Shown piece by piece: positions 1 to 64,000 of a DNA stretch of 64,000 bases. Each line of letters starts with the position of its first letter. Position 1 is the stretch's first letter. This DNA comes from Romanomermis culicivorax (lineage: Eukaryota; Nematoda; Enoplea; Mermithida; Mermithidae). The stretch lies in NCBI GenBank assembly GCA_963922205.1, contig CAWUHX010000004.1, positions 1,302,001 to 1,366,000 of the forward strand. The letters run 5' to 3'. Both the position numbers and the translations under genes were made by a program. The notes under the pieces were generated by a model. It did not search any database. It was not told the origin of the DNA and worked only from the letters and a program-made list of their open reading frames with translations.

Positions 1-750
1 CAAGTGTTCGTATTCAGGGCCACGAAAGAAGCAGTGCTAAAATTAAAGTCATAAATTTCAGTCACTTTCAGGAAAAATGGAGGGTAAAATGGGTCAAATG
101 AAGTAGGATTATTTGATAAACTTGTTATGACTGCTACATGTTCCTTTGAATCTCCAGCCGACTTGTGTATTATGTAAAAATGAGAAGCATGATCTTTTGA
201 TGCTGGAATCAAATTTATCCTGTAAGTTAAGCTAAATCTTCCAAGATAAAATTGAATCATACAGAAAATGCTTCATACAGCTCATATAACTTGAAAGGAT
301 AGATGTAGCGACAACTGAAAAATTGAGTTCAATTTGACACACAATTGTTACAAAACAAAGAACCTCATACTGTAGAAACTAGTTATTTCTACATTAAAAT
401 GTGTTGATCAAAATCATATGATCAGCATCATGCTCATCTACTCTTGATTTGGGCAGAACAATTATCGAAAAATTTAGATTACTTTTCAGGTTATTCAAGT
501 AAATTATCATTGTATATCTTCGCCACTCCAGGACGAAAAAATTTTCCTCATTAATTACAGTAATAAATTACTACTTTTTCAGTGTTGAACCTACTTTCAT
601 CAGACCCCGCATCTGCCACTTCAAAATAAATAGAATACAGAATTCATAGTATTTTTGTCCCTAGCAACTAAATTGTGTAGTTTTGCAGATGATTTTCATC
701 AGGTTTCTTTCAACTTCCATATTTTGCGAAAGAATAATCATAATGAGGGT
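1..750. other. No gene recognised
   Basis: This is A/T-rich non-coding sequence without an open frame of note, RNA gene or clear repeat. It may be intron of the minus-strand receptor gene whose first exon lies at 2369-2667, because the next exons of that gene must lie at lower coordinates. Confidence 0.4.
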
Positions 751-1004
751 CACTTGAAAAAAATCGTTGGCAGTTGAAAAAATTTGTTACCATTTCAAAA
801 AAAAATCGTAACCTTCGAACAAGATGCACAACAGTTTTTCAAGATACATCGCAAAAATTTCAAGAAACTCGACAAAAATTTCAAGATGAATTACAAAAAA
901 ATCAAGATGTTAGAGTTGATGTTCCATTTTTTTCAAGTGCCTCACAATTTTTTACGTGCATCGCATGTTTTTCAAGATAAGCTTGACGAAAGTCAAGATC
1001 CCAT

Positions 1005-1130
1005 ATTGTAAAAATCAAGACCCTATCTTTAAAAAAAATCAAGATCGTATCTTAAAAATCAGGATCATATCTTAAAAATCAATATCATATTTTAAAAACC
1101 AATATCCCATCTTCAAAAAAATCAAGATGG
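1005..1130 (+). repeat. Minisatellite, about 20-bp unit
   Basis: Five to six degenerate direct copies of a unit like AAAAATCAAGATCATATCTT lie at the inner edge of the left arm of the foldback element. Local tandem growth of arm units is typical of foldback elements. Confidence 0.6.
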
Positions 1131-1296
1131 GTGACACATCAAAGGAAAAAAATTTCTGAAACTAGCCAATGAAAGGCGTTGCTCCGAATTTGTGAGGTCA
1201 AAGATTGCTAACGGAAGGGCGTCCTTAAGTTTACAGGAGTGGCAAAGCGGCAGTTTATTTCGCACAAAGATCGGATGGACATTAAACATACAGGCA

Positions 1297-1400
1297 TTTC
1301 AGAAAAAAAAATTTTTTCGAGATTTTTCAGAAAAAAAAAATTTTTTCGAGATTTTTCAGAAAAAAAAAATTTTTTCGAGATTTTTCAGAAAAAAATTTTT
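1297..1400 (+). repeat. Tandem repeat, 28-bp unit
   Basis: About three and a half near-perfect copies of a unit made of CGAGATTTTTCAG followed by an A run and a T run. The apparent open frame through it, rich in F and K, comes from the repeat and is not a gene. Confidence 0.75.
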
Positions 1401-2368
1401 TTGGAAATTTAAAAAAAACGTCAAAATTGCTTGCTTTTTACCCAAAATGCAGTAATTCCAGAAATTAATCAAAATTTTGGACCTCGCCGGCTCTGAGGGA
1501 ACTCGACAAAGAAAGAAAAATTTGGATCCTCTTCTGAAATTACTGCATCTCCGGAGAAAAGCTATCATTTTTGACGTTCTTCCGAATAATTCCCATAAAC
1601 AAATTTTTTTTTATAAAAACTATGTCCATCGGATGTAAAATAACCTTCCATCCTCTGCGACTCCCCCCGCCCCGTTGAAACTAAGGACGTCCTCCGCCAG
1701 CAAACATTGACCTCTGAAATCTTCTTTGAAGGGTTCCGGTCTTGCTTTGATGTGCCGCCCATCTTGATTTTTTTAAAGATGGCATAAGTTTGAGTCTAGA
1801 TTTTTTTCAGATTATCTTGAAAAACACGTGGTGCACTTGAAAAAATTGTGAGGCACTTGAAATGTTTGCAAAGCATCTTGAAATGTTTGCCATGTATCTT
1901 GAAAAAATTTTCTGCATCATGTTTGAAGGTAAGGATGTTTCTCAAGTGGTAACAACTTTTTTTCATCCTGTGTTTCTCATAATCTATACTTTTATCTGTA
2001 TTTCCTCGAATTATTCTAAATTTTTTAAATCAAGTGGTAAAAAAATGTTGAGAATAAATTATGGAACTTTTGAACAAACGTTTTAACAACTATCTGGGAA
2101 AATACAGATTTTTTGTGGATTCTGGACCAGTAAAAAAATGCATTTCAACAGTTGCACTTCACAGTTTTTATCCGATATAAAATGTCAAATACTATTGGCG
2201 AAAACATTTTTTTTCACTCTGCCTAAGATACTAAAACGAATTCTAATTTCGTATCAATTTTTGACCAGATATTTTTGAAATGCCTCTGAATCAGAGCAAT
2301 AATTATGATCTGCTAAACTTTTCGAACCATTTGTATATCAATTTCTACATTGAGAATTTATATCTTAC

Positions 2369-2667
2369 CGCAAATTTCCGATTATTTCAGAAACTTCGTC
2401 GCGGAAAATTTTTTTGCATGTAAAATTTTGTGGTAGAAAAGCCGTGAAATACAGAAAGAAATAAAACAAATCGGACAACAATAAATTGGTCAATAAAATA
2501 TAGAAAGAATATTTGGCATTTGTAGAAGCTTTGTACACGTTAATTGCAGCAGCGGTCACTAGAGAACAAGCGACAATATTCCACAAATAGAAAGCGGAAT
2601 AAGTCAATGCTACCAGAATCTGTTTGCGGCATTTAGAATCAGATTCATTTAGTGTAGAATTATCCAT
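2369..2667 (-). CDS. First exon of a rhodopsin-like (class A) GPCR
   Basis: The exon starts at an ATG and reads about 99 codons to a strong splice donor (GCG followed by GTAAGATA near 2369). The N-terminus has two N-glycosylation sequons (NST, NES). Residues about 18-42 form a first membrane helix and residues about 50-74 a second. The second helix carries LLTNLLLSDL, the N-L-x-x-x-D signature of class A receptor helix 2, and the conserved aspartate binds the structural sodium. The extracellular loop after it has NFTC, giving another sequon and a cysteine. The remaining helices should lie in exons at lower coordinates, but none was recognised within the window. Class A receptors signal through heterotrimeric G proteins at the plasma membrane. 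The ligand cannot be inferred. Confidence 0.7.
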
Positions 2668-2669
2668 CG

Positions 2670-3104
2670 AATGCTCGTTTTTGGGAAAATTGTCATAAAA
2701 TGTGAGACTTCTGTGGATCAGGAACGACTGGAATACGCACCCTTATCAATGCATGATTAATGAACAACCTCCTGATAGAGTTTACAGGTGTCGAGCAAAA
2801 TTAGGGGAAGTAGTTACATTGCTCATTTTCAACGATTTTCGCTTTTTGATCTATGAATATTTGAATGCTGAATGAAAAAAATTGTGTGTTGATGGAATCT
2901 TGCATAATTTCTAGGATAAAGTATAGGGAAAAATATGTTACCTTCCTTCATTGACGATGCTTGGACATTCTCTCTAATGAGTTCCGTTTTTGAGAGAAAT
3001 GCAATTATTCATAAGAACTTCGCTCCATGGGACGGCGGGAAAAAAATTTTGGATGAGAAGAGGCTGGTAAAAAAAAAAAGAAAAAAATAAAGTGAAATAA
3101 AAAC
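2670..3104. other. No gene recognised
   Basis: Upstream flank of the minus-strand receptor exon. It should hold the promoter and 5' UTR of that gene, but no TATA box or other clear element is visible close to the ATG. Confidence 0.35.
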
Positions 3105-3448
3105 ATAAAGACGTGCTTTTATTGTTGAATTTTGCAGTAGGGCAATTACACCCTGACTTGGGTGCTGTAATAATACTATCAATCGGACTGTGTGGGGGCC
3201 TCAGATGATGATGTGAAACAATCAGTTGGAGCTTACCAAATACTTTTACTAGTTGCTGAACGAATAATATTGACAGCAAATTCCTATAGGCGATTCGGAA
3301 CACAAAGGCAAATGAGTAACAATGAATAAGAAAATAGAATAATGGAACGACAAGAACAAGTGACAAAGGAAATATGGAAAATAGCCAACAACGACTGAAC
3401 TAAACTAAACAACTGCTAACAACTAACTGCTCACTGTTTCCGCGGAGT

Positions 3449-3458
3449 ATATATAATA
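3449..3458 (-). promoter_or_regulatory. Candidate TATA box, minus strand
   Basis: TATATATAAT next to a GC-rich CCGCGG stretch, about 85 bp upstream of a minus-strand open frame (3366-2974) that starts with a hydrophobic, signal-like segment. Beside it, at about 3470-3502, are three copies of GGCTACAGTA. The open frame has no recognisable domain and runs into poly-F translated from an A tract, so it may be chance. The block could also be a decayed LTR. Confidence 0.25.
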
Positions 3459-3651
3459 CTCTTTACAGTGGGCTACAGTAGGCTACAGTAGGTTACAGTA
3501 GCCTGTAAGACATGGTTTAGGCACTGGGGTAATTTTTATGCATCTTGAATTTACTGCATTCCATGGTGCCCCACCTGTGCACCATATCCTCATGCTTTTC
3601 CAAGAATAGCATGAGATAAGATTGATTGAGCAAAAGCACAGCTGACTTTTG

Positions 3652-3906
3652 TTAAGGCAAAAATATAATGGAACAAAAAGTCAATGTAATGAATAACATC
3701 ATCATTTCACAATTCTTCCTTGACTTTGCTGCTGAACTCCTCGACGGGGCAACGTAACAGCCATGTAACAAAAGCCGCGCTTGCTCCAAAACTAAGCTCA
3801 TTTGTGGAAAAAGTGGTGGATTTTGCACAACTTGAATAATTGATTTGTCTTTGACAATCGGAACATAATCCACATCTAAGTATTCGTTGAAATCATCCTC
3901 GCAAAT
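3652..3906 (-). CDS. Possible terminal exon, hydrophobic C-terminal tail
   Basis: On the minus strand an acceptor (TTTTTATACAG, or TTGTAG 13 nt earlier) opens a frame of about 85 codons ending in TAA at 3652. The encoded segment has three cysteines (IC, HGCY, KNCE), a small-residue stretch SRSSAAK and then the hydrophobic tail MMMLFITLTFCSIIFLP. That layout fits a GPI-anchor signal or a C-terminal membrane helix. The protein is not recognised. The tail resembles the short hydrophobic end of the plus-strand module gene (stop at 42990), so this may be a distant relative, but that is weak inference. No other exon of this gene was found. Confidence 0.4.
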   Translation of the reverse strand: MCEDDFNEYLDVDYVPIVKDKSIIQVVQNPPLFPQMSLVLEQARLLLHGCYVAPSRSSAAKSRKNCEMMMLFITLTFCSIIFLP

Positions 3907-4018
3907 CTGTATAAAAAGTCTACAATAATTCAAAATAATTATATTTATAGAAAAATTGGCACATTTATAGTCACAGTATATATTTTATCAAAATCTGAAC
4001 ATAAATATGGTGTCAAAG

Positions 4019-4354
4019 CATACATGTAACTGGGTCCCGAGCTCTGGAGGGGAGTCAGACGACTTTTTTGGGTCCAAGGATCAGTAATTCCCAAAATTTT
4101 GTGGGCAGAAATCGCCCAGAAAATTCACATTTTTGACCATTTTTTTGTTCAAAAATTGACATTTTTCATCAAAAAATTAACATTTGCTAGTATTTTTCAG
4201 ACCAAAAGTATGGGAATTCCTACGACTACCATATGGCTAGCCATAGGATTGGAAAATCCTGAGGGGGCGGTTGCCCAATGGCTATCCATATGGTCGGTGA
4301 TTTCTGGGGGGGGGGGGGAGTTCCCATTGCACTTCCCCCCCAATCACATGTATG
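4019..4354 (+). mobile_element. MITE, CATACATGTA family, copy 1
   Basis: The terminal inverted repeats are CATACATGTAACTGGG at the left and the complement of CACATGTATG at the right. The inner part is shared, in opposite orientation, with 36932-37381 and 51940-52380: a G run, ACCATATGG, GCCATAGG and CAATTTTTTGAT-type repeats. No coding capacity. The frame through it that looks like a protein recurs in those copies because the repeat is shared. Confidence 0.65.
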
Positions 4355-5101
4355 TGTTGTCAAAGCATTTGCCGAAATAGGAATGTCAGAAAATGTTCAG
4401 TCAAATGAAATTTTAATCATATGCAAAATTATGGTGAGCTCATTTCAATGTCAAATGTCAACCATGGAATTAAATTTTCTATGATAATCTTTACTTGCTT
4501 ATCAGGATTTTTTGGTGTTCAAAATTCAAGGTCAGTAGCCAAAGAATTGGGTGCCTAAAATTGAGTTGAAAACAGAAGATGACTTAGATTACACACGAAC
4601 AATGATGAGCAATGAGCTATGCACCTATAGTCACTGAAACATGCAGACAGAGGTTGAGGGGACCTGCCTTGAATCTAGCTGATCACTTTACCCGCTGAGA
4701 CTTTGAAGGCTTTTGAAAAAAATAGAGATATTTTGAAATATTCTGAAAAAAACAGAATAAAAAATAGAATAAATGGATAATTTCTGCTGAAAAAAACAAG
4801 CATTTTTTGATCAAAAAGAACATTTTTTGCTTTTGAATTTTAATTTTTTGGACATTTTGGGTCAAAAATTAATATTTTACTCTGTGCTGAGAAAAAACCA
4901 AATTTAGCACATTAAAATTTTTTAAAAAGTGGTTCGTCAGCATAAAGATTCAGCATTTTTACCTTTAGATAAGACAAAAAATCAGTCTCCCAGAAAGGGG
5001 CGAAACCCATTGCTGTATTATGGATTTACTGTGAAAAATCCCCTTCACCCCAGTCCCTGACTGTGTGCATCTATGAGTCGTGGGCAAAGGTTTTGTCAGA
5101 T
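4355..5101. other. No gene recognised
   Basis: A/T-rich sequence between the MITE and the interrupted solo LTR. A poly-purine stretch at 4680-4870 gives a spurious minus-strand frame rich in K and F. Confidence 0.35.
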
Positions 5102-5106
5102 AATCT
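5102..5106. repeat. Target-site duplication of solo LTR, left
   Basis: AATCT stands directly before the LTR start TGTTGTGTGG and recurs at 11776-11780 directly after the LTR end. A 5-bp duplication is usual for Ty3/gypsy integration. Confidence 0.75.
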
Positions 5107-5267
5107 TGTTGTGTGGGTCAATAGGTTTATCATTTACTGGCAGTCTACACACACAATGTAGTGGAGGAGGTATTTGTTAAGCTGGCCAATTTGCATAATT
5201 TATTCCTAAACACAGGACGATAGATAAGGAGGAAAAGAAGACGATATGAGATGAAATGTATACCAAC
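5107..5267 (-). mobile_element. Solo LTR of the Ty3/gypsy family, left part
   Basis: This sequence aligns with the first half of the LTRs at 19239-19561 and 23501-23741: TGTTGTGTGG, CACACAATGTAGTGG, GCATAATTTATT. It stops where the DIRS element begins. The other half is at 11596-11775. The break falls at the palindromic ATAGTTGGCC/GGCCAACTAT portion of the LTR. Confidence 0.8.
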
Positions 5268-5371
5268 TATTCTTCTTTAATGCTTCGACTTAACTAAATG
5301 CATGTTCATCTCCATTAGCTTGATACTAAGCTCCACCCACAACTGTAGCTGTTAGCTAGAAAAACGCCTCT
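5268..5371 (+). repeat. DIRS left inverted terminal repeat
   Basis: This 104-bp sequence starting TATTCTTCTTTAATGC is the reverse complement of 11449-11552 with only a few mismatches. Confidence 0.9.
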
Positions 5372-5439
5372 ATCGCATTGTCCATTTGAGCTCATGCTGT
5401 TAGCTTTTCCCTTTTTACTTTTCCTTTTCCGTTTTCAAG

Positions 5440-6563
<1,124 letters not shown>

Positions 6564-6661
6564 GGGTCTTACCCAAATTCGTCAACTTTCTGACCCCCAG
6601 AAATGACAAATCGAAGAAATGACAAAAATTGGTCATCTAACGAGACCAAGTATGTGTCTCA

Positions 6662-8140
6662 GTGTGTTTGTTTGCAAACTGCACAACTAACAGAAATCAC
6701 TGGTGGCCGGTCTCAACACTTTTTTCTAATTGGGCAAAACTAACTTCAGATCAATGGATCCAGAGTACAGTGAAGGGACTAAGACTAGATTGGGCCAGAA
6801 AGCCTCCAAGACAAATCAAAAAACCCAAACTAATTTTATTCTCTTCTAATCTTATGTCACTAGTTTCTGAAGAAATTTCTTCCTTGTTAAAGAAAGATGC
6901 TATACGCAAAATTGATGAAAATTATAAAGACGATTTGTGGTTTTCGAGATTTTTTCTTGTGCTCAAGAAAGATGGCCAAATGCAGCCAAATGCAGTTATC
7001 AATCTTCGACCATTAAATTCCTTCATGAACTATGGGCATTTTAAAATGGAAGGAATCCTCATACTAAAGGATATCCTCAATTGTAACGACTTTATGGCAA
7101 AAATTGATCTAGAAGATGCTTATTTTTCAGTCCCTGTCCACCAAGCTGACAGGAAATTCTTGTGTTTTCAATAGGATAACATTTCTTATCAATTCACATG
7201 CATGCCCTTTGGCCTTTGTTCAGCTCCCCAAGTGTTTGCTAAATTAATAAAACCTGTCTTGACTTTTCTTCGCCAGCAAGGTTTGCGCCTAATTCTGCAT
7301 TTGGATGATATTTTAGTCATGAATGCCTCAATACAAAAGGTGAAAGATGATCTGAACCTCACAACGAATTTATCAACCAATCTCGGTTTTATTATAAATA
7401 TGGAAAAATCAATTTTGAAACCTACAAAGAGCATCGTTTTTTTCGGGCTTGAAATTGACTCGCAAAATCTCCTTTTGAAAATACTGACAGAAAAAGTGGA
7501 AGAAATTCTGGATATGTGTTTTCTTTTGCATAAACAAAAATATGTTAAATTGTTGGACCTAGCCTGTATCCTTGGAAAATTCGTGTCAGTATCGCAAGCC
7601 TTGTTGCATGCTAACCTTTTTACTTGTGCTTTGTAAGGCTGCCTCATCAAGGGTCTACACAAACATAAAAACTATGATAGCTCAATTTCACTATGGTTGG
7701 AAGCTAGAAAGGAACTTGAAGCCTGGCTTAAACAATTGAGATTTTGGAATGGTTGGTCAACACATTTTACCACCCAAGACCACCCAAAAAAATTTTTCAG
7801 ACATATCAAACGACAGCTGGGGCCCCTTCTGTGACGGAAAACGCATGGGGGGCCATTGGTTGAAAGATGAAAAAAAGTTGCATATTAACTGAAAAGAACT
7901 TTTGGCAGCTTTCTTCGCCCTAAAAATTTTCTCGCATAACCTCAAAAATACTTCTGTATCTCTCATGATAGACAATTCTACATCCATCGCCTACATCAAT
8001 AAATTAGGCAAGACAAAAAAATAAGTTCTTATGTGATCTGGTGATTAAGATTTGATCTTCGTGTCTTGATCATCAAATTTTTATTCAACCCACTCATGTA
8101 CCTGGAAAGAAAAATTTGGAAGCAGATTGATCTTCACATC
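6662..8140 (+). pseudogene. DIRS reverse transcriptase-RNase H, broken
   Basis: The frame from 6662 shows DIRS RT motifs in order: VINLRPLNSFMNYGHFKMEG, then AKIDLEDAYFSVPVHQADR. A single in-frame TAG (7172-7174) precedes CMPFGLCSAPQVFAKLIKP and the active site at 7298-7309, which reads HLDD where the family has YLDD. The two catalytic aspartates are present; the tyrosine is histidine. After a TAA near 7636 the frame continues into RNase H, recognised by INWKELLAAFFALKIFSHNL and MIDNSTSIAYINKLG around 7880-8010, with further stops and shifts. The enzyme copied element RNA into DNA. It cannot act now. Confidence 0.85.
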
Positions 8141-8848
8141 ACTTCTTAGATACTAGTGACTGGAAATTATTACCGAAAATTTTTTTATGATTAAAAAAAA
8201 ATTCGGTACTTTCAATATTGATTTGTTTGCCAATCATCACAACACTCAGCTATAAACCTTTTGGAAACCTGATCCAGATTCCTTTGCTGTAGAGGCATTC
8301 AGCATGAGTTCACATGCATGAAACTCTTATGCTTTCCCCCTTTTCTGCCTCATTGGCTGCACTTTACACAAAGCAAAACGTGAGGCAGCTCATTTGGTTA
8401 TTATTGTTCCAGTTTGGACAATGCAACTGTGGTGGCCTCTTCTGTTGTCCTTGGCAGTAAGCCAACCTCTTCTCCTACCACATTAAAATTACATAATAGA
8501 GAACAGCTGGAAACAATTACACCCATTGGTGTTGAACAAATCTCTGACTCTGTCAGCATGGAAAATCTCAGGAAATTCTGGGCAGGCTGAGGAATTTCTA
8601 CAGAATCAACCTCGATCATGCTTCAGTCTTGGTAAGTTGGAACCCAAAAGGATTACAACTAGGCCATTAAAAAATGATGTAGCTGGTGCACTAAACACCA
8701 GATTAATCCTTTACGAATATCTGCCTCTCAATTAATTGATTACCTAATGACCTTGTTCAAAGATAACTTCAAATTTTGCACCATTTTGGATCCAAAATCA
8801 GCAATTATAGGACCTTTAGTAGTAGTTCACCACCACTATTTTTTTTGT

Positions 8849-8983
8849 TTAGGCTTAGGCTTAGGCTTAGGCTTAGGCTTAGGCTTAGGCTTAGGCTTAG
8901 GCTTAGGCTTAGGCTTAGGCTTAGGCTTAGGCTTAGGCTTAGGCTTAGGCTCAGGCTTAGGCTTAGGCTTAGGCTTAGGCTTA
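8849..8983 (+). repeat. (TTAGGC)n array, about 22 units, inside MITE
   Basis: Uninterrupted direct copies of TTAGGC with one TCAGGC variant, starting just inside the left terminal repeat of the MITE. The overlapping frames of Gly-Leu, Arg-Leu and Lys-Pro repeats are products of the array, not genes. Confidence 0.97.
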
Positions 8984-9085
8984 CTCTTTATTGAATAATT
9001 TTGCAGCTTTTTGGCCGTGTCCATAATGCAAAGTTGTTTGAAATAATGAAAATAATAAATGGGAATTAAAAGGTTAATTTTTAAG

Positions 9086-9158
9086 TGAGTGTTTGGCTCA
9101 GTGGTAATGCACTGGAGTTTTTAAATCAAAAGGTTGCAGGTTTGAAACCTACCTGATG
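9086..9158 (+). ncRNA. tRNA-like sequence with Pol III A and B boxes
   Basis: An A box TGGCTCAGTGG (9094-9104) and a B box GGTTTGAAACC (9139-9149), 34 nt apart, lie in a tRNA-like arrangement; the T arm is nearly paired. The D and acceptor stems do not pair well, so it is a tRNA-derived relic or internal Pol III promoter rather than a working tRNA. Confidence 0.6.
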
Positions 9159-9943
9159 ACAAAAAAAATCGCCGAAAAACTAAAAAAATGAAAAAAATAT
9201 GAAAAAAATAGTGGTGGTGAACTACTACGAAAGGTCCCAATTATAGTCTCCCTCCTCGAACTAGGCCTGGACCTTTCCGGAAATTGTCAAATTTCAGATT
9301 TTATGAACTGACTTTTCCATGTGATCCCTCCTCAACCTAAATATTCGAAAACTTGGGAGGTAGCCTTAGTCCTTGATTTCCACAGAAAGGTTGGACTGGA
9401 TGGACAAGCAAAAACCAGTCGTAAAATGTTCACACTAAAAACTTTAAGGCTTTTAGTATTAAGCTGCCCCAAACGAGCTTCAGAAATCCAAAAATCAGAC
9501 ATCAATTCTATCGAATTTCATGAAAACTTTGTCTCTGTGACCATTCCTGGTATGACCAAAACTCGAGGTTCTGGTCCGCCAATCAGTTTTGGGATCAATA
9601 AGTTCTCTGACACGGCCATCTGTCCATATTACTTTCTTCAAAAATATATTCCTTTGACAGTAAATGATAGAAACAATGATAACAAATGCTTTCTTTCCTT
9701 TGTACGTCCATACAAAAGTGTTCTCTCCATGTCTGGCATTGACACTAAAACCTACACTGCACACACTACTCGTTCAGCTTAAGCTTCCAAAGCATTTATA
9801 TCTGGTTTTCCCTTAAATTTTCTCTTAAATCATGCGAATTGGAGTCAAAAATCACTTTCCTTCAAGCATTTTTATCAAAGAGAAATAGAAAATCCAAATT
9901 TCACAGAATTAGTTTTTGATAAAAACGTAAGGTTTAAACAGGT

Positions 9944-10048
9944 GCATTTAGATAAGTCGAGGCATTAAAGAAGAATATAAGATTTTGCTGGGCCTTTTTT
10001 AAGGCCAAAGTGAAATCAATATTCTTCTTTAATGCCGAGACTTGACTA
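9944..10048 (+). repeat. DIRS internal complementary region
   Basis: 9944-9977 is the reverse complement of the left terminus and 9978-10048 the reverse complement of the right terminus, including the hairpin GGCCTTTTTTAAGGCC. Together they are the complement of the joined ends of the circular form, as the DIRS1 replication model requires. The region lies just after the recombinase, as expected. Confidence 0.9.
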
Positions 10049-10288
10049 GGCCCACCTCGCCCACCCACATCAAAATTCTTTTTTAAGAATTCGAGGTAAT
10101 AATCATCACGCGGGTCCAGTTTCATTTACAATCACCAGTCGTTTCAACATCCCTAAGCGGAACGCCCATCTGATTTTGTAAACGGATTTTAATCAGATTT
10201 GTGTAACATGTTTTCAATTTCTCGTACAAGTGTGTATTCCTCGTTTTCCTTACTTACACATTGTAGCCATTATGCCTTTGTTTCTTTG

Positions 10289-11347
10289 ATTGTGTCCTTA
10301 TTCCCCAAACGTCTTCTTTCCCTGAAAGTCCAAATTCCCCAAAAGTCTCTATAACCCGAAGATCCTGATTCCCCGAATAATGAATAAAATTCCCTTTTCC
10401 CTGAACAATGCATTAGTACCTATTCCCCGAACGTCTCCATTCCCCGAATAGTAAAGGAATAATATTCTTGATTCCCTAAATTAGTAATAATATTAAATTC
10501 CCAATTCCCCAAAAACAATGAAGTATATAACTTCTTTGGAAGTTTAACTGTTTTCCAAACAGTAAGAACTGCATTTAAAAAAATTGCTTATAATAGCAAG
10601 AACTTTTTGGTAAATCCCCACCCCAGGGAATGAGATATAGCCATAAATCGTTTTCCTCATATGTCATTTATTTGCCACTGATATCATCCCAACAAGTACG
10701 AGACACAGCGTAAAAACAACTGTATATCAGGTAAAATTTGATTGAAATCACTACTGATTATTAAAGTTCTCTGCCGAACAAAGTTTCCTTCGCGTCCCAA
10801 TTTATCACAATTTCGGCATTCATAATAATCTGTAACTGTTCCATCTGCTGATCTAGTGGACTTATTTTTCTGGAAAAGATAAAAATAAGTGGGATTCACC
10901 ACACTTTCACACATCAGTAATTGCGATTTTCGATGTTTCATGAGAATAAATGTCACTTGGCCATAGTCTTCCATCGGGTAACAATAATTAACAACAACAG
11001 CTCAATAATTTTTTTTTGACAAGAATTCAAACTTCAAGGAGCTCACTAATTTCTACTATGGCATAAATTTTGTGTTAAGTTCCGTAAGGAAAATTTTTCT
11101 TGAACCATGGGAACATACCTACAATTTACAATGTTTTCTATGGAAAAATTTTCAATTTACAAAGTGCAATCTAAAAATGGTCTTCTTCTGTTTTCGGGAA
11201 AATGGGATTCGGCACTTTCGGGGAATAGGGACGTTGGGAGAAAAGGGAAAATCAGTGTTTGATTTATAGCATTCTATGGAGAAACGGGACTTTCGGGGAA
11301 TCGGGACATTTGGGGATAAGGGACATTCGGGGAATGGGGATACACCT
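10289..11347. mobile_element. Foldback-type element 2 (ATTCCCCGAA units)
   Basis: The left arm (about 10295-10510) has repeats of ATTCCCCGAA with spacers such as CGTCT. The right arm (about 11200-11345) has the inverted unit TTCGGGGAAT with GGGAC spacers. The ends TGTGTCCTTATTCCCC and GGGGAATGGGGATACACC are inverted relatives. GTTTCTTTG (10280-10288) and GTTTCTTTT (11348-11356) form a 9-bp target duplication with one mismatch. The element separates the internal complementary region of the DIRS element from its right terminus. Confidence 0.75.
10684..10974 (-). pseudogene. Possible zinc-finger fragment inside foldback element 2
   Basis: A 96-codon minus-strand frame fills the centre of the foldback element. 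It contains CESV, then YYECRNCDKLGREG followed by basic residues. A CxxC knuckle after a Y/F-rich segment resembles FLYWCH- or MULE-associated zinc fingers, but the match is by eye only. It may be a captured host exon or a remnant of the mobilising transposase. No partner frame is seen. Confidence 0.3.
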
Positions 11348-11448
11348 GTTTCTTTTCCTTTAGTGTTGATAATCATTTTTCCTTTCATACTGTACCTTGT
11401 CATAAAACGCTAAAAGTAACAATGTTCTCTACTCATGAACAATGAGAA

Positions 11449-11552
11449 AGAGGTGTTTTTCTAGCTAACAGCTACAGTTGTGGGTGGAGCTTAGTATCGA
11501 GCTAATGGGGATGAACGTGCATTTAGTTAAGTCTTGGCATTGAAGAAGAATA
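11449..11552 (-). repeat. DIRS right inverted terminal repeat
   Basis: Inverted partner of 5268-5371. It is followed to 11595 by the right-specific end with hairpin GGCCTTAAAAAAGGCC, whose complement forms the second half of the internal complementary region. Confidence 0.9.
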
Positions 11553-11595
11553 ATGATTTCACTTCGGCCTTAAAAAAGGCCTAGCAAAATCTTAT

Positions 11596-11775
11596 ATTTT
11601 CATGTATAAATAGTTGGGCCTTTGGCCAACTATTTATACATGAAAAATGATACACATATAAATTCACATAGGTCAGCATGGGACCAAAAATAACATAACA
11701 AAATATAGGCAAATGTCACATGCCTAAAAACTACATTCACATGCACCAGCATGATGTGCACATGCAAACACATCA
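11596..11775 (-). mobile_element. Solo LTR of the Ty3/gypsy family, right part
   Basis: This sequence starts in the palindrome ATAGTTGGGCC...GGCCAACTAT and ends GATGTGCACATGCAAACACATCA, matching the second half of the LTR at 19239-19561. It is followed by the duplication AATCT (11776-11780). With 5107-5267 it makes one complete solo LTR. Confidence 0.85.
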
Positions 11776-11780
11776 AATCT

Positions 11781-12806
11781 ATCTAAGCATGTTTGAATTG
11801 AAGAAGATAATGCCATACAGAAACAACAAATATATCGAATGTTTGGATTAAAACTTTCTGGTAAACTGCCTTGCGCATGAGCTAAAAATGCCCTCAAATC
11901 AAGTATAAACTTACAATAAGATGAAAAGTTTATTTTCCAATACTGGCTGATAACCAAAAAAATTAAATGAAATTTTTTTGCATCTGTAAAATGGTTTTCT
12001 ATAAGTACTATTTGACGAAGAGTTGTTCTTCCATACCCAATAAATTATCAACATAAACACAGCAGTGCCATATACTGTTCATCCTAATTTCAACATGTAC
12101 AGGCCCTTTTGTTCCCAAATTGATATATCAAAAAGTAATTATGACAAGATTTTCCACATACCACACTGCTTAACAGCTAGACTATGTACAAGAGCTGCCA
12201 AGTCAATTACCTGGGAGCAGCTATGAAATATTCTTGGAAGACTATCTGTTGTATAATAAATGTCGAACAGCTTTTGCCATCTTCTATTAATCCCAGTTTG
12301 GATTGACTGATGTTAAATCCTCCATATAAAGAAATACTTGTAGGTTATGCTTATCGTTGGTCGGAAATAAAATCTTTTTGAGCAAATGATGCATCGTTAA
12401 AGTCAGCATAATGAGCATTCGACGCTTAAAGATAATGGCACTTGAATACAGAATATCAAATCACACTTTACATGTGTATTATTCCAAAAGTAGCTTTAAA
12501 TAGAATGCTAATAAAATTTGGAAAGAAATTCTAAAATTTTGCAAAACATAAGAATATTCTGGCTTTCAAAAATTACTTTGGGGCTTAAATTTTCGCAACT
12601 TGAAAAAACGTCTGAGAAAGCACAGTTTCGTACACACCTGTCATGAGTTAACGACTCCTGCTGAAGGTCACATGCATGAAGTAAATTCATGTATTAGAAA
12701 CGAAAATTGTATTCATTTTATCTGAAAGTCAACATTCACATAGCTACAGTAAAACACAGGTCAACATTTTCGTTTTTTAATCTACATTTCTCCCCGACTT
12801 CTGCAG
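11781..12806. other. No gene recognised
   Basis: A/T-rich, non-coding sequence between the nested element cluster and the first recognised exon of the module gene. No repeat structure was noticed. Confidence 0.35.
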
Positions 12807-12937
12807 GTTTATGTGCATCATGCATTATTGTCTATAAATTTACTCATTATAAAGCGAATGTTTGGGCTGCAGTATACTGTGGAAATAATGAGTGTAAATG
12901 GGGCATCAAGGACATATCAGCACCTGAAACAATGTTG
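12807..12937 (+). CDS. Module gene, candidate exon 1
   Basis: A strong acceptor (CCCCGACTTCTGCAG) opens a phase-1 frame with LCASCIIVYKF, then KANVWAAVYCGNNECKWGIK, which looks like a type A segment. The donor is uncertain; TTG followed by GTGTGT (12938) is chosen but would end in phase 0, while the next candidate exon needs phase 1. An exon may be missing between them, or the donor is wrong. Confidence 0.4.
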
Positions 12938-15900
12938 GTGTGTGGAAAATTAGTAGATTCTCTCACAAAAATCAAACTGCTAAAGGCAGAGAACTACACA
13001 CACAATTTTCAGCTTCCGATTTGATTGGCAGTGTTCCTGCCTCAAAATCCGGGGAAAATCAAAAAATTTTTGGGTCCAGGGCCCGGTTTGACCACAAAAC
13101 TCTGTATTAAGAGTAAAAGGTCACGAGTTACGAGTCCTGTGTTAAGAGAGCTAGAATGGCCGTCTGACCAAAAATCAGAGTTTATGAGCAAGGCATTACG
13201 AGTTTAGGAGTGCTACAAGTGGCCGTTCCACCAGAAAATAAAGTTTATGAGTATGGGCCCGAGAGTTATCAGTGTTACAAGCGACAGTTTTTTATAATTT
13301 ATGACTGTTCAGTTTGACCAAATGAGTTACCCATCATTATTATAATGAAAGGAATCATAATTTTGATGAGATTTTCATGGACCGAAATTTGGTCCGTACA
13401 ACTCGTAGCTTGGTAGTATTCGAGCATTCTTGTCAGTCATTTTTTTGCCAACCAGGCAAAGAAATGATAATTTGGATCGTTTTTCCGAAATTATAACATT
13501 TTGAGTGAAAAACAAGCATTTTTGCCATTTTCTTAAAAAACCAAAACAATAAAAAAATTTAAAAAAAACCAATATGTCCATTGGATTGCCCGGGCAAAAT
13601 AACCTCAAATGACCATAACAAATAGATTTCAAGAAATTGTGATCCACATAAAAAAAAGTTCAACATCGGAAAACTTTCAAACCTAGATTTTTTCGCCATG
13701 CACCTTGAAAAAATGTTGTGTATCAGGTTTGAAGGTAACGAATTTTTCAAGTGGCAACACATTTTTTCAAGTATTAACGAGGTTTTTCAAATGGCCTTTC
13801 TTGTATTCTGTATGAATTACTAACAAAAAACGAGTAATTCGCAAAGATTTAAAAAAGTTTGGCAATTTTTTTTGGCTGTTTTGAATAAAATTAACTTATC
13901 TTCACAATGATTTCTGTAAAATTGGCAAATTTTCAAAAGTGTGAGGAAAATGGTTTTCCATAGAGATTGAAAAAATTTTCGAAATTTTTATATATTTCAA
14001 CAAAATCTAACAAATTTTTACAAGAATGGAAAAAATAACTCATTTACTCCTAGAATTCAACACTCATAGTACTCATAAGACTCAACTTTGTGGTGAAAAC
14101 CGGACCCAGGAGCTTCTTTGGCATAGTCATTGGTGCTAAATGCTAATGGCACCATTGGCATTCACGTAGCCTTGGCTTGCGCCACAATGGTTTTAAAGTT
14201 TTTGAAACCTCTGTCTCCTTCAGTAAGATCAACGCTCAAATATTGTCTTCAGATTTGAATCTGATTTGCGTACCATTTTGTAAATTGTAGATATTAGTAC
14301 ATTCAGAATTAGCACATTCAGAAATTTTTTAAATTAAAAAATTTTTTAAATTAAAAAAAATTTTTAAACTAAAGAAATTTTTTAAATTAAAAAAATTTTT
14401 AATTAAAAAATTTTAAAATTAAAAATTTTTTAATTGAAAAAATTTTAAAATTTTAAAATTTAAAAATTAAAGAATTTATAAATTAGAAAAATTGGAAACT
14501 GAGAAAGTTTTAAAATTTAAAATTGAAAAAAATTACTCAGTATTAGTGGAATTTTGTTACAAATTTTCAGTTACATACAATTTCTGGCTGGGTACAAACT
14601 GTTCAAAATACAAAATAGTACTTGTTTGCCAGATTCATTATTTGGAAGCATTTCGAGAAAAACAGACTATACTGGGGCCAATTTACTTGTATGAAGAACG
14701 TTCACATGAGCTTATCATATGCAGGGTGTACATCGACTTCCTTCCTGCTATAAATATGATTTCACCTGTTAATGTCGACTGGAATTTCTCTAAGGTAAAA
14801 CACATACACGTTTGGAAACGATCTCATTTTTTCACAAGTGCTCCAAAGTTATCGCATTAAAATAGTAGTGCTGTTGAATTATGATATCTGTTCGCGTGAT
14901 ATGTTTTACAATACTTCAACTGCCTTTGGTCGAAGATCAGCTTTTTCCAGCCTCCTGACGACCCGAAATTTTTACCATTTTAAGGCGTACAAGTAAGCAG
15001 ATAAACAACCAGAATCTATCACATGAAAAAAAGGGGAAAATAGTCGGAAATTATCCTCAATGTCAGTAATGGCCGATATTTATTTTGAACGCCAAATCTT
15101 CATAATTACGATCAATGTCAGAGATTGTGAAAATCTGCTCCTGCCAATGTGCGGCCGAAATGCGGGTTGTCAAAATATACTTCAGCTAAAAATGTGCATG
15201 CGATCACATTGCAGGCCGCATTTGGATATACTTAACCGTACATGTATAGATATGAGGGAGGGGGTCTTTCTCCCCCTCATTCCCCCCCAACTTTAACCCC
15301 CCCCCCCAATTTTTTGGAAAAAATGCGAGAAAATCGCGTTTTTTTCATGTTTTTTAATCGAAAAACCGTACATGGACCCCCCCCCCCCCCCCGAGGACCG
15401 GCTGACCCCCCCAACCCCGGCCTGGCCGAGGTTATTATATGTATGATAGGATGACCCAAGCAAGTGGGGGTTCCTACGGCACTCCTCCCCCCACATGTAT
15501 GACATTGCATTTTAAAACGCGCGAGCCACAGTAGCCATGTATTTTCTGCCCACAATATTTTTCGAATTTTCGACCTTGCATCCAAAAATCTTTTTCCCCA
15601 CTTGGGAAACAGTCCAAAGTTTTTTCCCCATTTTAGAAAGAGGTTAACAATATCCGCATCCGATCGCATCACACCAACGGGGGGGGGGGGGCACAAAAAT
15701 CAAGTACAATCGTGTGCCATGAGCAAAAAACAATACTTTACTGTACTGGCAGCAGTGGTTACTGATCGGCATGAATTACTGATGTGAGAAAAAGTAGAAA
15801 TGGCTTCTAATTGCGCACACGCGCAACATTATTGGGTTCCCCACAAACTTTTCGCCTGACACTGGCAACATGGCTCACGATTGTTTTGTCCAATTTCTGG

Positions 15901-18900
15901 TTTGCGAATTGTGGGGGCCTGCACAAAAATCAGGGGTGCACATGGGTACGGGTTAGTATATTCCCGGCTTAAGCTGTAGGCATAGTTGGCTACAATGGGC
16001 AAAAAACAGTGCAGTCCGCACACTTTTCTGTGGCTTTAAAAAAACCGTGGCCTGCAGCAACCCCATTACACAATAGTGAGGTTTACGGGCCCGGAATGAG
16101 TTCTGGAGTGAAGTACTTTGTGTGATTCTGGTAGCCGCAGTCGATATGGTATGAATAACACTAGATACCTGAATGAATGTGAATAGAGGGGTATACTAAC
16201 AGGGATCCATCCACCCATGAGATTGCGGATTTGCATCTGGCGGCTCTAACATGGATTTAGATTGGCATAACCAAAGTAGGGTTTCCAAAGTTGGCTTATC
16301 CTGATCCGAGCCCAAAACATGCCCAAAACGACACAGATTTTTTTTCCAGATCCAGACGATGGATCGCCTTGACGTGTTATATATTTTCAATTCAAATCAA
16401 ATTTTTTGATGCAGATCAACATTTTTATTTGGACCAAGTTTTTTCGATTTTGTTGGGATTACTGTAGATGCACGTGTTCAACTTGCGGCATGGGGTGCAC
16501 AGGTGGTGGACGGATAGTGCCCAAAATAGAAAATTTTCATCGATTTATGTTGCCACTGTTTCATGTGTTTTTGGTAAATTGTTTTTTTTTGTGTTATTGG
16601 ATGCGTCGCCCCATCACTTTTATAATTTTCTCGAAATTTTTCGAATTTTTTTCTCCTGATGTGTACTTTCATGCTATGCATCAAATTTTCGACCCAGATC
16701 AAAATTTTCGAACCTGAATCAAATTTTTTCTGCTTTAGCTGGAAATGATAAATTATGACAAATCAGATATCTACCCTGTGAACCTGATCAATTTTGATCC
16801 TGACCAAAAACATTTTGATTTTGATCAAAAAATACACCATATCAAGGCGTACAAAAATACACCATATCAAAAATACACCATATCAAGAAAAAAATCCGAA
16901 TTTAAGTCATTTTTGCCATAGATCCAGATAGTCGGATCGAGATCTGTGGGATCCGCAGGGATTGGTTTTAAGTTCCTAGCAAAACTAAGTTCAGAAACAT
17001 TACTCTGGTTATGGCAATTTCGGATCTGTGTTCAAGTCGTCACATCCAGAGGGCCTTGATGTATGCTATATTTTCAATATCCAAATCAAATTTTTTGATG
17101 TGGATCAACATTTTCATGCAGATCAACTTCTTTGATTTAAAATCGAAAATTTTCGAATATTTTTTCCTGATGTGAACCTTCATGCTATGCATAAAATTAT
17201 TATAATTCTCCATTCTTTGGCCTTACAATCGCATAATAATTATAAATCACTTTTATTTTGCCCATAGGCACACAATGAAGGAATAATAATACAGTGGTTA
17301 TGGTAATGTGACATTTCCGTAGTCTACCTTCCTCAGGCGACAATAAACTCCTTTTTTACAAAATTCGCTACTTGAGGGAATTGAACCCTGGTCGTTTGAT
17401 TGAGAGTCTAGAGCGCTACCACTGGGCCATGGGGGCCAGTAATAACTTGCTTAGAAGTGCTATATATCCTGACTTGGGGGTACTAGTTCAGACTTGGGTT
17501 CCTGTCTGTTGCCCTTATGGAACCAAGCATTCCTTAAAAGTGCAGGTGCACCAGCATGATGTGCATGTGCAAACACATCACATTTTTTGTGAAATTCTCA
17601 ACATATTTAGTACACTGCTCTTCTTTGGATTGGTGTGAATTAGACAGTCCCAAGATATGTAATCGGGAAGATTAAACTTGGACCCCAAATGGACACATTT
17701 TCAAAAGATGATGTGATTTTAATATGTTGTGCATCAGCTGTGCTACTTTGGTGGGTGTAAATTTAAGAAACAACAATTTAATAGATCTTCAACAGAGCCA
17801 TGGAGCAGAGCAGCTTTACACAAGTCAGGAACTGAACATAATATTTTCTTCTGATTTTGAAAGTCATTTTGTTGAAAAAGATCTAACAGTGCATTATGTT
17901 TTCGATTTTGACACATGTTGAAGGGCTTCCAGGATAGGGCCGGAGCTGTCCCATCACTGGTGAATGTCCGGGTAGATGTGACTATGCCGACCAGGGCTCA
18001 ACAAAAGTGGCTGGGCTGGCAACCCATGGATTGGCAGAAACATCAATCCTATGTGCGGAGTGTTGTATGTTACCATACAGTAGACAAAATTGGAGTAGGT
18101 TTCAGAAAAACGCAAGAAATACCGATTTTAATGCCTGAATGATTTTAAGTATTTTCCATCAATTTTATTAGTCGTCCTAATATGAGTATTTCTTATGTGG
18201 AATTCTCTCCTGTAAAATTTGAATGTATTTTTATTTTCTTATTCGCAAAAATTCTTTCATTCTTTTGGTTGGCTCCTAACTTTTGCTGATACAACATCTC
18301 CGAGAATATGCAAATTCAAAGTGATCGCCATATGTGCAAGGGGGAGAATTTGACTCCCAGCAGATTCTTGCTGAACCCTAGCAGATTTGGCCACCACAGC
18401 AATGATAGAGAAGATGACGATCATAAAATGTGCAAGAGGGAACAGAAAACCATCATAAAAATGGGAATGATGCTGTAGTTTAACAACTTTTCTGAACAAG
18501 AAAGTAACATTAAAACTTTACAAAAGGGCAGCCTAGGCAAATAATTTTACATATTTGACTAATATAAGTCGAATAATATGCTACTTGGATGTTAGAAGAA
18601 TTATCTAAGACCTTTTTTCATTATCAAGAAGGGGGAAAAAATTTTGTATTACATCCCCGTCCTGGCTGACCCACAGCAGAATTTATATGCTGTGCATGTG
18701 TCCTCGGACAATAAACTTTGTTCTTGTTGCTCCATAAATATTATAGCAGAGGCCTATTAGGAATATAATTGATCAGGTAACCTTGGTCTATGCATTACAT
18801 GAAATGAGATTCAAGTTTAGAATATCAACCAGTAGATAACCCTCACTACCCTCATACGTATTGGAAATGATCAAAAAATCCACATTGTCAACTCTCCTTG

Positions 18901-21900
18901 ACTGATTCAAATTGAAAAAGTTGTTGGAAGAAAGCCATTACATCAATGTAAAGCTAAATGTAGCACAAAACATTATCACAAATATCACAATCTTCTGTTT
19001 TGAAATGATCTTCTAACACCAGATGTTTTTTCAGATTGCAGAAAAAAGAGAAGCGAGAAGTCCGGTGTGATGTTGAAGATTTGAGCAACAGCCCGAAACA
19101 TTTTAAAATTATTAATGAGGCTGTACAGAGTCAAGTTGCCGAATGCCCACCTTTCAATGATGGCTCAAGATCAGAACATGCTGTTTTGTCATTGTGTCGG
19201 GCGACTGATTACCCTATGAATTGTGGAAGTAAGGAACTTGTTGTGTGGATCAGTTGGCTTATCCTCTACTGGCAGCCCACACATACAATGTAGTTGTCGA
19301 GGTACTGGTTACACTGGCTGATTAACATAATTTATTCACAAACAATAGGATGATAAAGAAAGATGAAAAAGAAAGGCAAAAGGAGATGAATGAATAGTTG
19401 GCCAAAGGTCCAACTATTTATACACAGAAAACGACACTCACATAAAATTTACAAGCCCATGATGGGCCCAAAACGACATAACAACATAGTGGGCCCAATT
19501 TGCAAGCCCCCAAAAACTACATGGATGTGCAACAGCATGATGTGCACGTGCAAACACATCACTGTTCTCTTCTTGGAATATCTTTAACTGGGCGAAAATC
19601 GTTGGGGAGTTTGGCCTTGGATTGAGCATGTGGAGCATCATAATTTGGGGATCATTTCAGGGGTATCATCAGCTGGAATGTTCATCATAATGGACAAATA
19701 ATATTTTCACATGCATCGTGTGTTTCAGATGTTGCCATTCAAATGTTTGAAATGGAGTCCCCAATAATGTGGACGACTTCAATAGCATCGCAGAGAGGCG
19801 ACTCCTCCCTTATAAGGCTAGCTGGGCGTCCTTGTCCCCATAATTGAACAATAGATTTTGGGGACGAGGCTTTTGTTGCTTTGGCTGACATCCTCAAAGC
19901 AAATATTTTGTTTTGGCTTTTTCGGTTGTAGTGCAGCAGGCTTGATGATGCTTTGATGTGGCTCAAATGGTAGATGGACATGTCGATTGAAAATTATTTT
20001 TACTGGTGACAATGTCTCAGGATTGAGGGGTTCTGCATGGAATGGAGATAACAGTTCAGTTATCCCTGCAACAAGAGGTGTATTTGAGGTAGACATGGCC
20101 TGCAGGTGGAACTTGAGCGATTGAACACTTCCACTTTGCGGTTTGACTGTGGGTGGTAAATGGGTGTCACATGGGGCTGTATGTTGTGCTTTGAGAGGAA
20201 TTTGGTGAATGCATCTGATTGATGTTGGGGCCCATTGTCTAAAACAAGAATGGCAGGATCACCATAGCAGGCAGAGTTGGGTCAAGAATATAATCGTCCT
20301 TTCATTGGTGTGGTCTGGGTACAATCGAACTTCGGCAAAATCAGAGAGGTAATGAATGATAATGATCACAAATCGATTTTTGTACAGGGCCATTGCAAAT
20401 GGTTCAGTGACATCAATCGCAATCTTCTTCCAGGTAGCTTTTGGTAACGGCAATGGATTGGTTGGAATCATCTGGAATCATCAACTTTGCAGAGTCTTGA
20501 CAACCCTGACAGTGGCCGATCATCTCTTCAAGTGGGCAGCAATACCAGGCCACCAATATGTTCCATTTGGCTTGATTTTGGCTCTGATTATGCTGTGATG
20601 TCCTTGGTGTGCTTTGTCCATCAATTCTTCATGTAACTTTGATGGCACAACAATTTGATTTGCTTTGAGCAGCAATCCTTGATCAACTGCTAAATCATTT
20701 CCAACAATGTAATATGGGGTGAGGTTATTGTCCTGGCCATGGTTGGCCTTCCAACCACATTCATTGACCCATTTGATCACAAAGCACAAGATGCCATCCC
20801 TGGAGGTAGCCGTTTGAAATTTCTTGAGTGAGAAATTTTGGGCAGTGATTGGATTGACTTTTGTAGGGGGTGGTTGCAGCAACTGTGAAAGCATGTTGGG
20901 GATGATGTTCTCCAATGCTAGCTTGTGCTGAATCTCATAGTCGAACTCAGCTAGTCTGGCATGCCATTGATCAAACTTGTGGGCTTTGCATCAACTACTG
21001 GATTGGTGATGAGTGTAAATTTTTGCCCAGCAAAAAGTTTGAAAAATCTTCATAGGCCTAAACACAATCTAGAGCTTTGTGTTCATTCATGGGGTGAACT
21101 TGTTCCTGGTTGGTAAGCATCTTGCTGGTGAACCCAATCCGCACTAATTGTCCTTGAGCTATCTGTGACAGGCAGGCACCGAGATCAATGTTGGACATGT
21201 CAGTGGCTAAAAAAGTCTGACAATTGGGATCAAATATTGCAAAAACTGTGGATGTCAGTGATCAACTGTGGGATCAGCACATTCAGGATCGCATCTAGGC
21301 TCTTTGGGTCAGGCTTGATGTGGGCACTCAATATCAAATGTCCTAAGATGGAACATCAGTGATGGCAAACTGACATTTTGCAATGTTGAGATGATAATCT
21401 TTGTTGCTGAGGTATTGGAGCACAGCTCATAGTTGTTCATCATGTTGCATGGCTGTGGAACTAAACACCAATATGTCCTCGAGGTAGCTGATGCACCCTT
21501 TACATTTCGCAAGCCTTTGCGAGACAAGGGGCTTAACACTGAGGCAGCATCCATCAATCCCATTGGCAATCCCTTGTACTGGAACAAACCATATGGTCTA
21601 ATTGTCATCATAAGTAGACAAGACTCAGGGGCCAATGCAATGTCAAAATACCCCTTTGACAAGTGGAGCTTGGTGAACATAGTGGTTTCTTGCAACTGCA
21701 CATAAAAATCATTGATTGGTGGCAGCTGATGGTGTTCTGGAACAACAAATTTATTAAGAGGCGAGAACTATTGTCATAATTCGAATCCTGCCATTGCTTT
21801 GGAACCATAATGAGGTTGAGAGCCCATGCGCTGGATGTTGTAACTCATTCCCAAATGTTGTCGATGACCATTTGTTGAACCTCTTTCTCAACTGCGGCAT

Positions 21901-24900
21901 GATGAGCAATCAGCACTTCTTTGACTGGTCGAGCTACAGGAATGGTGTTGTTTGTAAGCTTAATCAGATGCTCTAAGTCTGGAAACTTTCCCGTGCCTTT
22001 CCCATGCTGGAAAGTTGGGGGCAATAGAAAGTTGGAAAGTTGGGGGCAACTTGCAGCAGGCACACTTTGCACTTGCTGGAATGAAGGGGCTGGTGGCCTC
22101 CAATCAATGGGTTGAACAAAGTTGATTTGTGGCATGGCTCCATGGATGACTAATTGTAGTGCCTCAATCATATTGGTACCCCAGGTTGCAACTTTTATTG
22201 TATCTAGAATGACTAGAATTACCTTTACTCAGCAACCATTGCATTCAATTGTTGCAGTAAACTGTCCTCTGATCCTGGCAATTTCTGTATTATTAAAGCT
22301 AAACAATCGAGCATTCGATTTTCTGAGCAGCATGCCAATCCATTTTGTGTAAAGTGAATGAGGGAATAATGAGGCTTTGGCTCCCAAATCGACAATACCA
22401 CTGGCATAACAATCTTTTCCATTTGGATGGATCACACAAAATGTACATTCATAGGAGGCGGTGGCACCATGCATAACACTTCGAAAATGGATCATCTTGA
22501 TGGCTTTTTCCTCATCACTCTATCCTACTTGCCTTAATGTCACATGTGATACTTTGCAAAATGTCCTTTATGACTGCAATCATAGCACTTGCTGTCCTTC
22601 ACTTTGCAATTGGGTGATAAATGCATATGACATATTGAACCACAGCCCCAGCATGGCTTTGACCTCATAGGTGAATGCCAGTGCTATTATTAATTTGGCA
22701 ATTGATCTTGACCATGAATAAGGTATCAGTCGCTGTTGCAACCACTATTATTGCAGATGGTGTGGACACTGTTCAAATTCCCTCTGATGGTAGGGGATGA
22801 ACTTTTGGCTTTTCGGCAGCCTGCATGATGTTGATGTAAACATCCAGCATGATGGCCTGTGACAAAAATAAGCATTTCTGAGTGTCCTGTGAATAACAAT
22901 TTTGAGTGAGCATGTAGGTGAGGTGGGTGTTGGTATTGAACTTTACATATTTACAATCAGCTTGTAAAGTTTGTAGCTGACTAAGGAATTCCAATGTTGA
23001 TTTGTCCCTGCATTGCTTGCATGTCCAGAAGCTGTAGAACGCAATGGGTTGCAGCATTGGCTGCTCCATGATTGCAATGATGGCCTTGTAAAACTCATTG
23101 TGTGGCATCCTCTGGATCTGATCCATGGCTGGTGAATGTTTGAACTATCGGATGGCCTCAGTTCCCAGGTTTCAGTACATGATCGGATTCTTTTTGACAT
23201 CCTTGAGTTGCTTGTCAATTGCACATTGGGCATTGGTCAAGTCATACATTATGTCAAGCTGCTGTTTCCATGTTGATAAATTTCAAAAATCATAAATTCG
23301 ACCTTTTGCAGAGGTTGGATGTCAAAATTGAGTCAAAATTCAGACTCCACATGGAATTTTACATCAGGGTGGATCAGGGTAGTGCATAAGGTATTGTTGC
23401 GAGTCAATCATATCCTTGGAGGTATACTGTAGCTGTTGGCATACTGTAGTGTTCTGTCAAGGTACTGTAGCATTTGATTGACAAACTTTCTGCACCAATT
23501 TGTTGTGTGGGTCAGTAGGTTTATCCTCTACTAGTGGCCCACACATACAATGTAGTGGATGAGGTATCAGTTATGCTGGCCGATTAGCATAATTTATTTG
23601 TAAATACAATGATGGTAAATAGGGATGGAAAAGAAGGCAACAGGAGACGAATGAATAGTTGGCCAAAAGCCCAAGTATTTATACACAGAAAAAGACGTAT
23701 ATGCATGTGCACCAGCATGATGTGCATGTACAAACACAGTAGGACTTTTGTCCAAATTTCTTATATCATCTGTAAACCACATTACCCAAAGAATGTCTAC
23801 TGGCGCATCTTCTTGATTAAAAGGAGTATGCACTAAAAATTTCCCAAAAACAACCAAGATTGATAATCAAGAGTTATGTGAATCATATTATTTATATTCA
23901 ATAAAGCCATAATGAGAAAAGTAAATATGGCTGGGACTAGGACCAGAAGGCCCTCATCATATTTACGGCACCACATACAGGAGCACCACTCAACCAATAA
24001 TTTCTTAACTGGAGTTCGTGCCACAGATGTTGATTTAAGCATAAGACAACAGATGCACTTTTCCATTGATACCCTCAGCTGATACACCAGAAATATCAAA
24101 CAATTCTCATCAATGATTCCATTTCAATACAGAAAACGTGCAAAGAAATTTCTGATATGACAGCAAAGAAATACATTGTGCTTCAGAAGGCCTGTCTGCC
24201 CCTGCACAGTTCCATTGTGTGTACTACAATTTTCTTCTATCTTGAATGACACTCATTTCCTGATCTTCCAATGGGCAAGTACAATAAGATATAAATAATA
24301 CCCTAATCCCATATAACCTGGGTGATTTTGTCAGAGGTTCAATTCCTCTAACCTTTGGTCCTCTACCACTATTCATTTTATTTCTAAAGTTCTTTGTAGT
24401 TAAAGTGTGCTGACTTTTCATAAGGTAAACAAATATTTCAAGACGGTTTGTGTTATTCAATTTTTGGTCCAAAAAACAAATGACAGGTGAAATTTTGCAA
24501 TGTTTTGAAAAATATTCTTTGACATCCTTCATGTTGTTTATTGAGTGGGATTAGAATCATCTTGTTTTGTGCCTGGTGTGTCGGCGGGGAGTCCGGTCAC
24601 TTTTTTGTATTTCGTGGACATTTTATTACACCTTCATGTTATTTTTAACTTAAATAATAATCTCCTTGTTTACTGCCTCTTCTTGGAAATATTCTTACAA
24701 TACACCTTTCTGGAGCTTCCCCTAGGCACTCTCTCAGTTAGCCTGGTTAGCATCAGGGTTACAGCCAAGTTTGGAATCTCCCATAAAGTGCAGAAATGCG
24801 AGCCAAGTGTGTACAGACCATTTATCCCACAATTTTTTATCTTTAATCTTTAATAGAAAATGTGAGAAATGGCTGGCCAAGTCTCTCATTACAATTGCTC

Positions 24901-27900
24901 ATGGGAAAGGGTAGGGAGGAACGAAGCTTCGTGGACATCAAATTTCTTCATCTGATCAATAATTAGATCAAAATTTATATATAAATTTTATAAAATTCAT
25001 CAAATAAATTTAAAAAACGACTGAAATTTTTTTCGGTCAAAAGGCAGGTCTGTTAGCATAATGTGGACACACTCAATGTACGGCCTTCATAATCTTAATG
25101 TCTACAAACTCGGACATGTGAGTGAAACTTTCATATTTAATTTCTAATTTTTGTACATCTGATCTAGTTTTCAGCATCGTGCAACAGGTTAATTGCAAAG
25201 TCTGGATAAACACACAGGAAACAAAGTAGTCCTAATATTTGCAAAATTCGTCAAATAATTGATCAGATTTTTAGCTTGCAATGATGATAAGAACCACATA
25301 TTTTGTTACAAAAATTTGCTGCGATTTTCTGAATGTTTTTTAGTGACATATTGAACATAACATTGAAGCCACATTGTCCACAAGCAATCACATCCAGACC
25401 TTACAACAACAATGTTGTACTTATTTTTGTGTAATGCAGATACATTTGAATCATAACAAAACTGACAGACTGACAAAACTGAACTTTTTAATCTAGTGCT
25501 ATTTGTGGAGTAAAAAAAACACAAAACTTATATCATGCATTTTTTATTAAGTTCTTCCACATAACTGGATGGCGATTGGAGACGACATGCAAACTCACTG
25601 TCAAAAGAATATCAGTGTGGATGGAATTTTCCCTATAGCAACTTTCAGATGGAGAAAAATGCCCTATCCGAGTGATAACTATTATCGATTTTACGATGGT
25701 GGACATTCTGCGATTTTCTTGGGTTGCTCAAAAGCAGGAGCAGCTTTTGTAAGCTTTAGGCATTAAAAATGGCATTTTCTTATAATGAATTGTATTCAGG
25801 TGGCTGATCAATGGTGCGAATCACCATTCGGAGTTAGATGGCTGGATAGTGGGGATTTGATTCGATATTTTGAAATTGGATCTTTCAGGAGAAATCCATA
25901 TCAAAGGGCCGTAATCCATGGTATCCAAGAAGTTGCAAAAAGTTTTCTTGTAGGACTCGCTCAGAGGGTCCAAGATCTCATTGAAATCCATGGAAATGAA
26001 AATTATATGGTACGGCCTGTGGTGAATTGGCAAATTATACAAGAATCAACTTGTTCACCAGAGTTCTCAGGTCCTTTTAGAGAAGAACAAATTATGCCAC
26101 ATTTAGGTAAATTTCTACATTAACTTTGTGGTTGAGAAGCTACTAACGACCTGTGCTCACATCTTGATATCACTCTTTATGTGTTAGCCATTTGTCATAT
26201 TTTCCTTTATAGTATGATACAAAAACATCACTGCAGCACTGGTGTTATCTGCTCGAATTAAATGACCTTACCTGCTGACAATTTAGAGTAAATTATTGCC
26301 AAGGGCTCATGGAGCCTCAGCCACCATGTTATTTGAGCCACCATTGCATTTTAGTCAACGTCTCAATTGAGTGTTATGTTTAAATCCCTGCTTAAGATCC
26401 AAAGACATCCACAGTATCACTAGAAAGTTCTGTTGGCTGGTATCCAGCCAATTACTGTAGGTCACTCAAAGGAGCTTCCCATAAGTAACCAGCTGAACAC
26501 AGTGCAACAGTTCTCTAGAAAAATTAAACACAACCTTCAGTCACTAGTCAGTAACTGAAATAATTAACTGTTGCAATCGAACAGCAATCAGGGTTGCCCC
26601 AGATGCTTCCTAAAGGCCAATGCGAAAACACAAAGCACTCAACCACCATAATGTCCAAGAAAGGCTGGGTCCTATCTTGGTATTAAGTCCTAGTGATAGG
26701 CGCCCTCCTCCACTAAATGGGCAAGAATATAATAATAATAATGAATAATAAATAGAATATTATTCAACTGAGTTGTGACTGTCGATGTTCCACTTTATTG
26801 GGCCGAAGCAAATACAATTATAATGTTTATAGATGTGACTTGCTCACAACCCAAGAAAGTATAAGGAACGATAAATCATTTTTTCTCGGTCGAAATGTGG
26901 CTTCACCCAATTCACAATTTTTCATACATGTGAGAAGACTGCTATCATAAATACATCCCCAACTTGAGCCACTGTATGTTACGTATACATATATGTACTA
27001 GTGATAGGGAAAATCCAGTTTATGTAGTTTCCAAACCCAATTCCGGATCTGAATCCAGGAAATTAGTAAGTACGGAATCCAAATCTGACATTTAGGATTC
27101 AGGCCAATCTGAATCCTACATTAATTTTTTCCAAATCAAACGCACACCATTCATTATTAATTAGGTTAATGTAATTATTTTACTCCAACATATTTATTTT
27201 ATAGAAGTAGGGTTTCTTTGCTTCTAGCAGTTAAGGACTGGAGTAGAAATTTTTTTGATGCTTTTCTGCGCAGAGCAGAAAAACTATGGGATAGAAATTT
27301 CAAAAAGCAAAGCTCAACATTGAGCTGCAACTTGAAGAGCATATATTGCTAGTAGAAAATTTAGTATCAATTGCGAGTTAAAACCTAGAAATAATGGTTT
27401 GAGAGGCGAAATAGGCAGAATTTGATTGAAGAAATCAATAAAATCAGACATTCGGGATATTATATATTAATGTACATTTAAATGTGGAATGTAGATCAGA
27501 CAGGACGTGTTATTTTTTATGTTAATACATATCAGAAGAGGTCGGTTTGCTTAGTCTTATTTGTTTATGAACTAAATTATTATTACGTTTTTTGCAGCTT
27601 TATGAAAGTACCCATTTTTTGACATTTTTTGAAATTTTTTTCAGTTTTGAAAAGCTATTCACTCAAGAAACTTTCAGCACTGTGCAAAAATTATGCGTTA
27701 CAGGTTCTAACTTCTAACCTTATGATTGAATACTTTGTGATACATTACTCATTAAACATACTTAGGCTATGTCTTTGAGGCATAATCATTGAATTATATC
27801 TCTTCACATTTATCATAAAGTCCCAGTCTATTGCCTATCGATATTGTTATGATGGCAGTAATATATAGGTTTTACTAGATAGTTTTACTGAATATGTAAT

Positions 27901-30900
27901 TTGGAGATATTTTTGTATTAGATGATCCATATGAAGGAGATAGAAACTCATTTTTACCAACATACCTTAAATTAAGAATGGATTCAGATTCAGTCTAAAA
28001 TTTTGACTACCGAATCAGAATCCAAATCCAAATCCAGAAAAAAAGACTGAATCCAGATAATCCAGGATTCATTCCATCCCTGATATATACATACACCATC
28101 CTGGGCAAAACCCTGGCCGACCTGCGGAACAATCTTGGCTTGCTTCCCAGAATTATTATATTTTTTTTAATTTCTTAAACTCAGCGGAATTTCATAGAAT
28201 AGCCTCAAAATTAGGTAAAAAATATATTTGGTAGTGTACGGGAGGTAATGAAATACTTCAGAAACCTGAAAAATTTAGGGAACATCAATGTTTTTGGTAA
28301 TGAATTTTGTGTCAAAATCCTGAAATATTTTGGATTTAATTTCATTCAGAGCTTTTTCCAGAAGATAAGGTCTGACCATTCGAAATTTTTATGATGTAAG
28401 AATAATTAAATCGTCGGAAAAATGAGTGTTCTGTTGGAATTGCATGATTTTTTTCAAATTAAATAAATGTTATGTTTTCACTCTATTTGGAAAAGTTGTC
28501 ATATGAAATTCACAAATTATCTATGGAACTCTTAGTCCCTTTCATGAAAATCACTGCTCAAAATGAACATGAGCTTTTTTGAGTCTGGACTCTACGTCCT
28601 TTCTCCAGAACATCTAATGACTGGCCGACCTAGTATGAGTCATTTATTACCATTCACTAATTTCTCTCCTAAATGTACAGTGCATTGCATAATGATTGGA
28701 GACACCATGGCAGCCAAATAAGTACATGCTAGAATAAAGTGTAATATACCACCTTGAAGAAAATTCAATTCTACATTGGATAAGCTACATTACATTGTTA
28801 ACAATTTAAATTTATGTGTGAATAAACAAGTTACAATAAACTTGGTCAGAGATTTGCTTTGTGTTTTAATTTTCAGACCTGAAAAAGAGGTTTGATTCTC
28901 TGCTTGGAGAGCAGGGTCTCGAATTCTGGGGAAAAGGTGGGGCAACAGTCAAGATTTGAATCCCACTGAAAATTTTGGCAGAAAATTTTCAAAAAACAAA
29001 TAGAACATTTGATGCATCTGGAGGTTGGTCAATGACATTACTTGAGGAAACATTGCAAACAAATTTGCTTCTCGATTTGACCCAATTCGGATATGAAATT
29101 GAACTTCTTCAAAACCATTTGTCATCAATGCCAGAACGTTTTTGATATGTTAGGGAGGCAAAAGTTTGGAAGTTTTGACAGTCAAAAATTAGAAGCTGAA
29201 ATGAAGAAAAATCCTGCTTAGAGGCACTTCTGAGCACATTCACCAACAATGCTGCAGAATTTTATCTTTCTATTCTCTCCTTCATACATTCGTATAGTAG
29301 CTGGAGAAGCAGCATTGCAGTTCGAATACCCCCTGAAAAGCTACCCAGGGGCCATGTTGGTCTAGTGGTTATCAACACTGACTGCTAGTCTCAAGAACCA
29401 GGTTTGAATCCAGGTGTAACTCCAAATTGGATTTCTGGTAGCTGGCCCAGGCAGACACAGACTTTCATCGACTCGTGGTAGACCAATGATGTAGGCAAGC
29501 TTGGAATGCTGCTTGCCAGGGGCTACTCAGCCCAGTTAGCATGTTGTTGATAGTGTGGCAAATGAGGAGATGGGCCTATTCCATTATGGGATAGGTAGCA
29601 GATCAAGTCCTGCTTGTCAGGCAGACGCCAGCCTGTAAAATGTGGCATCCACTAGGCAATAAAAGGCACCTGAAGAGCGCCTCTCATATAAGGTGGGCAC
29701 TTATATGACTGCATAATCCTGTAAAGCCAGCATTTCCAGCTTTAGGAAAATGGGAAGGTGTACCCGCAAAAATTAAAAAAAAAAGAAAAGCTACACTGTT
29801 CACAAAAAAAAATCAAAAAAAATTATTGATTTTTGAGAAGTTTTCAGGATGTTGCTTTCTTTGGATCTGTGTAGTTTCTCAAGGCGTATTGGAATCACAA
29901 TGCTGCTTTCACAGCTACTGTAAGGAATGAATAAACAAAAGGATAAAAAGATAAAATTCTGTGACATAGTAGGTGAAGGTGCTCCAGAGTCCCTCTGAGC
30001 AGGATTTTTCTTCCATTTTGCTTCTCATTTTTAACTGTTCAAACTTTCTTGCAGAGCGTAAAATGTATGCTCTAACCAATTAATGCATCAAACTATAGAC
30101 TGTTATTTATTCAATATTTCTGCAGTATAGGTAATAAATATATCACAAGGGGTAGACAAGGACCAGCTGGCAAATACAATCATTTCCATGAAATTTTCAT
30201 AAGTATAATTTCTTCAGAGCAGTGCAGCTCCCAAAATGTTAAAAAAAAATTTGATGAAAATTTAACTAATGCAGTAAAAATAGATGAGCTATAATATAAG
30301 AGACTGAAATTCTGCAGCTCCCGATAGAAAGGTGCTCGGGAGTGCCAATAAACAATTTTTTTAATTTTGACACTTCAAACTTGATGAAAAAGTGTAATAT
30401 GCAATTATTTACTTTAAATGTTGCATCCAAAGAGACCTTATTCTCTCCTCTGTAAAATTAATATTCATTAATCAAATGAGATCAATCTTATCTCAAAATA
30501 TCTCTTGGCTAGCAACACCACTGAAAAATGCAAAAAAATCAATTTTCAAACTTTTGCATACTGTAGCAGCACGAATTTTTGTTTACAAGTAGAACGAATG
30601 GTACCACGGAATTCAGTGCACATAACTACCCAAAATATCTGATTTTGAGGTACGATTAATTTCTAACTTATCATAGGCTCAGAAATTGTGTCTTAAATGC
30701 ACACAGTAACTTTACACAAAAAACTATCCTGAGTGTAAACAAATTTATTACAAAAAACTTTTTGGGGCAATAAATTTTCGACCATGGGGAATTAATGGAT
30801 GCAGTAACTTCACACAAAAAATCGTTCTGAGTGTAAATATTTTTATTTCCATGATTTTTTGGGTTGGGCAGTTTTTGATTAAAGGAAATCCAATGGCTAT

Positions 30901-33900
30901 GCTGACTTTACATTTTTTCACAATGTTCTATAAGTACTACACAGTTTACATATTTTTTTACTTTTACTGAGTGAGAATTAGCTGTAAGATTGTTTTTTAT
31001 TGTTTCTTTGATGTGAAGATGGCCAAAGTTATAAATTCAATGTTTCAATGAAAATTTTCACGCGTGATAAGGCCAACTAAAAAGGGGTAGCTGGTTCATT
31101 TGAAATTGCACTGATGGAGCAGATAAAGGAGAATATACTTATTTGGATAGTTGCCAGGCCACAAAAAAAAGGGAATTAGTTTTGGTGAGAGTTTAAAAGA
31201 TACAGTTTTGTAATATTGGATTTTCATTTTTTTCCATTAAAGAAATTTTTCACATCAGTGAAGAAGTACATTCTGAAGGTGATTGCGGCTACACATCTTC
31301 CAACCATACATGTGCAGCTCCAAAGTTCAGGAGAGGGTACTGGAGTGGACTCCTGCTTTTTTACATTTTTTGAGATAGAAACTCAATAACCAGAAAAATT
31401 TTTTCTCAGAATTCCAAAACTGTGGTAATGTGCCCCCATACAACCCTCGCCCATGTGTGCTTCCAACTGCATTGAAATTTTTCACTAAATTCATTGTCCA
31501 TAAAAGAGGAATCAACTGTGGAAAGTAAACAGCTCAGTTTTTGAGAGAAAAAGTTACAGCACAATGTCTTCTTAGAATTAAATCAATTGTACAAACCAAT
31601 TCCAAGCATTAAAATTGAGCAGATGAGCAAAAAACTGCAATGGCGCAAATGTAAAATATGACATATATGGTATTTATATGAATAAATGCCGAATTTGAAT
31701 AAACACGGCCCTCGAATAAACGCTGCACGTTATGTGTGAAAAAAAACGCCGCCCTTGAATAAAGGCCACAGTGTTTATTCGAGGACTTATCATCCTTAGT
31801 TTAAAGTGCAAAAATAAGTACAGTTTGCAGTAGGTATTTTGCACAAATAACCCACTATCAGTGCTTTTATATAAATTTGTTAATTATGAATAGTAATTGT
31901 TGAAAACGTGAAAATTTTATTAAAATATATGTGGTGTTTAACTCAGAATTGAAATAAATGCCGCCCACGAATATACACCACACCAAAAGTACAATTGAAA
32001 AAATAAACGCGGCGGCGTTTATTCGAATAAATACGGTATTATATTACAGGCTTGACTGAATCAAGAGCTTTTTCAAGGCCATTTTGTGTGTCTTATCCTG
32101 TTGGCCCATTCATGTGGTGCCCAATGACTGCAACCAGCACCCAATTGCACTGAATGGGTTTAATCTAGAGTTCAAGATAATCTCCAACCAGAGGACAACT
32201 ACCTCAGTTTCAGCAATTGAACTAACATATCAATGTTCTCAAGTTTGGTGTAAAATCAGGCCAAATAATTCCACACTCAATTTCAAAATTATCCCCAGCT
32301 CAAAATGTTGGGCTTCACTTTTTTCTCATATTTTTTTGTGTCTAAACCAAATAAATATAAAAATGTCCAATGTTATGTCTTGAATAATGACTGGACTAAG
32401 TTGAAAATAGATTAGCCTTGGGGTAATTGGTAAATATCCAACTGGAATACTAGCTAGCTAAGTTCAATAAGGCTAAGTAAAAGAACATACAATGTCAAAG
32501 TACTAAATAATTCAATAAATAAACAAATGAATATACAAAGCAACACAGCTTACCTACCACCACAGTAAATTACAGAATGCTCTAGAACCATGTAGAATGT
32601 AAAAGAAAATTATAGAATATTGCAGAAGGTTCTAGAACTTTCTGGTACAATGCAGTGCATGAAATGTACCTGCACGTCATATTTTTTGATTATACTGTAA
32701 GACATGTATCATCCACAATGCCCGAACTCAAGTCAAAACTTCAGTATTAGTTAATCTTAGAGTGAAGATTGTTGATGCAACTGCAAGAAAATAATATCAA
32801 CATTGGAATGAGCTGAAATTGGAAATCAGCAAATTAATCCCAACATTGAGGGAGTAAATTTCAGGCTGGGATAGTGCAATCAACTCCAGGTTTTTATAGT
32901 ACTTAAGCATGCCAGGCACTAGTTGTAAAAAACCAAATGACTATAATTTTTCCATCCCTCACTATTTTCAAGCTAGAAAGAGAGGCACAGTTTCAAATCA
33001 GGTGGGAACTAGAATGCTATTGGTTTTCCATTTCAATACATTTGAGTGGAGTCAGTCATCATCAGCATGATTGCATAGAATTTTCACTTGAAAAAAAAAT
33101 TTTGTACTCGATGCAATTTTAGGGGAAGGAACAAATGCACAAGGCTGCAGAATATACTTTTTCACAGATATGGAAGATTTTTTAATGATAAAGAATTAAA
33201 ATCCAATATTACAAAGCTGGATTTTTTAAACTCTCCTTTTTTTTTACTCTTTTTTTTACATTTTTTAAACTCTCCTTTTTCTAGCTTGGCAACTATCCAA
33301 GCAAGTAGTTTCTCCTTTGTCTGCATCTTCAATGCATTTTTCAATAAAGTGCACGTGCTTCCACTGCAGAACTACTTCCTTTTTGAGATACTTTCCACCT
33401 TGGTTAATGTACCCAATGTTGTACATGTGGTATAGCTTTTAACATGCTCATCAAATGTAATATTTTAAAGACCAGACTATAGATACAGACAGGAAAAGAT
33501 CACATTGCATAAGAAACAATAAGTTTTTTACATGCTGTTAACACCATTCAATGATTCCGCCATCCATGATGATTCCATACTAGATAAGGTGACAATAAAA
33601 ATAAGCATTCATCCCTCTAGTACCTAGATATATGTATTTGTTTTTCAGATTCAACTATGTGATGCGGATTCTTTTTAGATGAACTACGCTTTGGTCCTCT
33701 GGGCAACCCAATTTGTCGTGAAAGTTCACCCGGCCACTTTACACACAAAACAGGCGCATATTATAAAACTCGTTATTTGATCAATCTGATACTGAAAACT
33801 GACTGTCGACTATTGGTGGAAATCAAACATTTGTCAAATGACTCTCTCATTATGCTGGAAGAATGGGGACCGAGTGAGTGATATCCCGTATTGGGCATGT

Positions 33901-36900
33901 GTTTACCAATTGTGCTGGTTAAGCTAGCAAGAGAATTATCATATGTGCTCATTTTTTCCAAACTTTGAAACAAAAGTGGTGTTCAGCTCCACTATTTTTC
34001 CATAGCCTGTATAAAAGTCATTAACATGCTAACCCACCTTCAGTTCACAGGAGTTCAGAAATTAGTCCTGAATCTGTGACTGGACTTTAGAGCATGGGAC
34101 CATACAGTCCAGACATTAGAGCATGAACATTAGAGTGCAGGGACATTAGAGCCCATGACATTAGAGTGCATGACCTTAGAGCCCAGGGTATTACAGTGCA
34201 GTACAATAGAGCACAGGGATGTAAGTGTGCAGGACAACATAGCACAGTTGAATTAGAGTGTAGGACAATAGAATGCCAGGACATTAGAGCCCAGGACATT
34301 AGAGTGCAGGGATATTAGAGTGCAGAACAATAGGGCTCAGGACCATAGAGCACAGGGGCATTAGATGGCAGAGACATTAAAGTGCAGGACTATAGTGCAC
34401 ACAGACAATAGAGCACAGGGCAATACAATGTAGGGACATTAGAGTGTATGGTCATGAGTGTGCAGGGACATTTGAGAGCATTTGGAAAAACTGATTTTTT
34501 TGGGCCAAAGATCTGTAATGAATGCAAACTTTGAATTGTTTTCGAACATGAAAAAATTATTAAGCATGCAGATTTCTTTCAAAACATGTAAAGAAACTGT
34601 ATTTGTCATTCTGAAGGTGAGTTAGAAATTCAAGATGAATCTGAAAATAACATATTGAAACGATTCGAGTCACAGGCTTAAAGGTAAAATATTTGCAGTT
34701 TCTTGTGTTTTTCTCGCCTTTTGAAAGATTTGCATATCCCATCTTTTTCTTAAGAACTGGGACAAGCATTGATTCCACTGTTTATGTATTCACAAAGCGT
34801 TTTTTCAAATGGATCAGAGGTAAATCCCATATGAGCCACTGAATAAAAAAGTATGAGTAGTGAGAAAGTTGACAAACAATGAGACATAAAATGAATAAAT
34901 GAAAAAAACAAGAAAATGAAAACAAAGGGAAAAAATATTCCATAAAAAATAGGAGACAGAATAAGTAAGATAAGTGAAATAAAAAAAAAGAAAAGGGAAG
35001 AAAGAGAACAAAACCTTGAAAATACTCAATGGCAGAAAAATGATTGGACCTGAACTTCTCCAGAGTCATGAAAAAATGTGAAGCAAGCATTTTTTAGCTG
35101 AAATGCAGTGATTTTTTAAATTATTTTATTAATGGGCTTTTTCATTTTACTCTGATCTAGTGTTTCTGGGCTCTAATGTCATGTGCTGTATTGCCTCTGA
35201 CAATATATTGTCCTGGGTTCTAATGTCTCTGTGCTCTATTGTCTTAAGCTCTAATGTCCCTGGGCTCTATTTACCTGCGCCCTAATGTCCCTGCACTCTA
35301 TAGTCCTGTGCTCTAATTCTCAGCACCTCCTGAATCATGACACAACATGAACGAGACCAAGTCTACAACAAATACCACCAAGAGGAGTCAGGCAATGTCT
35401 TTTGACTTTAGTGCAAAAAATTAACAATAACAAAAATTTGGGAAAAAATTTGATGCAAAACTTTTGTCTGTTGTCTCTTTTTAAAAACTAGCATCAATGC
35501 CCAAAAAAATTTTGGTTTAAATTTTAAACCACCAATGTATAAGAACACTTTTCTTTCTCCAATCAACTGAAGCAGTTAGATGAACAGCAGCCCTACTTTT
35601 TATGTTACCATATTTTGATAGACAATGCTGTTTTCCATTGTCCAAAAAGATTCGATAAGTTTGAACTGCTTACATTCAGATCTGCCAGAAAAAAGAAAAA
35701 AATAAGCTTCGATCAGAGATTCCAAAAATTTTACCTTAGCATATATATATCAATGCCTGCCTTTACAAAATATGAATATCTGGTTCGAAATCAGAGACAA
35801 AAATTATACAAAAGCTATCACTATCATGTCAGATTGTAAAAAGTCCTTTGTTACTTAGATGATGATCCGACCAAGGAGCACTTGAGTGGATCCTGTAGGA
35901 AGTAAGAGTTTAAGTTAATGATCCTTACTATTGGCAATCATTATTGCTTCATACACCAGCTCAATTTGCTACCGATTGATGGAATTCAACTTCAATGACC
36001 ATGGCTGTTACCAAGGTGTAATCGTCATGTATGAACTTCTGAAGAATTTTAGAGAAATGACATTCGCCAGGACGCCATTCGAAGTTTGTCCCGCAACTAT
36101 GGATTGTACGTATGAAAAATTCAACATATTCCTCCATGACTTAAAATGATTATCTTTTGCTAATGATCTACAGATGTTACCCACAACCACTATCACGAGC
36201 AACCACTAAGAGATGAGTATGGCTATTCCAGAACTATAAATGTTAGAGCAGAACGATGCAGTACTGTCAGTGTGCCAAAGAGAAGACTCTTGGATGTAGA
36301 ATGGACTGTGAATATGTCCACTGAAAAATATATTGGCGATGTACTTTTGTTTGTTGAAAACAGAAACTGTTTGTTGCAATTCAATTTCTTCACAGAAGAT
36401 AAAGGAACAATATCAAAACACATGGGACACATTTGTGAGCTTTGTGAATGTAAGTTATAGTATGTTTATAGATTGTGACATCTAAACCCCACTTTTTTTG
36501 TAGACTATACGTTTCCAATGAGGTTTGATATACATGAATGTTACGTGGATGATTTTGTGGATAGCAGTGGGGGAGCAGCAGTAATGTGCCACTGTTTCAA
36601 ATGGATTAATGAATATACAAGTCATGGAGATAAGTGTTTCGAGGGCGAATTAATTGTCCAAAGTGGTATTTTTAAGAACCATTCTCTCATACCAACAAAT
36701 TATATATTGTACCCCTTTGACCTTTGCGCCAAAATTAAAAGTGAGATGGGAATCATTTGCTATTAATTAAATTCAAACGCCAAGGAAATATTCTTGTGAC
36801 TGTGATTTTTTCATTGATCAGAGCTCAAATATATTTGGTAATCTGAGTGAGTGGGGATTGATTAGCTGTCATTAGACACATTTCATTAAAATTTTGAGAC

Positions 36901-39900
36901 ACAATTTCTGAGAGACTCAGCCTTTATTACATTGCCTCATACATGTAATTGGGGGGGAAGTGCTATGGGAACTCTCCCCCCAGAAATCGTTGACCATATG
37001 GAAAGTCATTGGGCGACGCCCCCCCCCCCCTCCAGAATTTTCCAATCCAATGGCCAGCCATATGGTAGCCATAGGAACCCCATTACTTTTAGTCGGAAAA
37101 ATACTGAATGTCAATTTTTTGATTAAAAATGTCAATTTTTGAACAAAAAATGCTGAATATTTTAATTTTCTTCGCACTTCGTGCCATGGATACATTTTTT
37201 CGATCTTTTTAGGGGAAAAATGACCATTTTTTTAACTATTTTTCGGCTTTTTTCGTGAAAAAATCAATTTTTTCCTTGAGAGATCCCTCTCTCCAAAATT
37301 TTGGGAATTACTGACCCTCGGCCCCAAAAAAAGTCGCCCAACCCCCCTCCCCCTGACCTCAGGGCTCCATTACATGTATGCATTGACTCATGATGAATTG
37401 TAAACTGATAATATTTGAAAACCAGATCTTTTGAGTAGTTTTCTGTGGAGAGCTTTGTGGCACCATACATTCAGCATGATGGTATATATTCTCATAGCTA
37501 CAGTACAATTAATTTCAGAATTTCTAAATTTTTTTGGAATTTTTGGTCAATGATGTGACTCTGTAGTCAAATAATAATTAAATGCACATCCTAATCCCTT
37601 ATGTAATACTCATTATTCTATTTTCAAATTTCAAAAAAGAAGTCAAATTTAAACTGAAAAAGTCATCTGGTGTTTTTTGACACCTTTGCATAGGATTCAG
37701 TATAACTTTTTTCTTCATTTCTGTACCCATTATTGTCCAACATGTTGTGTTAAAATTTTATCCCGATTTTTCTGCCACATTGAAAATTATATGTGTCTGC
37801 ACATTTTCACAGTTGATACAAAAAGGAGAGATATTGAAAACATACATATAGGATGTAAACATATAAATCAAATTACTGGTAAAATTTCATTGATCTTTAA
37901 AAAATCGATGTGCAAACAGATTCTTTCAGACGTTATGCAACAAAAAATTGTTGTTTTCAATAGTTTGATTGAAAAAATTTGATCCTATAAGGTGAATTTT
38001 ATAAAACAAATGTCTCCATCCTATTTAATAAGTTGTAACAAAGTGATCTACAGTCAGATGCATCCTATTTAACACAATGTAACATCAGCCAAATAGAAAT
38101 AAAGCCAATTTCAGAAACTGCTGTGCATTTCAAATTCACCAAAGGCAGTAGATTTTAGGCAACAACTCACATTTTCAGAAGTCAAGTTCTCATTTGAAGC
38201 TTATCATACAGCCACCATGAAAGCTAGTTCAATTAAAATCTATCAAGATTTTGTACCACATTTTTTCTTCGAATGTATTAGCTAAAAACGAATTCTGTGT
38301 TCTCAGAACTTTATTTCTTGGAAAATAATTTTGATTTGACGAACATATTTTTATGACTCTGCACAATATACAATTCTCTACATCTCTAGAAATGAGTGCC
38401 TAATGAAAAATTTTATGGCATAGTTTTGGTAGGTACCTGGATAGAGATTTAAATGATTTATGACTTTTTCCACTTTGTTTATTTCTTTTAAATATTGCAA
38501 AAAATGTAAATTATGAGATTCAAACATTTTCTAGTTCGAAATTATGAAAACAATTTCGAATGTTTTACTACCAAATTGATATTTTGAATACAAAATGTTA
38601 AAAATTGGTGGATATTGGTGGATTCCAGGTATGGATACAGTACATGATTCTGAATTTTCATGAAAAATCCAGAACAATATTAACATGCAAAACTAAACAA
38701 TATGCACTATTTTCAGGTGTGATTAATGTTTAACTTAACATAGTCAAGATTGAATTTCTCAGAAACAGGACTTTCTGACAATGGTCATAAGACAATCATT
38801 GTCTCTGCTTCCTGTAAGTGACTGCAAATATATTCAAGACCAAAGTATAGTAAGTTTATACCATCATATTCCCAGATTATAAGCGCGGAAAAAATTTTTG
38901 ATCTTACCAGCTAGTGTTTCAAAATTTACATGCTAGATTTTGTTTCACATGGATTCAGTTGTTTCATGTTTCAGATTCTTCCAGCAGTCTAAAATGAATT
39001 CTCCTTTTTATTTTTTCCTTTTCAGAAAATCAATCATTGCCATGTTTACATAGTGGATTTGCAGAAATCAATACCACAGCCTTCTTTACCTATTCCAGAA
39101 CAGGAAAAGATACATCAGCTAACGTTAAAATAAAGATCAGCAAGCATTGTCATTTACATATTTCAATCAAGAAGAATTATGTACCACTTCAATTTGATAG
39201 TCATATGGATTGGGGTTGGGGTAAGTGATTGTTCTTTAAATGAAGTTTCCATCTATATTGAACACCTATCGATATCCAGATGAGGTATTCCCTCCACAAT
39301 ACAGCAATTCGAGGTGCAGCATTGGAGATACAAAGTAAAAAAAGATACTATTTCTCTTGAAGGGAAATAATTTATTGATCAGATTTTCAGGTTCGAAAGG
39401 AATGGAGAATCCTATAGAGAGAGAATATGCTTCAGATTTGCTGAAAGTCACTTCAGTGACTATTGTTATAGTGGAGTACTTATGCTACAGAAGGGTATCA
39501 TATTAGATGCAACAAACACCACGATTCAGGAGTCAGCTGTACCCATAATGTATAACTTGTGTGCACCACCTAATGACATAGGCAAGTGTGGGACAATCTG
39601 GGATATATCTCGTTTTACCCTGATAACCACTTTCCAAAAACACAAATGAGCCATTAAAGTCTGTGCCAAGAGTCAATGATAATATTTACTTTACTCTAGC
39701 AGTATATATCTCAACTAAATCATTAATCTTCATCTGACCTGACAGGCCATTGACATATGTTTCATAAATTACGAGTTCCTGTGAATTTGAAGGTCCCAAT
39801 CATTTCCTCTGGTTATCACATGAAAACCATAGATTATGTGCCGTGCTGCTGATAAATCACCAATTCAATTGTCAATGCCTATTATCCCTGATATTGTCGT

Positions 39901-42900
39901 CATTTCATTTGTGGCACCATACAAGGGCACACTATGCAGCGCCTGGTCTATTCCCAATTGAGTGAATTCCCAATTGAATGAATTCCCGACTGAGTGAATC
40001 CCAATTGAGTGTTTTCCAAATGAGAAAATTCCCAATTGAGCGATTCTCATGCGGTGAATTCCCAAATGAACTAACTTCCAATTGGGGGATTACAATTAAG
40101 CGATTGTGAATGCAATAACACTTCTTGATATCTTCGTTCCCTACTTCATATTTTTATTTGTATGTATTTCTTTTTTGATTCATTTTCTGGGTGTGTTGTT
40201 AATGTTTTCATTTATGTATGTTTTAACGTCTCTACTTTCTTTCATTTCTTTAGTCTGTACTTTCTTTCATTTTTTTTCTTTCTTGCTCATGAAATAACAC
40301 ATGACAGGTTGTCATTTTGAATGGCTATAGTTTCCTGCATGATTCTGGTACAGTTCGACATACTTGAGTCTTCCATAATTGCCATCATTGTAAGTGTGAA
40401 AATCTTTCTAAAAGACATAAACAAAAAAATGCTGGAAGGAACAGAGCATCAAGAGAAAGGAAATGTCAATAAAAATTAATACCTTCAAAATAAGTGAAAG
40501 TAGGTGGAAAAGCATTAGAAAAAGAAAGAAAACATTTAAACAGTGACAAGAAAGAAGAAGCTGCATAGAAAAGGTAGCAAGGAAGAGAGAAAAGAATGTG
40601 AAAAAAGAAGAAAAAAGAAAGAATCATGAGAGCTTGAAAGCCAAAAACTAAGATGAAAAGGGACGAAGAAAGGAATAAAGAATAAATTATAGAGGAAACA
40701 GAGGGTGCCAAAATGTAAAAGAATTATATGGAAGACAGCGGTTATTAAAAATGACAACTTGTAATGTATTGTTTCATGAAGAAAAAAAGTAGATGAAAAG
40801 AAAACTAAAATGGTGGAAAGCAGAGACAAAAGATGGAAATGCCAAATCATACATAAATGAAAACATTGAAAATACACATAAAAACAAAAGAAATAAGAAA
40901 TACATACAAAAAACGAAGGGGAAAAGAAATACACACAAAGAAAAAATATAAGGTAAAGAAGAAAAATATGAAGAAAGTTTTAATACATTCTCGATCACAT
41001 GTTTGGAATTGCCAATTGGAATTGGCTCATTTGCAAATTCACTCAATTGAGAATCGTTCAATTGGAAATTGCTCCTGTGGGAGTCGCTCACTTGGGAATT
41101 GGCTTCACTTGGGAATCACTCACATGAGAATACCCACTGTGATCTACTGCATGCTCATTTTTTTCATTTGGATGTTAGATCTGTGTTGTACTGTAATGCC
41201 CAATTAAGGGATTTGTCTGCTGAGGATTCTAATATACTTTTGCTTGACAAATGCAATCTAGACCTTCAACAAAATCCAATAATGGAACAGAACACGATAT
41301 GAAACAATAACAAAAATGCGATGACAACTCCGGAATTCCAAACAACACCAAAACAATTCCCAAATTGTAGTAAAAACTAACTGACTGCAACGATTTCAGA
41401 ATTCAACACGAAAACTAAAAAACTCTCCCTTCCTGATCATGCTTTGCTTTTTATACTGCTTCTTTAAATCCCACCTTTAGGCCATGGGGGGCCCCGCTTC
41501 TGTTTCGCTTTTTCTAACCAATCACTGCTTTGCCTCCCTTTTAACTTGACGGGCTTCTGTTTATCTATGCTTCATTTGCACGCCTACATGCTTTAGTTTC
41601 GGTATTATTTATTACCACACCTACATGCTTTAGTTTCTATGCTTCACTGTTTCCATGTGTTCCACTTGAGTCTTGCATCTGGGTCGGGGTTTTGCATTTT
41701 CTTACATGAACAGGTGATTTAAGACTTTGGGATACTGTATTTCTTGGGAATGTGCATCTTCATGTGACTCGAGTGGATTATAAAACCAGGTGCTGATGTG
41801 TAAAATTATTATGCAATGATTCCTAATTGGGTTACTTATGGATTCTGGTGCAGGAACATTGAAAACAAAGTACTTATACAATACTTGAGAAAAATGTACA
41901 GGATCGTCAACAAGGTGAATAACCACACAAACTCGAAAATACTTCACGAAAAAATGAAATTACGTAGAGTAGTACGATCTACATATTATGTATTATGAAT
42001 TTACATTAAGTCTTATCACTTATCTTACAATACTCAGGCAAATTTAGAGCAAATAATTTTCCAATGCATGTCCCAACTTTATACAAAAATTTGGATTAAG
42101 TTCATATAGTTGACATGTTGGTAGACAAACTGCGATTTGTATCCTTTACTGGACACCTTTTAGTCCTCAGTTCCGAAATTACTCATTAATCGAACTTCTG
42201 CTCCTCTTTCTTTTAGTGCATGCTTTGAATCAGAGATGCTGCAAGCAAGCATAACTATAGCATTGACTCCGATTCTGCCTTATTGTGAACACCATCCCTC
42301 TTCTTTGAGGGCCTTTTCAAATTATCTGCTGATGTGTGGCATAAAAATTGTATTCATTACAGATCCTCCACCCTTATCTGCTAGCTACAGAGAGGTGTGC
42401 TACGCAATAGCTGATGCACACCATACAAAGCTGTTTTGGCAGAACTTTAATGGTGAAATGCATTATGAAAATGTGACGATTCAATTATACAGGAGTATGA
42501 AGTGTGATTTACGACTGAACGTAGTATGGAGAGAAAAAGTTTACAAAACAACGTTCGGAGCCACAAGTTAGTTAATCCATTACATTATGGGATTGTTGAA
42601 TAAATCCTCGTTTTTCAGATATCAAAGTTGAAGAACAGAATATGAATGATAAAATATGCATGGGGTAAGAAATTTAATTTTAGGTAGATATCAGTGGAAG
42701 ATCAAATTTTTTAAGGCCGGATGCTGTCATCATTTGCTTCACTCTTCACCAGCAACAAAGCACCAACATGGGTTGTCTCACAGCTACACTGCATCTAAGT
42801 GTAATGCAGAGACACAGCTTTGACTTTTATTCCTTGTTGACAAACCAGAATGTTCACTTCAACTCATGTCCTCTCCATTGCCTAGTGGTATGAAAATGGA

Positions 42901-42990
42901 AATTATTTTCATGTAAAAAGTATCGAATTGCTATATTTTCATATTTTTTAGATGGATGTGTTTTCAAGTATTCTTCTTTGCCTTTTATGA
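12807..42990 (+). CDS. Large multi-exon gene for a cysteine-containing modular, probably extracellular protein (span of recognised exons)
   Basis: Twenty-one candidate exons are placed by acceptor and donor sites, open frame and matching phase; they encode roughly 1,150 residues. Two alternating segment types recur. Type A has strand-like alternating hydrophobics around one cysteine (INLILKTDCRLLVEIK, VKIKISKHCHLHISIK, VTIQLYRSMKCDLRLNVV). Type B has a C-[FYHR] pair, about 10 residues, then C-[YFL]-x-[GA] and a later cysteine (ICYRLMEF..GCYQG, ICFRFAES..YCYSG, IICFTLHQ..GCLTA). This suggests repeated two-sheet domains stabilised by disulphides, hence a secreted or surface protein. The last residues form a short hydrophobic tail before a stop and AATAAA. 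The N-terminus and signal peptide were not found. I do not recognise the family. Confidence 0.65.
13071..14108. mobile_element. Foldback-type element 3
   Basis: The left end TGGGTCCAGGGCCCGGTTTGACC is followed by repeats of the kind TACGAGT/TTAAGAG. The right end is their inverted image: ACTCATAAGACTC, then GTGAAAACCGGACCCA. Inside, 13380-13800 is related to the centre and arm of foldback element 1 (ATGTCCATTGGATT, TTGAAAAAATGTTG). Non-coding. It lies in an intron of the module gene. Confidence 0.6.
14300..14540. repeat. A/T simple sequence
   Basis: Alternating runs of AAATT and TTTAA type, with almost no G or C, directly before the next exon. Confidence 0.85.
14571..14794 (+). CDS. Module gene, exon 2
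   Basis: Acceptor ACAAATTTTCAG and donor AAG/GTAAAA bracket 224 nt, phase 1 to 0. The product includes FWLGTNCSKYKIVLVCQIHY and, later, SHELIICRVYIDFLPA, which fits the type B pattern, and ends with VNVDWNFSK. Three cysteines. The frame is open and the joint to the next exon is in phase. Confidence 0.55.
14795..15235. other. Intron, nothing recognised
   Basis: Non-coding sequence; a frame near 15060-15240 has several cysteines but no splice sites that fit. Confidence 0.3.
15236..15503. repeat. C/G-tract repeat, diverged CATACATGTA MITE
   Basis: The ends GTACATGTATAG and CACATGTATGAC are inverted relatives. The right side (AGTGGGGGTTCCTACGGCAC) resembles the end of the MITE at 4019-4354. Runs of 12 to 18 C lie between. 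Frames rich in P or G here are products of these tracts. Confidence 0.45.
16320..17195 (+). repeat. Diverged direct repeat, two copies about 690 bp apart
   Basis: 16340-16690 and 17030-17190 share ATATTTTCAA, CAAATCAAATTTTTTGATG, GATCAACATTTT, CCTGATGTG and TTCATGCTATGCAT in the same order. Non-coding; probably copies of an interspersed repeat. In between, short ATACACCATATCAA units repeat in tandem (about 16840-16885). Confidence 0.55.
17361..17437 (-). ncRNA. tRNA-derived sequence (Glu-CTC-like), degenerate
   Basis: On the minus strand an A box TGGCCCAGTGG (17419-17429) and a B box GGTTCAATTCC (17377-17387) are spaced as in a tRNA. The anticodon loop reads CTCTCAA, which would give anticodon CTC. 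The acceptor ends do not pair and the anticodon stem has mismatches, so it is a pseudo-tRNA or SINE head. Confidence 0.55.
17541..17580 (-). mobile_element. Fragment of Ty3/gypsy LTR end
   Basis: Forty bases ending GATGTGCATGTGCAAACACATCA match the terminal part of the LTRs at 11736-11775 and 19522-19561. The rest of the LTR is not recognisable here. Confidence 0.6.
17933..18094 (+). CDS. Module gene, exon 3
   Basis: Acceptor GGCTTCCAG and donor GGA/GTAGGT enclose 162 nt, phase 0 to 0, in phase with exons 2 and 4. The product has VPSLVNVRVDVTMPTRAQQ and YVRSVVCYHTVDKIG; the alternating hydrophobics fit type A. Its base composition is more GC-rich than the surrounding intron. Confidence 0.5.
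19042..19228 (+). CDS. Module gene, exon 4
   Basis: Acceptor TTTTTTCAGATTGCAG and donor A/GTAAGG enclose 187 nt, phase 0 to 1. The product carries VRCDVEDLS, VAECPPFNDGSRSEHAVLSL and CRATDYPMNCG, with four cysteines and the type B spacing. A Ty3/gypsy LTR begins 10 bp after the donor. Confidence 0.6.
19239..19561 (-). repeat. 3' LTR
   Basis: 323 bp, bounded by TG and CA. It contains the palindromic ATAGTTGGCC..CCAACTAT and AGCATGATGTGCACGTGC. It is preceded on the minus strand by a purine run AAGAAGAGAA (complement of 19565-19574), the likely polypurine tract. Confidence 0.85.
19990..20940 (-). pseudogene. Ty3/gypsy integrase, broken
   Basis: From high to low coordinates: the RNase H end ENIIPNMLSQL (family ADMLSR); the zinc-binding region with LHEELMDKAHQGHHSIIRAK and TYWWPGIAAHLKR; then, after a frame change, WKKIAIDVTEPF, which carries the first aspartate of the catalytic core. 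The later D and E are lost among stops. The enzyme would insert the DNA copy; this one cannot. Confidence 0.8.
20941..22171 (-). pseudogene. Ty3/gypsy reverse transcriptase-RNase H, broken
   Basis: The minus frame at 22171-21845 has AHHAAVEKEVQQMVIDNIWE (RT N-terminus). Another frame at 21701-21309 has FTKLHLSKGYFDIALAPES, then GLFQYKGLPMGLMDAASV. The active site lies in a third frame at 21486-21475 as YLED, where the family has Y-x-D-D, so the first catalytic Asp is Glu. At least two frameshifts and several stops are present. Confidence 0.82.
22229..22495 (-). pseudogene. Ty3/gypsy aspartic protease fragment
   Basis: The frame includes ASGIVDLGAKASLFPHSLY. The retropepsin signature D-T-G-A reads DLGA at about 22390-22379, a change of the conserved Thr that would impair catalysis. 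The flap region is not recognisable. Confidence 0.7.
22500..23233 (-). pseudogene. Ty3/gypsy gag region, broken
   Basis: Two overlapping minus frames (23233-22943 and 23126-22773) carry a gag-like, Gln-rich, helical sequence (TLEFLSQLQTLQADCKYVKF). No intact zinc knuckle is seen. It is assigned by position between the primer-binding site and the protease. Confidence 0.55.
23479..23497 (-). other. Primer-binding site of the Ty3/gypsy element
   Basis: Three bases inside the 5' LTR the minus strand reads TGGTGCAGAAAGTTTGTCA. It starts with TGG, complementary to the CCA end of a tRNA. The priming tRNA would end TTTCTGCACCA; its identity was not worked out. Confidence 0.7.
23501..23741 (-). repeat. 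5' LTR, internally deleted
   Basis: It starts TGTTGTGTGGGTCAGTAGG and aligns with the 3' LTR, but lacks about 85 bp in the second half (between TATTTATACACAGAAAA and GTGCACCAGCATGATG). Confidence 0.8.
23742..25551. other. Intron of the module gene, nothing firm recognised
   Basis: Non-coding. Around 24340, GAGGTTCAATTCCTC forms a perfect T-arm-like hairpin, but no A box or acceptor stem accompanies it. Confidence 0.35.
25552..25748 (+). CDS. Module gene, exon 5
   Basis: Acceptor TTTTTATTAAG and donor TTTT/GTAAGC enclose 197 nt, phase 1 to 0. The product includes GIFPIATFRWRKMPYPSDNY and GGHSAIFLGCSKAGAAF; GHSAIFLGC resembles the start of a type B segment. It is separated from exon 6 by a 51-bp intron, a size usual in compact animal genes. 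Confidence 0.65.
25800..26106 (+). CDS. Module gene, exon 6
   Basis: Acceptor ATTGTATTCAG and donor TTTAG/GTAAAT enclose 307 nt, phase 0 to 1. The product begins VADQWCESPFGVRWLDSGDL and has a helical middle (GIQEVAKSFLVGLAQRVQDL), unlike the strand-rich neighbours. It ends STCSPEFSGPF. It joins exon 7 in phase, forming GAT (Asp). Confidence 0.65.
26107..27000. other. Intron, nothing firm recognised
   Basis: Non-coding, with a short (AAT)n microsatellite at about 26728-26760. Confidence 0.4.
27001..28083. mobile_element. Foldback/hAT-like element 4 (AATCCAAATC units)
   Basis: The left arm (27012-27125) holds repeats of AATCCGGATCTGAATCC type. The right arm (27975-28075) holds inverted and direct forms (GGATTCAGATTC, CCAAATCCAAATCC). 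The right end reads ATTCCATCCCTG, i.e. CAGGGATGGAAT inward, which resembles hAT termini; the left end is GATAGGGAAAATCC. The centre is non-coding. Confidence 0.55.
28084..29334. other. Intron, nothing firm recognised
   Basis: A/T-rich, no coding signal or clear repeat. Confidence 0.35.
29345..29784 (+). mobile_element. tRNA-derived SINE with target duplications
   Basis: The head has A box TTGGTCTAGTGG (29357-29368) and B box GGTTTGAATCC (29401-29411) in tRNA spacing. A 370-bp tRNA-unrelated body follows, and an A-rich tail ends at 29784. The 10-bp duplication GAAAAGCTAC flanks it (29335-29344 and 29785-29794). This is the mark of LINE-driven retroposition of a Pol III transcript. It lies in an intron of the module gene, same strand. 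Confidence 0.9.
29795..31665. other. Intron with short repeats, no gene recognised
   Basis: Two direct copies of a sequence with GCAGTAACTT, CACACAAAAAA, CTGAGTGTAAA lie near 30703 and 30799, with a third diverged one around 30900. Confidence 0.35.
31666..32041. mobile_element. Palindromic MITE (TATTCGAATAAA type)
   Basis: The left end TGGTATTTATATGAATAAATG and the right end, read inward ATACCGTATTTATTCGAATA, are inverted. Units like TCGAATAAACGC and GAATAAATGCCG recur in both halves. About 375 bp, non-coding. Confidence 0.65.
32042..32624. other. Intron, one uncertain exon-like stretch
   Basis: The frame 32084-32383 (GFNLEFKIISNQRTTTSVSA, IELTYQCSQVWCKIRP) looks strand-like with cysteines, but no acceptor/donor pair fits the phase, so it is not included in the gene. 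Confidence 0.25.
32625..32642. promoter_or_regulatory. Heat-shock-element-like site, four perfect units
   Basis: GAAGGTTCTAGAACTTTC is four contiguous alternating GAA/TTC units with 2-base spacers, the consensus bound by trimeric HSF. Looser units (GCTCTAGAACC, TAGAATG) precede it from 32579. No gene start is seen nearby, and it lies in an intron of the module gene. Confidence 0.5.
33679..33873 (+). CDS. Module gene, exon 7 (type A)
   Basis: Acceptor GATTCTTTTTAG, donor CCGA/GTGAGT, 195 nt, phase 1 to 1. The product begins DELRFGPLGNPICRESS and has YLINLILKTDCRLLVEIKHL. The alternative frame beginning at the ATG right after the acceptor is closed here, so the phase-1 reading is preferred. 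Confidence 0.65.
34085..35325. mobile_element. Foldback-type element 5 (ACATTAGAGTGCAGG units), copy 1
   Basis: About 25 direct units like GGACATTAGAGTGCA fill 34085-34465. The inverted units (CTCTAATGTCCCTG) fill 35155-35325. The centre is A/T-rich and non-coding. It lies in an intron of the module gene. Confidence 0.8.
35859..35901 (+). CDS. Module gene, exon 8
   Basis: Acceptor TTACTTAG and donor GGAA/GTAAGA enclose 43 nt, phase 1 to 2, encoding DDDPTKEHLSGSCR. A 58-bp intron separates it from exon 9. The same split (phase 2, short intron before the type B core) occurs at exons 14/15 and 19/20. Confidence 0.6.
35960..36105 (+). CDS. Module gene, exon 9 (type B)
   Basis: Acceptor CATACACCAG, donor GATT/GTACGT, 146 nt, phase 2 to 1. 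The product has SICYRLMEFNFNDHGCYQG, then VIVMYELL and a closing cysteine in FEVCPATMD. Identical at the protein level in the second block. Confidence 0.7.
36174..36449 (+). CDS. Module gene, exon 10 (type A)
   Basis: Acceptor GATCTACAG and donor GAAT/GTAAGT enclose 276 nt, phase 1 to 1. The product includes EYGYSRTINVRAERCST, LLDVEWTVNMSTEKYIGDVL and LFVENRNCLLQFNFFTEDKG, with one NMS sequon, and ends HICELCE. It is unchanged in the second block, so it is under constraint or very recent. Confidence 0.75.
36504..36740 (+). CDS. Module gene, exon 11 (type B)
   Basis: Acceptor TTTTTTTGTAG and donor TAAAA/GTGAGA enclose 237 nt, phase 1 to 1, after a 54-bp intron. The product has MRFDIHECYVDDFVDSSGGA, VMCHCFKWINEYTSHGDKCF, EGELIVQSG and ends PFDLCAKIK. 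Confidence 0.75.
36932..37381 (-). mobile_element. MITE, CATACATGTA family, in block copy 1
   Basis: Ends CATACATGTAATTGGG and (inward from the right) CATACATGTAATGGAGCC. The inner part is the reverse complement of 4019-4354 over most of its length, with C runs of differing length. Frames here are spurious. Confidence 0.75.
37694..37878 (+). CDS. Module gene, candidate exon 12
   Basis: Acceptor CCTTTGCATAG and donor ACTG/GTAAAA enclose 185 nt, phase 2 to 1. The product is cysteine-rich: FLHFCTHYCPTCCVKILSRF, then YMCLHIFTVDTKRRD. It joins exon 13 in phase. A short phase-1-to-2 exon is expected between 36740 and 37694 and was not found. Confidence 0.4.
37879..39025. other. Intron, nothing recognised
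   Basis: Non-coding and A/T-rich. Conserved with 52878-54034 but with more changes than the exons. Confidence 0.5.
39026..39220 (+). CDS. Module gene, exon 13 (type A)
   Basis: Acceptor TTTCCTTTTCAG and donor TTGGG/GTAAGT enclose 195 nt, phase 1 to 1, the same length as exon 7. The product includes LPCLHSGFAEINTTAFFTYS, SANVKIKISKHCHLHISIKK and DWGWG, plus one NTT sequon. Confidence 0.75.
39280..39334 (+). CDS. Module gene, exon 14
   Basis: Acceptor CGATATCCAG, donor ACAAA/GTAAAA, 55 nt, phase 1 to 2. It encodes DEVFPPQYSNSRCSIGDT. The 56-bp intron that follows ends GATTTTCAG. Confidence 0.65.
39391..39581 (+). CDS. Module gene, exon 15 (type B), GC donor
   Basis: 191 nt, phase 2 to 1. The product has RICFRFAESHFSDYCYSGVL, MLQKGIILDATNTTIQESAV and NLCAPPND. 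The donor here is ATAG/GCAAGT, a GC-type 5' splice site; the second block has ATAG/GTAAGT at the same place. Confidence 0.7.
39950..41133. mobile_element. Foldback-type element 6 (CCCAATTGAGTGAATT units), copy 1
   Basis: Outer left units such as TTCCCAATTGAGTGAATTCC (39950-40090) are inverted at 40995-41130 as CAATTGGAAATTGC and ACTTGGGAATTGG. The inversion continues inward: CATGAAATAACACATGACAGG (about 40288) faces GTAATGTATTGTTTCATG (about 40760), and GTTTTCATTTATGTATG faces CATACATAAATGAAAAC. The element is thus a long imperfect hairpin. Frames rich in F and S or K here are spurious. Confidence 0.85.
41714..41789 (+). CDS. Module gene, exon 16
   Basis: Acceptor ACATGAACAG and donor ACCAG/GTGCTG enclose 76 nt, phase 1 to 2. 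It encodes DLRLWDTVFLGNVHLHVTRV followed by DYKT, resembling the strands of type A. Confidence 0.5.
41854..41963 (+). CDS. Module gene, exon 17 (3' end uncertain)
   Basis: Acceptor TTCTGGTGCAG after a 64-bp intron, phase 2. The product begins NIENKVLIQYLRKMYRIVNK. The donor is uncertain: C/GTAGAG at 41964 keeps phase with exon 18 here, but the same choice in the second block would create a stop at the joint. AAG/GTGAAT upstream is an alternative. Confidence 0.4.
42234..42566 (+). CDS. Module gene, exon 18 (types B and A)
   Basis: 333 nt, phase 1 to 1, from acceptor TTTGAATCAG to donor ACAA/GTTAGT. An upstream acceptor TTTTAG at 42216 exists in this block but is destroyed (TTTTAT) in the other, so the downstream one is preferred. 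The product contains PILPYCEHHPSSL, LLMCGIKIVFITDPPP, EVCYAIADAHHTKLFW and NVTIQLYRSMKCDLRLNVVW, with one NVT sequon. Confidence 0.7.
42619..42664 (+). CDS. Module gene, exon 19
   Basis: Acceptor CGTTTTTCAG and donor ATGGG/GTAAGA enclose 46 nt, phase 1 to 2, encoding NIKVEEQNMNDKICM. Without splicing the frame meets TAA inside the donor. Confidence 0.55.
42695..42887 (+). CDS. Module gene, exon 20 (type B)
   Basis: Acceptor AGATATCAG and donor CTAGTG/GTATGA enclose 193 nt, phase 2 to 0. The product has DAVIICFTLHQQQSTNMGCL, TATLHLSVMQRHSF and NSCPLHCLV, the full type B cysteine pattern. The intron before it would be only 30 bp, present in both blocks. Confidence 0.6.
42952..42990 (+). CDS. 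Module gene, terminal exon 21
   Basis: Acceptor CATATTTTTTAG, then ATG GAT GTG in phase 0: MDVFSSILLCLL and TGA. Together with CPLHCLV from exon 20 it forms a hydrophobic C-terminus of about 18 residues, possibly a GPI-attachment signal or a membrane anchor. Confidence 0.6.
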   Translation: MDVFSSILLCLL

Positions 42991-42994
42991 AATG

Positions 42995-43000
42995 AATAAA
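42995..43000 (+). terminator. Polyadenylation signal AATAAA
   Basis: AATAAA begins 5 nt after the stop codon of the module gene. The same arrangement occurs at 57994-57999. Confidence 0.65.
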
Positions 43001-43236
43001 CTGACATCAACGACGTTAAATAATCTATTTAATTGTGAATTACTATGTTGAATAATGGTACATTTGCAATGATGGACTTTTATGTTTCACCTATATCCAC
43101 AAATTTTTAAAAGTATCCACATTGTGAAACACAGTTATTCGAAGAAACCTATAACCGATATAAACATCAAAGAAAACTCCTCCAAAACGTGTGTTTTATG
43201 TTGATCCTTCAACCATAAGGTAGAAGTTTTTTGGTT

Positions 43237-43528
43237 GGCTTAGGCTTAGGCTTAGGCTTTGGCTTAGGCTTAGGCTTAGGCTTAGGCTTAGGCTTAGGCT
43301 TAGGCTTAGGCTTAGGCTTAGGCTTAGGCTTAGGCTTAGGCTTAGGCTTAGGCTTAGGCTTAGGCTTAGGCTTAGGCTTAGGCTTAGGCTTAGGCTTAGG
43401 CTTAGGCTTAGGCTTAGGCTTAGGCTTAGGCTTAGGCTTAGGCTTAGGCTTAGGCTTAGGCCTTAGGCTTAGGCTTAGGCTTAGGCTTAGGCTTATGCAT
43501 AGGCTTAGGCTTTGGCTTGGGCTTAGGC
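43237..43528 (+). repeat. (TTAGGC)n array, about 48 units, copy 1
   Basis: Nearly pure TTAGGC with a TTTGGC near the start, one GGCCTTAGGC phase slip and TTATGCATAGGC, TTTGGC and TTGGGC variants at the right end. It lies about 240 bp beyond the polyadenylation signal. Flanks match those of the array at 58236-58587 but not the MITE array at 8849-8983. Confidence 0.97.
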
Positions 43529-43871
43529 GACCATGGGAACTGTTTCAGTCAATTTTGAGAAAATCAAAAAACAAATAAAAGGGCGTAAAGAGATTTTCAA
43601 GGGCTTTCGAATAAGCTATAAAATCATCTTCCTATCTTAAATATTGCCAAAATCAAATGAGGCGGCATTTTTTTCTCCGTAGATTGTAAACAAGTCCTAA
43701 ACAATACCTTCAATTTAAACTGTTTTATAGAGTACGAAAATTTATCTAATTTCCTTTCCAAAACTATTTGTATTATTTCTGTACATGCAACAGGTCAAGA
43801 GATTCTGGCGTTCAAAGTTGGGGGCATCACTTTTTTGGTCAAACATAATATAGTACGCGCTGTGGCAGGAT

Positions 43872-44889
43872 TGGGTAGCAGATCTGCTACCTAGTGCACA
43901 TCGGCTACTTAATGTACGAACCCTGGCTAGTGCACATCCGTTACCATAGTCAGATCTGCTACTAGACAGCAAAAAACGTGAAAAAAGTTTTCCTATTGTT
44001 TTCATAAGGGCTTTCCGAAGACAAAAGAATAAAAGAAAATGGAATACGGTAGGCATTCTGCGTGGTAAAAAATATTTTGTTTGCCACTTTTATGGAACTG
44101 CAAGAATGGTTAAGAAACGTAATACTACAGGGAGTCTACCTAAAAATAAGTCACTAATGAGTAAAGATACATAATAAAATGAAAAAAATGTCCAGGCAAC
44201 CACATTCTAATGTGTGAAAAATTCTTATTTACATAACCAAGTGACCACACAAGCACCTCGAGTGACAGAACAATCAGCCTAGACCGAAGTTTTTCATTCT
44301 TTACCTGTACCAATCGGGGTGATGAAAATATCGTTTTCATTTTGTTTTTTTAATTTTTTTCAAATACTTTTTAAAAGTATTTTATCATTTTTAGTTCAAA
44401 ATTTAAAAAAAACTATTGTTGGAAATACCTCCCGCGTAGACCAAGGGCTGATTATTTTCAGCAAATGTGGATCCATGGCAATTATCCCATTTCTATCGAA
44501 AATTATTGGGATAACCCTGCATTTAGAACAACAAACCCCTGCATCTCACCGGGATTCGTGGCACGCATTTGGCAGAACACAATTTCTTGCATTTACTTCT
44601 GAAAATACAGGGGAATAGAAAATTTTGAATCCCATCCGTTGCAACCGCATATTCCCAATTTTTAACCAATGAAATTTTTTATTTTCATGATACATGCACC
44701 ATCTAATTGGTAAAAAAATTAAATGAGCCTAATAATTTGTAAATGTGTACTGTACATTCTTCCATAATGAAATCCTGCCCAGGCTATTCAACGCACAAAG
44801 TAAATGTAACGTGTTACTTATATACCTCAGCAGAAAGTAGCAGATGTGCACTAGGTAACAGATCTGGCACCGACCCCTGGTGCGCTACT
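43872..44889. mobile_element. Foldback-type element 7 (CTAGTGCACATC units), copy 1
   Basis: Left units CAGATCTGCTACCTAGTGCACATC and variants (43872-43975) are inverted at 44838-44889 (AGCAGATGTGCACTAGG, AACAGATCTG). The centre is non-coding. Confidence 0.75.
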
Positions 44890-45970
44890 TTGATTTTCAA
44901 GCAATGTGGAGCAAATCACTTAGAGAACTATCCAATAGCATAACAATTTTGCATTAGATGATAAATTGATAGTGAAGTCCTCTATGATGACAAGCGAGAG
45001 CCCAAAAAGACAAAAAAGACATTGACTTTATCTGGCACCAAGCACCAGAAAATTTTTTGGGTACCAACTGACATTTGGGGACACTAGAAAATCAATTTTC
45101 TAAATACATTTCACAAATAAGATTAGAACTTTGTGTTCAGAAGTCGTAAACTTTAGAATTTATTATTTGAAAAATTTTAAAAGAACCAGTAATTTATTTA
45201 ACTCTCATGAACTTGGCCAAAAAGATATGAGTGGAAGAGTAGAAATTTCCAAAAACTACTACCAGAGCGTCCCAAGTTCATTTTATTTTGAAAGGAATAA
45301 TCCCTTAAAAAATTTCAGATACTTGGTGTGTCTTTTTTAAAGAATGTTTGAAGGAAAAACTGCAGATCTCCATTTAGTATCAAGATGAATTATTGAAGAC
45401 TACCACTTAAAACATGAGATAATACATTTGTTATGATGAAAACTATTATACGTTGAATGATAGGTGAAGGCAGACATCCTGAAAGCCATATCTGACCTAG
45501 GCAGTACATATCAATGATTAAATTGAAAAAGGCGCAAAGCGTTGGAAATGTTGAAATTATGAACTCCTAAAATGCATATTTTCTGCATGTTATCCCCAAA
45601 ATTTTCTTCCCTAAATGGGGATAGAGCCGTTTGTACATGTCCAAATGACTACCTCAATTTTGTTTGCCACCAAAAATTTGTATTTGCCTCTGACAAAAAA
45701 ACACTGCTTTGATTGGAAAGCAATGACTTTTTCTACATAGGTGACCTATCTATATATTAGAAAATATATCATTGTGTATCTGCACTAGTTCTCTAGAATC
45801 TAGGCATATTTAGCATCCACTGTTTCTTTTCTTATTGTGGACAATGTCGAATTGTTCGCAAGGGTACTTGTGTAACAATAATCCCGCAGTACATCACATT
45901 ACTGCTGATACTGATTCCTGAATAATCCAACAGCTCGCACCCAAAAAGCTACCAGAGAACCTAAAGGCAG
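44890..45970. other. No gene recognised
   Basis: Non-coding sequence between two foldback elements, conserved with 59990-61070. Confidence 0.4.
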
Positions 45971-45971
45971 A

Positions 45972-46630
45972 TTCATACTTCATTGCACGTTGGACATCTG
46001 GCGTCAGGCAAATTATTTTTAGCTTCCGGCATTCAGTGTCAGGCGTCGGGCATTCAGTGTCTGGCATCTGGCAATTTGGCTTCCAGTAAGTTACTGGATT
46101 GAATGGCAATTCATACTTCTTACAGCGCCAGAAAGGTGGGATGACAATTTATTCTTGATTTTACTTTGTTTAATAGTTCGAAATCTGTTCGATATTTTTT
46201 TCAAGAGAAATGGGCATATGAAATATATATAAAAAATTATTTTTCAAGTCTACTCCGATTTATCAGTTGATGATGTCAGATGAACAATATATTCTTGATC
46301 TAGCATTTTTTAATGCTTTCAAGACTGGAAAAAACATTCAAAATATTCAGCAATCAAAAATTAAACAAACGTCATGATTAAAAACACAAAATTTTACCTC
46401 AACTAAAAAATCAATATCCCACATACGTTGTATATGCAAAAGCCAATTAAACACGTGGTTCTATTGAAATTACCTACAAAAATGCTTTGCAGCATCCGAA
46501 AAGTACAAACTGTTTCTAGGCAAAATTCCAGTCTTGTGGCAAGAAAATGGGAGGGCAGATGAAAAATCTAAAAATAGATTTTTTTGGACGATGCTGGATG
46601 GGTGATGCCTGATGCTGGATGAAGTATGAA
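45972..46630. mobile_element. Foldback-type element 8 (GGCATCTGGC units), copy 1
   Basis: The terminal inverted repeat is TTCATACTTCAT. Left units GGCGTCAGGC, GGCATTCAGTGTC and GGCATCTGGC (45990-46085) face GATGCTGGATG and GATGCCTGATGC at 46590-46620. The second block lacks about 104 bp of the left arm. Confidence 0.7.
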
Positions 46631-47000
46631 ACCGGCCTTCACCCAATGGTCCTCATAAAAGTCGGGAATGTGAGACGCGGCTACAGAAGGATATATGTCA
46701 AATATGAAGCCATTAAACAGTCTATAAATAAACACCCCACTTTACTGATATAAAATAACAATAACAAAATATCGGGCGGCTCACACAAAATAAACATAAA
46801 TTATGAGAGAATGATCATCACAAGTCAAATACTAGCTTTTTAGGCAGTCGTGCCCCAGGTAATGACGCCTTCTTGCTACTTTCACAATTTGCATGGATGG
46901 TATGCCTGCTACTGTAAGTACATCTTCAACACAATCAAGGAACCATATCGCTGCAATGCTATATCAAGTCGGCGACTGTAGGATGTAGTGTGAAGCAGCA

Positions 47001-48002
47001 AGGTTCTAGGACAATTCACCCCCAGTAATTCGACCCCAGCAATTTGTCCCCCACAATTTCGCCCCTGTTAATTCGCCCCCCCATTGCAGTTCGCCCCCGG
47101 GCAATTTGCCCCCAACACAATTTTGCCCTCGAGTAATTTGCTGCTGGTACAATACTTACCAGGTTTTAGATTTAAAAGTGACTCCATGATATGTTACTCC
47201 AGACATTTCCCCTATTAGGTAATCATCTTTTGATCTCCTTTGTGTTTCACATAAAAAAAATAATATATACACATATACACATATACACATAATATAAACA
47301 CATTACAAACATAAAAAATAAATAAAAAAAATAAAAAAAAACAAAAATAACCACAAAGAATAACCAAAATAACAACAAAAAAAGCAACTCCATGATATGT
47401 TATGTAATGTCACTCCAGAGATTTCCCCTATTAGGTAACCATATTTCATGTGAAACATAAAGGAGATAAAAACATGATTTTTCACTTCGCCCCTGTCACC
47501 TCGGTTTTCATTTTTCACTCTTTTTTACATTGTCCTTTTTCTTTTCTTTTCTAGTTGCACACATATTTTCTTTTTTTAAACTTCATTTCTTGTAACTTTC
47601 TATCGGAATCTATGGAGAGCCATTAAGATTATGACAAAGCATCACAATTATTCTACGTGTGACTCTATTGTGTTCTTCACTATCTTTTTTTGTGACAACT
47701 TCGCGGTGTACCAAAAATAAAAAAGAACAAAAATAGAAAAAACAGAAGAAAAATATTAAAAAAAATAGAAAAGGAGAATGAGTAAGAAGTGATCAAAAAA
47801 AATATAGAAGAAGAAAACTATTCTAGAAGGATGAAAGACATAAAAGAGGAACACAAGAAAGAAAATTAAACGAAAAAAGGAGCAAAAAACATTAAAAAAA
47901 CAAGTCTAGATCGGGGAACATAGATGACTTCGCAATTCTGCTTATGATATCCGTGTTATATGTTAAAATTCCTGCGTAAATTTTCTCGGGTATTCACGCC
48001 GT
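47001..48002. mobile_element. Foldback-type element 9 (AATTCGCCCCC units), truncated by the gap
   Basis: The left arm (47012-47150) holds AATTCGACCCCAGC, AATTCGCCCCC and AATTTGCCCCC units and is preceded by GAAGCAGCA (46992-47000). The element is cut at 48002 by the N run; its complete counterpart is 62006-63555. Confidence 0.8.
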
Positions 48003-48102
48003 NNNNNNNNNNNNNNNNNNNNNNNNNNNNNNNNNNNNNNNNNNNNNNNNNNNNNNNNNNNNNNNNNNNNNNNNNNNNNNNNNNNNNNNNNNNNNNNNNN
48101 NN
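48003..48102. other. Assembly gap of 100 N
   Basis: Exactly 100 unknown bases, the conventional size for a gap of unknown length. The two 15-kb homologous blocks meet here. Confidence 1.
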
Positions 48103-48672
48103 ATTTTCATTTGAAAAAAAATTTTGTAGTTGATGCAATTTTAGGGGAAGAAAAAAATGCACAAGGCTGCAGAATATACTTTTTCACAGATATGGAAGAT
48201 TTTTTAATGATAAAGAATTAAAATCCAATATTACAAAACTGGATTTTTTAAACTCTCCTACTCCATTCATTTTCTAGCTTGGCAACTATCCAAGCAAGTA
48301 GTTTCTCCTTTGTCTGCATCTTCAATGCATTTTTCAATAAACTGCATGTGCTTTCACTGCAGAAACTACTTCCTTTTCGAGATATTTTCCAGCTTGGTTA
48401 ATGTACCCTATGTTGTACATGTGGTATAGCTTTTAACATGCTCATCAAATGTAATATTTTAAAGACCAGACTATAGATACAGACAGGAAAAGACCACATT
48501 GCATAGAAAACAATAAGTTTTTTACATGCTGTTAACACGATTCAATGATTCCACCATCCATGATGATTCCATACTAGATAAGGTGACAATAAAAATAAGC
48601 ATTCACCCCTCTAGTACCTAGATGTATGTATTTGTTTTTCAGATTTAACTATGTGATGCGGATTCTTTTTAG

Positions 48673-48868
48673 ATGAACTACGCTTTGGTCCTCTGGGCAA
48701 CCCAATTTGTCGTGAAAGTTCACCCGGCCACTTTACACACAAAAACAGGGGCATATTATAAAACTCGTTATTTGATCAATCTGATACTGAGAACTGACTG
48801 TCGACTATTGGTGGAAATCAAACATTTGTCAAATGAATCTCTCATTATGCTGGAAGAATGGGGACCGA
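48673..48868 (+). pseudogene. Module gene exon 7, block copy 2, +1 frameshift
   Basis: 196 nt instead of 195: an A run of five after CACAC where copy 1 has four. The phase-1 reading is broken, while the frame from the ATG after the acceptor becomes open. Confidence 0.65.
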
Positions 48869-49076
48869 GTGAGTGATATCCCGTATTGGGCATGTGTTTA
48901 CCAATTGTGCTGGTTAAGCTAGCAAGAGAATTATCATATGTGCCCATTTTTTCCAAACTTTGAAACAAAAGTGATGCTCAGCTCCACTATTTTTCTATCG
49001 CCTGTATAAAAGTCATTAACATGCTAACCCACCTTCAGTTCACAGGAGTTCAGAAATTAGTCCTGAATCCGTGACT

Positions 49077-50325
49077 GGACTTTAGAGCATGGGACCATAC
49101 AGTCCAGACATTAGAGCATGAACATTAGAGTGCAGGGACATTAGAGCCCATGACATTAGAGTGCATGACCTTAGAGCACAGGGTATTACAGTGCAGTACA
49201 ATAGAGCACAGGGATGTAAGTGTGCAGGACAGTTGAATTAGGGCAGTTGAATTACAGTGTAAGACAATAGAATGCAGGGACATTAGAGCCCAGGACATTA
49301 GAGTGCAGGGATATTAGAGTGCAGAACAATAGGACCCAGGACCATAGAGCACAGGGGCATTATATGGCAGAGACATTAAAGTGGAGGACTATAGTGCACA
49401 CAGACAATAGAGCACAGGGCAATACAATGTAAGGACATTAGAGTGTATGGTCATGAGTGTGCAGGGACATTTGAGAGCATTTGGAAAACTGATTTTTTTT
49501 GGCCAAAGATCTGTAATGAATGCAAACTTTGAATTGTTTTCGAACATGAAAAAATTATTAAGCATGCAGATTGATTTCAAAACCTGTAAAGAAACTGTAT
49601 TTGTCATTCTGAAGGTGAATTAGAAATTCAAGATGAATCCGAAAATAACACATTGAAACGATTTGAGTCACAGGCTTAAAGGTAAAATATTTGCTATTTC
49701 TTGTGTTTTTCTCACTTTTTGAAAGATTTACATATCCCATCTTTTTCTTAAGAACTAGGACAAGCATTGATTCTACTGTTTATGTAGTCACAAAGTGTTT
49801 TTTCGAATGGATCAGAGGTAAATCCCATATGAGCCACTGGATAAAAAAGTATGAGTAGTGAGAAAGTTGACAAACAATGAGACATAAAAAGAATAAATGA
49901 AAAAACACAAGAAAATGAAAACAAAGGGAAAAATATTCCATAAAAAATAGGAGACAGAATAAGTAAGATAAGTGAAATAAAAAAAGAAAAGGGAAGAAAG
50001 AGAACAAAACCTTGAAAATACCCAATGGCAGAAAAATGATTGGACCTGAACTTCTCCAGAGTCATGAAAAAATGTGAAGCAGGCATTTTTTAGCTGAAAT
50101 GCAGTGATTTTTCAAATTATTTTATTAATGGGCTTTTTCATTTTACTTTGATCTAGTGTTTCGGGGCTCTAATGTCATGTGCTGTATTGCCTCTGACAAT
50201 ATATTGTCTTGGGTTGTAATGTCTCTGTGCTCTATTGTCTTAAGCTCTAATGTCCCTGGGCTCTATTTACCTGCGCCCTAATGTCCCTGCACCTTATAGT
50301 CCTGTGCTCAAATGTCTCAGCACCT
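49077..50325. mobile_element. Foldback-type element 5, copy 2
   Basis: Same inverted ACATTAGAGTGCAGG and CTCTAATGTCCCTG arms as 34085-35325, with some units changed. Confidence 0.8.
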
Positions 50326-50858
50326 CCTGAATCATGACACAACATGAACGAGACCAAGTCTACAACAAATACCACCAAGAGGAGTCAGGCAATGTCTTTT
50401 GACTTTAGTGCAGAAAGTTAACAATAACAAAAATTTGGGAAAAAATTTGATGCAAAACTTTTGTCTGTTGTCTCTCTTTACAAACTAGCATCAATGCCCA
50501 GAAAAATTTTGGTGTAAATTTTAAACCACTAGTGTATAAGGGCACTTTTCTTTCTCCAATTGACTGAAGCAGTTAGATGAACTACAGCTCTACTTTTTAT
50601 GTTACAATATTTTGATAGACAATGCTGTTTTCCATTGTCCAAAAAAATTCGATAAGTTTGAACTGCTTACATTCAGATTTGCAGAAAAAAGAAAAAAATA
50701 AGCTTCGATCACAGATTCCAAAAATTTTACCTTAGCATATATATATATATCAATGCCTGTCTTTACAAAATATGAATATCTAGTTCGGAATCTGAGACAA
50801 AATTTATACAAAAGCTATCACTCTCATGTCAGATTGTAAAAAGTCCTTTGTTACTTAG

Positions 50859-50901
50859 ATGATGATCCGACCAAGGAGCACTTGAGTGGATCCTGTAGGA
50901 A
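50859..50901 (+). CDS. Module gene exon 8, block copy 2
   Basis: Identical in sequence and splice sites to 35859-35901. Confidence 0.6.
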
Positions 50902-50961
50902 GTAAGAGTTTAAGTTAATGATCCTTACTATTGGCAATGTCATTATTGCTTCATACACCAG

Positions 50962-51107
50962 CTCAATTTGCTACCGATTGATGGAATTCAACTTCAATGA
51001 CCATGGCTGTTACCAAGGTGTAATCGTCATGTATGAACTTCTGAAGAATTTTAGAGAAATGACATTCGCCAGGACGCCATTCGAAGTTTGTCCCGCAACT
51101 ATGGATT
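50962..51107 (+). CDS. Module gene exon 9, block copy 2
   Basis: Encodes the same residues as 35960-36105. The intron before it is 2 bp longer. Confidence 0.65.
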
Positions 51108-51175
51108 GTACGTATGAAAAATTCAACATATTCCTCCGTGACTTAGAATGATTATCTTTTGCTAATGATCTACAG

Positions 51176-51451
51176 ATGTTACCCACAACCACTATCACGA
51201 GCAACCACTAAGAGATGAGTATGGCTATTCCAGAACTATAAATGTTAGAGCAGAACGATGCAGTACTGTCAGTGTGCCAAAGAGAAGACTCTTGGATGTA
51301 GAATGGACTGTGAATATGTCCACTGAAAAATATATTGGCGATGTACTTTTGTTTGTTGAAAACAGAAACTGTTTGTTGCAATTCAATTTCTTCACAGAAG
51401 ATAAAGGAACAATATCAAAACACATGGGACACATTTGTGAGCTTTGTGAAT
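51176..51451 (+). CDS. Module gene exon 10, block copy 2
   Basis: Same protein sequence as 36174-36449. Confidence 0.7.
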
Positions 51452-51505
51452 GTAAGTTATAGTATGTTTATAGATTGTGACATCTAAACCCCACTTTTTT
51501 TGTAG

Positions 51506-51742
51506 ACTATACGTTTCCAATGAGGTTTGATATACATGAATGTTATGTGGATGATTTTGTGGATAGCAGTGGGGGAGCAGCAGTAATGTGCCACTGTTTC
51601 AAATGGATTAATGAATATACAAGTCATGGAGATAAGTGTTTCGAGGGCGAATTAATTGTCCAAAGTGGTATTTTTAAGAACCATTCTCTCATACCAACAA
51701 ATTATATATTGTACCCCTTTGACCTTTGCGCCAAAATTAAAA
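51506..51742 (+). CDS. Module gene exon 11, block copy 2
   Basis: Same protein as 36504-36740; one synonymous change was noticed (TAC to TAT in HECY). Confidence 0.7.
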
Positions 51743-51939
51743 GTGAGATGGGAATCATTTGCTATTAATTAATTTCAAATGCCAAGGAAATATTCTTGTG
51801 ACTGTGATTTTTTCATTGATCAGAGCTCAAATATATTTGGTAATCTGAGTGAGTGGGGATTGGTTAGCTGTCATTAGACACATTTCATTAAAATTTTGAG
51901 ACACAATTTCTGAGAGACTCAGCCTTTTATTACATTGCC

Positions 51940-52380
51940 TCATACATGTAATTGGGGGGAAGTGCTATGGGAACTCTCCCCCCAGAAATCGTTGACCATA
52001 TGGATAGTCATTGGGCGACGCCCCCCCCCCCAGAATTTTACAATCCAATGGCCAGCCATATGGTAGCCATAGGAACCCCATTACTTTTAGTCGGAAAAAT
52101 ACTGAATGTCAATTTTTTGATTAAAAATGTCAATTTTTGAACGAAAAATGCTGAATATTTTAATTTTCTTCACACTTCCCGCCATGGATACATTTTTTCG
52201 ATCTTTTTAGGGGAAAAATGACCATTTTTTGAACTATTTTTCGGACTTATTCCGTGAAAAAATCATTTTTTTCCTTGAGAGATCCCTCCCTTCAAAATTT
52301 TGGGAATTACTGACCCTCGGCCCCGAAAAAAGTCGCCCAACCCCACCCCCCCTGACCTCAGGGCTCCATTACATGTATGC
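51940..52380 (-). mobile_element. MITE, CATACATGTA family, in block copy 2
   Basis: Allelic to 36932-37381. The C run after GGGCGACG is two bases shorter and lacks the T interruption. Confidence 0.75.
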
Positions 52381-52692
52381 ATTGACTCATGATGAATTGT
52401 AAACTGATAATATCTGAAAACCAGATCTATTGAGTAGTTTTCTGTGGAGAGCATTGTGGCACCATACATTCAGCATGATGGTATATATTCTCATAGCTAC
52501 AGTACAATTAATTTCAGAATTTCTAAATTTTTTTGGAATTTTTGGTCAATGAAGTGACTCTGTAGTCAAATAATAATTAAATGCACATCCTAATCCCTTA
52601 TGTAATACTCATTATTCTATTTTCAAATTTCAAAAAAGAAGTCGAAATTAAACTGAAAAAGTCATCTGGTGTTTTTTGATACCTTTGCATAG

Positions 52693-52877
52693 GATTCAGT
52701 ATAACTTTTTTCTTCATTTCTGTACCCATTATTGTCCAACATATTGTGTTAAAATTTTATCCCGATTTTTCTGCCACATTGAGAATTATATGTGTCTGCA
52801 CATTTTCACAGTTGATACAAAAAAGAGAGATATTGAAAACATGCATATAGGATGTAAACATATAAATCAAATTACTG
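52693..52877 (+). CDS. Module gene candidate exon 12, block copy 2
   Basis: Same boundaries and length as 37694-37878, with a few substitutions that keep the frame open. That gives some support that it codes. Confidence 0.4.
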
Positions 52878-54034
52878 GTAAAATTTCATTGATCTTTAAA
52901 AAATAGATGTGCAAACAGATTCTTTCAGATTTTATGCGACAAAAAATTGTTGTTTTCAATAGTTTGATTGAAAAAATTCGATCCTATAAGGTGAATTTTA
53001 TAAAACAAATGTCTCCATCCTATGTAATAAGTTGTAACAAAGTGATCTACAGTCAGATGCATCCTATTTAGCACAATGTAACATCAGCCAAATAGAAATA
53101 AAGCCAATTTCAGAAACTGCTGTGCATTTCAAATTCACCAAAGGCAGTAGATTTTAGGCAACAACTCACATTTTCAGAAGTCAAGTTCTCATTTGAAGCT
53201 TATCATACAGCCACCATGAAAGCTAGTTCAATTAAAATCTATCAAGATTTTATACCACATTTTTTCTTCGAATGTATTAGCTAAAAACGAATTTTGTGTT
53301 CTCAGAACTTTATTCCTCGGAAAATAATTTTGATTTGACCAACATATTTGAATGACTCTGCAGTGTATACAATTCTCTACATCTCTAAAAATGAGTGCCT
53401 ATTGAAAAATTTTATGGCATAGTTTTGGTAGGTACCTGGATAGAGATTTATATGACTTATGACTTTCTCCACTTTGTTTTATTACTTTTAAATGTTGCAA
53501 AAAATGTAAATTGTGAGATTCAAACATTTTCTAGTTCGGAATTATAAAAACAATTTCGAATGTCTTACTACCAATGAATATTTTTTGTGAATACAAAATG
53601 TTAAAAATTGATGGATATTGGTGGATTCCAGTTTCGGATACAGTACATGATTATTTTTAATTTTCATGCAAAATCCACAACAATATTAACATGCAAAACT
53701 AAACAATATACACTATTTTCAGGTTTGATTAACATTTAACTTAACATAGTCAAGATTGAGTTTCTCAGAAACAGGACTTTCTGACAATGGTCATAAGACA
53801 ATAATTGTCTCTGCTTCCTGTGAGTGACTACAAATATATTCAAGACCAAAGTATAGCAAGTTTATACCATCATTCAATTCCCAGGTTATAACTGCGGAAA
53901 AAATTTTTGATCTTACTAGTTAGTGTTTCAAAATTTACATGCTAGATTTTGCTTCACATGGATTCAGTTGTTTCATGTTTCAGATTCTTCCAGCAGTCTA
54001 AAATGAATTCTCTTTTTTATTTTTTCCTTTTCAG

Positions 54035-54229
54035 AAAATCAATCATTGCCATGTTTACATAGTGGATTTGCAGAAATCAATACCACGGCCTTCTTTACCT
54101 ATTCCAGAACAGGAAAAGATACATCAGCTAACGTTAAAATAAAGATCAGCAAGCATTGTCGTTTACATATTTCAATCAAGAAGAATTATGTACCACTTCA
54201 ATTTGATAGTCATATGGATTGGGGTTGGG
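54035..54229 (+). CDS. Module gene exon 13, block copy 2
   Basis: One amino-acid difference from copy 1 (HCHLH reads HCRLH). Confidence 0.7.
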
Positions 54230-54288
54230 GTAAGTGATTGTTCTTTAAATGAAGTTTCCATCTATATTGAACACCTATCGATATCCAG

Positions 54289-54343
54289 ATGAGGTATTCC
54301 CTCCACAATACAGCAATTCGAGGTGCAGCATTGGAGATACAAA
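54289..54343 (+). CDS. Module gene exon 14, block copy 2
   Basis: Identical to 39280-39334. Confidence 0.6.
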
Positions 54344-54399
54344 GTAAAAAAAGATACTATTTCTCTTGAAGGGAAATAATTTATTGATCAGATTTTCAG

Positions 54400-54590
54400 G
54401 TTCGAAAGAAATGGAGAATCCTATAGAGAGCGAATATGCTTCAGATTTGCTGAAAGTCACTTCAGTGACTATTGTTATAGTGGAGTACTTATGCTACAGA
54501 AGGGTATCATATTAGATGCAACAAACACCACGATTCAGGAGTCAGCCGTACCCATAACGTATAACTTGTGTGCACCACCTAATGACATAG
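54400..54590 (+). CDS. Module gene exon 15, block copy 2, GT donor
   Basis: As 39391-39581, with PIMYN reading PITYN, and with a normal donor ATAG/GTAAGT. Confidence 0.7.
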
Positions 54591-54958
54591 GTAAGTGTGG
54601 GACAATCTGGGATATATCTCGTTTTACCCTGATAACCATTTTCCAAAAACACAAATGAGCCATTAAAGTCTGTGCCAAGAGTCAATGATAATATTTACTT
54701 TACTCTAGCAGTATATATCTCAATTAAATCATTAATCTTCATCTGACCTGACAGGCCATTGTCATATGTTTCATAAATTACGAGTTCCTGTGAATTTGAA
54801 GGTCCGAATCATTTCCTCTGGTTATCACATGAAAACCATAGATTATGTGCCATGCTGCTGATAAATCACCAATTCAATTGTCAATGCCTATTATCCCTGA
54901 TATTGTTGTCATTTCATTTGTGGCACCATACAAGGGCACACCATGCAGCGCCCGGTCT

Positions 54959-56142
54959 ATTCCCAATTGAGTGAATTCCCAATTGAATGAATTCCTGACT
55001 GAGTGAATCCCAATTGAGTGATTTCCAAATGAGAAAATTCCCAATTGAGCGATTCTCATGTGGTGAATTCCCAAATGAACTAACTTCCAATGGGGGAATT
55101 ACAATTAAGCCATTGTGAATGCCATAACACTTCTTGATATCTTCGTTCCCTACTTCATATTTTTATTTGTATGTATTTCTTTTTTGTTTCATTTTCTGGG
55201 TGTATTGTTAATGTTTTCATTTATGTATGTTTTAACATCTCTACTTTCTTTCATTTCTTTAGTCTGTACTTTCTTTCATTTTTTTTCTTTCTTGCTCATG
55301 AAATAACACATGACAGGTTGTCATTTTGAATGGCTATAGTTTCCTGCATAATTCTGGTACAGTTCGACATACTTGAGTCTTCCATAATTGCCATCATTGT
55401 AAGTGTGAAAATCTTTCTAAAAGACATAAACAAAAAAATGCTGGAAGGAACAGAGCATCAAGAGAAAGGAAATGTCAATAAAAATTAATACCTTCAAAAT
55501 AAGTGAAAATAGGTGTAAAAGCATTAGAAAAAGAAAGAAAACATTTAAACAGTGACAAGAAAGAAGAAGCTGCATAGAAAAGGTAGCAAGGAAGAGAGAA
55601 AAGAATGTGAAAAAAGAAGAAAAAAGAAAGAATCATGAGAGCTTGAAAGCGAAAAACTAAGATGAAAAGGGACGAAGAAAGGAATAAAGAATAAATTATA
55701 GAGGAAACAGAGGGTGCCAAAATGTAAAAGAATTATATGGAAGACAGCGGTTATTAAAAATGACAACTTGTAATGTATTGTTTCATGAAGAAAAAAAGTA
55801 GATGAAAAGAAAACTAAAATGGTGGAAAGCAGAGACAAAAGATGAAAATGCAAAATCATACATAAATGAAAACATTAAAAATACACATAAAAAACGAAAG
55901 AAAAAAGAAATACATACAAAAAACGAAGGGGAAAAGAAATACACACAAAGAAAAATATAAGGTAAAGAAGAAAAATATGAAGGAAGTTTTACTACATTCT
56001 CGATCACATGTTTGGAATTGCCAATTGGAAATTCGCACATTTGCAAATTCGCTCAATTGAGAATTGCTCAATTGGAAATTGCTCCTGTGGGAGTCGCTCA
56101 CTTGGGAATTGGCTTCACTTGGGAATCACTCACATGAGAATA
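54959..56142. mobile_element. Foldback-type element 6, copy 2
   Basis: Same hairpin arms as 39950-41133, with scattered substitutions in the repeat units. Confidence 0.8.
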
Positions 56143-56721
56143 CCTACTGTGCTCTACTGCATGCTCATTTTTTCATTTGGATGTTAGATCTGTGCTGTAC
56201 TGTAATGCCCAATTTAGGGATTTGTCTGCTGAGGATTCTAATATACTTTTGCTTGACAAATGCAATCTAGACCTTCAACAAAATCCAATGATGGAACGTA
56301 ACACGATATAAAACAATAACAAAAACGCGATGACAACTCCAGAATTCCAAACAACACCAAAACGATTCCCAAATTGTAATAAAAACTAACTGACTGCAAC
56401 GATTTCAGAATTCAACACGAAAATTAAAAAACTCTCCCTTTCTGATCATGCTTTGCTTTTTATACTGCTTTTTTAAACCAGGCCTTTAGGTCATGGGGGG
56501 CCCGCTTCTGTTTCGCTTTCCTAACCAATCACTGCTTTGCCTCACTTTTAACTTTACGTGCTTCTGTTTACCATATGCTTCATTTCCACGCCTACATGCT
56601 TTAGTTTCCATATTATATATTACCACACCAACATGCTTTAGTTTCTATGCTTTACTGTTTCCATGTGTTACACTTGAGTCTTGCATCTGGGTCGGCGTTT
56701 TGCATTTTTTCACATGGACAG

Positions 56722-56798
56722 GTGATTTAAGACTTTGGGGATACTGTATTTGTTGGGAATGTGCATCTTCATGTGATTCGAGTGGGTTATAAAACCAG
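56722..56798 (+). pseudogene. Module gene exon 16, block copy 2, +1 frameshift
   Basis: 77 nt instead of 76: TTTGGGGATAC where copy 1 has TTTGGGATAC. The extra G shifts the frame into a stop. Confidence 0.5.
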
Positions 56799-56852
56799 GT
56801 GCAATTATTATGCAATGATTCCTAATCGGGTTACTTATGGATTCTGGTGCAG

Positions 56853-56962
56853 GAACATTGAAAACAAAGTACTTATACAATACTTGAGAAAAATGTACAG
56901 GATCGTCAACAAGATGAAAAACCACACATACTCGAAAATACTTCACGAAAAAATGAAATCAT
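56853..56962 (+). CDS. Module gene exon 17, block copy 2 (3' end uncertain)
   Basis: Same acceptor as copy 1. The end reads AAATCAT/GTAGAG; joining its last T to exon 18 would give TAG, so either this donor is not used or this copy is broken. Confidence 0.35.
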
Positions 56963-57232
56963 GTAGAGTAGTACGATCTACATATTATGTATTATGAATT
57001 TACATTAAGTCCTATCACTTATCTTACAATACTCAGGCAAACCTAAAGCAAATAATTTTCCGATGCATGTCCCAACTTTATACAAAAATTTGGATTAAGT
57101 TCATATAGTTGACAGGTTGGTGGACAGACTGCGATTTGTATCCTTTACTGGACACCTTTTAGTCATCAGTTCCCGAATTACTCATTAATCGGACTTCTGC
57201 TCGTCTTCCTTTTATTGCATGCTTTGAATCAG

Positions 57233-57565
57233 AGATGCTGCAAGCAAGCATAACTATGGCATTGACTCCGATTCTGCCTTATTGTGAACACCATCCCTCT
57301 TCTTTGAGGGCCTTTTCAAATTATCTGTTGATGTGTGGCATAAAAATTGTATTCATTACAGATCCTCCACCCTTATCTGCTAGCTACAGAGCGGTGTGCT
57401 ACGCAATAGCCGATGCACACCATACAAAGCTGTTTTGGCAGAACTTTAATGGTGAAATGCATTATGAAAATGTGACGATTCAATTATACAGGAGTATGAA
57501 CTGTGATTTACGACTTAACGTAGTATGGAGAGAAAAAGTTTACAAAACAACGTTCGGAGCCACAA
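57233..57565 (+). CDS. Module gene exon 18, block copy 2
   Basis: Open over 333 nt, with three amino-acid differences noticed (TIAL to TMAL, YREV to YRAV, SMKCD to SMNCD). Confidence 0.65.
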
Positions 57566-57617
57566 GTTAGTCAATCCATAACATTATGGGATTGTTGAAT
57601 AAATCCTCGTTTTTCAG

Positions 57618-57663
57618 ATATCAAAGTTGAAGAACAGAATATGAATGATAAAATATGCATGGG
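57618..57663 (+). CDS. Module gene exon 19, block copy 2
   Basis: Same as 42619-42664. Confidence 0.55.
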
Positions 57664-57693
57664 GTAAGAAATTTAATTTTAGGTAGATATCAG

Positions 57694-57886
57694 TGGAAGA
57701 TCAGATTTTTTAAGGCCGGATGCTGTCGTCATTTGCTTCACTCTTCACCAGCAACGAAGCACCAACATGGGTTGTCTCACAGCTACACTGCATCTAAGTG
57801 TTATGCAGAGACACAGCTTTGACTTTTATTCCTTGTTGACAAACCAGAATGTTCACTTCAACTCATGTCCTCTCCATTGCCTAGTG
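57694..57886 (+). CDS. Module gene exon 20, block copy 2
   Basis: Open over the full length with a handful of substitutions relative to 42695-42887. The type B cysteines are kept. Confidence 0.6.
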
Positions 57887-57950
57887 GTATGAAAATTGAA
57901 ATTATTTTCATGTAAAATGTATCGAATTGCTATATTTTCATATTTTTTAG

Positions 57951-57989
57951 ATGGATGTGTTTTCAAGTATTCTTCTTTGCCTTTTATGA
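57951..57989 (+). CDS. Module gene terminal exon 21, block copy 2
   Basis: Identical short hydrophobic end and TGA as at 42952-42990; AATAAA follows at 57994-57999. Confidence 0.6.
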   Translation: MDVFSSILLCLL

Positions 57990-57993
57990 AATG

Positions 57994-57999
57994 AATAAA
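57994..57999 (+). terminator. Polyadenylation signal AATAAA, block copy 2
   Basis: Same position relative to the stop codon as at 42995-43000. Confidence 0.6.
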
Positions 58000-58235
58000 C
58001 TGACATCAACGACGTTAAATAATCTATTTAATTGTGAATTACTATGTTGAATAATGGTACATTTGCAATGATGGACTTTTATGTTTCACCTATATCCACA
58101 AATTTTTAAAAGTATCCACATTGTGAAACACAGTTATTCCAAGAAACCTATAACCGATATAAACATCAAAGAAAACTCCTCCAAAACGTGTGTTTTATGT
58201 TGATCCTTCAGCCATAAGGTAGAAGTTTTTTGGTT

Positions 58236-58587
58236 GGCTTAGGCTTAGGCTTAGGCTTAGGCTTAGGCTTAGGCTTAGGCTTAGGCTTAGGCTTAGGCTT
58301 AGGCTTAGGCTTAGGCTTAGGCTTAGGCTTAGTTTTTGGCTTTGGCTTTGGCTTTGGCTTAGGCTTAGGCTTAGGCTTAGGCTTAGGCTTAGGCTTAGGC
58401 TTAGGCTTAGGCTTAGGCTTAGGCTTAGGCTTAGGCTTAGGCTTAGGCTTAGGCTTAGGCTTAGGCTTAGGCTTAGGCTTAGGCTTAGGCTTAGGCTTAG
58501 GCTTAGGCTTAGGCTTAGGCTTAGGCTTAGGCTTAGGCTTAGGCTTAGGCTTATGCATAGACTCAGGCTTTGGCTTGGGCTTAGGCG
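58236..58587 (+). repeat. (TTAGGC)n array, about 58 units, copy 2
   Basis: Longer than copy 1. It has an inner block of TTAGTTTTTGGC followed by three TTTGGC units that copy 1 lacks, then pure TTAGGC. The right-end variants resemble copy 1. Confidence 0.97.
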
Positions 58588-58925
58588 ACCATGGGAACTG
58601 TTTCAGTCAATTTTGAGAAAATCAAAAAACAAATAAAAGGGCGTAAAGAGATTTTCACGGGCTTTCGAATAAGCTATAAAATCATCTTCCTATCTTAAAT
58701 ATTGCCAAAATCAAATGAGGCGGCATTTTTTCTCTCTGTAGATTGTAAACAAGTCCTAAACAATACCTTCAATTTAAACTTTTTTATAGAGTACGAAAAT
58801 TTATCTAATTTCCTTTCGAAAACTATTTGTATTATTTCTGTACATGCAACAGGTCAAGAGATTCTCTGGCGTTCAAAGTTGGGGGCATCACTTTTTGGGT
58901 CAAACATAATATAGTACGCGCTGTG

Positions 58926-59989
58926 GCACGATTGGGTAGCAGATCTGCTACCTAGTGCACATCCGCTACCTAGTGTATGAACGCTGGCTAGTGCACATCC
59001 ATTACCATAGTCAGATCTGCTACTAGACAGCAAAAAACGTGAAAAAAGTTTTCCTATTGTTTTCATAAGGGCTTTCCGAAGACAAAAGAATAAAAGAAAA
59101 TGGAATACGGTAGGCGTTCTGCGTGGTAAAAAATATGTTGTTTGCCACTTTTATGGAACCGCAAGAATGGTTGAGAAACGTAATACTACAGGGAGTCTAC
59201 CTAAAAATAAGTCACTAATGAGTAAAGATACGTAATAAAATGAAAAAAATGTCCAGGCAACCACATTCTAATGCGTGAAAAATTCTTATTTACATAACCA
59301 AGTGACCACACAAGCACCTCGAGTGACAGAACAATCAGCCTAGACCGAAGTTTTTCATTCTTTACCTGTACCAATCCGGATAATGAAAATATCGTTTTCA
59401 TTTTGTTTTTTTAATTTTTTTCAAATACTTTTTTAAAGTATTTTTTCATTTTCAGTTCAAAATTTAAAAAAAAACTATTGTTGGAAATACCTCCCGCGTA
59501 GACCAAGGGCTGATTATTTTCAGCAAATGTGGATCCATGGCAATTATCCCATTTCTATCGAAAATTATTGGGATAACCCTGCGTTTAGAACAACAAACCC
59601 CTGCATCTCACCGGGATTCGTGGCACGCATATGGCAGAACACAATTTCTTGCATTTACTTCTGAAAATACAGGGGAATAGAAAATTTTGAATCACATCCG
59701 TTGCAACCGCATATTTCCCAATTTTTAACCAATGAAATTTTTTATTTTCATGATACATGCACCATCTAATTGGTAAAAAAATTAAATGAGCCTAATAATT
59801 TGTAAATGTGTACTGTACATTCTTCCATAATGAAATCCTGCCTAGGCTATTCAACGCACAAAGTAAATGTAACGTGTTACTTATATACCTCAGCAGAAAG
59901 TAGCAGATGTGCACTAGATAGTGGATATGACTATGGTAGCAGATGTGCACTAGGTAACAGATCTGGCACCGACCCCTGGTGCACTGCTT
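58926..59989. mobile_element. Foldback-type element 7, copy 2
   Basis: The right arm has one extra repeat unit (GATAGTGGATATGACTATGG plus flanking bases) compared with copy 1. Confidence 0.75.
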
Positions 59990-61069
59990 TGATTTTCAAG
60001 CAATGTGGAGCAAATCTCTTAGAGAACTGTCCAATAGCATAACAATTTTGCATTAGATGATAAATTGACAGTGAGGTCCTCTATGATGACAAGCAAGAGC
60101 CCAAAAAGACAAAAAAGACATTGATTTTTCTGGCACCAAGCACCAGAAAATTTTTTGGGTACCAACTGACATTTGGGGACACTAGAAAATCAATTTTCTA
60201 AATACATTTCACAAATAAGATTAGAACTTTGTGTTCAGAAGTCGTAAACTTTAGAATTTTATTATTTGAAAAATTTTAAAAAAACCAGTAATTTATTTAA
60301 TTCTCGTGAACTTGGCCAAAAAGATATGAATGGAAGAGTAGAAATTTCCAAAAACTACTACCAGAGCGTCCAAATTGGTTTTATTTTGAAAGGAATAATC
60401 CCTTAAAAAATTTCTGATACTTGGTGTGTCTTTTTTAAAGAATGTTTGAAGGAAAAAATGCAGATCTTCATTAAGTATCAAGATGAATTATTGAAGACTA
60501 CCACTTAAAACATGAGATAATACATTTGTTAAGATGAAAACTATTAGACATTGAATGATAGGTGAAGGCAGACATCCTGAAAGCCATGTCTGACCTAGGT
60601 AGTACATATAAGTGATTAAATTGAAAAAGGCGCAAAGTGTTGGAAATGTTGAAATTATGAACTCCTAAAGTGCATATTTTCTGCACTTTATCCCCAAAAT
60701 TTTCTTCCCTAAATGGGGATAGAGCCGTTTGTACATGTCCAAATGCCTGCCTCAATTTTGTTTGCCACCAAAAATTTGTATTTGCCTCTGACAAAGAAAC
60801 ACTGCTTTGATTGGAAAGCAATGACTTTTTCCACATAGGTGACCTATCTATATATTAGGAAATATATCATTGTGTATCTGCACTAGTTCTCTAGAATCTG
60901 GGCACATTTAGCATCCACTGTTTCTTTTCTTATTGTCGACAATATCGAATTGTTCGCAAGGGTACTTGTGTAACAATAATCCCGCAGTACATCACATTAC
61001 TGCTGATACTGATTCCTGAATAATCCAACAGCTCGCACCCAAAAAGCTACCAGAGAACCTAAAGGCAGA

Positions 61070-61626
61070 TCCATACTAAGTTACTGGATTGGATGGCAAT
61101 TCATACTTCTTCCAGCACCGGAAAGGTGGGATGACAATTTATTCTTGATTTTACTATGTTTAAATACTTTGGAATCTGTTCAATATTTTTTTCAAGAGAA
61201 AGGGCATATGAAATATATATATATATATATAATTATTTTTCAAGTCTACTCCGATTTATCAGTTGATGATGTCAGATGAACAATATATTCTTGATCTAGC
61301 GTTTTTTTAATGATTTCAAGACTGGAAAAAACATTCAAAATATTCAGCAATCAAAAATTAAACAAACGTCATGATTAAAAACACAATTTTACCTCAACTA
61401 AACAATGAATATCCCACATACATTGTATATGCAAAAGCCAATTAAACACGTGGATCTATTGAAATTACCTACAAAATATGCTTTGCAGCATCCGAAAAGT
61501 ACAAACTGCTTCTAGGCAAAATTCCAGTCTTGTGGCAAGAAAATGGGAGGGCAGATGAAAAATATAAAAATAGACTTTTTTGGACGATGCTGGATGGGCG
61601 ACGCCTGATGCTGGATGAAGTATGAA
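61070..61626. mobile_element. Foldback-type element 8, copy 2, left arm deleted
   Basis: The right arm (GATGCTGGATG, CCTGATGCTGGATGAAGTATG) is kept. The left arm is reduced to CCATACTAAGTTACTGG. The deletion runs almost exactly through the left-arm repeats. Confidence 0.65.
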
Positions 61627-62005
61627 CCCGCCTTCACCCAATGGTCCTCATAAAAGTCGGGAATGTGAGACGCCGCTACAGAAGGATATAAGTCGAATAT
61701 GAAGCCATTAAACAGTCTATAAATAAACACCATTTGGCCGCCCCACTTTACTGACATAAAATAACAATAACAAAATATCGGGCGGCTCACACAAAATAAA
61801 CATAAATTATCAGAGAATGATCATCACAAGTCACATGATAGCTTTTTAGGCAGTCGTGCCCAGGTAATGACGCCTTCTTGCCACTTTCACAATTTGCATG
61901 GATGGTATGCCTGCTACTGTAAGTACATCTTCAACACAATCAAGGAACCATATTGCTGCAATGCTATATCAAGTTCGTGACTGTAGGATGTATCATGAAG
62001 CAGCA

Positions 62006-63555
62006 GGTTCTAGGACAATTCACTCCCAGTAATTCGACCCCAGCAATTTGTGCCACACAATTCGCCCCTGGCAATTCGCCCCCATTGCAATTCGCCCCCA
62101 GGCAATTTGCCTCCAACACAATTCGCCCTTGAGTAATTTGCTGCTGGTGCAATACTTACCAGGTTTTAGATTTAAAAGTAACTCCATGATATGTTACTCC
62201 AGACATTTCCCCTATTAGGTAATCACCTTTTCATCACCTTTGTGTTTCACATAAAAAAATAATATATACACATATACACATATACACATAATATAAACAC
62301 ATTACGAACATAAAAAATAAATAAAAAGAATAAAAAAAATAACCACAAAGAATAATCAAAATAACAACAAAAAAAGCAACTCCATGATATGTTATGTAAT
62401 ATCACTCCAGAGATTTCCCCTATTAGGTAACCATATTTCATGTGAAACATAAAGGAGATAAAAACATGATTTTTCACTTCGCCCTGTCACCTCTGTTTAC
62501 ATTTTCACTCTTTTTTACATTGTCTTTTTTCTTTTCTTTTGTAGTTGCACACATATTTTCTTTTTTAAACTTCATTTCTTGTGGGATCTATGGAGAGCAA
62601 TTAAGATTTTGACAAAGCACCGCAATTATTCTACGTGTGACTCTATTGTGTTCTTTACTATCTTTTTTTGTCAACTTCGCGGTGTACCAAAAATAAAAAA
62701 GAACAAAAATAGAAAAAACAGAAGAAAAATATTTAAAAAAATAGAAAAGGAGAATGAGTAAGAAGTGATCAAAAAAATATAGGAGAAGAAAACTATACTA
62801 GAAAGATGAAAGACAAAAAGGAGGAACACAAGAAAGGAAATTAAACGAAAAATTAGCAAAAAAAATTTAAAAAAACAAGTCCAGATCGGAGAACATAGAT
62901 GACTCGCAATTCTGCTTATGATATCCGTGTTTTATGTTAAAATTCTGTGTAAATTTTCTCGGGTATTCACGCCGTCAGACTAAAATTTGGCATGGTTTCT
63001 GGGGATTAGGGCATCATCATTACAAACTCGAAAAAATATGTATTAGTAAATTGGCAGTGTTGAGATTTTTTACACATTTTTGGTCGAAATTGATCATTTT
63101 CAGTCAGTTAAACTTTAGTCGCTAGCCTTCGTTTTAAACTCGAAGCCACATATTTTGTTTCAAGTGGAAAAAAACTGATTACTTCATATCCAGGGAACTA
63201 CTACTCATACGCCTGTATCGCTGACCGTACGAGCAAAAAAGGCTTCTACTGACTCAGCACTAACCGCACCAGTGAAAAAATCTCATTTTCAAAGAAAATT
63301 TAAAAAAAAATAGTTTGTGGTCCTTTATTTGGGACATTGCTGTGGATCTTTTTCTTCTTGTGCATAATACTTGCACTCTGCATGCAGAATTCATAAATAA
63401 ACATGATATTTCGGCTGGGAAAAATCACTAGGTTTTGTCCATGGATGTGTAGAAATGCTATCTGAATTTTTCAAATTAAAAAACAGTGAATTGGGACCAG
63501 TTACTGGGGCCGAATTGCTGGGGGCGAGTTACTGGGGGCGAATTGTCCGTATCCC
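62006..63555. mobile_element. Foldback-type element 9, complete, 9-bp target duplication
   Basis: The left end is GGTTCTAGGACAATTC and the right end, read inward, GGGATACGGACAATTC. Left-arm units AATTCGCCCC(C)AGG/AGC face GGGGGCGAATT and TACTGGGGGCG at 63490-63550. GAAGCAGCA flanks both ends (61997-62005 and 63556-63564), a perfect 9-bp duplication. The centre has purine-rich non-coding sequence. No transposase. Confidence 0.85.
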
Positions 63556-63564
63556 GAAGCAGCA

Positions 63565-64000
63565 ATGGTAATTTATAGTCTGTTTTTTATAAAAAGCTGC
63601 TAAAATGAAAAGTGACACAAATATCAGTCGACTTGAAACCAGGCTTTTTTTCGTCAAAAATTTACAGGTCAAATGGCTCCTAGACCTAAATTTTTAGGAG
63701 CCGAACAGACATTTTTAGAGGCCATAAATAATCAATGCACAATTTTGATAAAAATTAATGCATTATATAATTCGTATAGTTTGATTGTATTTAATCCAAA
63801 TTTACTTGGTATCACAGATTGGGCAAATTTTTTGAATTCACTTTTAAAACGGAACTCATCAAAAAAGTTTATTTTCAGTCAAAACACGACACATTTATTC
63901 ATTACGTTTCTTTGCAAAATCACCAGTTTTATATCGCATTTCTTTAGCCCATATTTTGTAAGCACTTTCGAAATCAAAATTATTACAATTGCTGTGGCAT
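63565..64000. other. No gene recognised
   Basis: A/T-rich unique sequence after the last foldback element, without open frames or repeats that could be named. Confidence 0.35.

What the first reader, a model, noticed from the sequence alone, without database searches (positions are those of the whole stretch)
751..63564. Many foldback elements sharing architecture but not sequence
At least nine inverted-repeat elements (751, 10289, 13071, 27001, 34085, 39950, 43872, 45972 and 47001/62006, with copies in the second block) are roughly 0.65-1.55 kb with an A/T-rich non-coding centre. Most have outer arms of short tandem units, inverted between arms. The units are unrelated: ATTCCCCGAA, ACATTAGAGTGCAGG, CCCAATTGAGTGAATT, CTAGTGCACATC, GGCATCTGGC, AATTCGCCCCC. 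The same plan with so many sequences suggests one mobilisation or arm-amplification mechanism acting on diverse termini.
Basis: partly seen in the sequence, partly recalled or inferred. Interest (0 to 1): 0.8.

Follow-up and report, generated by a model that had tools for sequence, protein, structure and literature searches.

The report
Old foldback transposons, several Mutator-like
This stretch of genome holds about a dozen decayed 'jumping gene' remnants, several with mirror-image arrays of short repeats at their ends; at least three look like members of the well-known Mutator/Foldback group, and the apparent second set of copies is most likely an assembly overlap.

Summary
Six of nine reported elements (E1, E2, E5, E6, E7, E9) have inverted arms that none of 300 shuffles reach and a tandem period above the shuffle maximum in at least one arm. 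E3 and E4 are weak and without a clear period; E8 is marginal. The 'copies in the second block' are probably not independent: 33080-48002 and 48103-62975 align end to end at 96.8% substitution identity and abut the only N gap, as overlapping haplotype contigs do. Three families with unrelated units (E2, E5, E9) carry exact 9-bp target duplications, first seen by eye. These and the 14-17-bp spacing fit Mutator/Foldback elements; E9's ends (9-bp duplication, 7-bp non-inverted tip, GGA, units about 14 bp) match the layout of nematode Tm1. One transposase superfamily plausibly explains three families; it is not shown for the rest. No transposase appeared in the 29 of 127 ORFs scanned. The genome is not held, so copy number is untested; in the window only E1 has another, partial copy. 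Arrays as multiplied binding sites is inferred. New members of a known kind.

The parts
745..1976 (.). E1: foldback element, arms of 20/21-bp units (TTTCAAGATACATCGCAAAAA-like), candidate 7-bp target duplication TCATAAT
   Evidence: arm score 169, 0 of 300 resampled; period 20/21 in both arms; TCATAAT, null 0.20
10288..11346 (.). E2: foldback element, 17-bp units (ATTCCCCGAAAGTCC-like), apparently inside a reverse-transcriptase-bearing retroelement
   Evidence: exact 9-bp duplication TGTTTCTTT on both sides; arms 0 of 300; period 17 in the right arm, left arm 3 of 300
13078..14112 (.). E3: weak inverted ends, no tandem arms; holds a fragment of an E1-family element at 13457-13796
   Evidence: 4 of 300; E1 similarity
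27000..28086 (.). E4: weak inverted ends with GGATTCAGATCTGAATCC-like words; hAT-like look by recall only
   Evidence: 2 of 300, direct orientation scores higher; no significant period
34075..35327 (.). E5: foldback element, 26 left and 9 right units spaced mostly 15/16 bp (ACATTAGAGTGCAG-like)
   Evidence: exact 9-bp duplication TCCTGAATC; spacings; 0 of 300
49070..50324 (.). E5 in the overlapping second contig, same target duplication
   Evidence: TCCTGAATC on both sides; block alignment
39948..41133 (.). E6: foldback element, outer 15/16-bp units (ATTCCCAATTGAGTG-like) plus an inner inverted domain; target duplication unresolved
   Evidence: arm score 269, 0 of 300; alignment; spacings; duplication tests negative
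43866..44880 (.). E7: foldback element with 18-bp units (CTAGTGCACATCTGCTAC-like); target duplication unresolved
   Evidence: 0 of 300; period 18 in the left arm; 36-bp arm difference with the other contig
45964..46639 (.). E8: weak foldback element, ends with TTCATACTTCAT; left arm lacks 108 bp in the second contig at 61077
   Evidence: 4 of 300; left-arm period 21, 2 of 300; indel
62006..63555 (.). E9: foldback element, units spaced 14-16 bp (CAATTCGCCCCCAG-like), Tm1-like end layout
   Evidence: exact 9-bp duplication GAAGCAGCA; tips GGTTCTA and GGGATAC, then GGACAATTC at both ends; 0 of 300
47001..48002 (.). left part of E9 in the first contig, cut off by the contig end
   Evidence: block alignment and N run
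48003..48102 (.). 100-N scaffold gap between two overlapping contigs
   Evidence: only N run in the window

Best explanation
These are old, non-autonomous cut-and-paste DNA transposons of the foldback type. At least three families (E2, E5, E9) most likely belong to the Mutator-like (MULE/Foldback, Phantom or Tm1-like) group: a transposase not seen in this window cut them out and joined them to staggered 9-bp target cuts. Proposed working (inferred): each array unit is a copy of the transposase-binding word near the tip; many spaced copies give a weakly specific transposase enough grip to pair the ends, and unit number drifts by recombination between units. Unit sequences differ because each family has its own transposase lineage or binding specificity. 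Shown: inverted arrays, 9-bp duplications in three families, arm differences between two overlapping copies. Inferred: transposase identity, binding role, direction of the arm changes. The remaining elements are a mixture; E6 may be a fourth member (by spacing only), while E3, E4, E7 and E8 may belong elsewhere.
For: Exact 9-bp duplications in E2, E5 (both contigs) and E9; 1.96% of 19,824 random zone pairs hold an exact shared word of 9 or more, so 3 of the 9 named elements has a binomial chance of about 6e-4 (my arithmetic; the words were first seen by eye). Random position pairs reach the same anchored end score in at most 0.05% of 4,000 draws; within the same zones 5.3% (E2), 5.3% (E5), 1.1% (E5, second contig) and 8.1% (E9) of offsets do. 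Spacings: E5 right arm 15,16,15,16,15,16,47,16; E9 right arm 14,14; E2 mostly 17. E9's outer 7 bp match in 2 of 7 positions, the next 19 in 17; E5 in the second contig 3 of 7, then 14 of 19. A masked blind scan for a 9-mer beside an inverted 16-bp end finds E9 and E13 among 4 hits. Published parallels: Tm1 with 9-bp TSDs, 7-bp asymmetric tips, GGA and 13-15-bp units; Muta1 with 12-bp units and 3-4-bp spacers, and 10 of 12 long-TIR MULE families of Aedes with short sub-terminal tandem repeats; Galileo THAP domain binding to sites inside tandem repeats.
Against: No DNA transposase in the 29 stop-free ORFs scanned with Pfam (9, 10, 10) of 127 of 70 or more residues in the first contig; 98 were not scanned. 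In the blind scan E2 appears only at 10 of 16 matches (14 hits in the first contig, shuffle mean 9.15) and E5 only in the second contig at 9 of 16 (17 hits, shuffle mean 11.45), so neither stands out without knowing where the arrays end. The step at bp 8 is unclear in E2 (9 of 19 ungapped), and E5 in the first contig gives 6 of 19 ungapped. The word GGAC[AG]ATTC with one mismatch allowed occurs at 25 places in the window, three of them E9 ends. Target duplications are unresolved for the other six.
Confidence: 0.68

Rival explanations
1. All nine elements were moved by one transposase lineage that tolerates any unit sequence (strong form of the first reader's idea).
For: Shared plan and 14-18-bp spacing in E2, E5, E6, E7 and E9; 9-bp duplications in three.
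Against: E1 has 20/21-bp units, E3 and E4 have no clear period, E8 a marginal one of 7/21 bp; no exact 9-bp duplication in six of nine; end words of E3/E8 and E4/E7 look different (and sequence, by eye).
Confidence: 0.1
2. Foldback form arose convergently in different superfamilies: Mutator-like for E2, E5 and E9, others (hAT, PIF/Harbinger or P-like) for E3, E4, E7 and E8. This is compatible with the best explanation and differs only for the unclassified elements.
For: Different ends: E7 CAGGATTGGG against CAGGGGTCGG, E8 AAGGCAGATTCATACTTCAT against AAGGCCGGTTTCATACTTCAT. Galileo is a published P-superfamily foldback. The hAT and Harbinger likeness is recalled, not tested.
Against: No 8-bp duplication abutting the ends of E4 or E7; duplications of 2-3 bp were looked at by eye only.
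Confidence: 0.5
3. The 9-bp elements belong to another group with 8-9-bp duplications (P/Galileo, Merlin or Rehavkus).
For: Galileo has long TIRs with tandem repeats; Rehavkus has 9-bp TSDs and a minisatellite before its 3' TIR; Merlin is recalled.
Against: E9 fits the Tm1 (Phantom MULE) end layout element by element, except the unit sequence.
Confidence: 0.15
4. The arms are ordinary minisatellites that became inverted by host recombination, not transposon ends.
For: Arm length varies between the overlapping copies.
Against: Target duplications at three elements; E1 has a second partial copy whose similarity runs to within 4 bp of the proposed outer end.
Confidence: 0.04

Closest known systems
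Tm1, Mutator/Foldback family of root-knot nematodes (PMC3169594; passages seen)
   Same: 9-bp TSD, 7-bp non-inverted tips, GGA, then 13-15-bp tandem units inverted between ends; mostly non-autonomous
   Different: Unit sequence: Tm1 CGATTCAGTATCCGC against E9 CAATTCGCCCCCAG (C-ATTC in common, by eye); no transposase seen here; purine-rich Motif D not tested
Muta1 and other MULE families of Aedes aegypti (PMC5225508; passages and section 7 seen)
   Same: 8-9-bp TSD, long TIR with 12-bp units and 3-4-bp spacers (15-16-bp period, as in E5 and E6); many families in one genome with such repeats; non-autonomous copies vary in unit number
   Different: Active autonomous copies there; a 10-bp palindromic tip there, not looked for here beyond reading the ends
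Galileo (P-superfamily foldback of Drosophila; PMC3688188 and PMC3573991; passages seen)
   Same: Internally repetitive TIRs whose repeats contain transposase-binding sites; TIR length changes by unit number, arm by arm
   Different: Repeat units of about 210 bp in the F group of D. mojavensis; different superfamily
Tetris of D. virilis (PMC4079207; passages seen), and FB elements of Drosophila
   Same: Three-part TIR with a tandem outer domain, variable centre, TSD of 8-10 bp (Tetris)
   Different: About 220-bp units in Tetris; FB unit lengths are recalled, not read
TU elements of sea urchin
   Same: Recalled: 15-bp tandem outer domain with heterogeneous centres
   Different: Nothing read; one query (at least 4 of 5 terms) listed one paper with no occurrence of the name

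Membership tests
Mutator-like / Foldback (MULE) | Target duplication of 8-11 bp | tested here: met
   Exact 9 bp in E2, E5, E9 (3 of 9 named elements); not resolved in the other six
Mutator-like / Foldback (MULE) | Long TIR with composite tandem units | tested here: met
   6 of 9 elements with a period and inverted arms above the controls; E3 and E4 not, E8 marginal
Mutator-like / Foldback (MULE) | MULE transposase in an autonomous partner | tested here: inconclusive
   None in 29 of 127 window ORFs; whole genome not held
Tm1 (for E9) | 7-bp asymmetric tip followed by GGA | tested here: met
   Both ends of E9
Tm1 (for E5) | 7-bp asymmetric tip followed by GGA | tested here: inconclusive
   Left GGA, right AGA; 3 of 7 tip positions match
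Tm1 (for E2) | 7-bp asymmetric tip followed by GGA | tested here: not met
   TCC and CCC in place of GGA
Tm1 (for E2, E5, E9) | Unit with core CGATTCAGTATCGC | tested here: not met
   E9 unit CAATTCGCCCCCAG; E2 and E5 differ further, compared by eye
hAT (for E4, E7) | 8-bp target duplication next to the TIR | tested here: not met
   E4 TATACATA does not abut the TIR; the E7 word lies inside the arm
One family for all nine | Shared unit sequence | tested here: not met
   Seven unit consensus words (none was made for E3 and E4), 21 pairs, smallest shuffle fraction 0.030

The most novel reading that the evidence does not exclude
End geometry is conserved while unit sequence is free: one MULE (Tm1/Phantom-like) lineage kept the 9-bp cut, a short non-inverted tip and units at about 1.5 helical turns (14-17 bp), but replaced the recognised word wholesale in each family (E2, E5, E9, perhaps E6), so that several families with mutually exclusive specificities coexist in one genome.
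Probability: 0.22. Interest if true: 0.5.

Novelty: new member of a known kind. Interest (0 to 1): 0.3.

Why it matters
If several families in one genome share the cut length and end geometry but not the recognised word, they are a natural series for asking how a transposase and its multiplied binding sites change together. The assembly point matters too: counting the second block as copies would double the apparent copy number.

Tried and rejected
Common helical spacing for all families: rejected, since periods are 14-16, 17, 18, 20/21 bp and none. Shared unit word: rejected. E6 target duplication predicted from the 7+3 layout: best edit distance 3 in 9 offset pairs, null 2.5% for each pair, so not significant. 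Blind scan for a 9-mer beside an inverted 16-bp end: the first run left the TTAGGC-type arrays unmasked (12 of 14 first-contig hits were array) and its output was cut; I repeated it masked. At 11 of 16 matches it gives 2 hits in each contig (shuffle means 1.40 and 0.50), among them E13 and E9; E2 and E5 need laxer thresholds, where hits are not above the shuffles. Relatives in IMG/VR by short patterns: 17 loci from two of four patterns; none shows an array of nearby units, and L002 has one short inverted pair; by eye L001 and L002 are phage- or bacteria-like. A zinc-ribbon-like stretch in E2 (10687-11001, minus) stayed below the Pfam cut-offs (TFIIS ribbon E 0.0027, RYYR-CCHC E 0.005) and gave nothing firm in PDB sequences (best E 0.076): a lead only.

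Not done: read depth at the overlap, genome-wide copy counts, the other 98 ORFs, reading Marquez and Pritham on Phantom (not held).
Full report
Setting. No whole genome is held for this window. It is 35.9% G+C, has no Rfam match at gathering scores and no ARAGORN tRNA. It carries decayed retroelements: RVT_1 at 7175-7633 (E 2e-11), a sub-threshold RVT_1 match at 6641-7171, and sub-threshold RVT_1 and integrase zinc-binding matches on the minus strand at 21312-21767 and 20523-20990. TTAGGC-type arrays lie at 8849, 43237 and 58236. TTAGGC is, from memory, the nematode telomere repeat; the species was not identified.

The second block. Positions 33080-48002 and 48103-62975 align end to end: 14,252 of 14,722 aligned columns are identical (96.8%), with 64 indels; BLAST identity with gaps is 95.7% and 92.7% in its two pieces. 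The only N run in the window, exactly 100 bases, lies at 48003-48102: the first copy ends at it and the second begins at it. Two contigs that overlap at a scaffold gap give this pattern; published work describes haplotype contigs placed next to each other as an illusion of segmental duplication (PMC2864568, passages). I therefore read the second block as the other haplotype, and the elements there as alleles. Depth was not testable. No element in the overlap is present in one copy and absent in the other (longest indel 108 bp), so the insertions are older than the 3.2% divergence.

Are the inverted arms real? Against 300 resampled left arms each, E1, E2, E5, E6, E7 and E9 are reached by none; E3, E4 and E8 by 4, 2 and 4. 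An unsupervised search of the first contig found 21 inverted pairs in nine places where 20 resampled sequences gave none; it did not recover E2, E3, E4 or E8 at its threshold. It also found E10 and E11, with arms of about 180-200 bp and no tandem period, and E13.

Are they tandem? In 12 of 20 arms the best period exceeds the maximum of 60 shuffles; they belong to E1, E2, E5, E6, E7 and E9. With 300 shuffles, E2's left arm is reached by 3 and E8's left arm by 2. Unit counts: E5 26 and 9, E6 8 and 9, E9 7 and 3, E2 8 and 5, against shuffle means of 0.15 to 1.6; E9's 3 right units equal the best of 200 shuffles, and the E7 word is found only 2 and 1 times. E5's right arm alternates 15 and 16 bp, and its left arm does so over part of its length. 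Unit sequences of the seven families compared are not detectably related.

Target duplications. Within 53-bp zones around ends picked by eye, E2, E5 and E9 share an exact 9-mer (TGTTTCTTT, TCCTGAATC, GAAGCAGCA), which 1.96% of 19,824 random zone pairs do. Each lies directly outside ends that align with each other at anchored scores of 9 to 13, which at most 0.05% of random pairs reach, though 1.1 to 8.1% of offsets inside the same zones do. E5 keeps its duplication in both contigs. E13 has CAATTATA(G), 8 or 9 bp. E1 has 7 bp. E4 has an A/T-rich 8-mer that does not abut; E7's 8-mer is inside the arm; E8's 7-mer and E11's mismatched 9-mer have no inverted end beside them; E3, E6 and E10 have none. 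A masked blind scan brings up E9 and E13 among its 4 hits at 11 of 16 matches; E2 and E5 come up only at laxer thresholds, where hits do not exceed shuffles. Their case rests on the arrays marking where to look.

End layout. In E9 the outermost 7 bp are not inverted (2 of 7), then GGACAATTC follows at both ends and 17 of 19 positions match. E5 in the second contig shows the same (3 of 7, then 14 of 19); in the first contig the ungapped count is 6 of 19. E2 is unclear (2 of 7, then 9 of 19 ungapped). The Tm1 family of root-knot nematodes has a 9-bp TSD, asymmetric 7-bp motifs, GGA, and 13-15-bp tandem units (PMC3169594, passages). Muta1 of Aedes has 12-bp units with 3-4-bp spacers, and 10 of 12 long-TIR MULE families there have short sub-terminal tandem repeats (PMC5225508). 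Hence the plan 'same architecture, different sequences' is, as I read those passages, already on record for MULE families within one genome.

How it may work. Galileo's THAP domain binds sites inside its tandem repeats, and the authors propose that many sites give specificity (PMC3688188, passages). I infer the same role here. The two largest arm differences between the overlapping copies are 36 bp in the right arm of E7 (two units) and 108 bp in the left arm of E8. In E7 the longer state looks ancestral, because its extra inner unit resembles the left arm; in E8 the longer state matches the partner arm. Both are therefore read, by eye, as deletions. Gap columns per aligned base are 0.043 inside E5-E8 (144 of 172 columns from those two indels) against 0.017 outside.

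Copies. Inside the window only E1 has another copy outside the overlap: E3 contains an E1-family piece (13457-13796), with the outer end at 76-83% identity and a shorter arm. The 12 elements were each searched against the rest of the window; besides E1/E3, the only rows were E7 and E11 against their own overlap region.

Verdict. A real and dense set of old foldback transposons; three families fit the Mutator/Foldback group, one of them with Tm1-like ends; the rest are unresolved. New members of a known kind, modest interest.

Noticed in passing
33080-48002 and 48103-62975: Two contig ends overlap by about 15 kb at 96.8% substitution identity across a 100-N gap: probable haplotypic false duplication in the assembly.
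   Followed up: partly
8810-9237: E13: short element with 36-bp inverted ends (97%), 8-9-bp target duplication, a (TTAGGC)n array and a tRNA-like stretch (by eye) inside; apparently within the retroelement.
   Followed up: partly
5268-11601: Decayed retroelement with inverted repeats (5268-5417 against 11403-11552; 9974-10048 against 11524-11598) and an RVT_1 domain; looks DIRS-like from memory. E2 and E13 appear to be inserted in it.
   Followed up: no
29170-30046: E10: 180-bp inverted arms without a tandem period, whose loop holds a tRNA-derived SINE-like stretch (about 29344-29790, by eye).
   Followed up: partly
31093-33350: E11: inverted arms of about 200 bp around 1.9 kb, no tandem period, no target duplication; two ORFs in or beside it gave no Pfam match.
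   Followed up: partly
10687-11001: Minus-strand ORF in the centre of E2 with weak zinc-ribbon / RYYR-CCHC similarity below the Pfam cut-offs; possibly a relic of a transposase DNA-binding domain.
   Followed up: partly
43237-43528 and 58236-58586: Long GGCTTA (TTAGGC) array with a 54-bp indel between the overlapping contigs.
   Followed up: no
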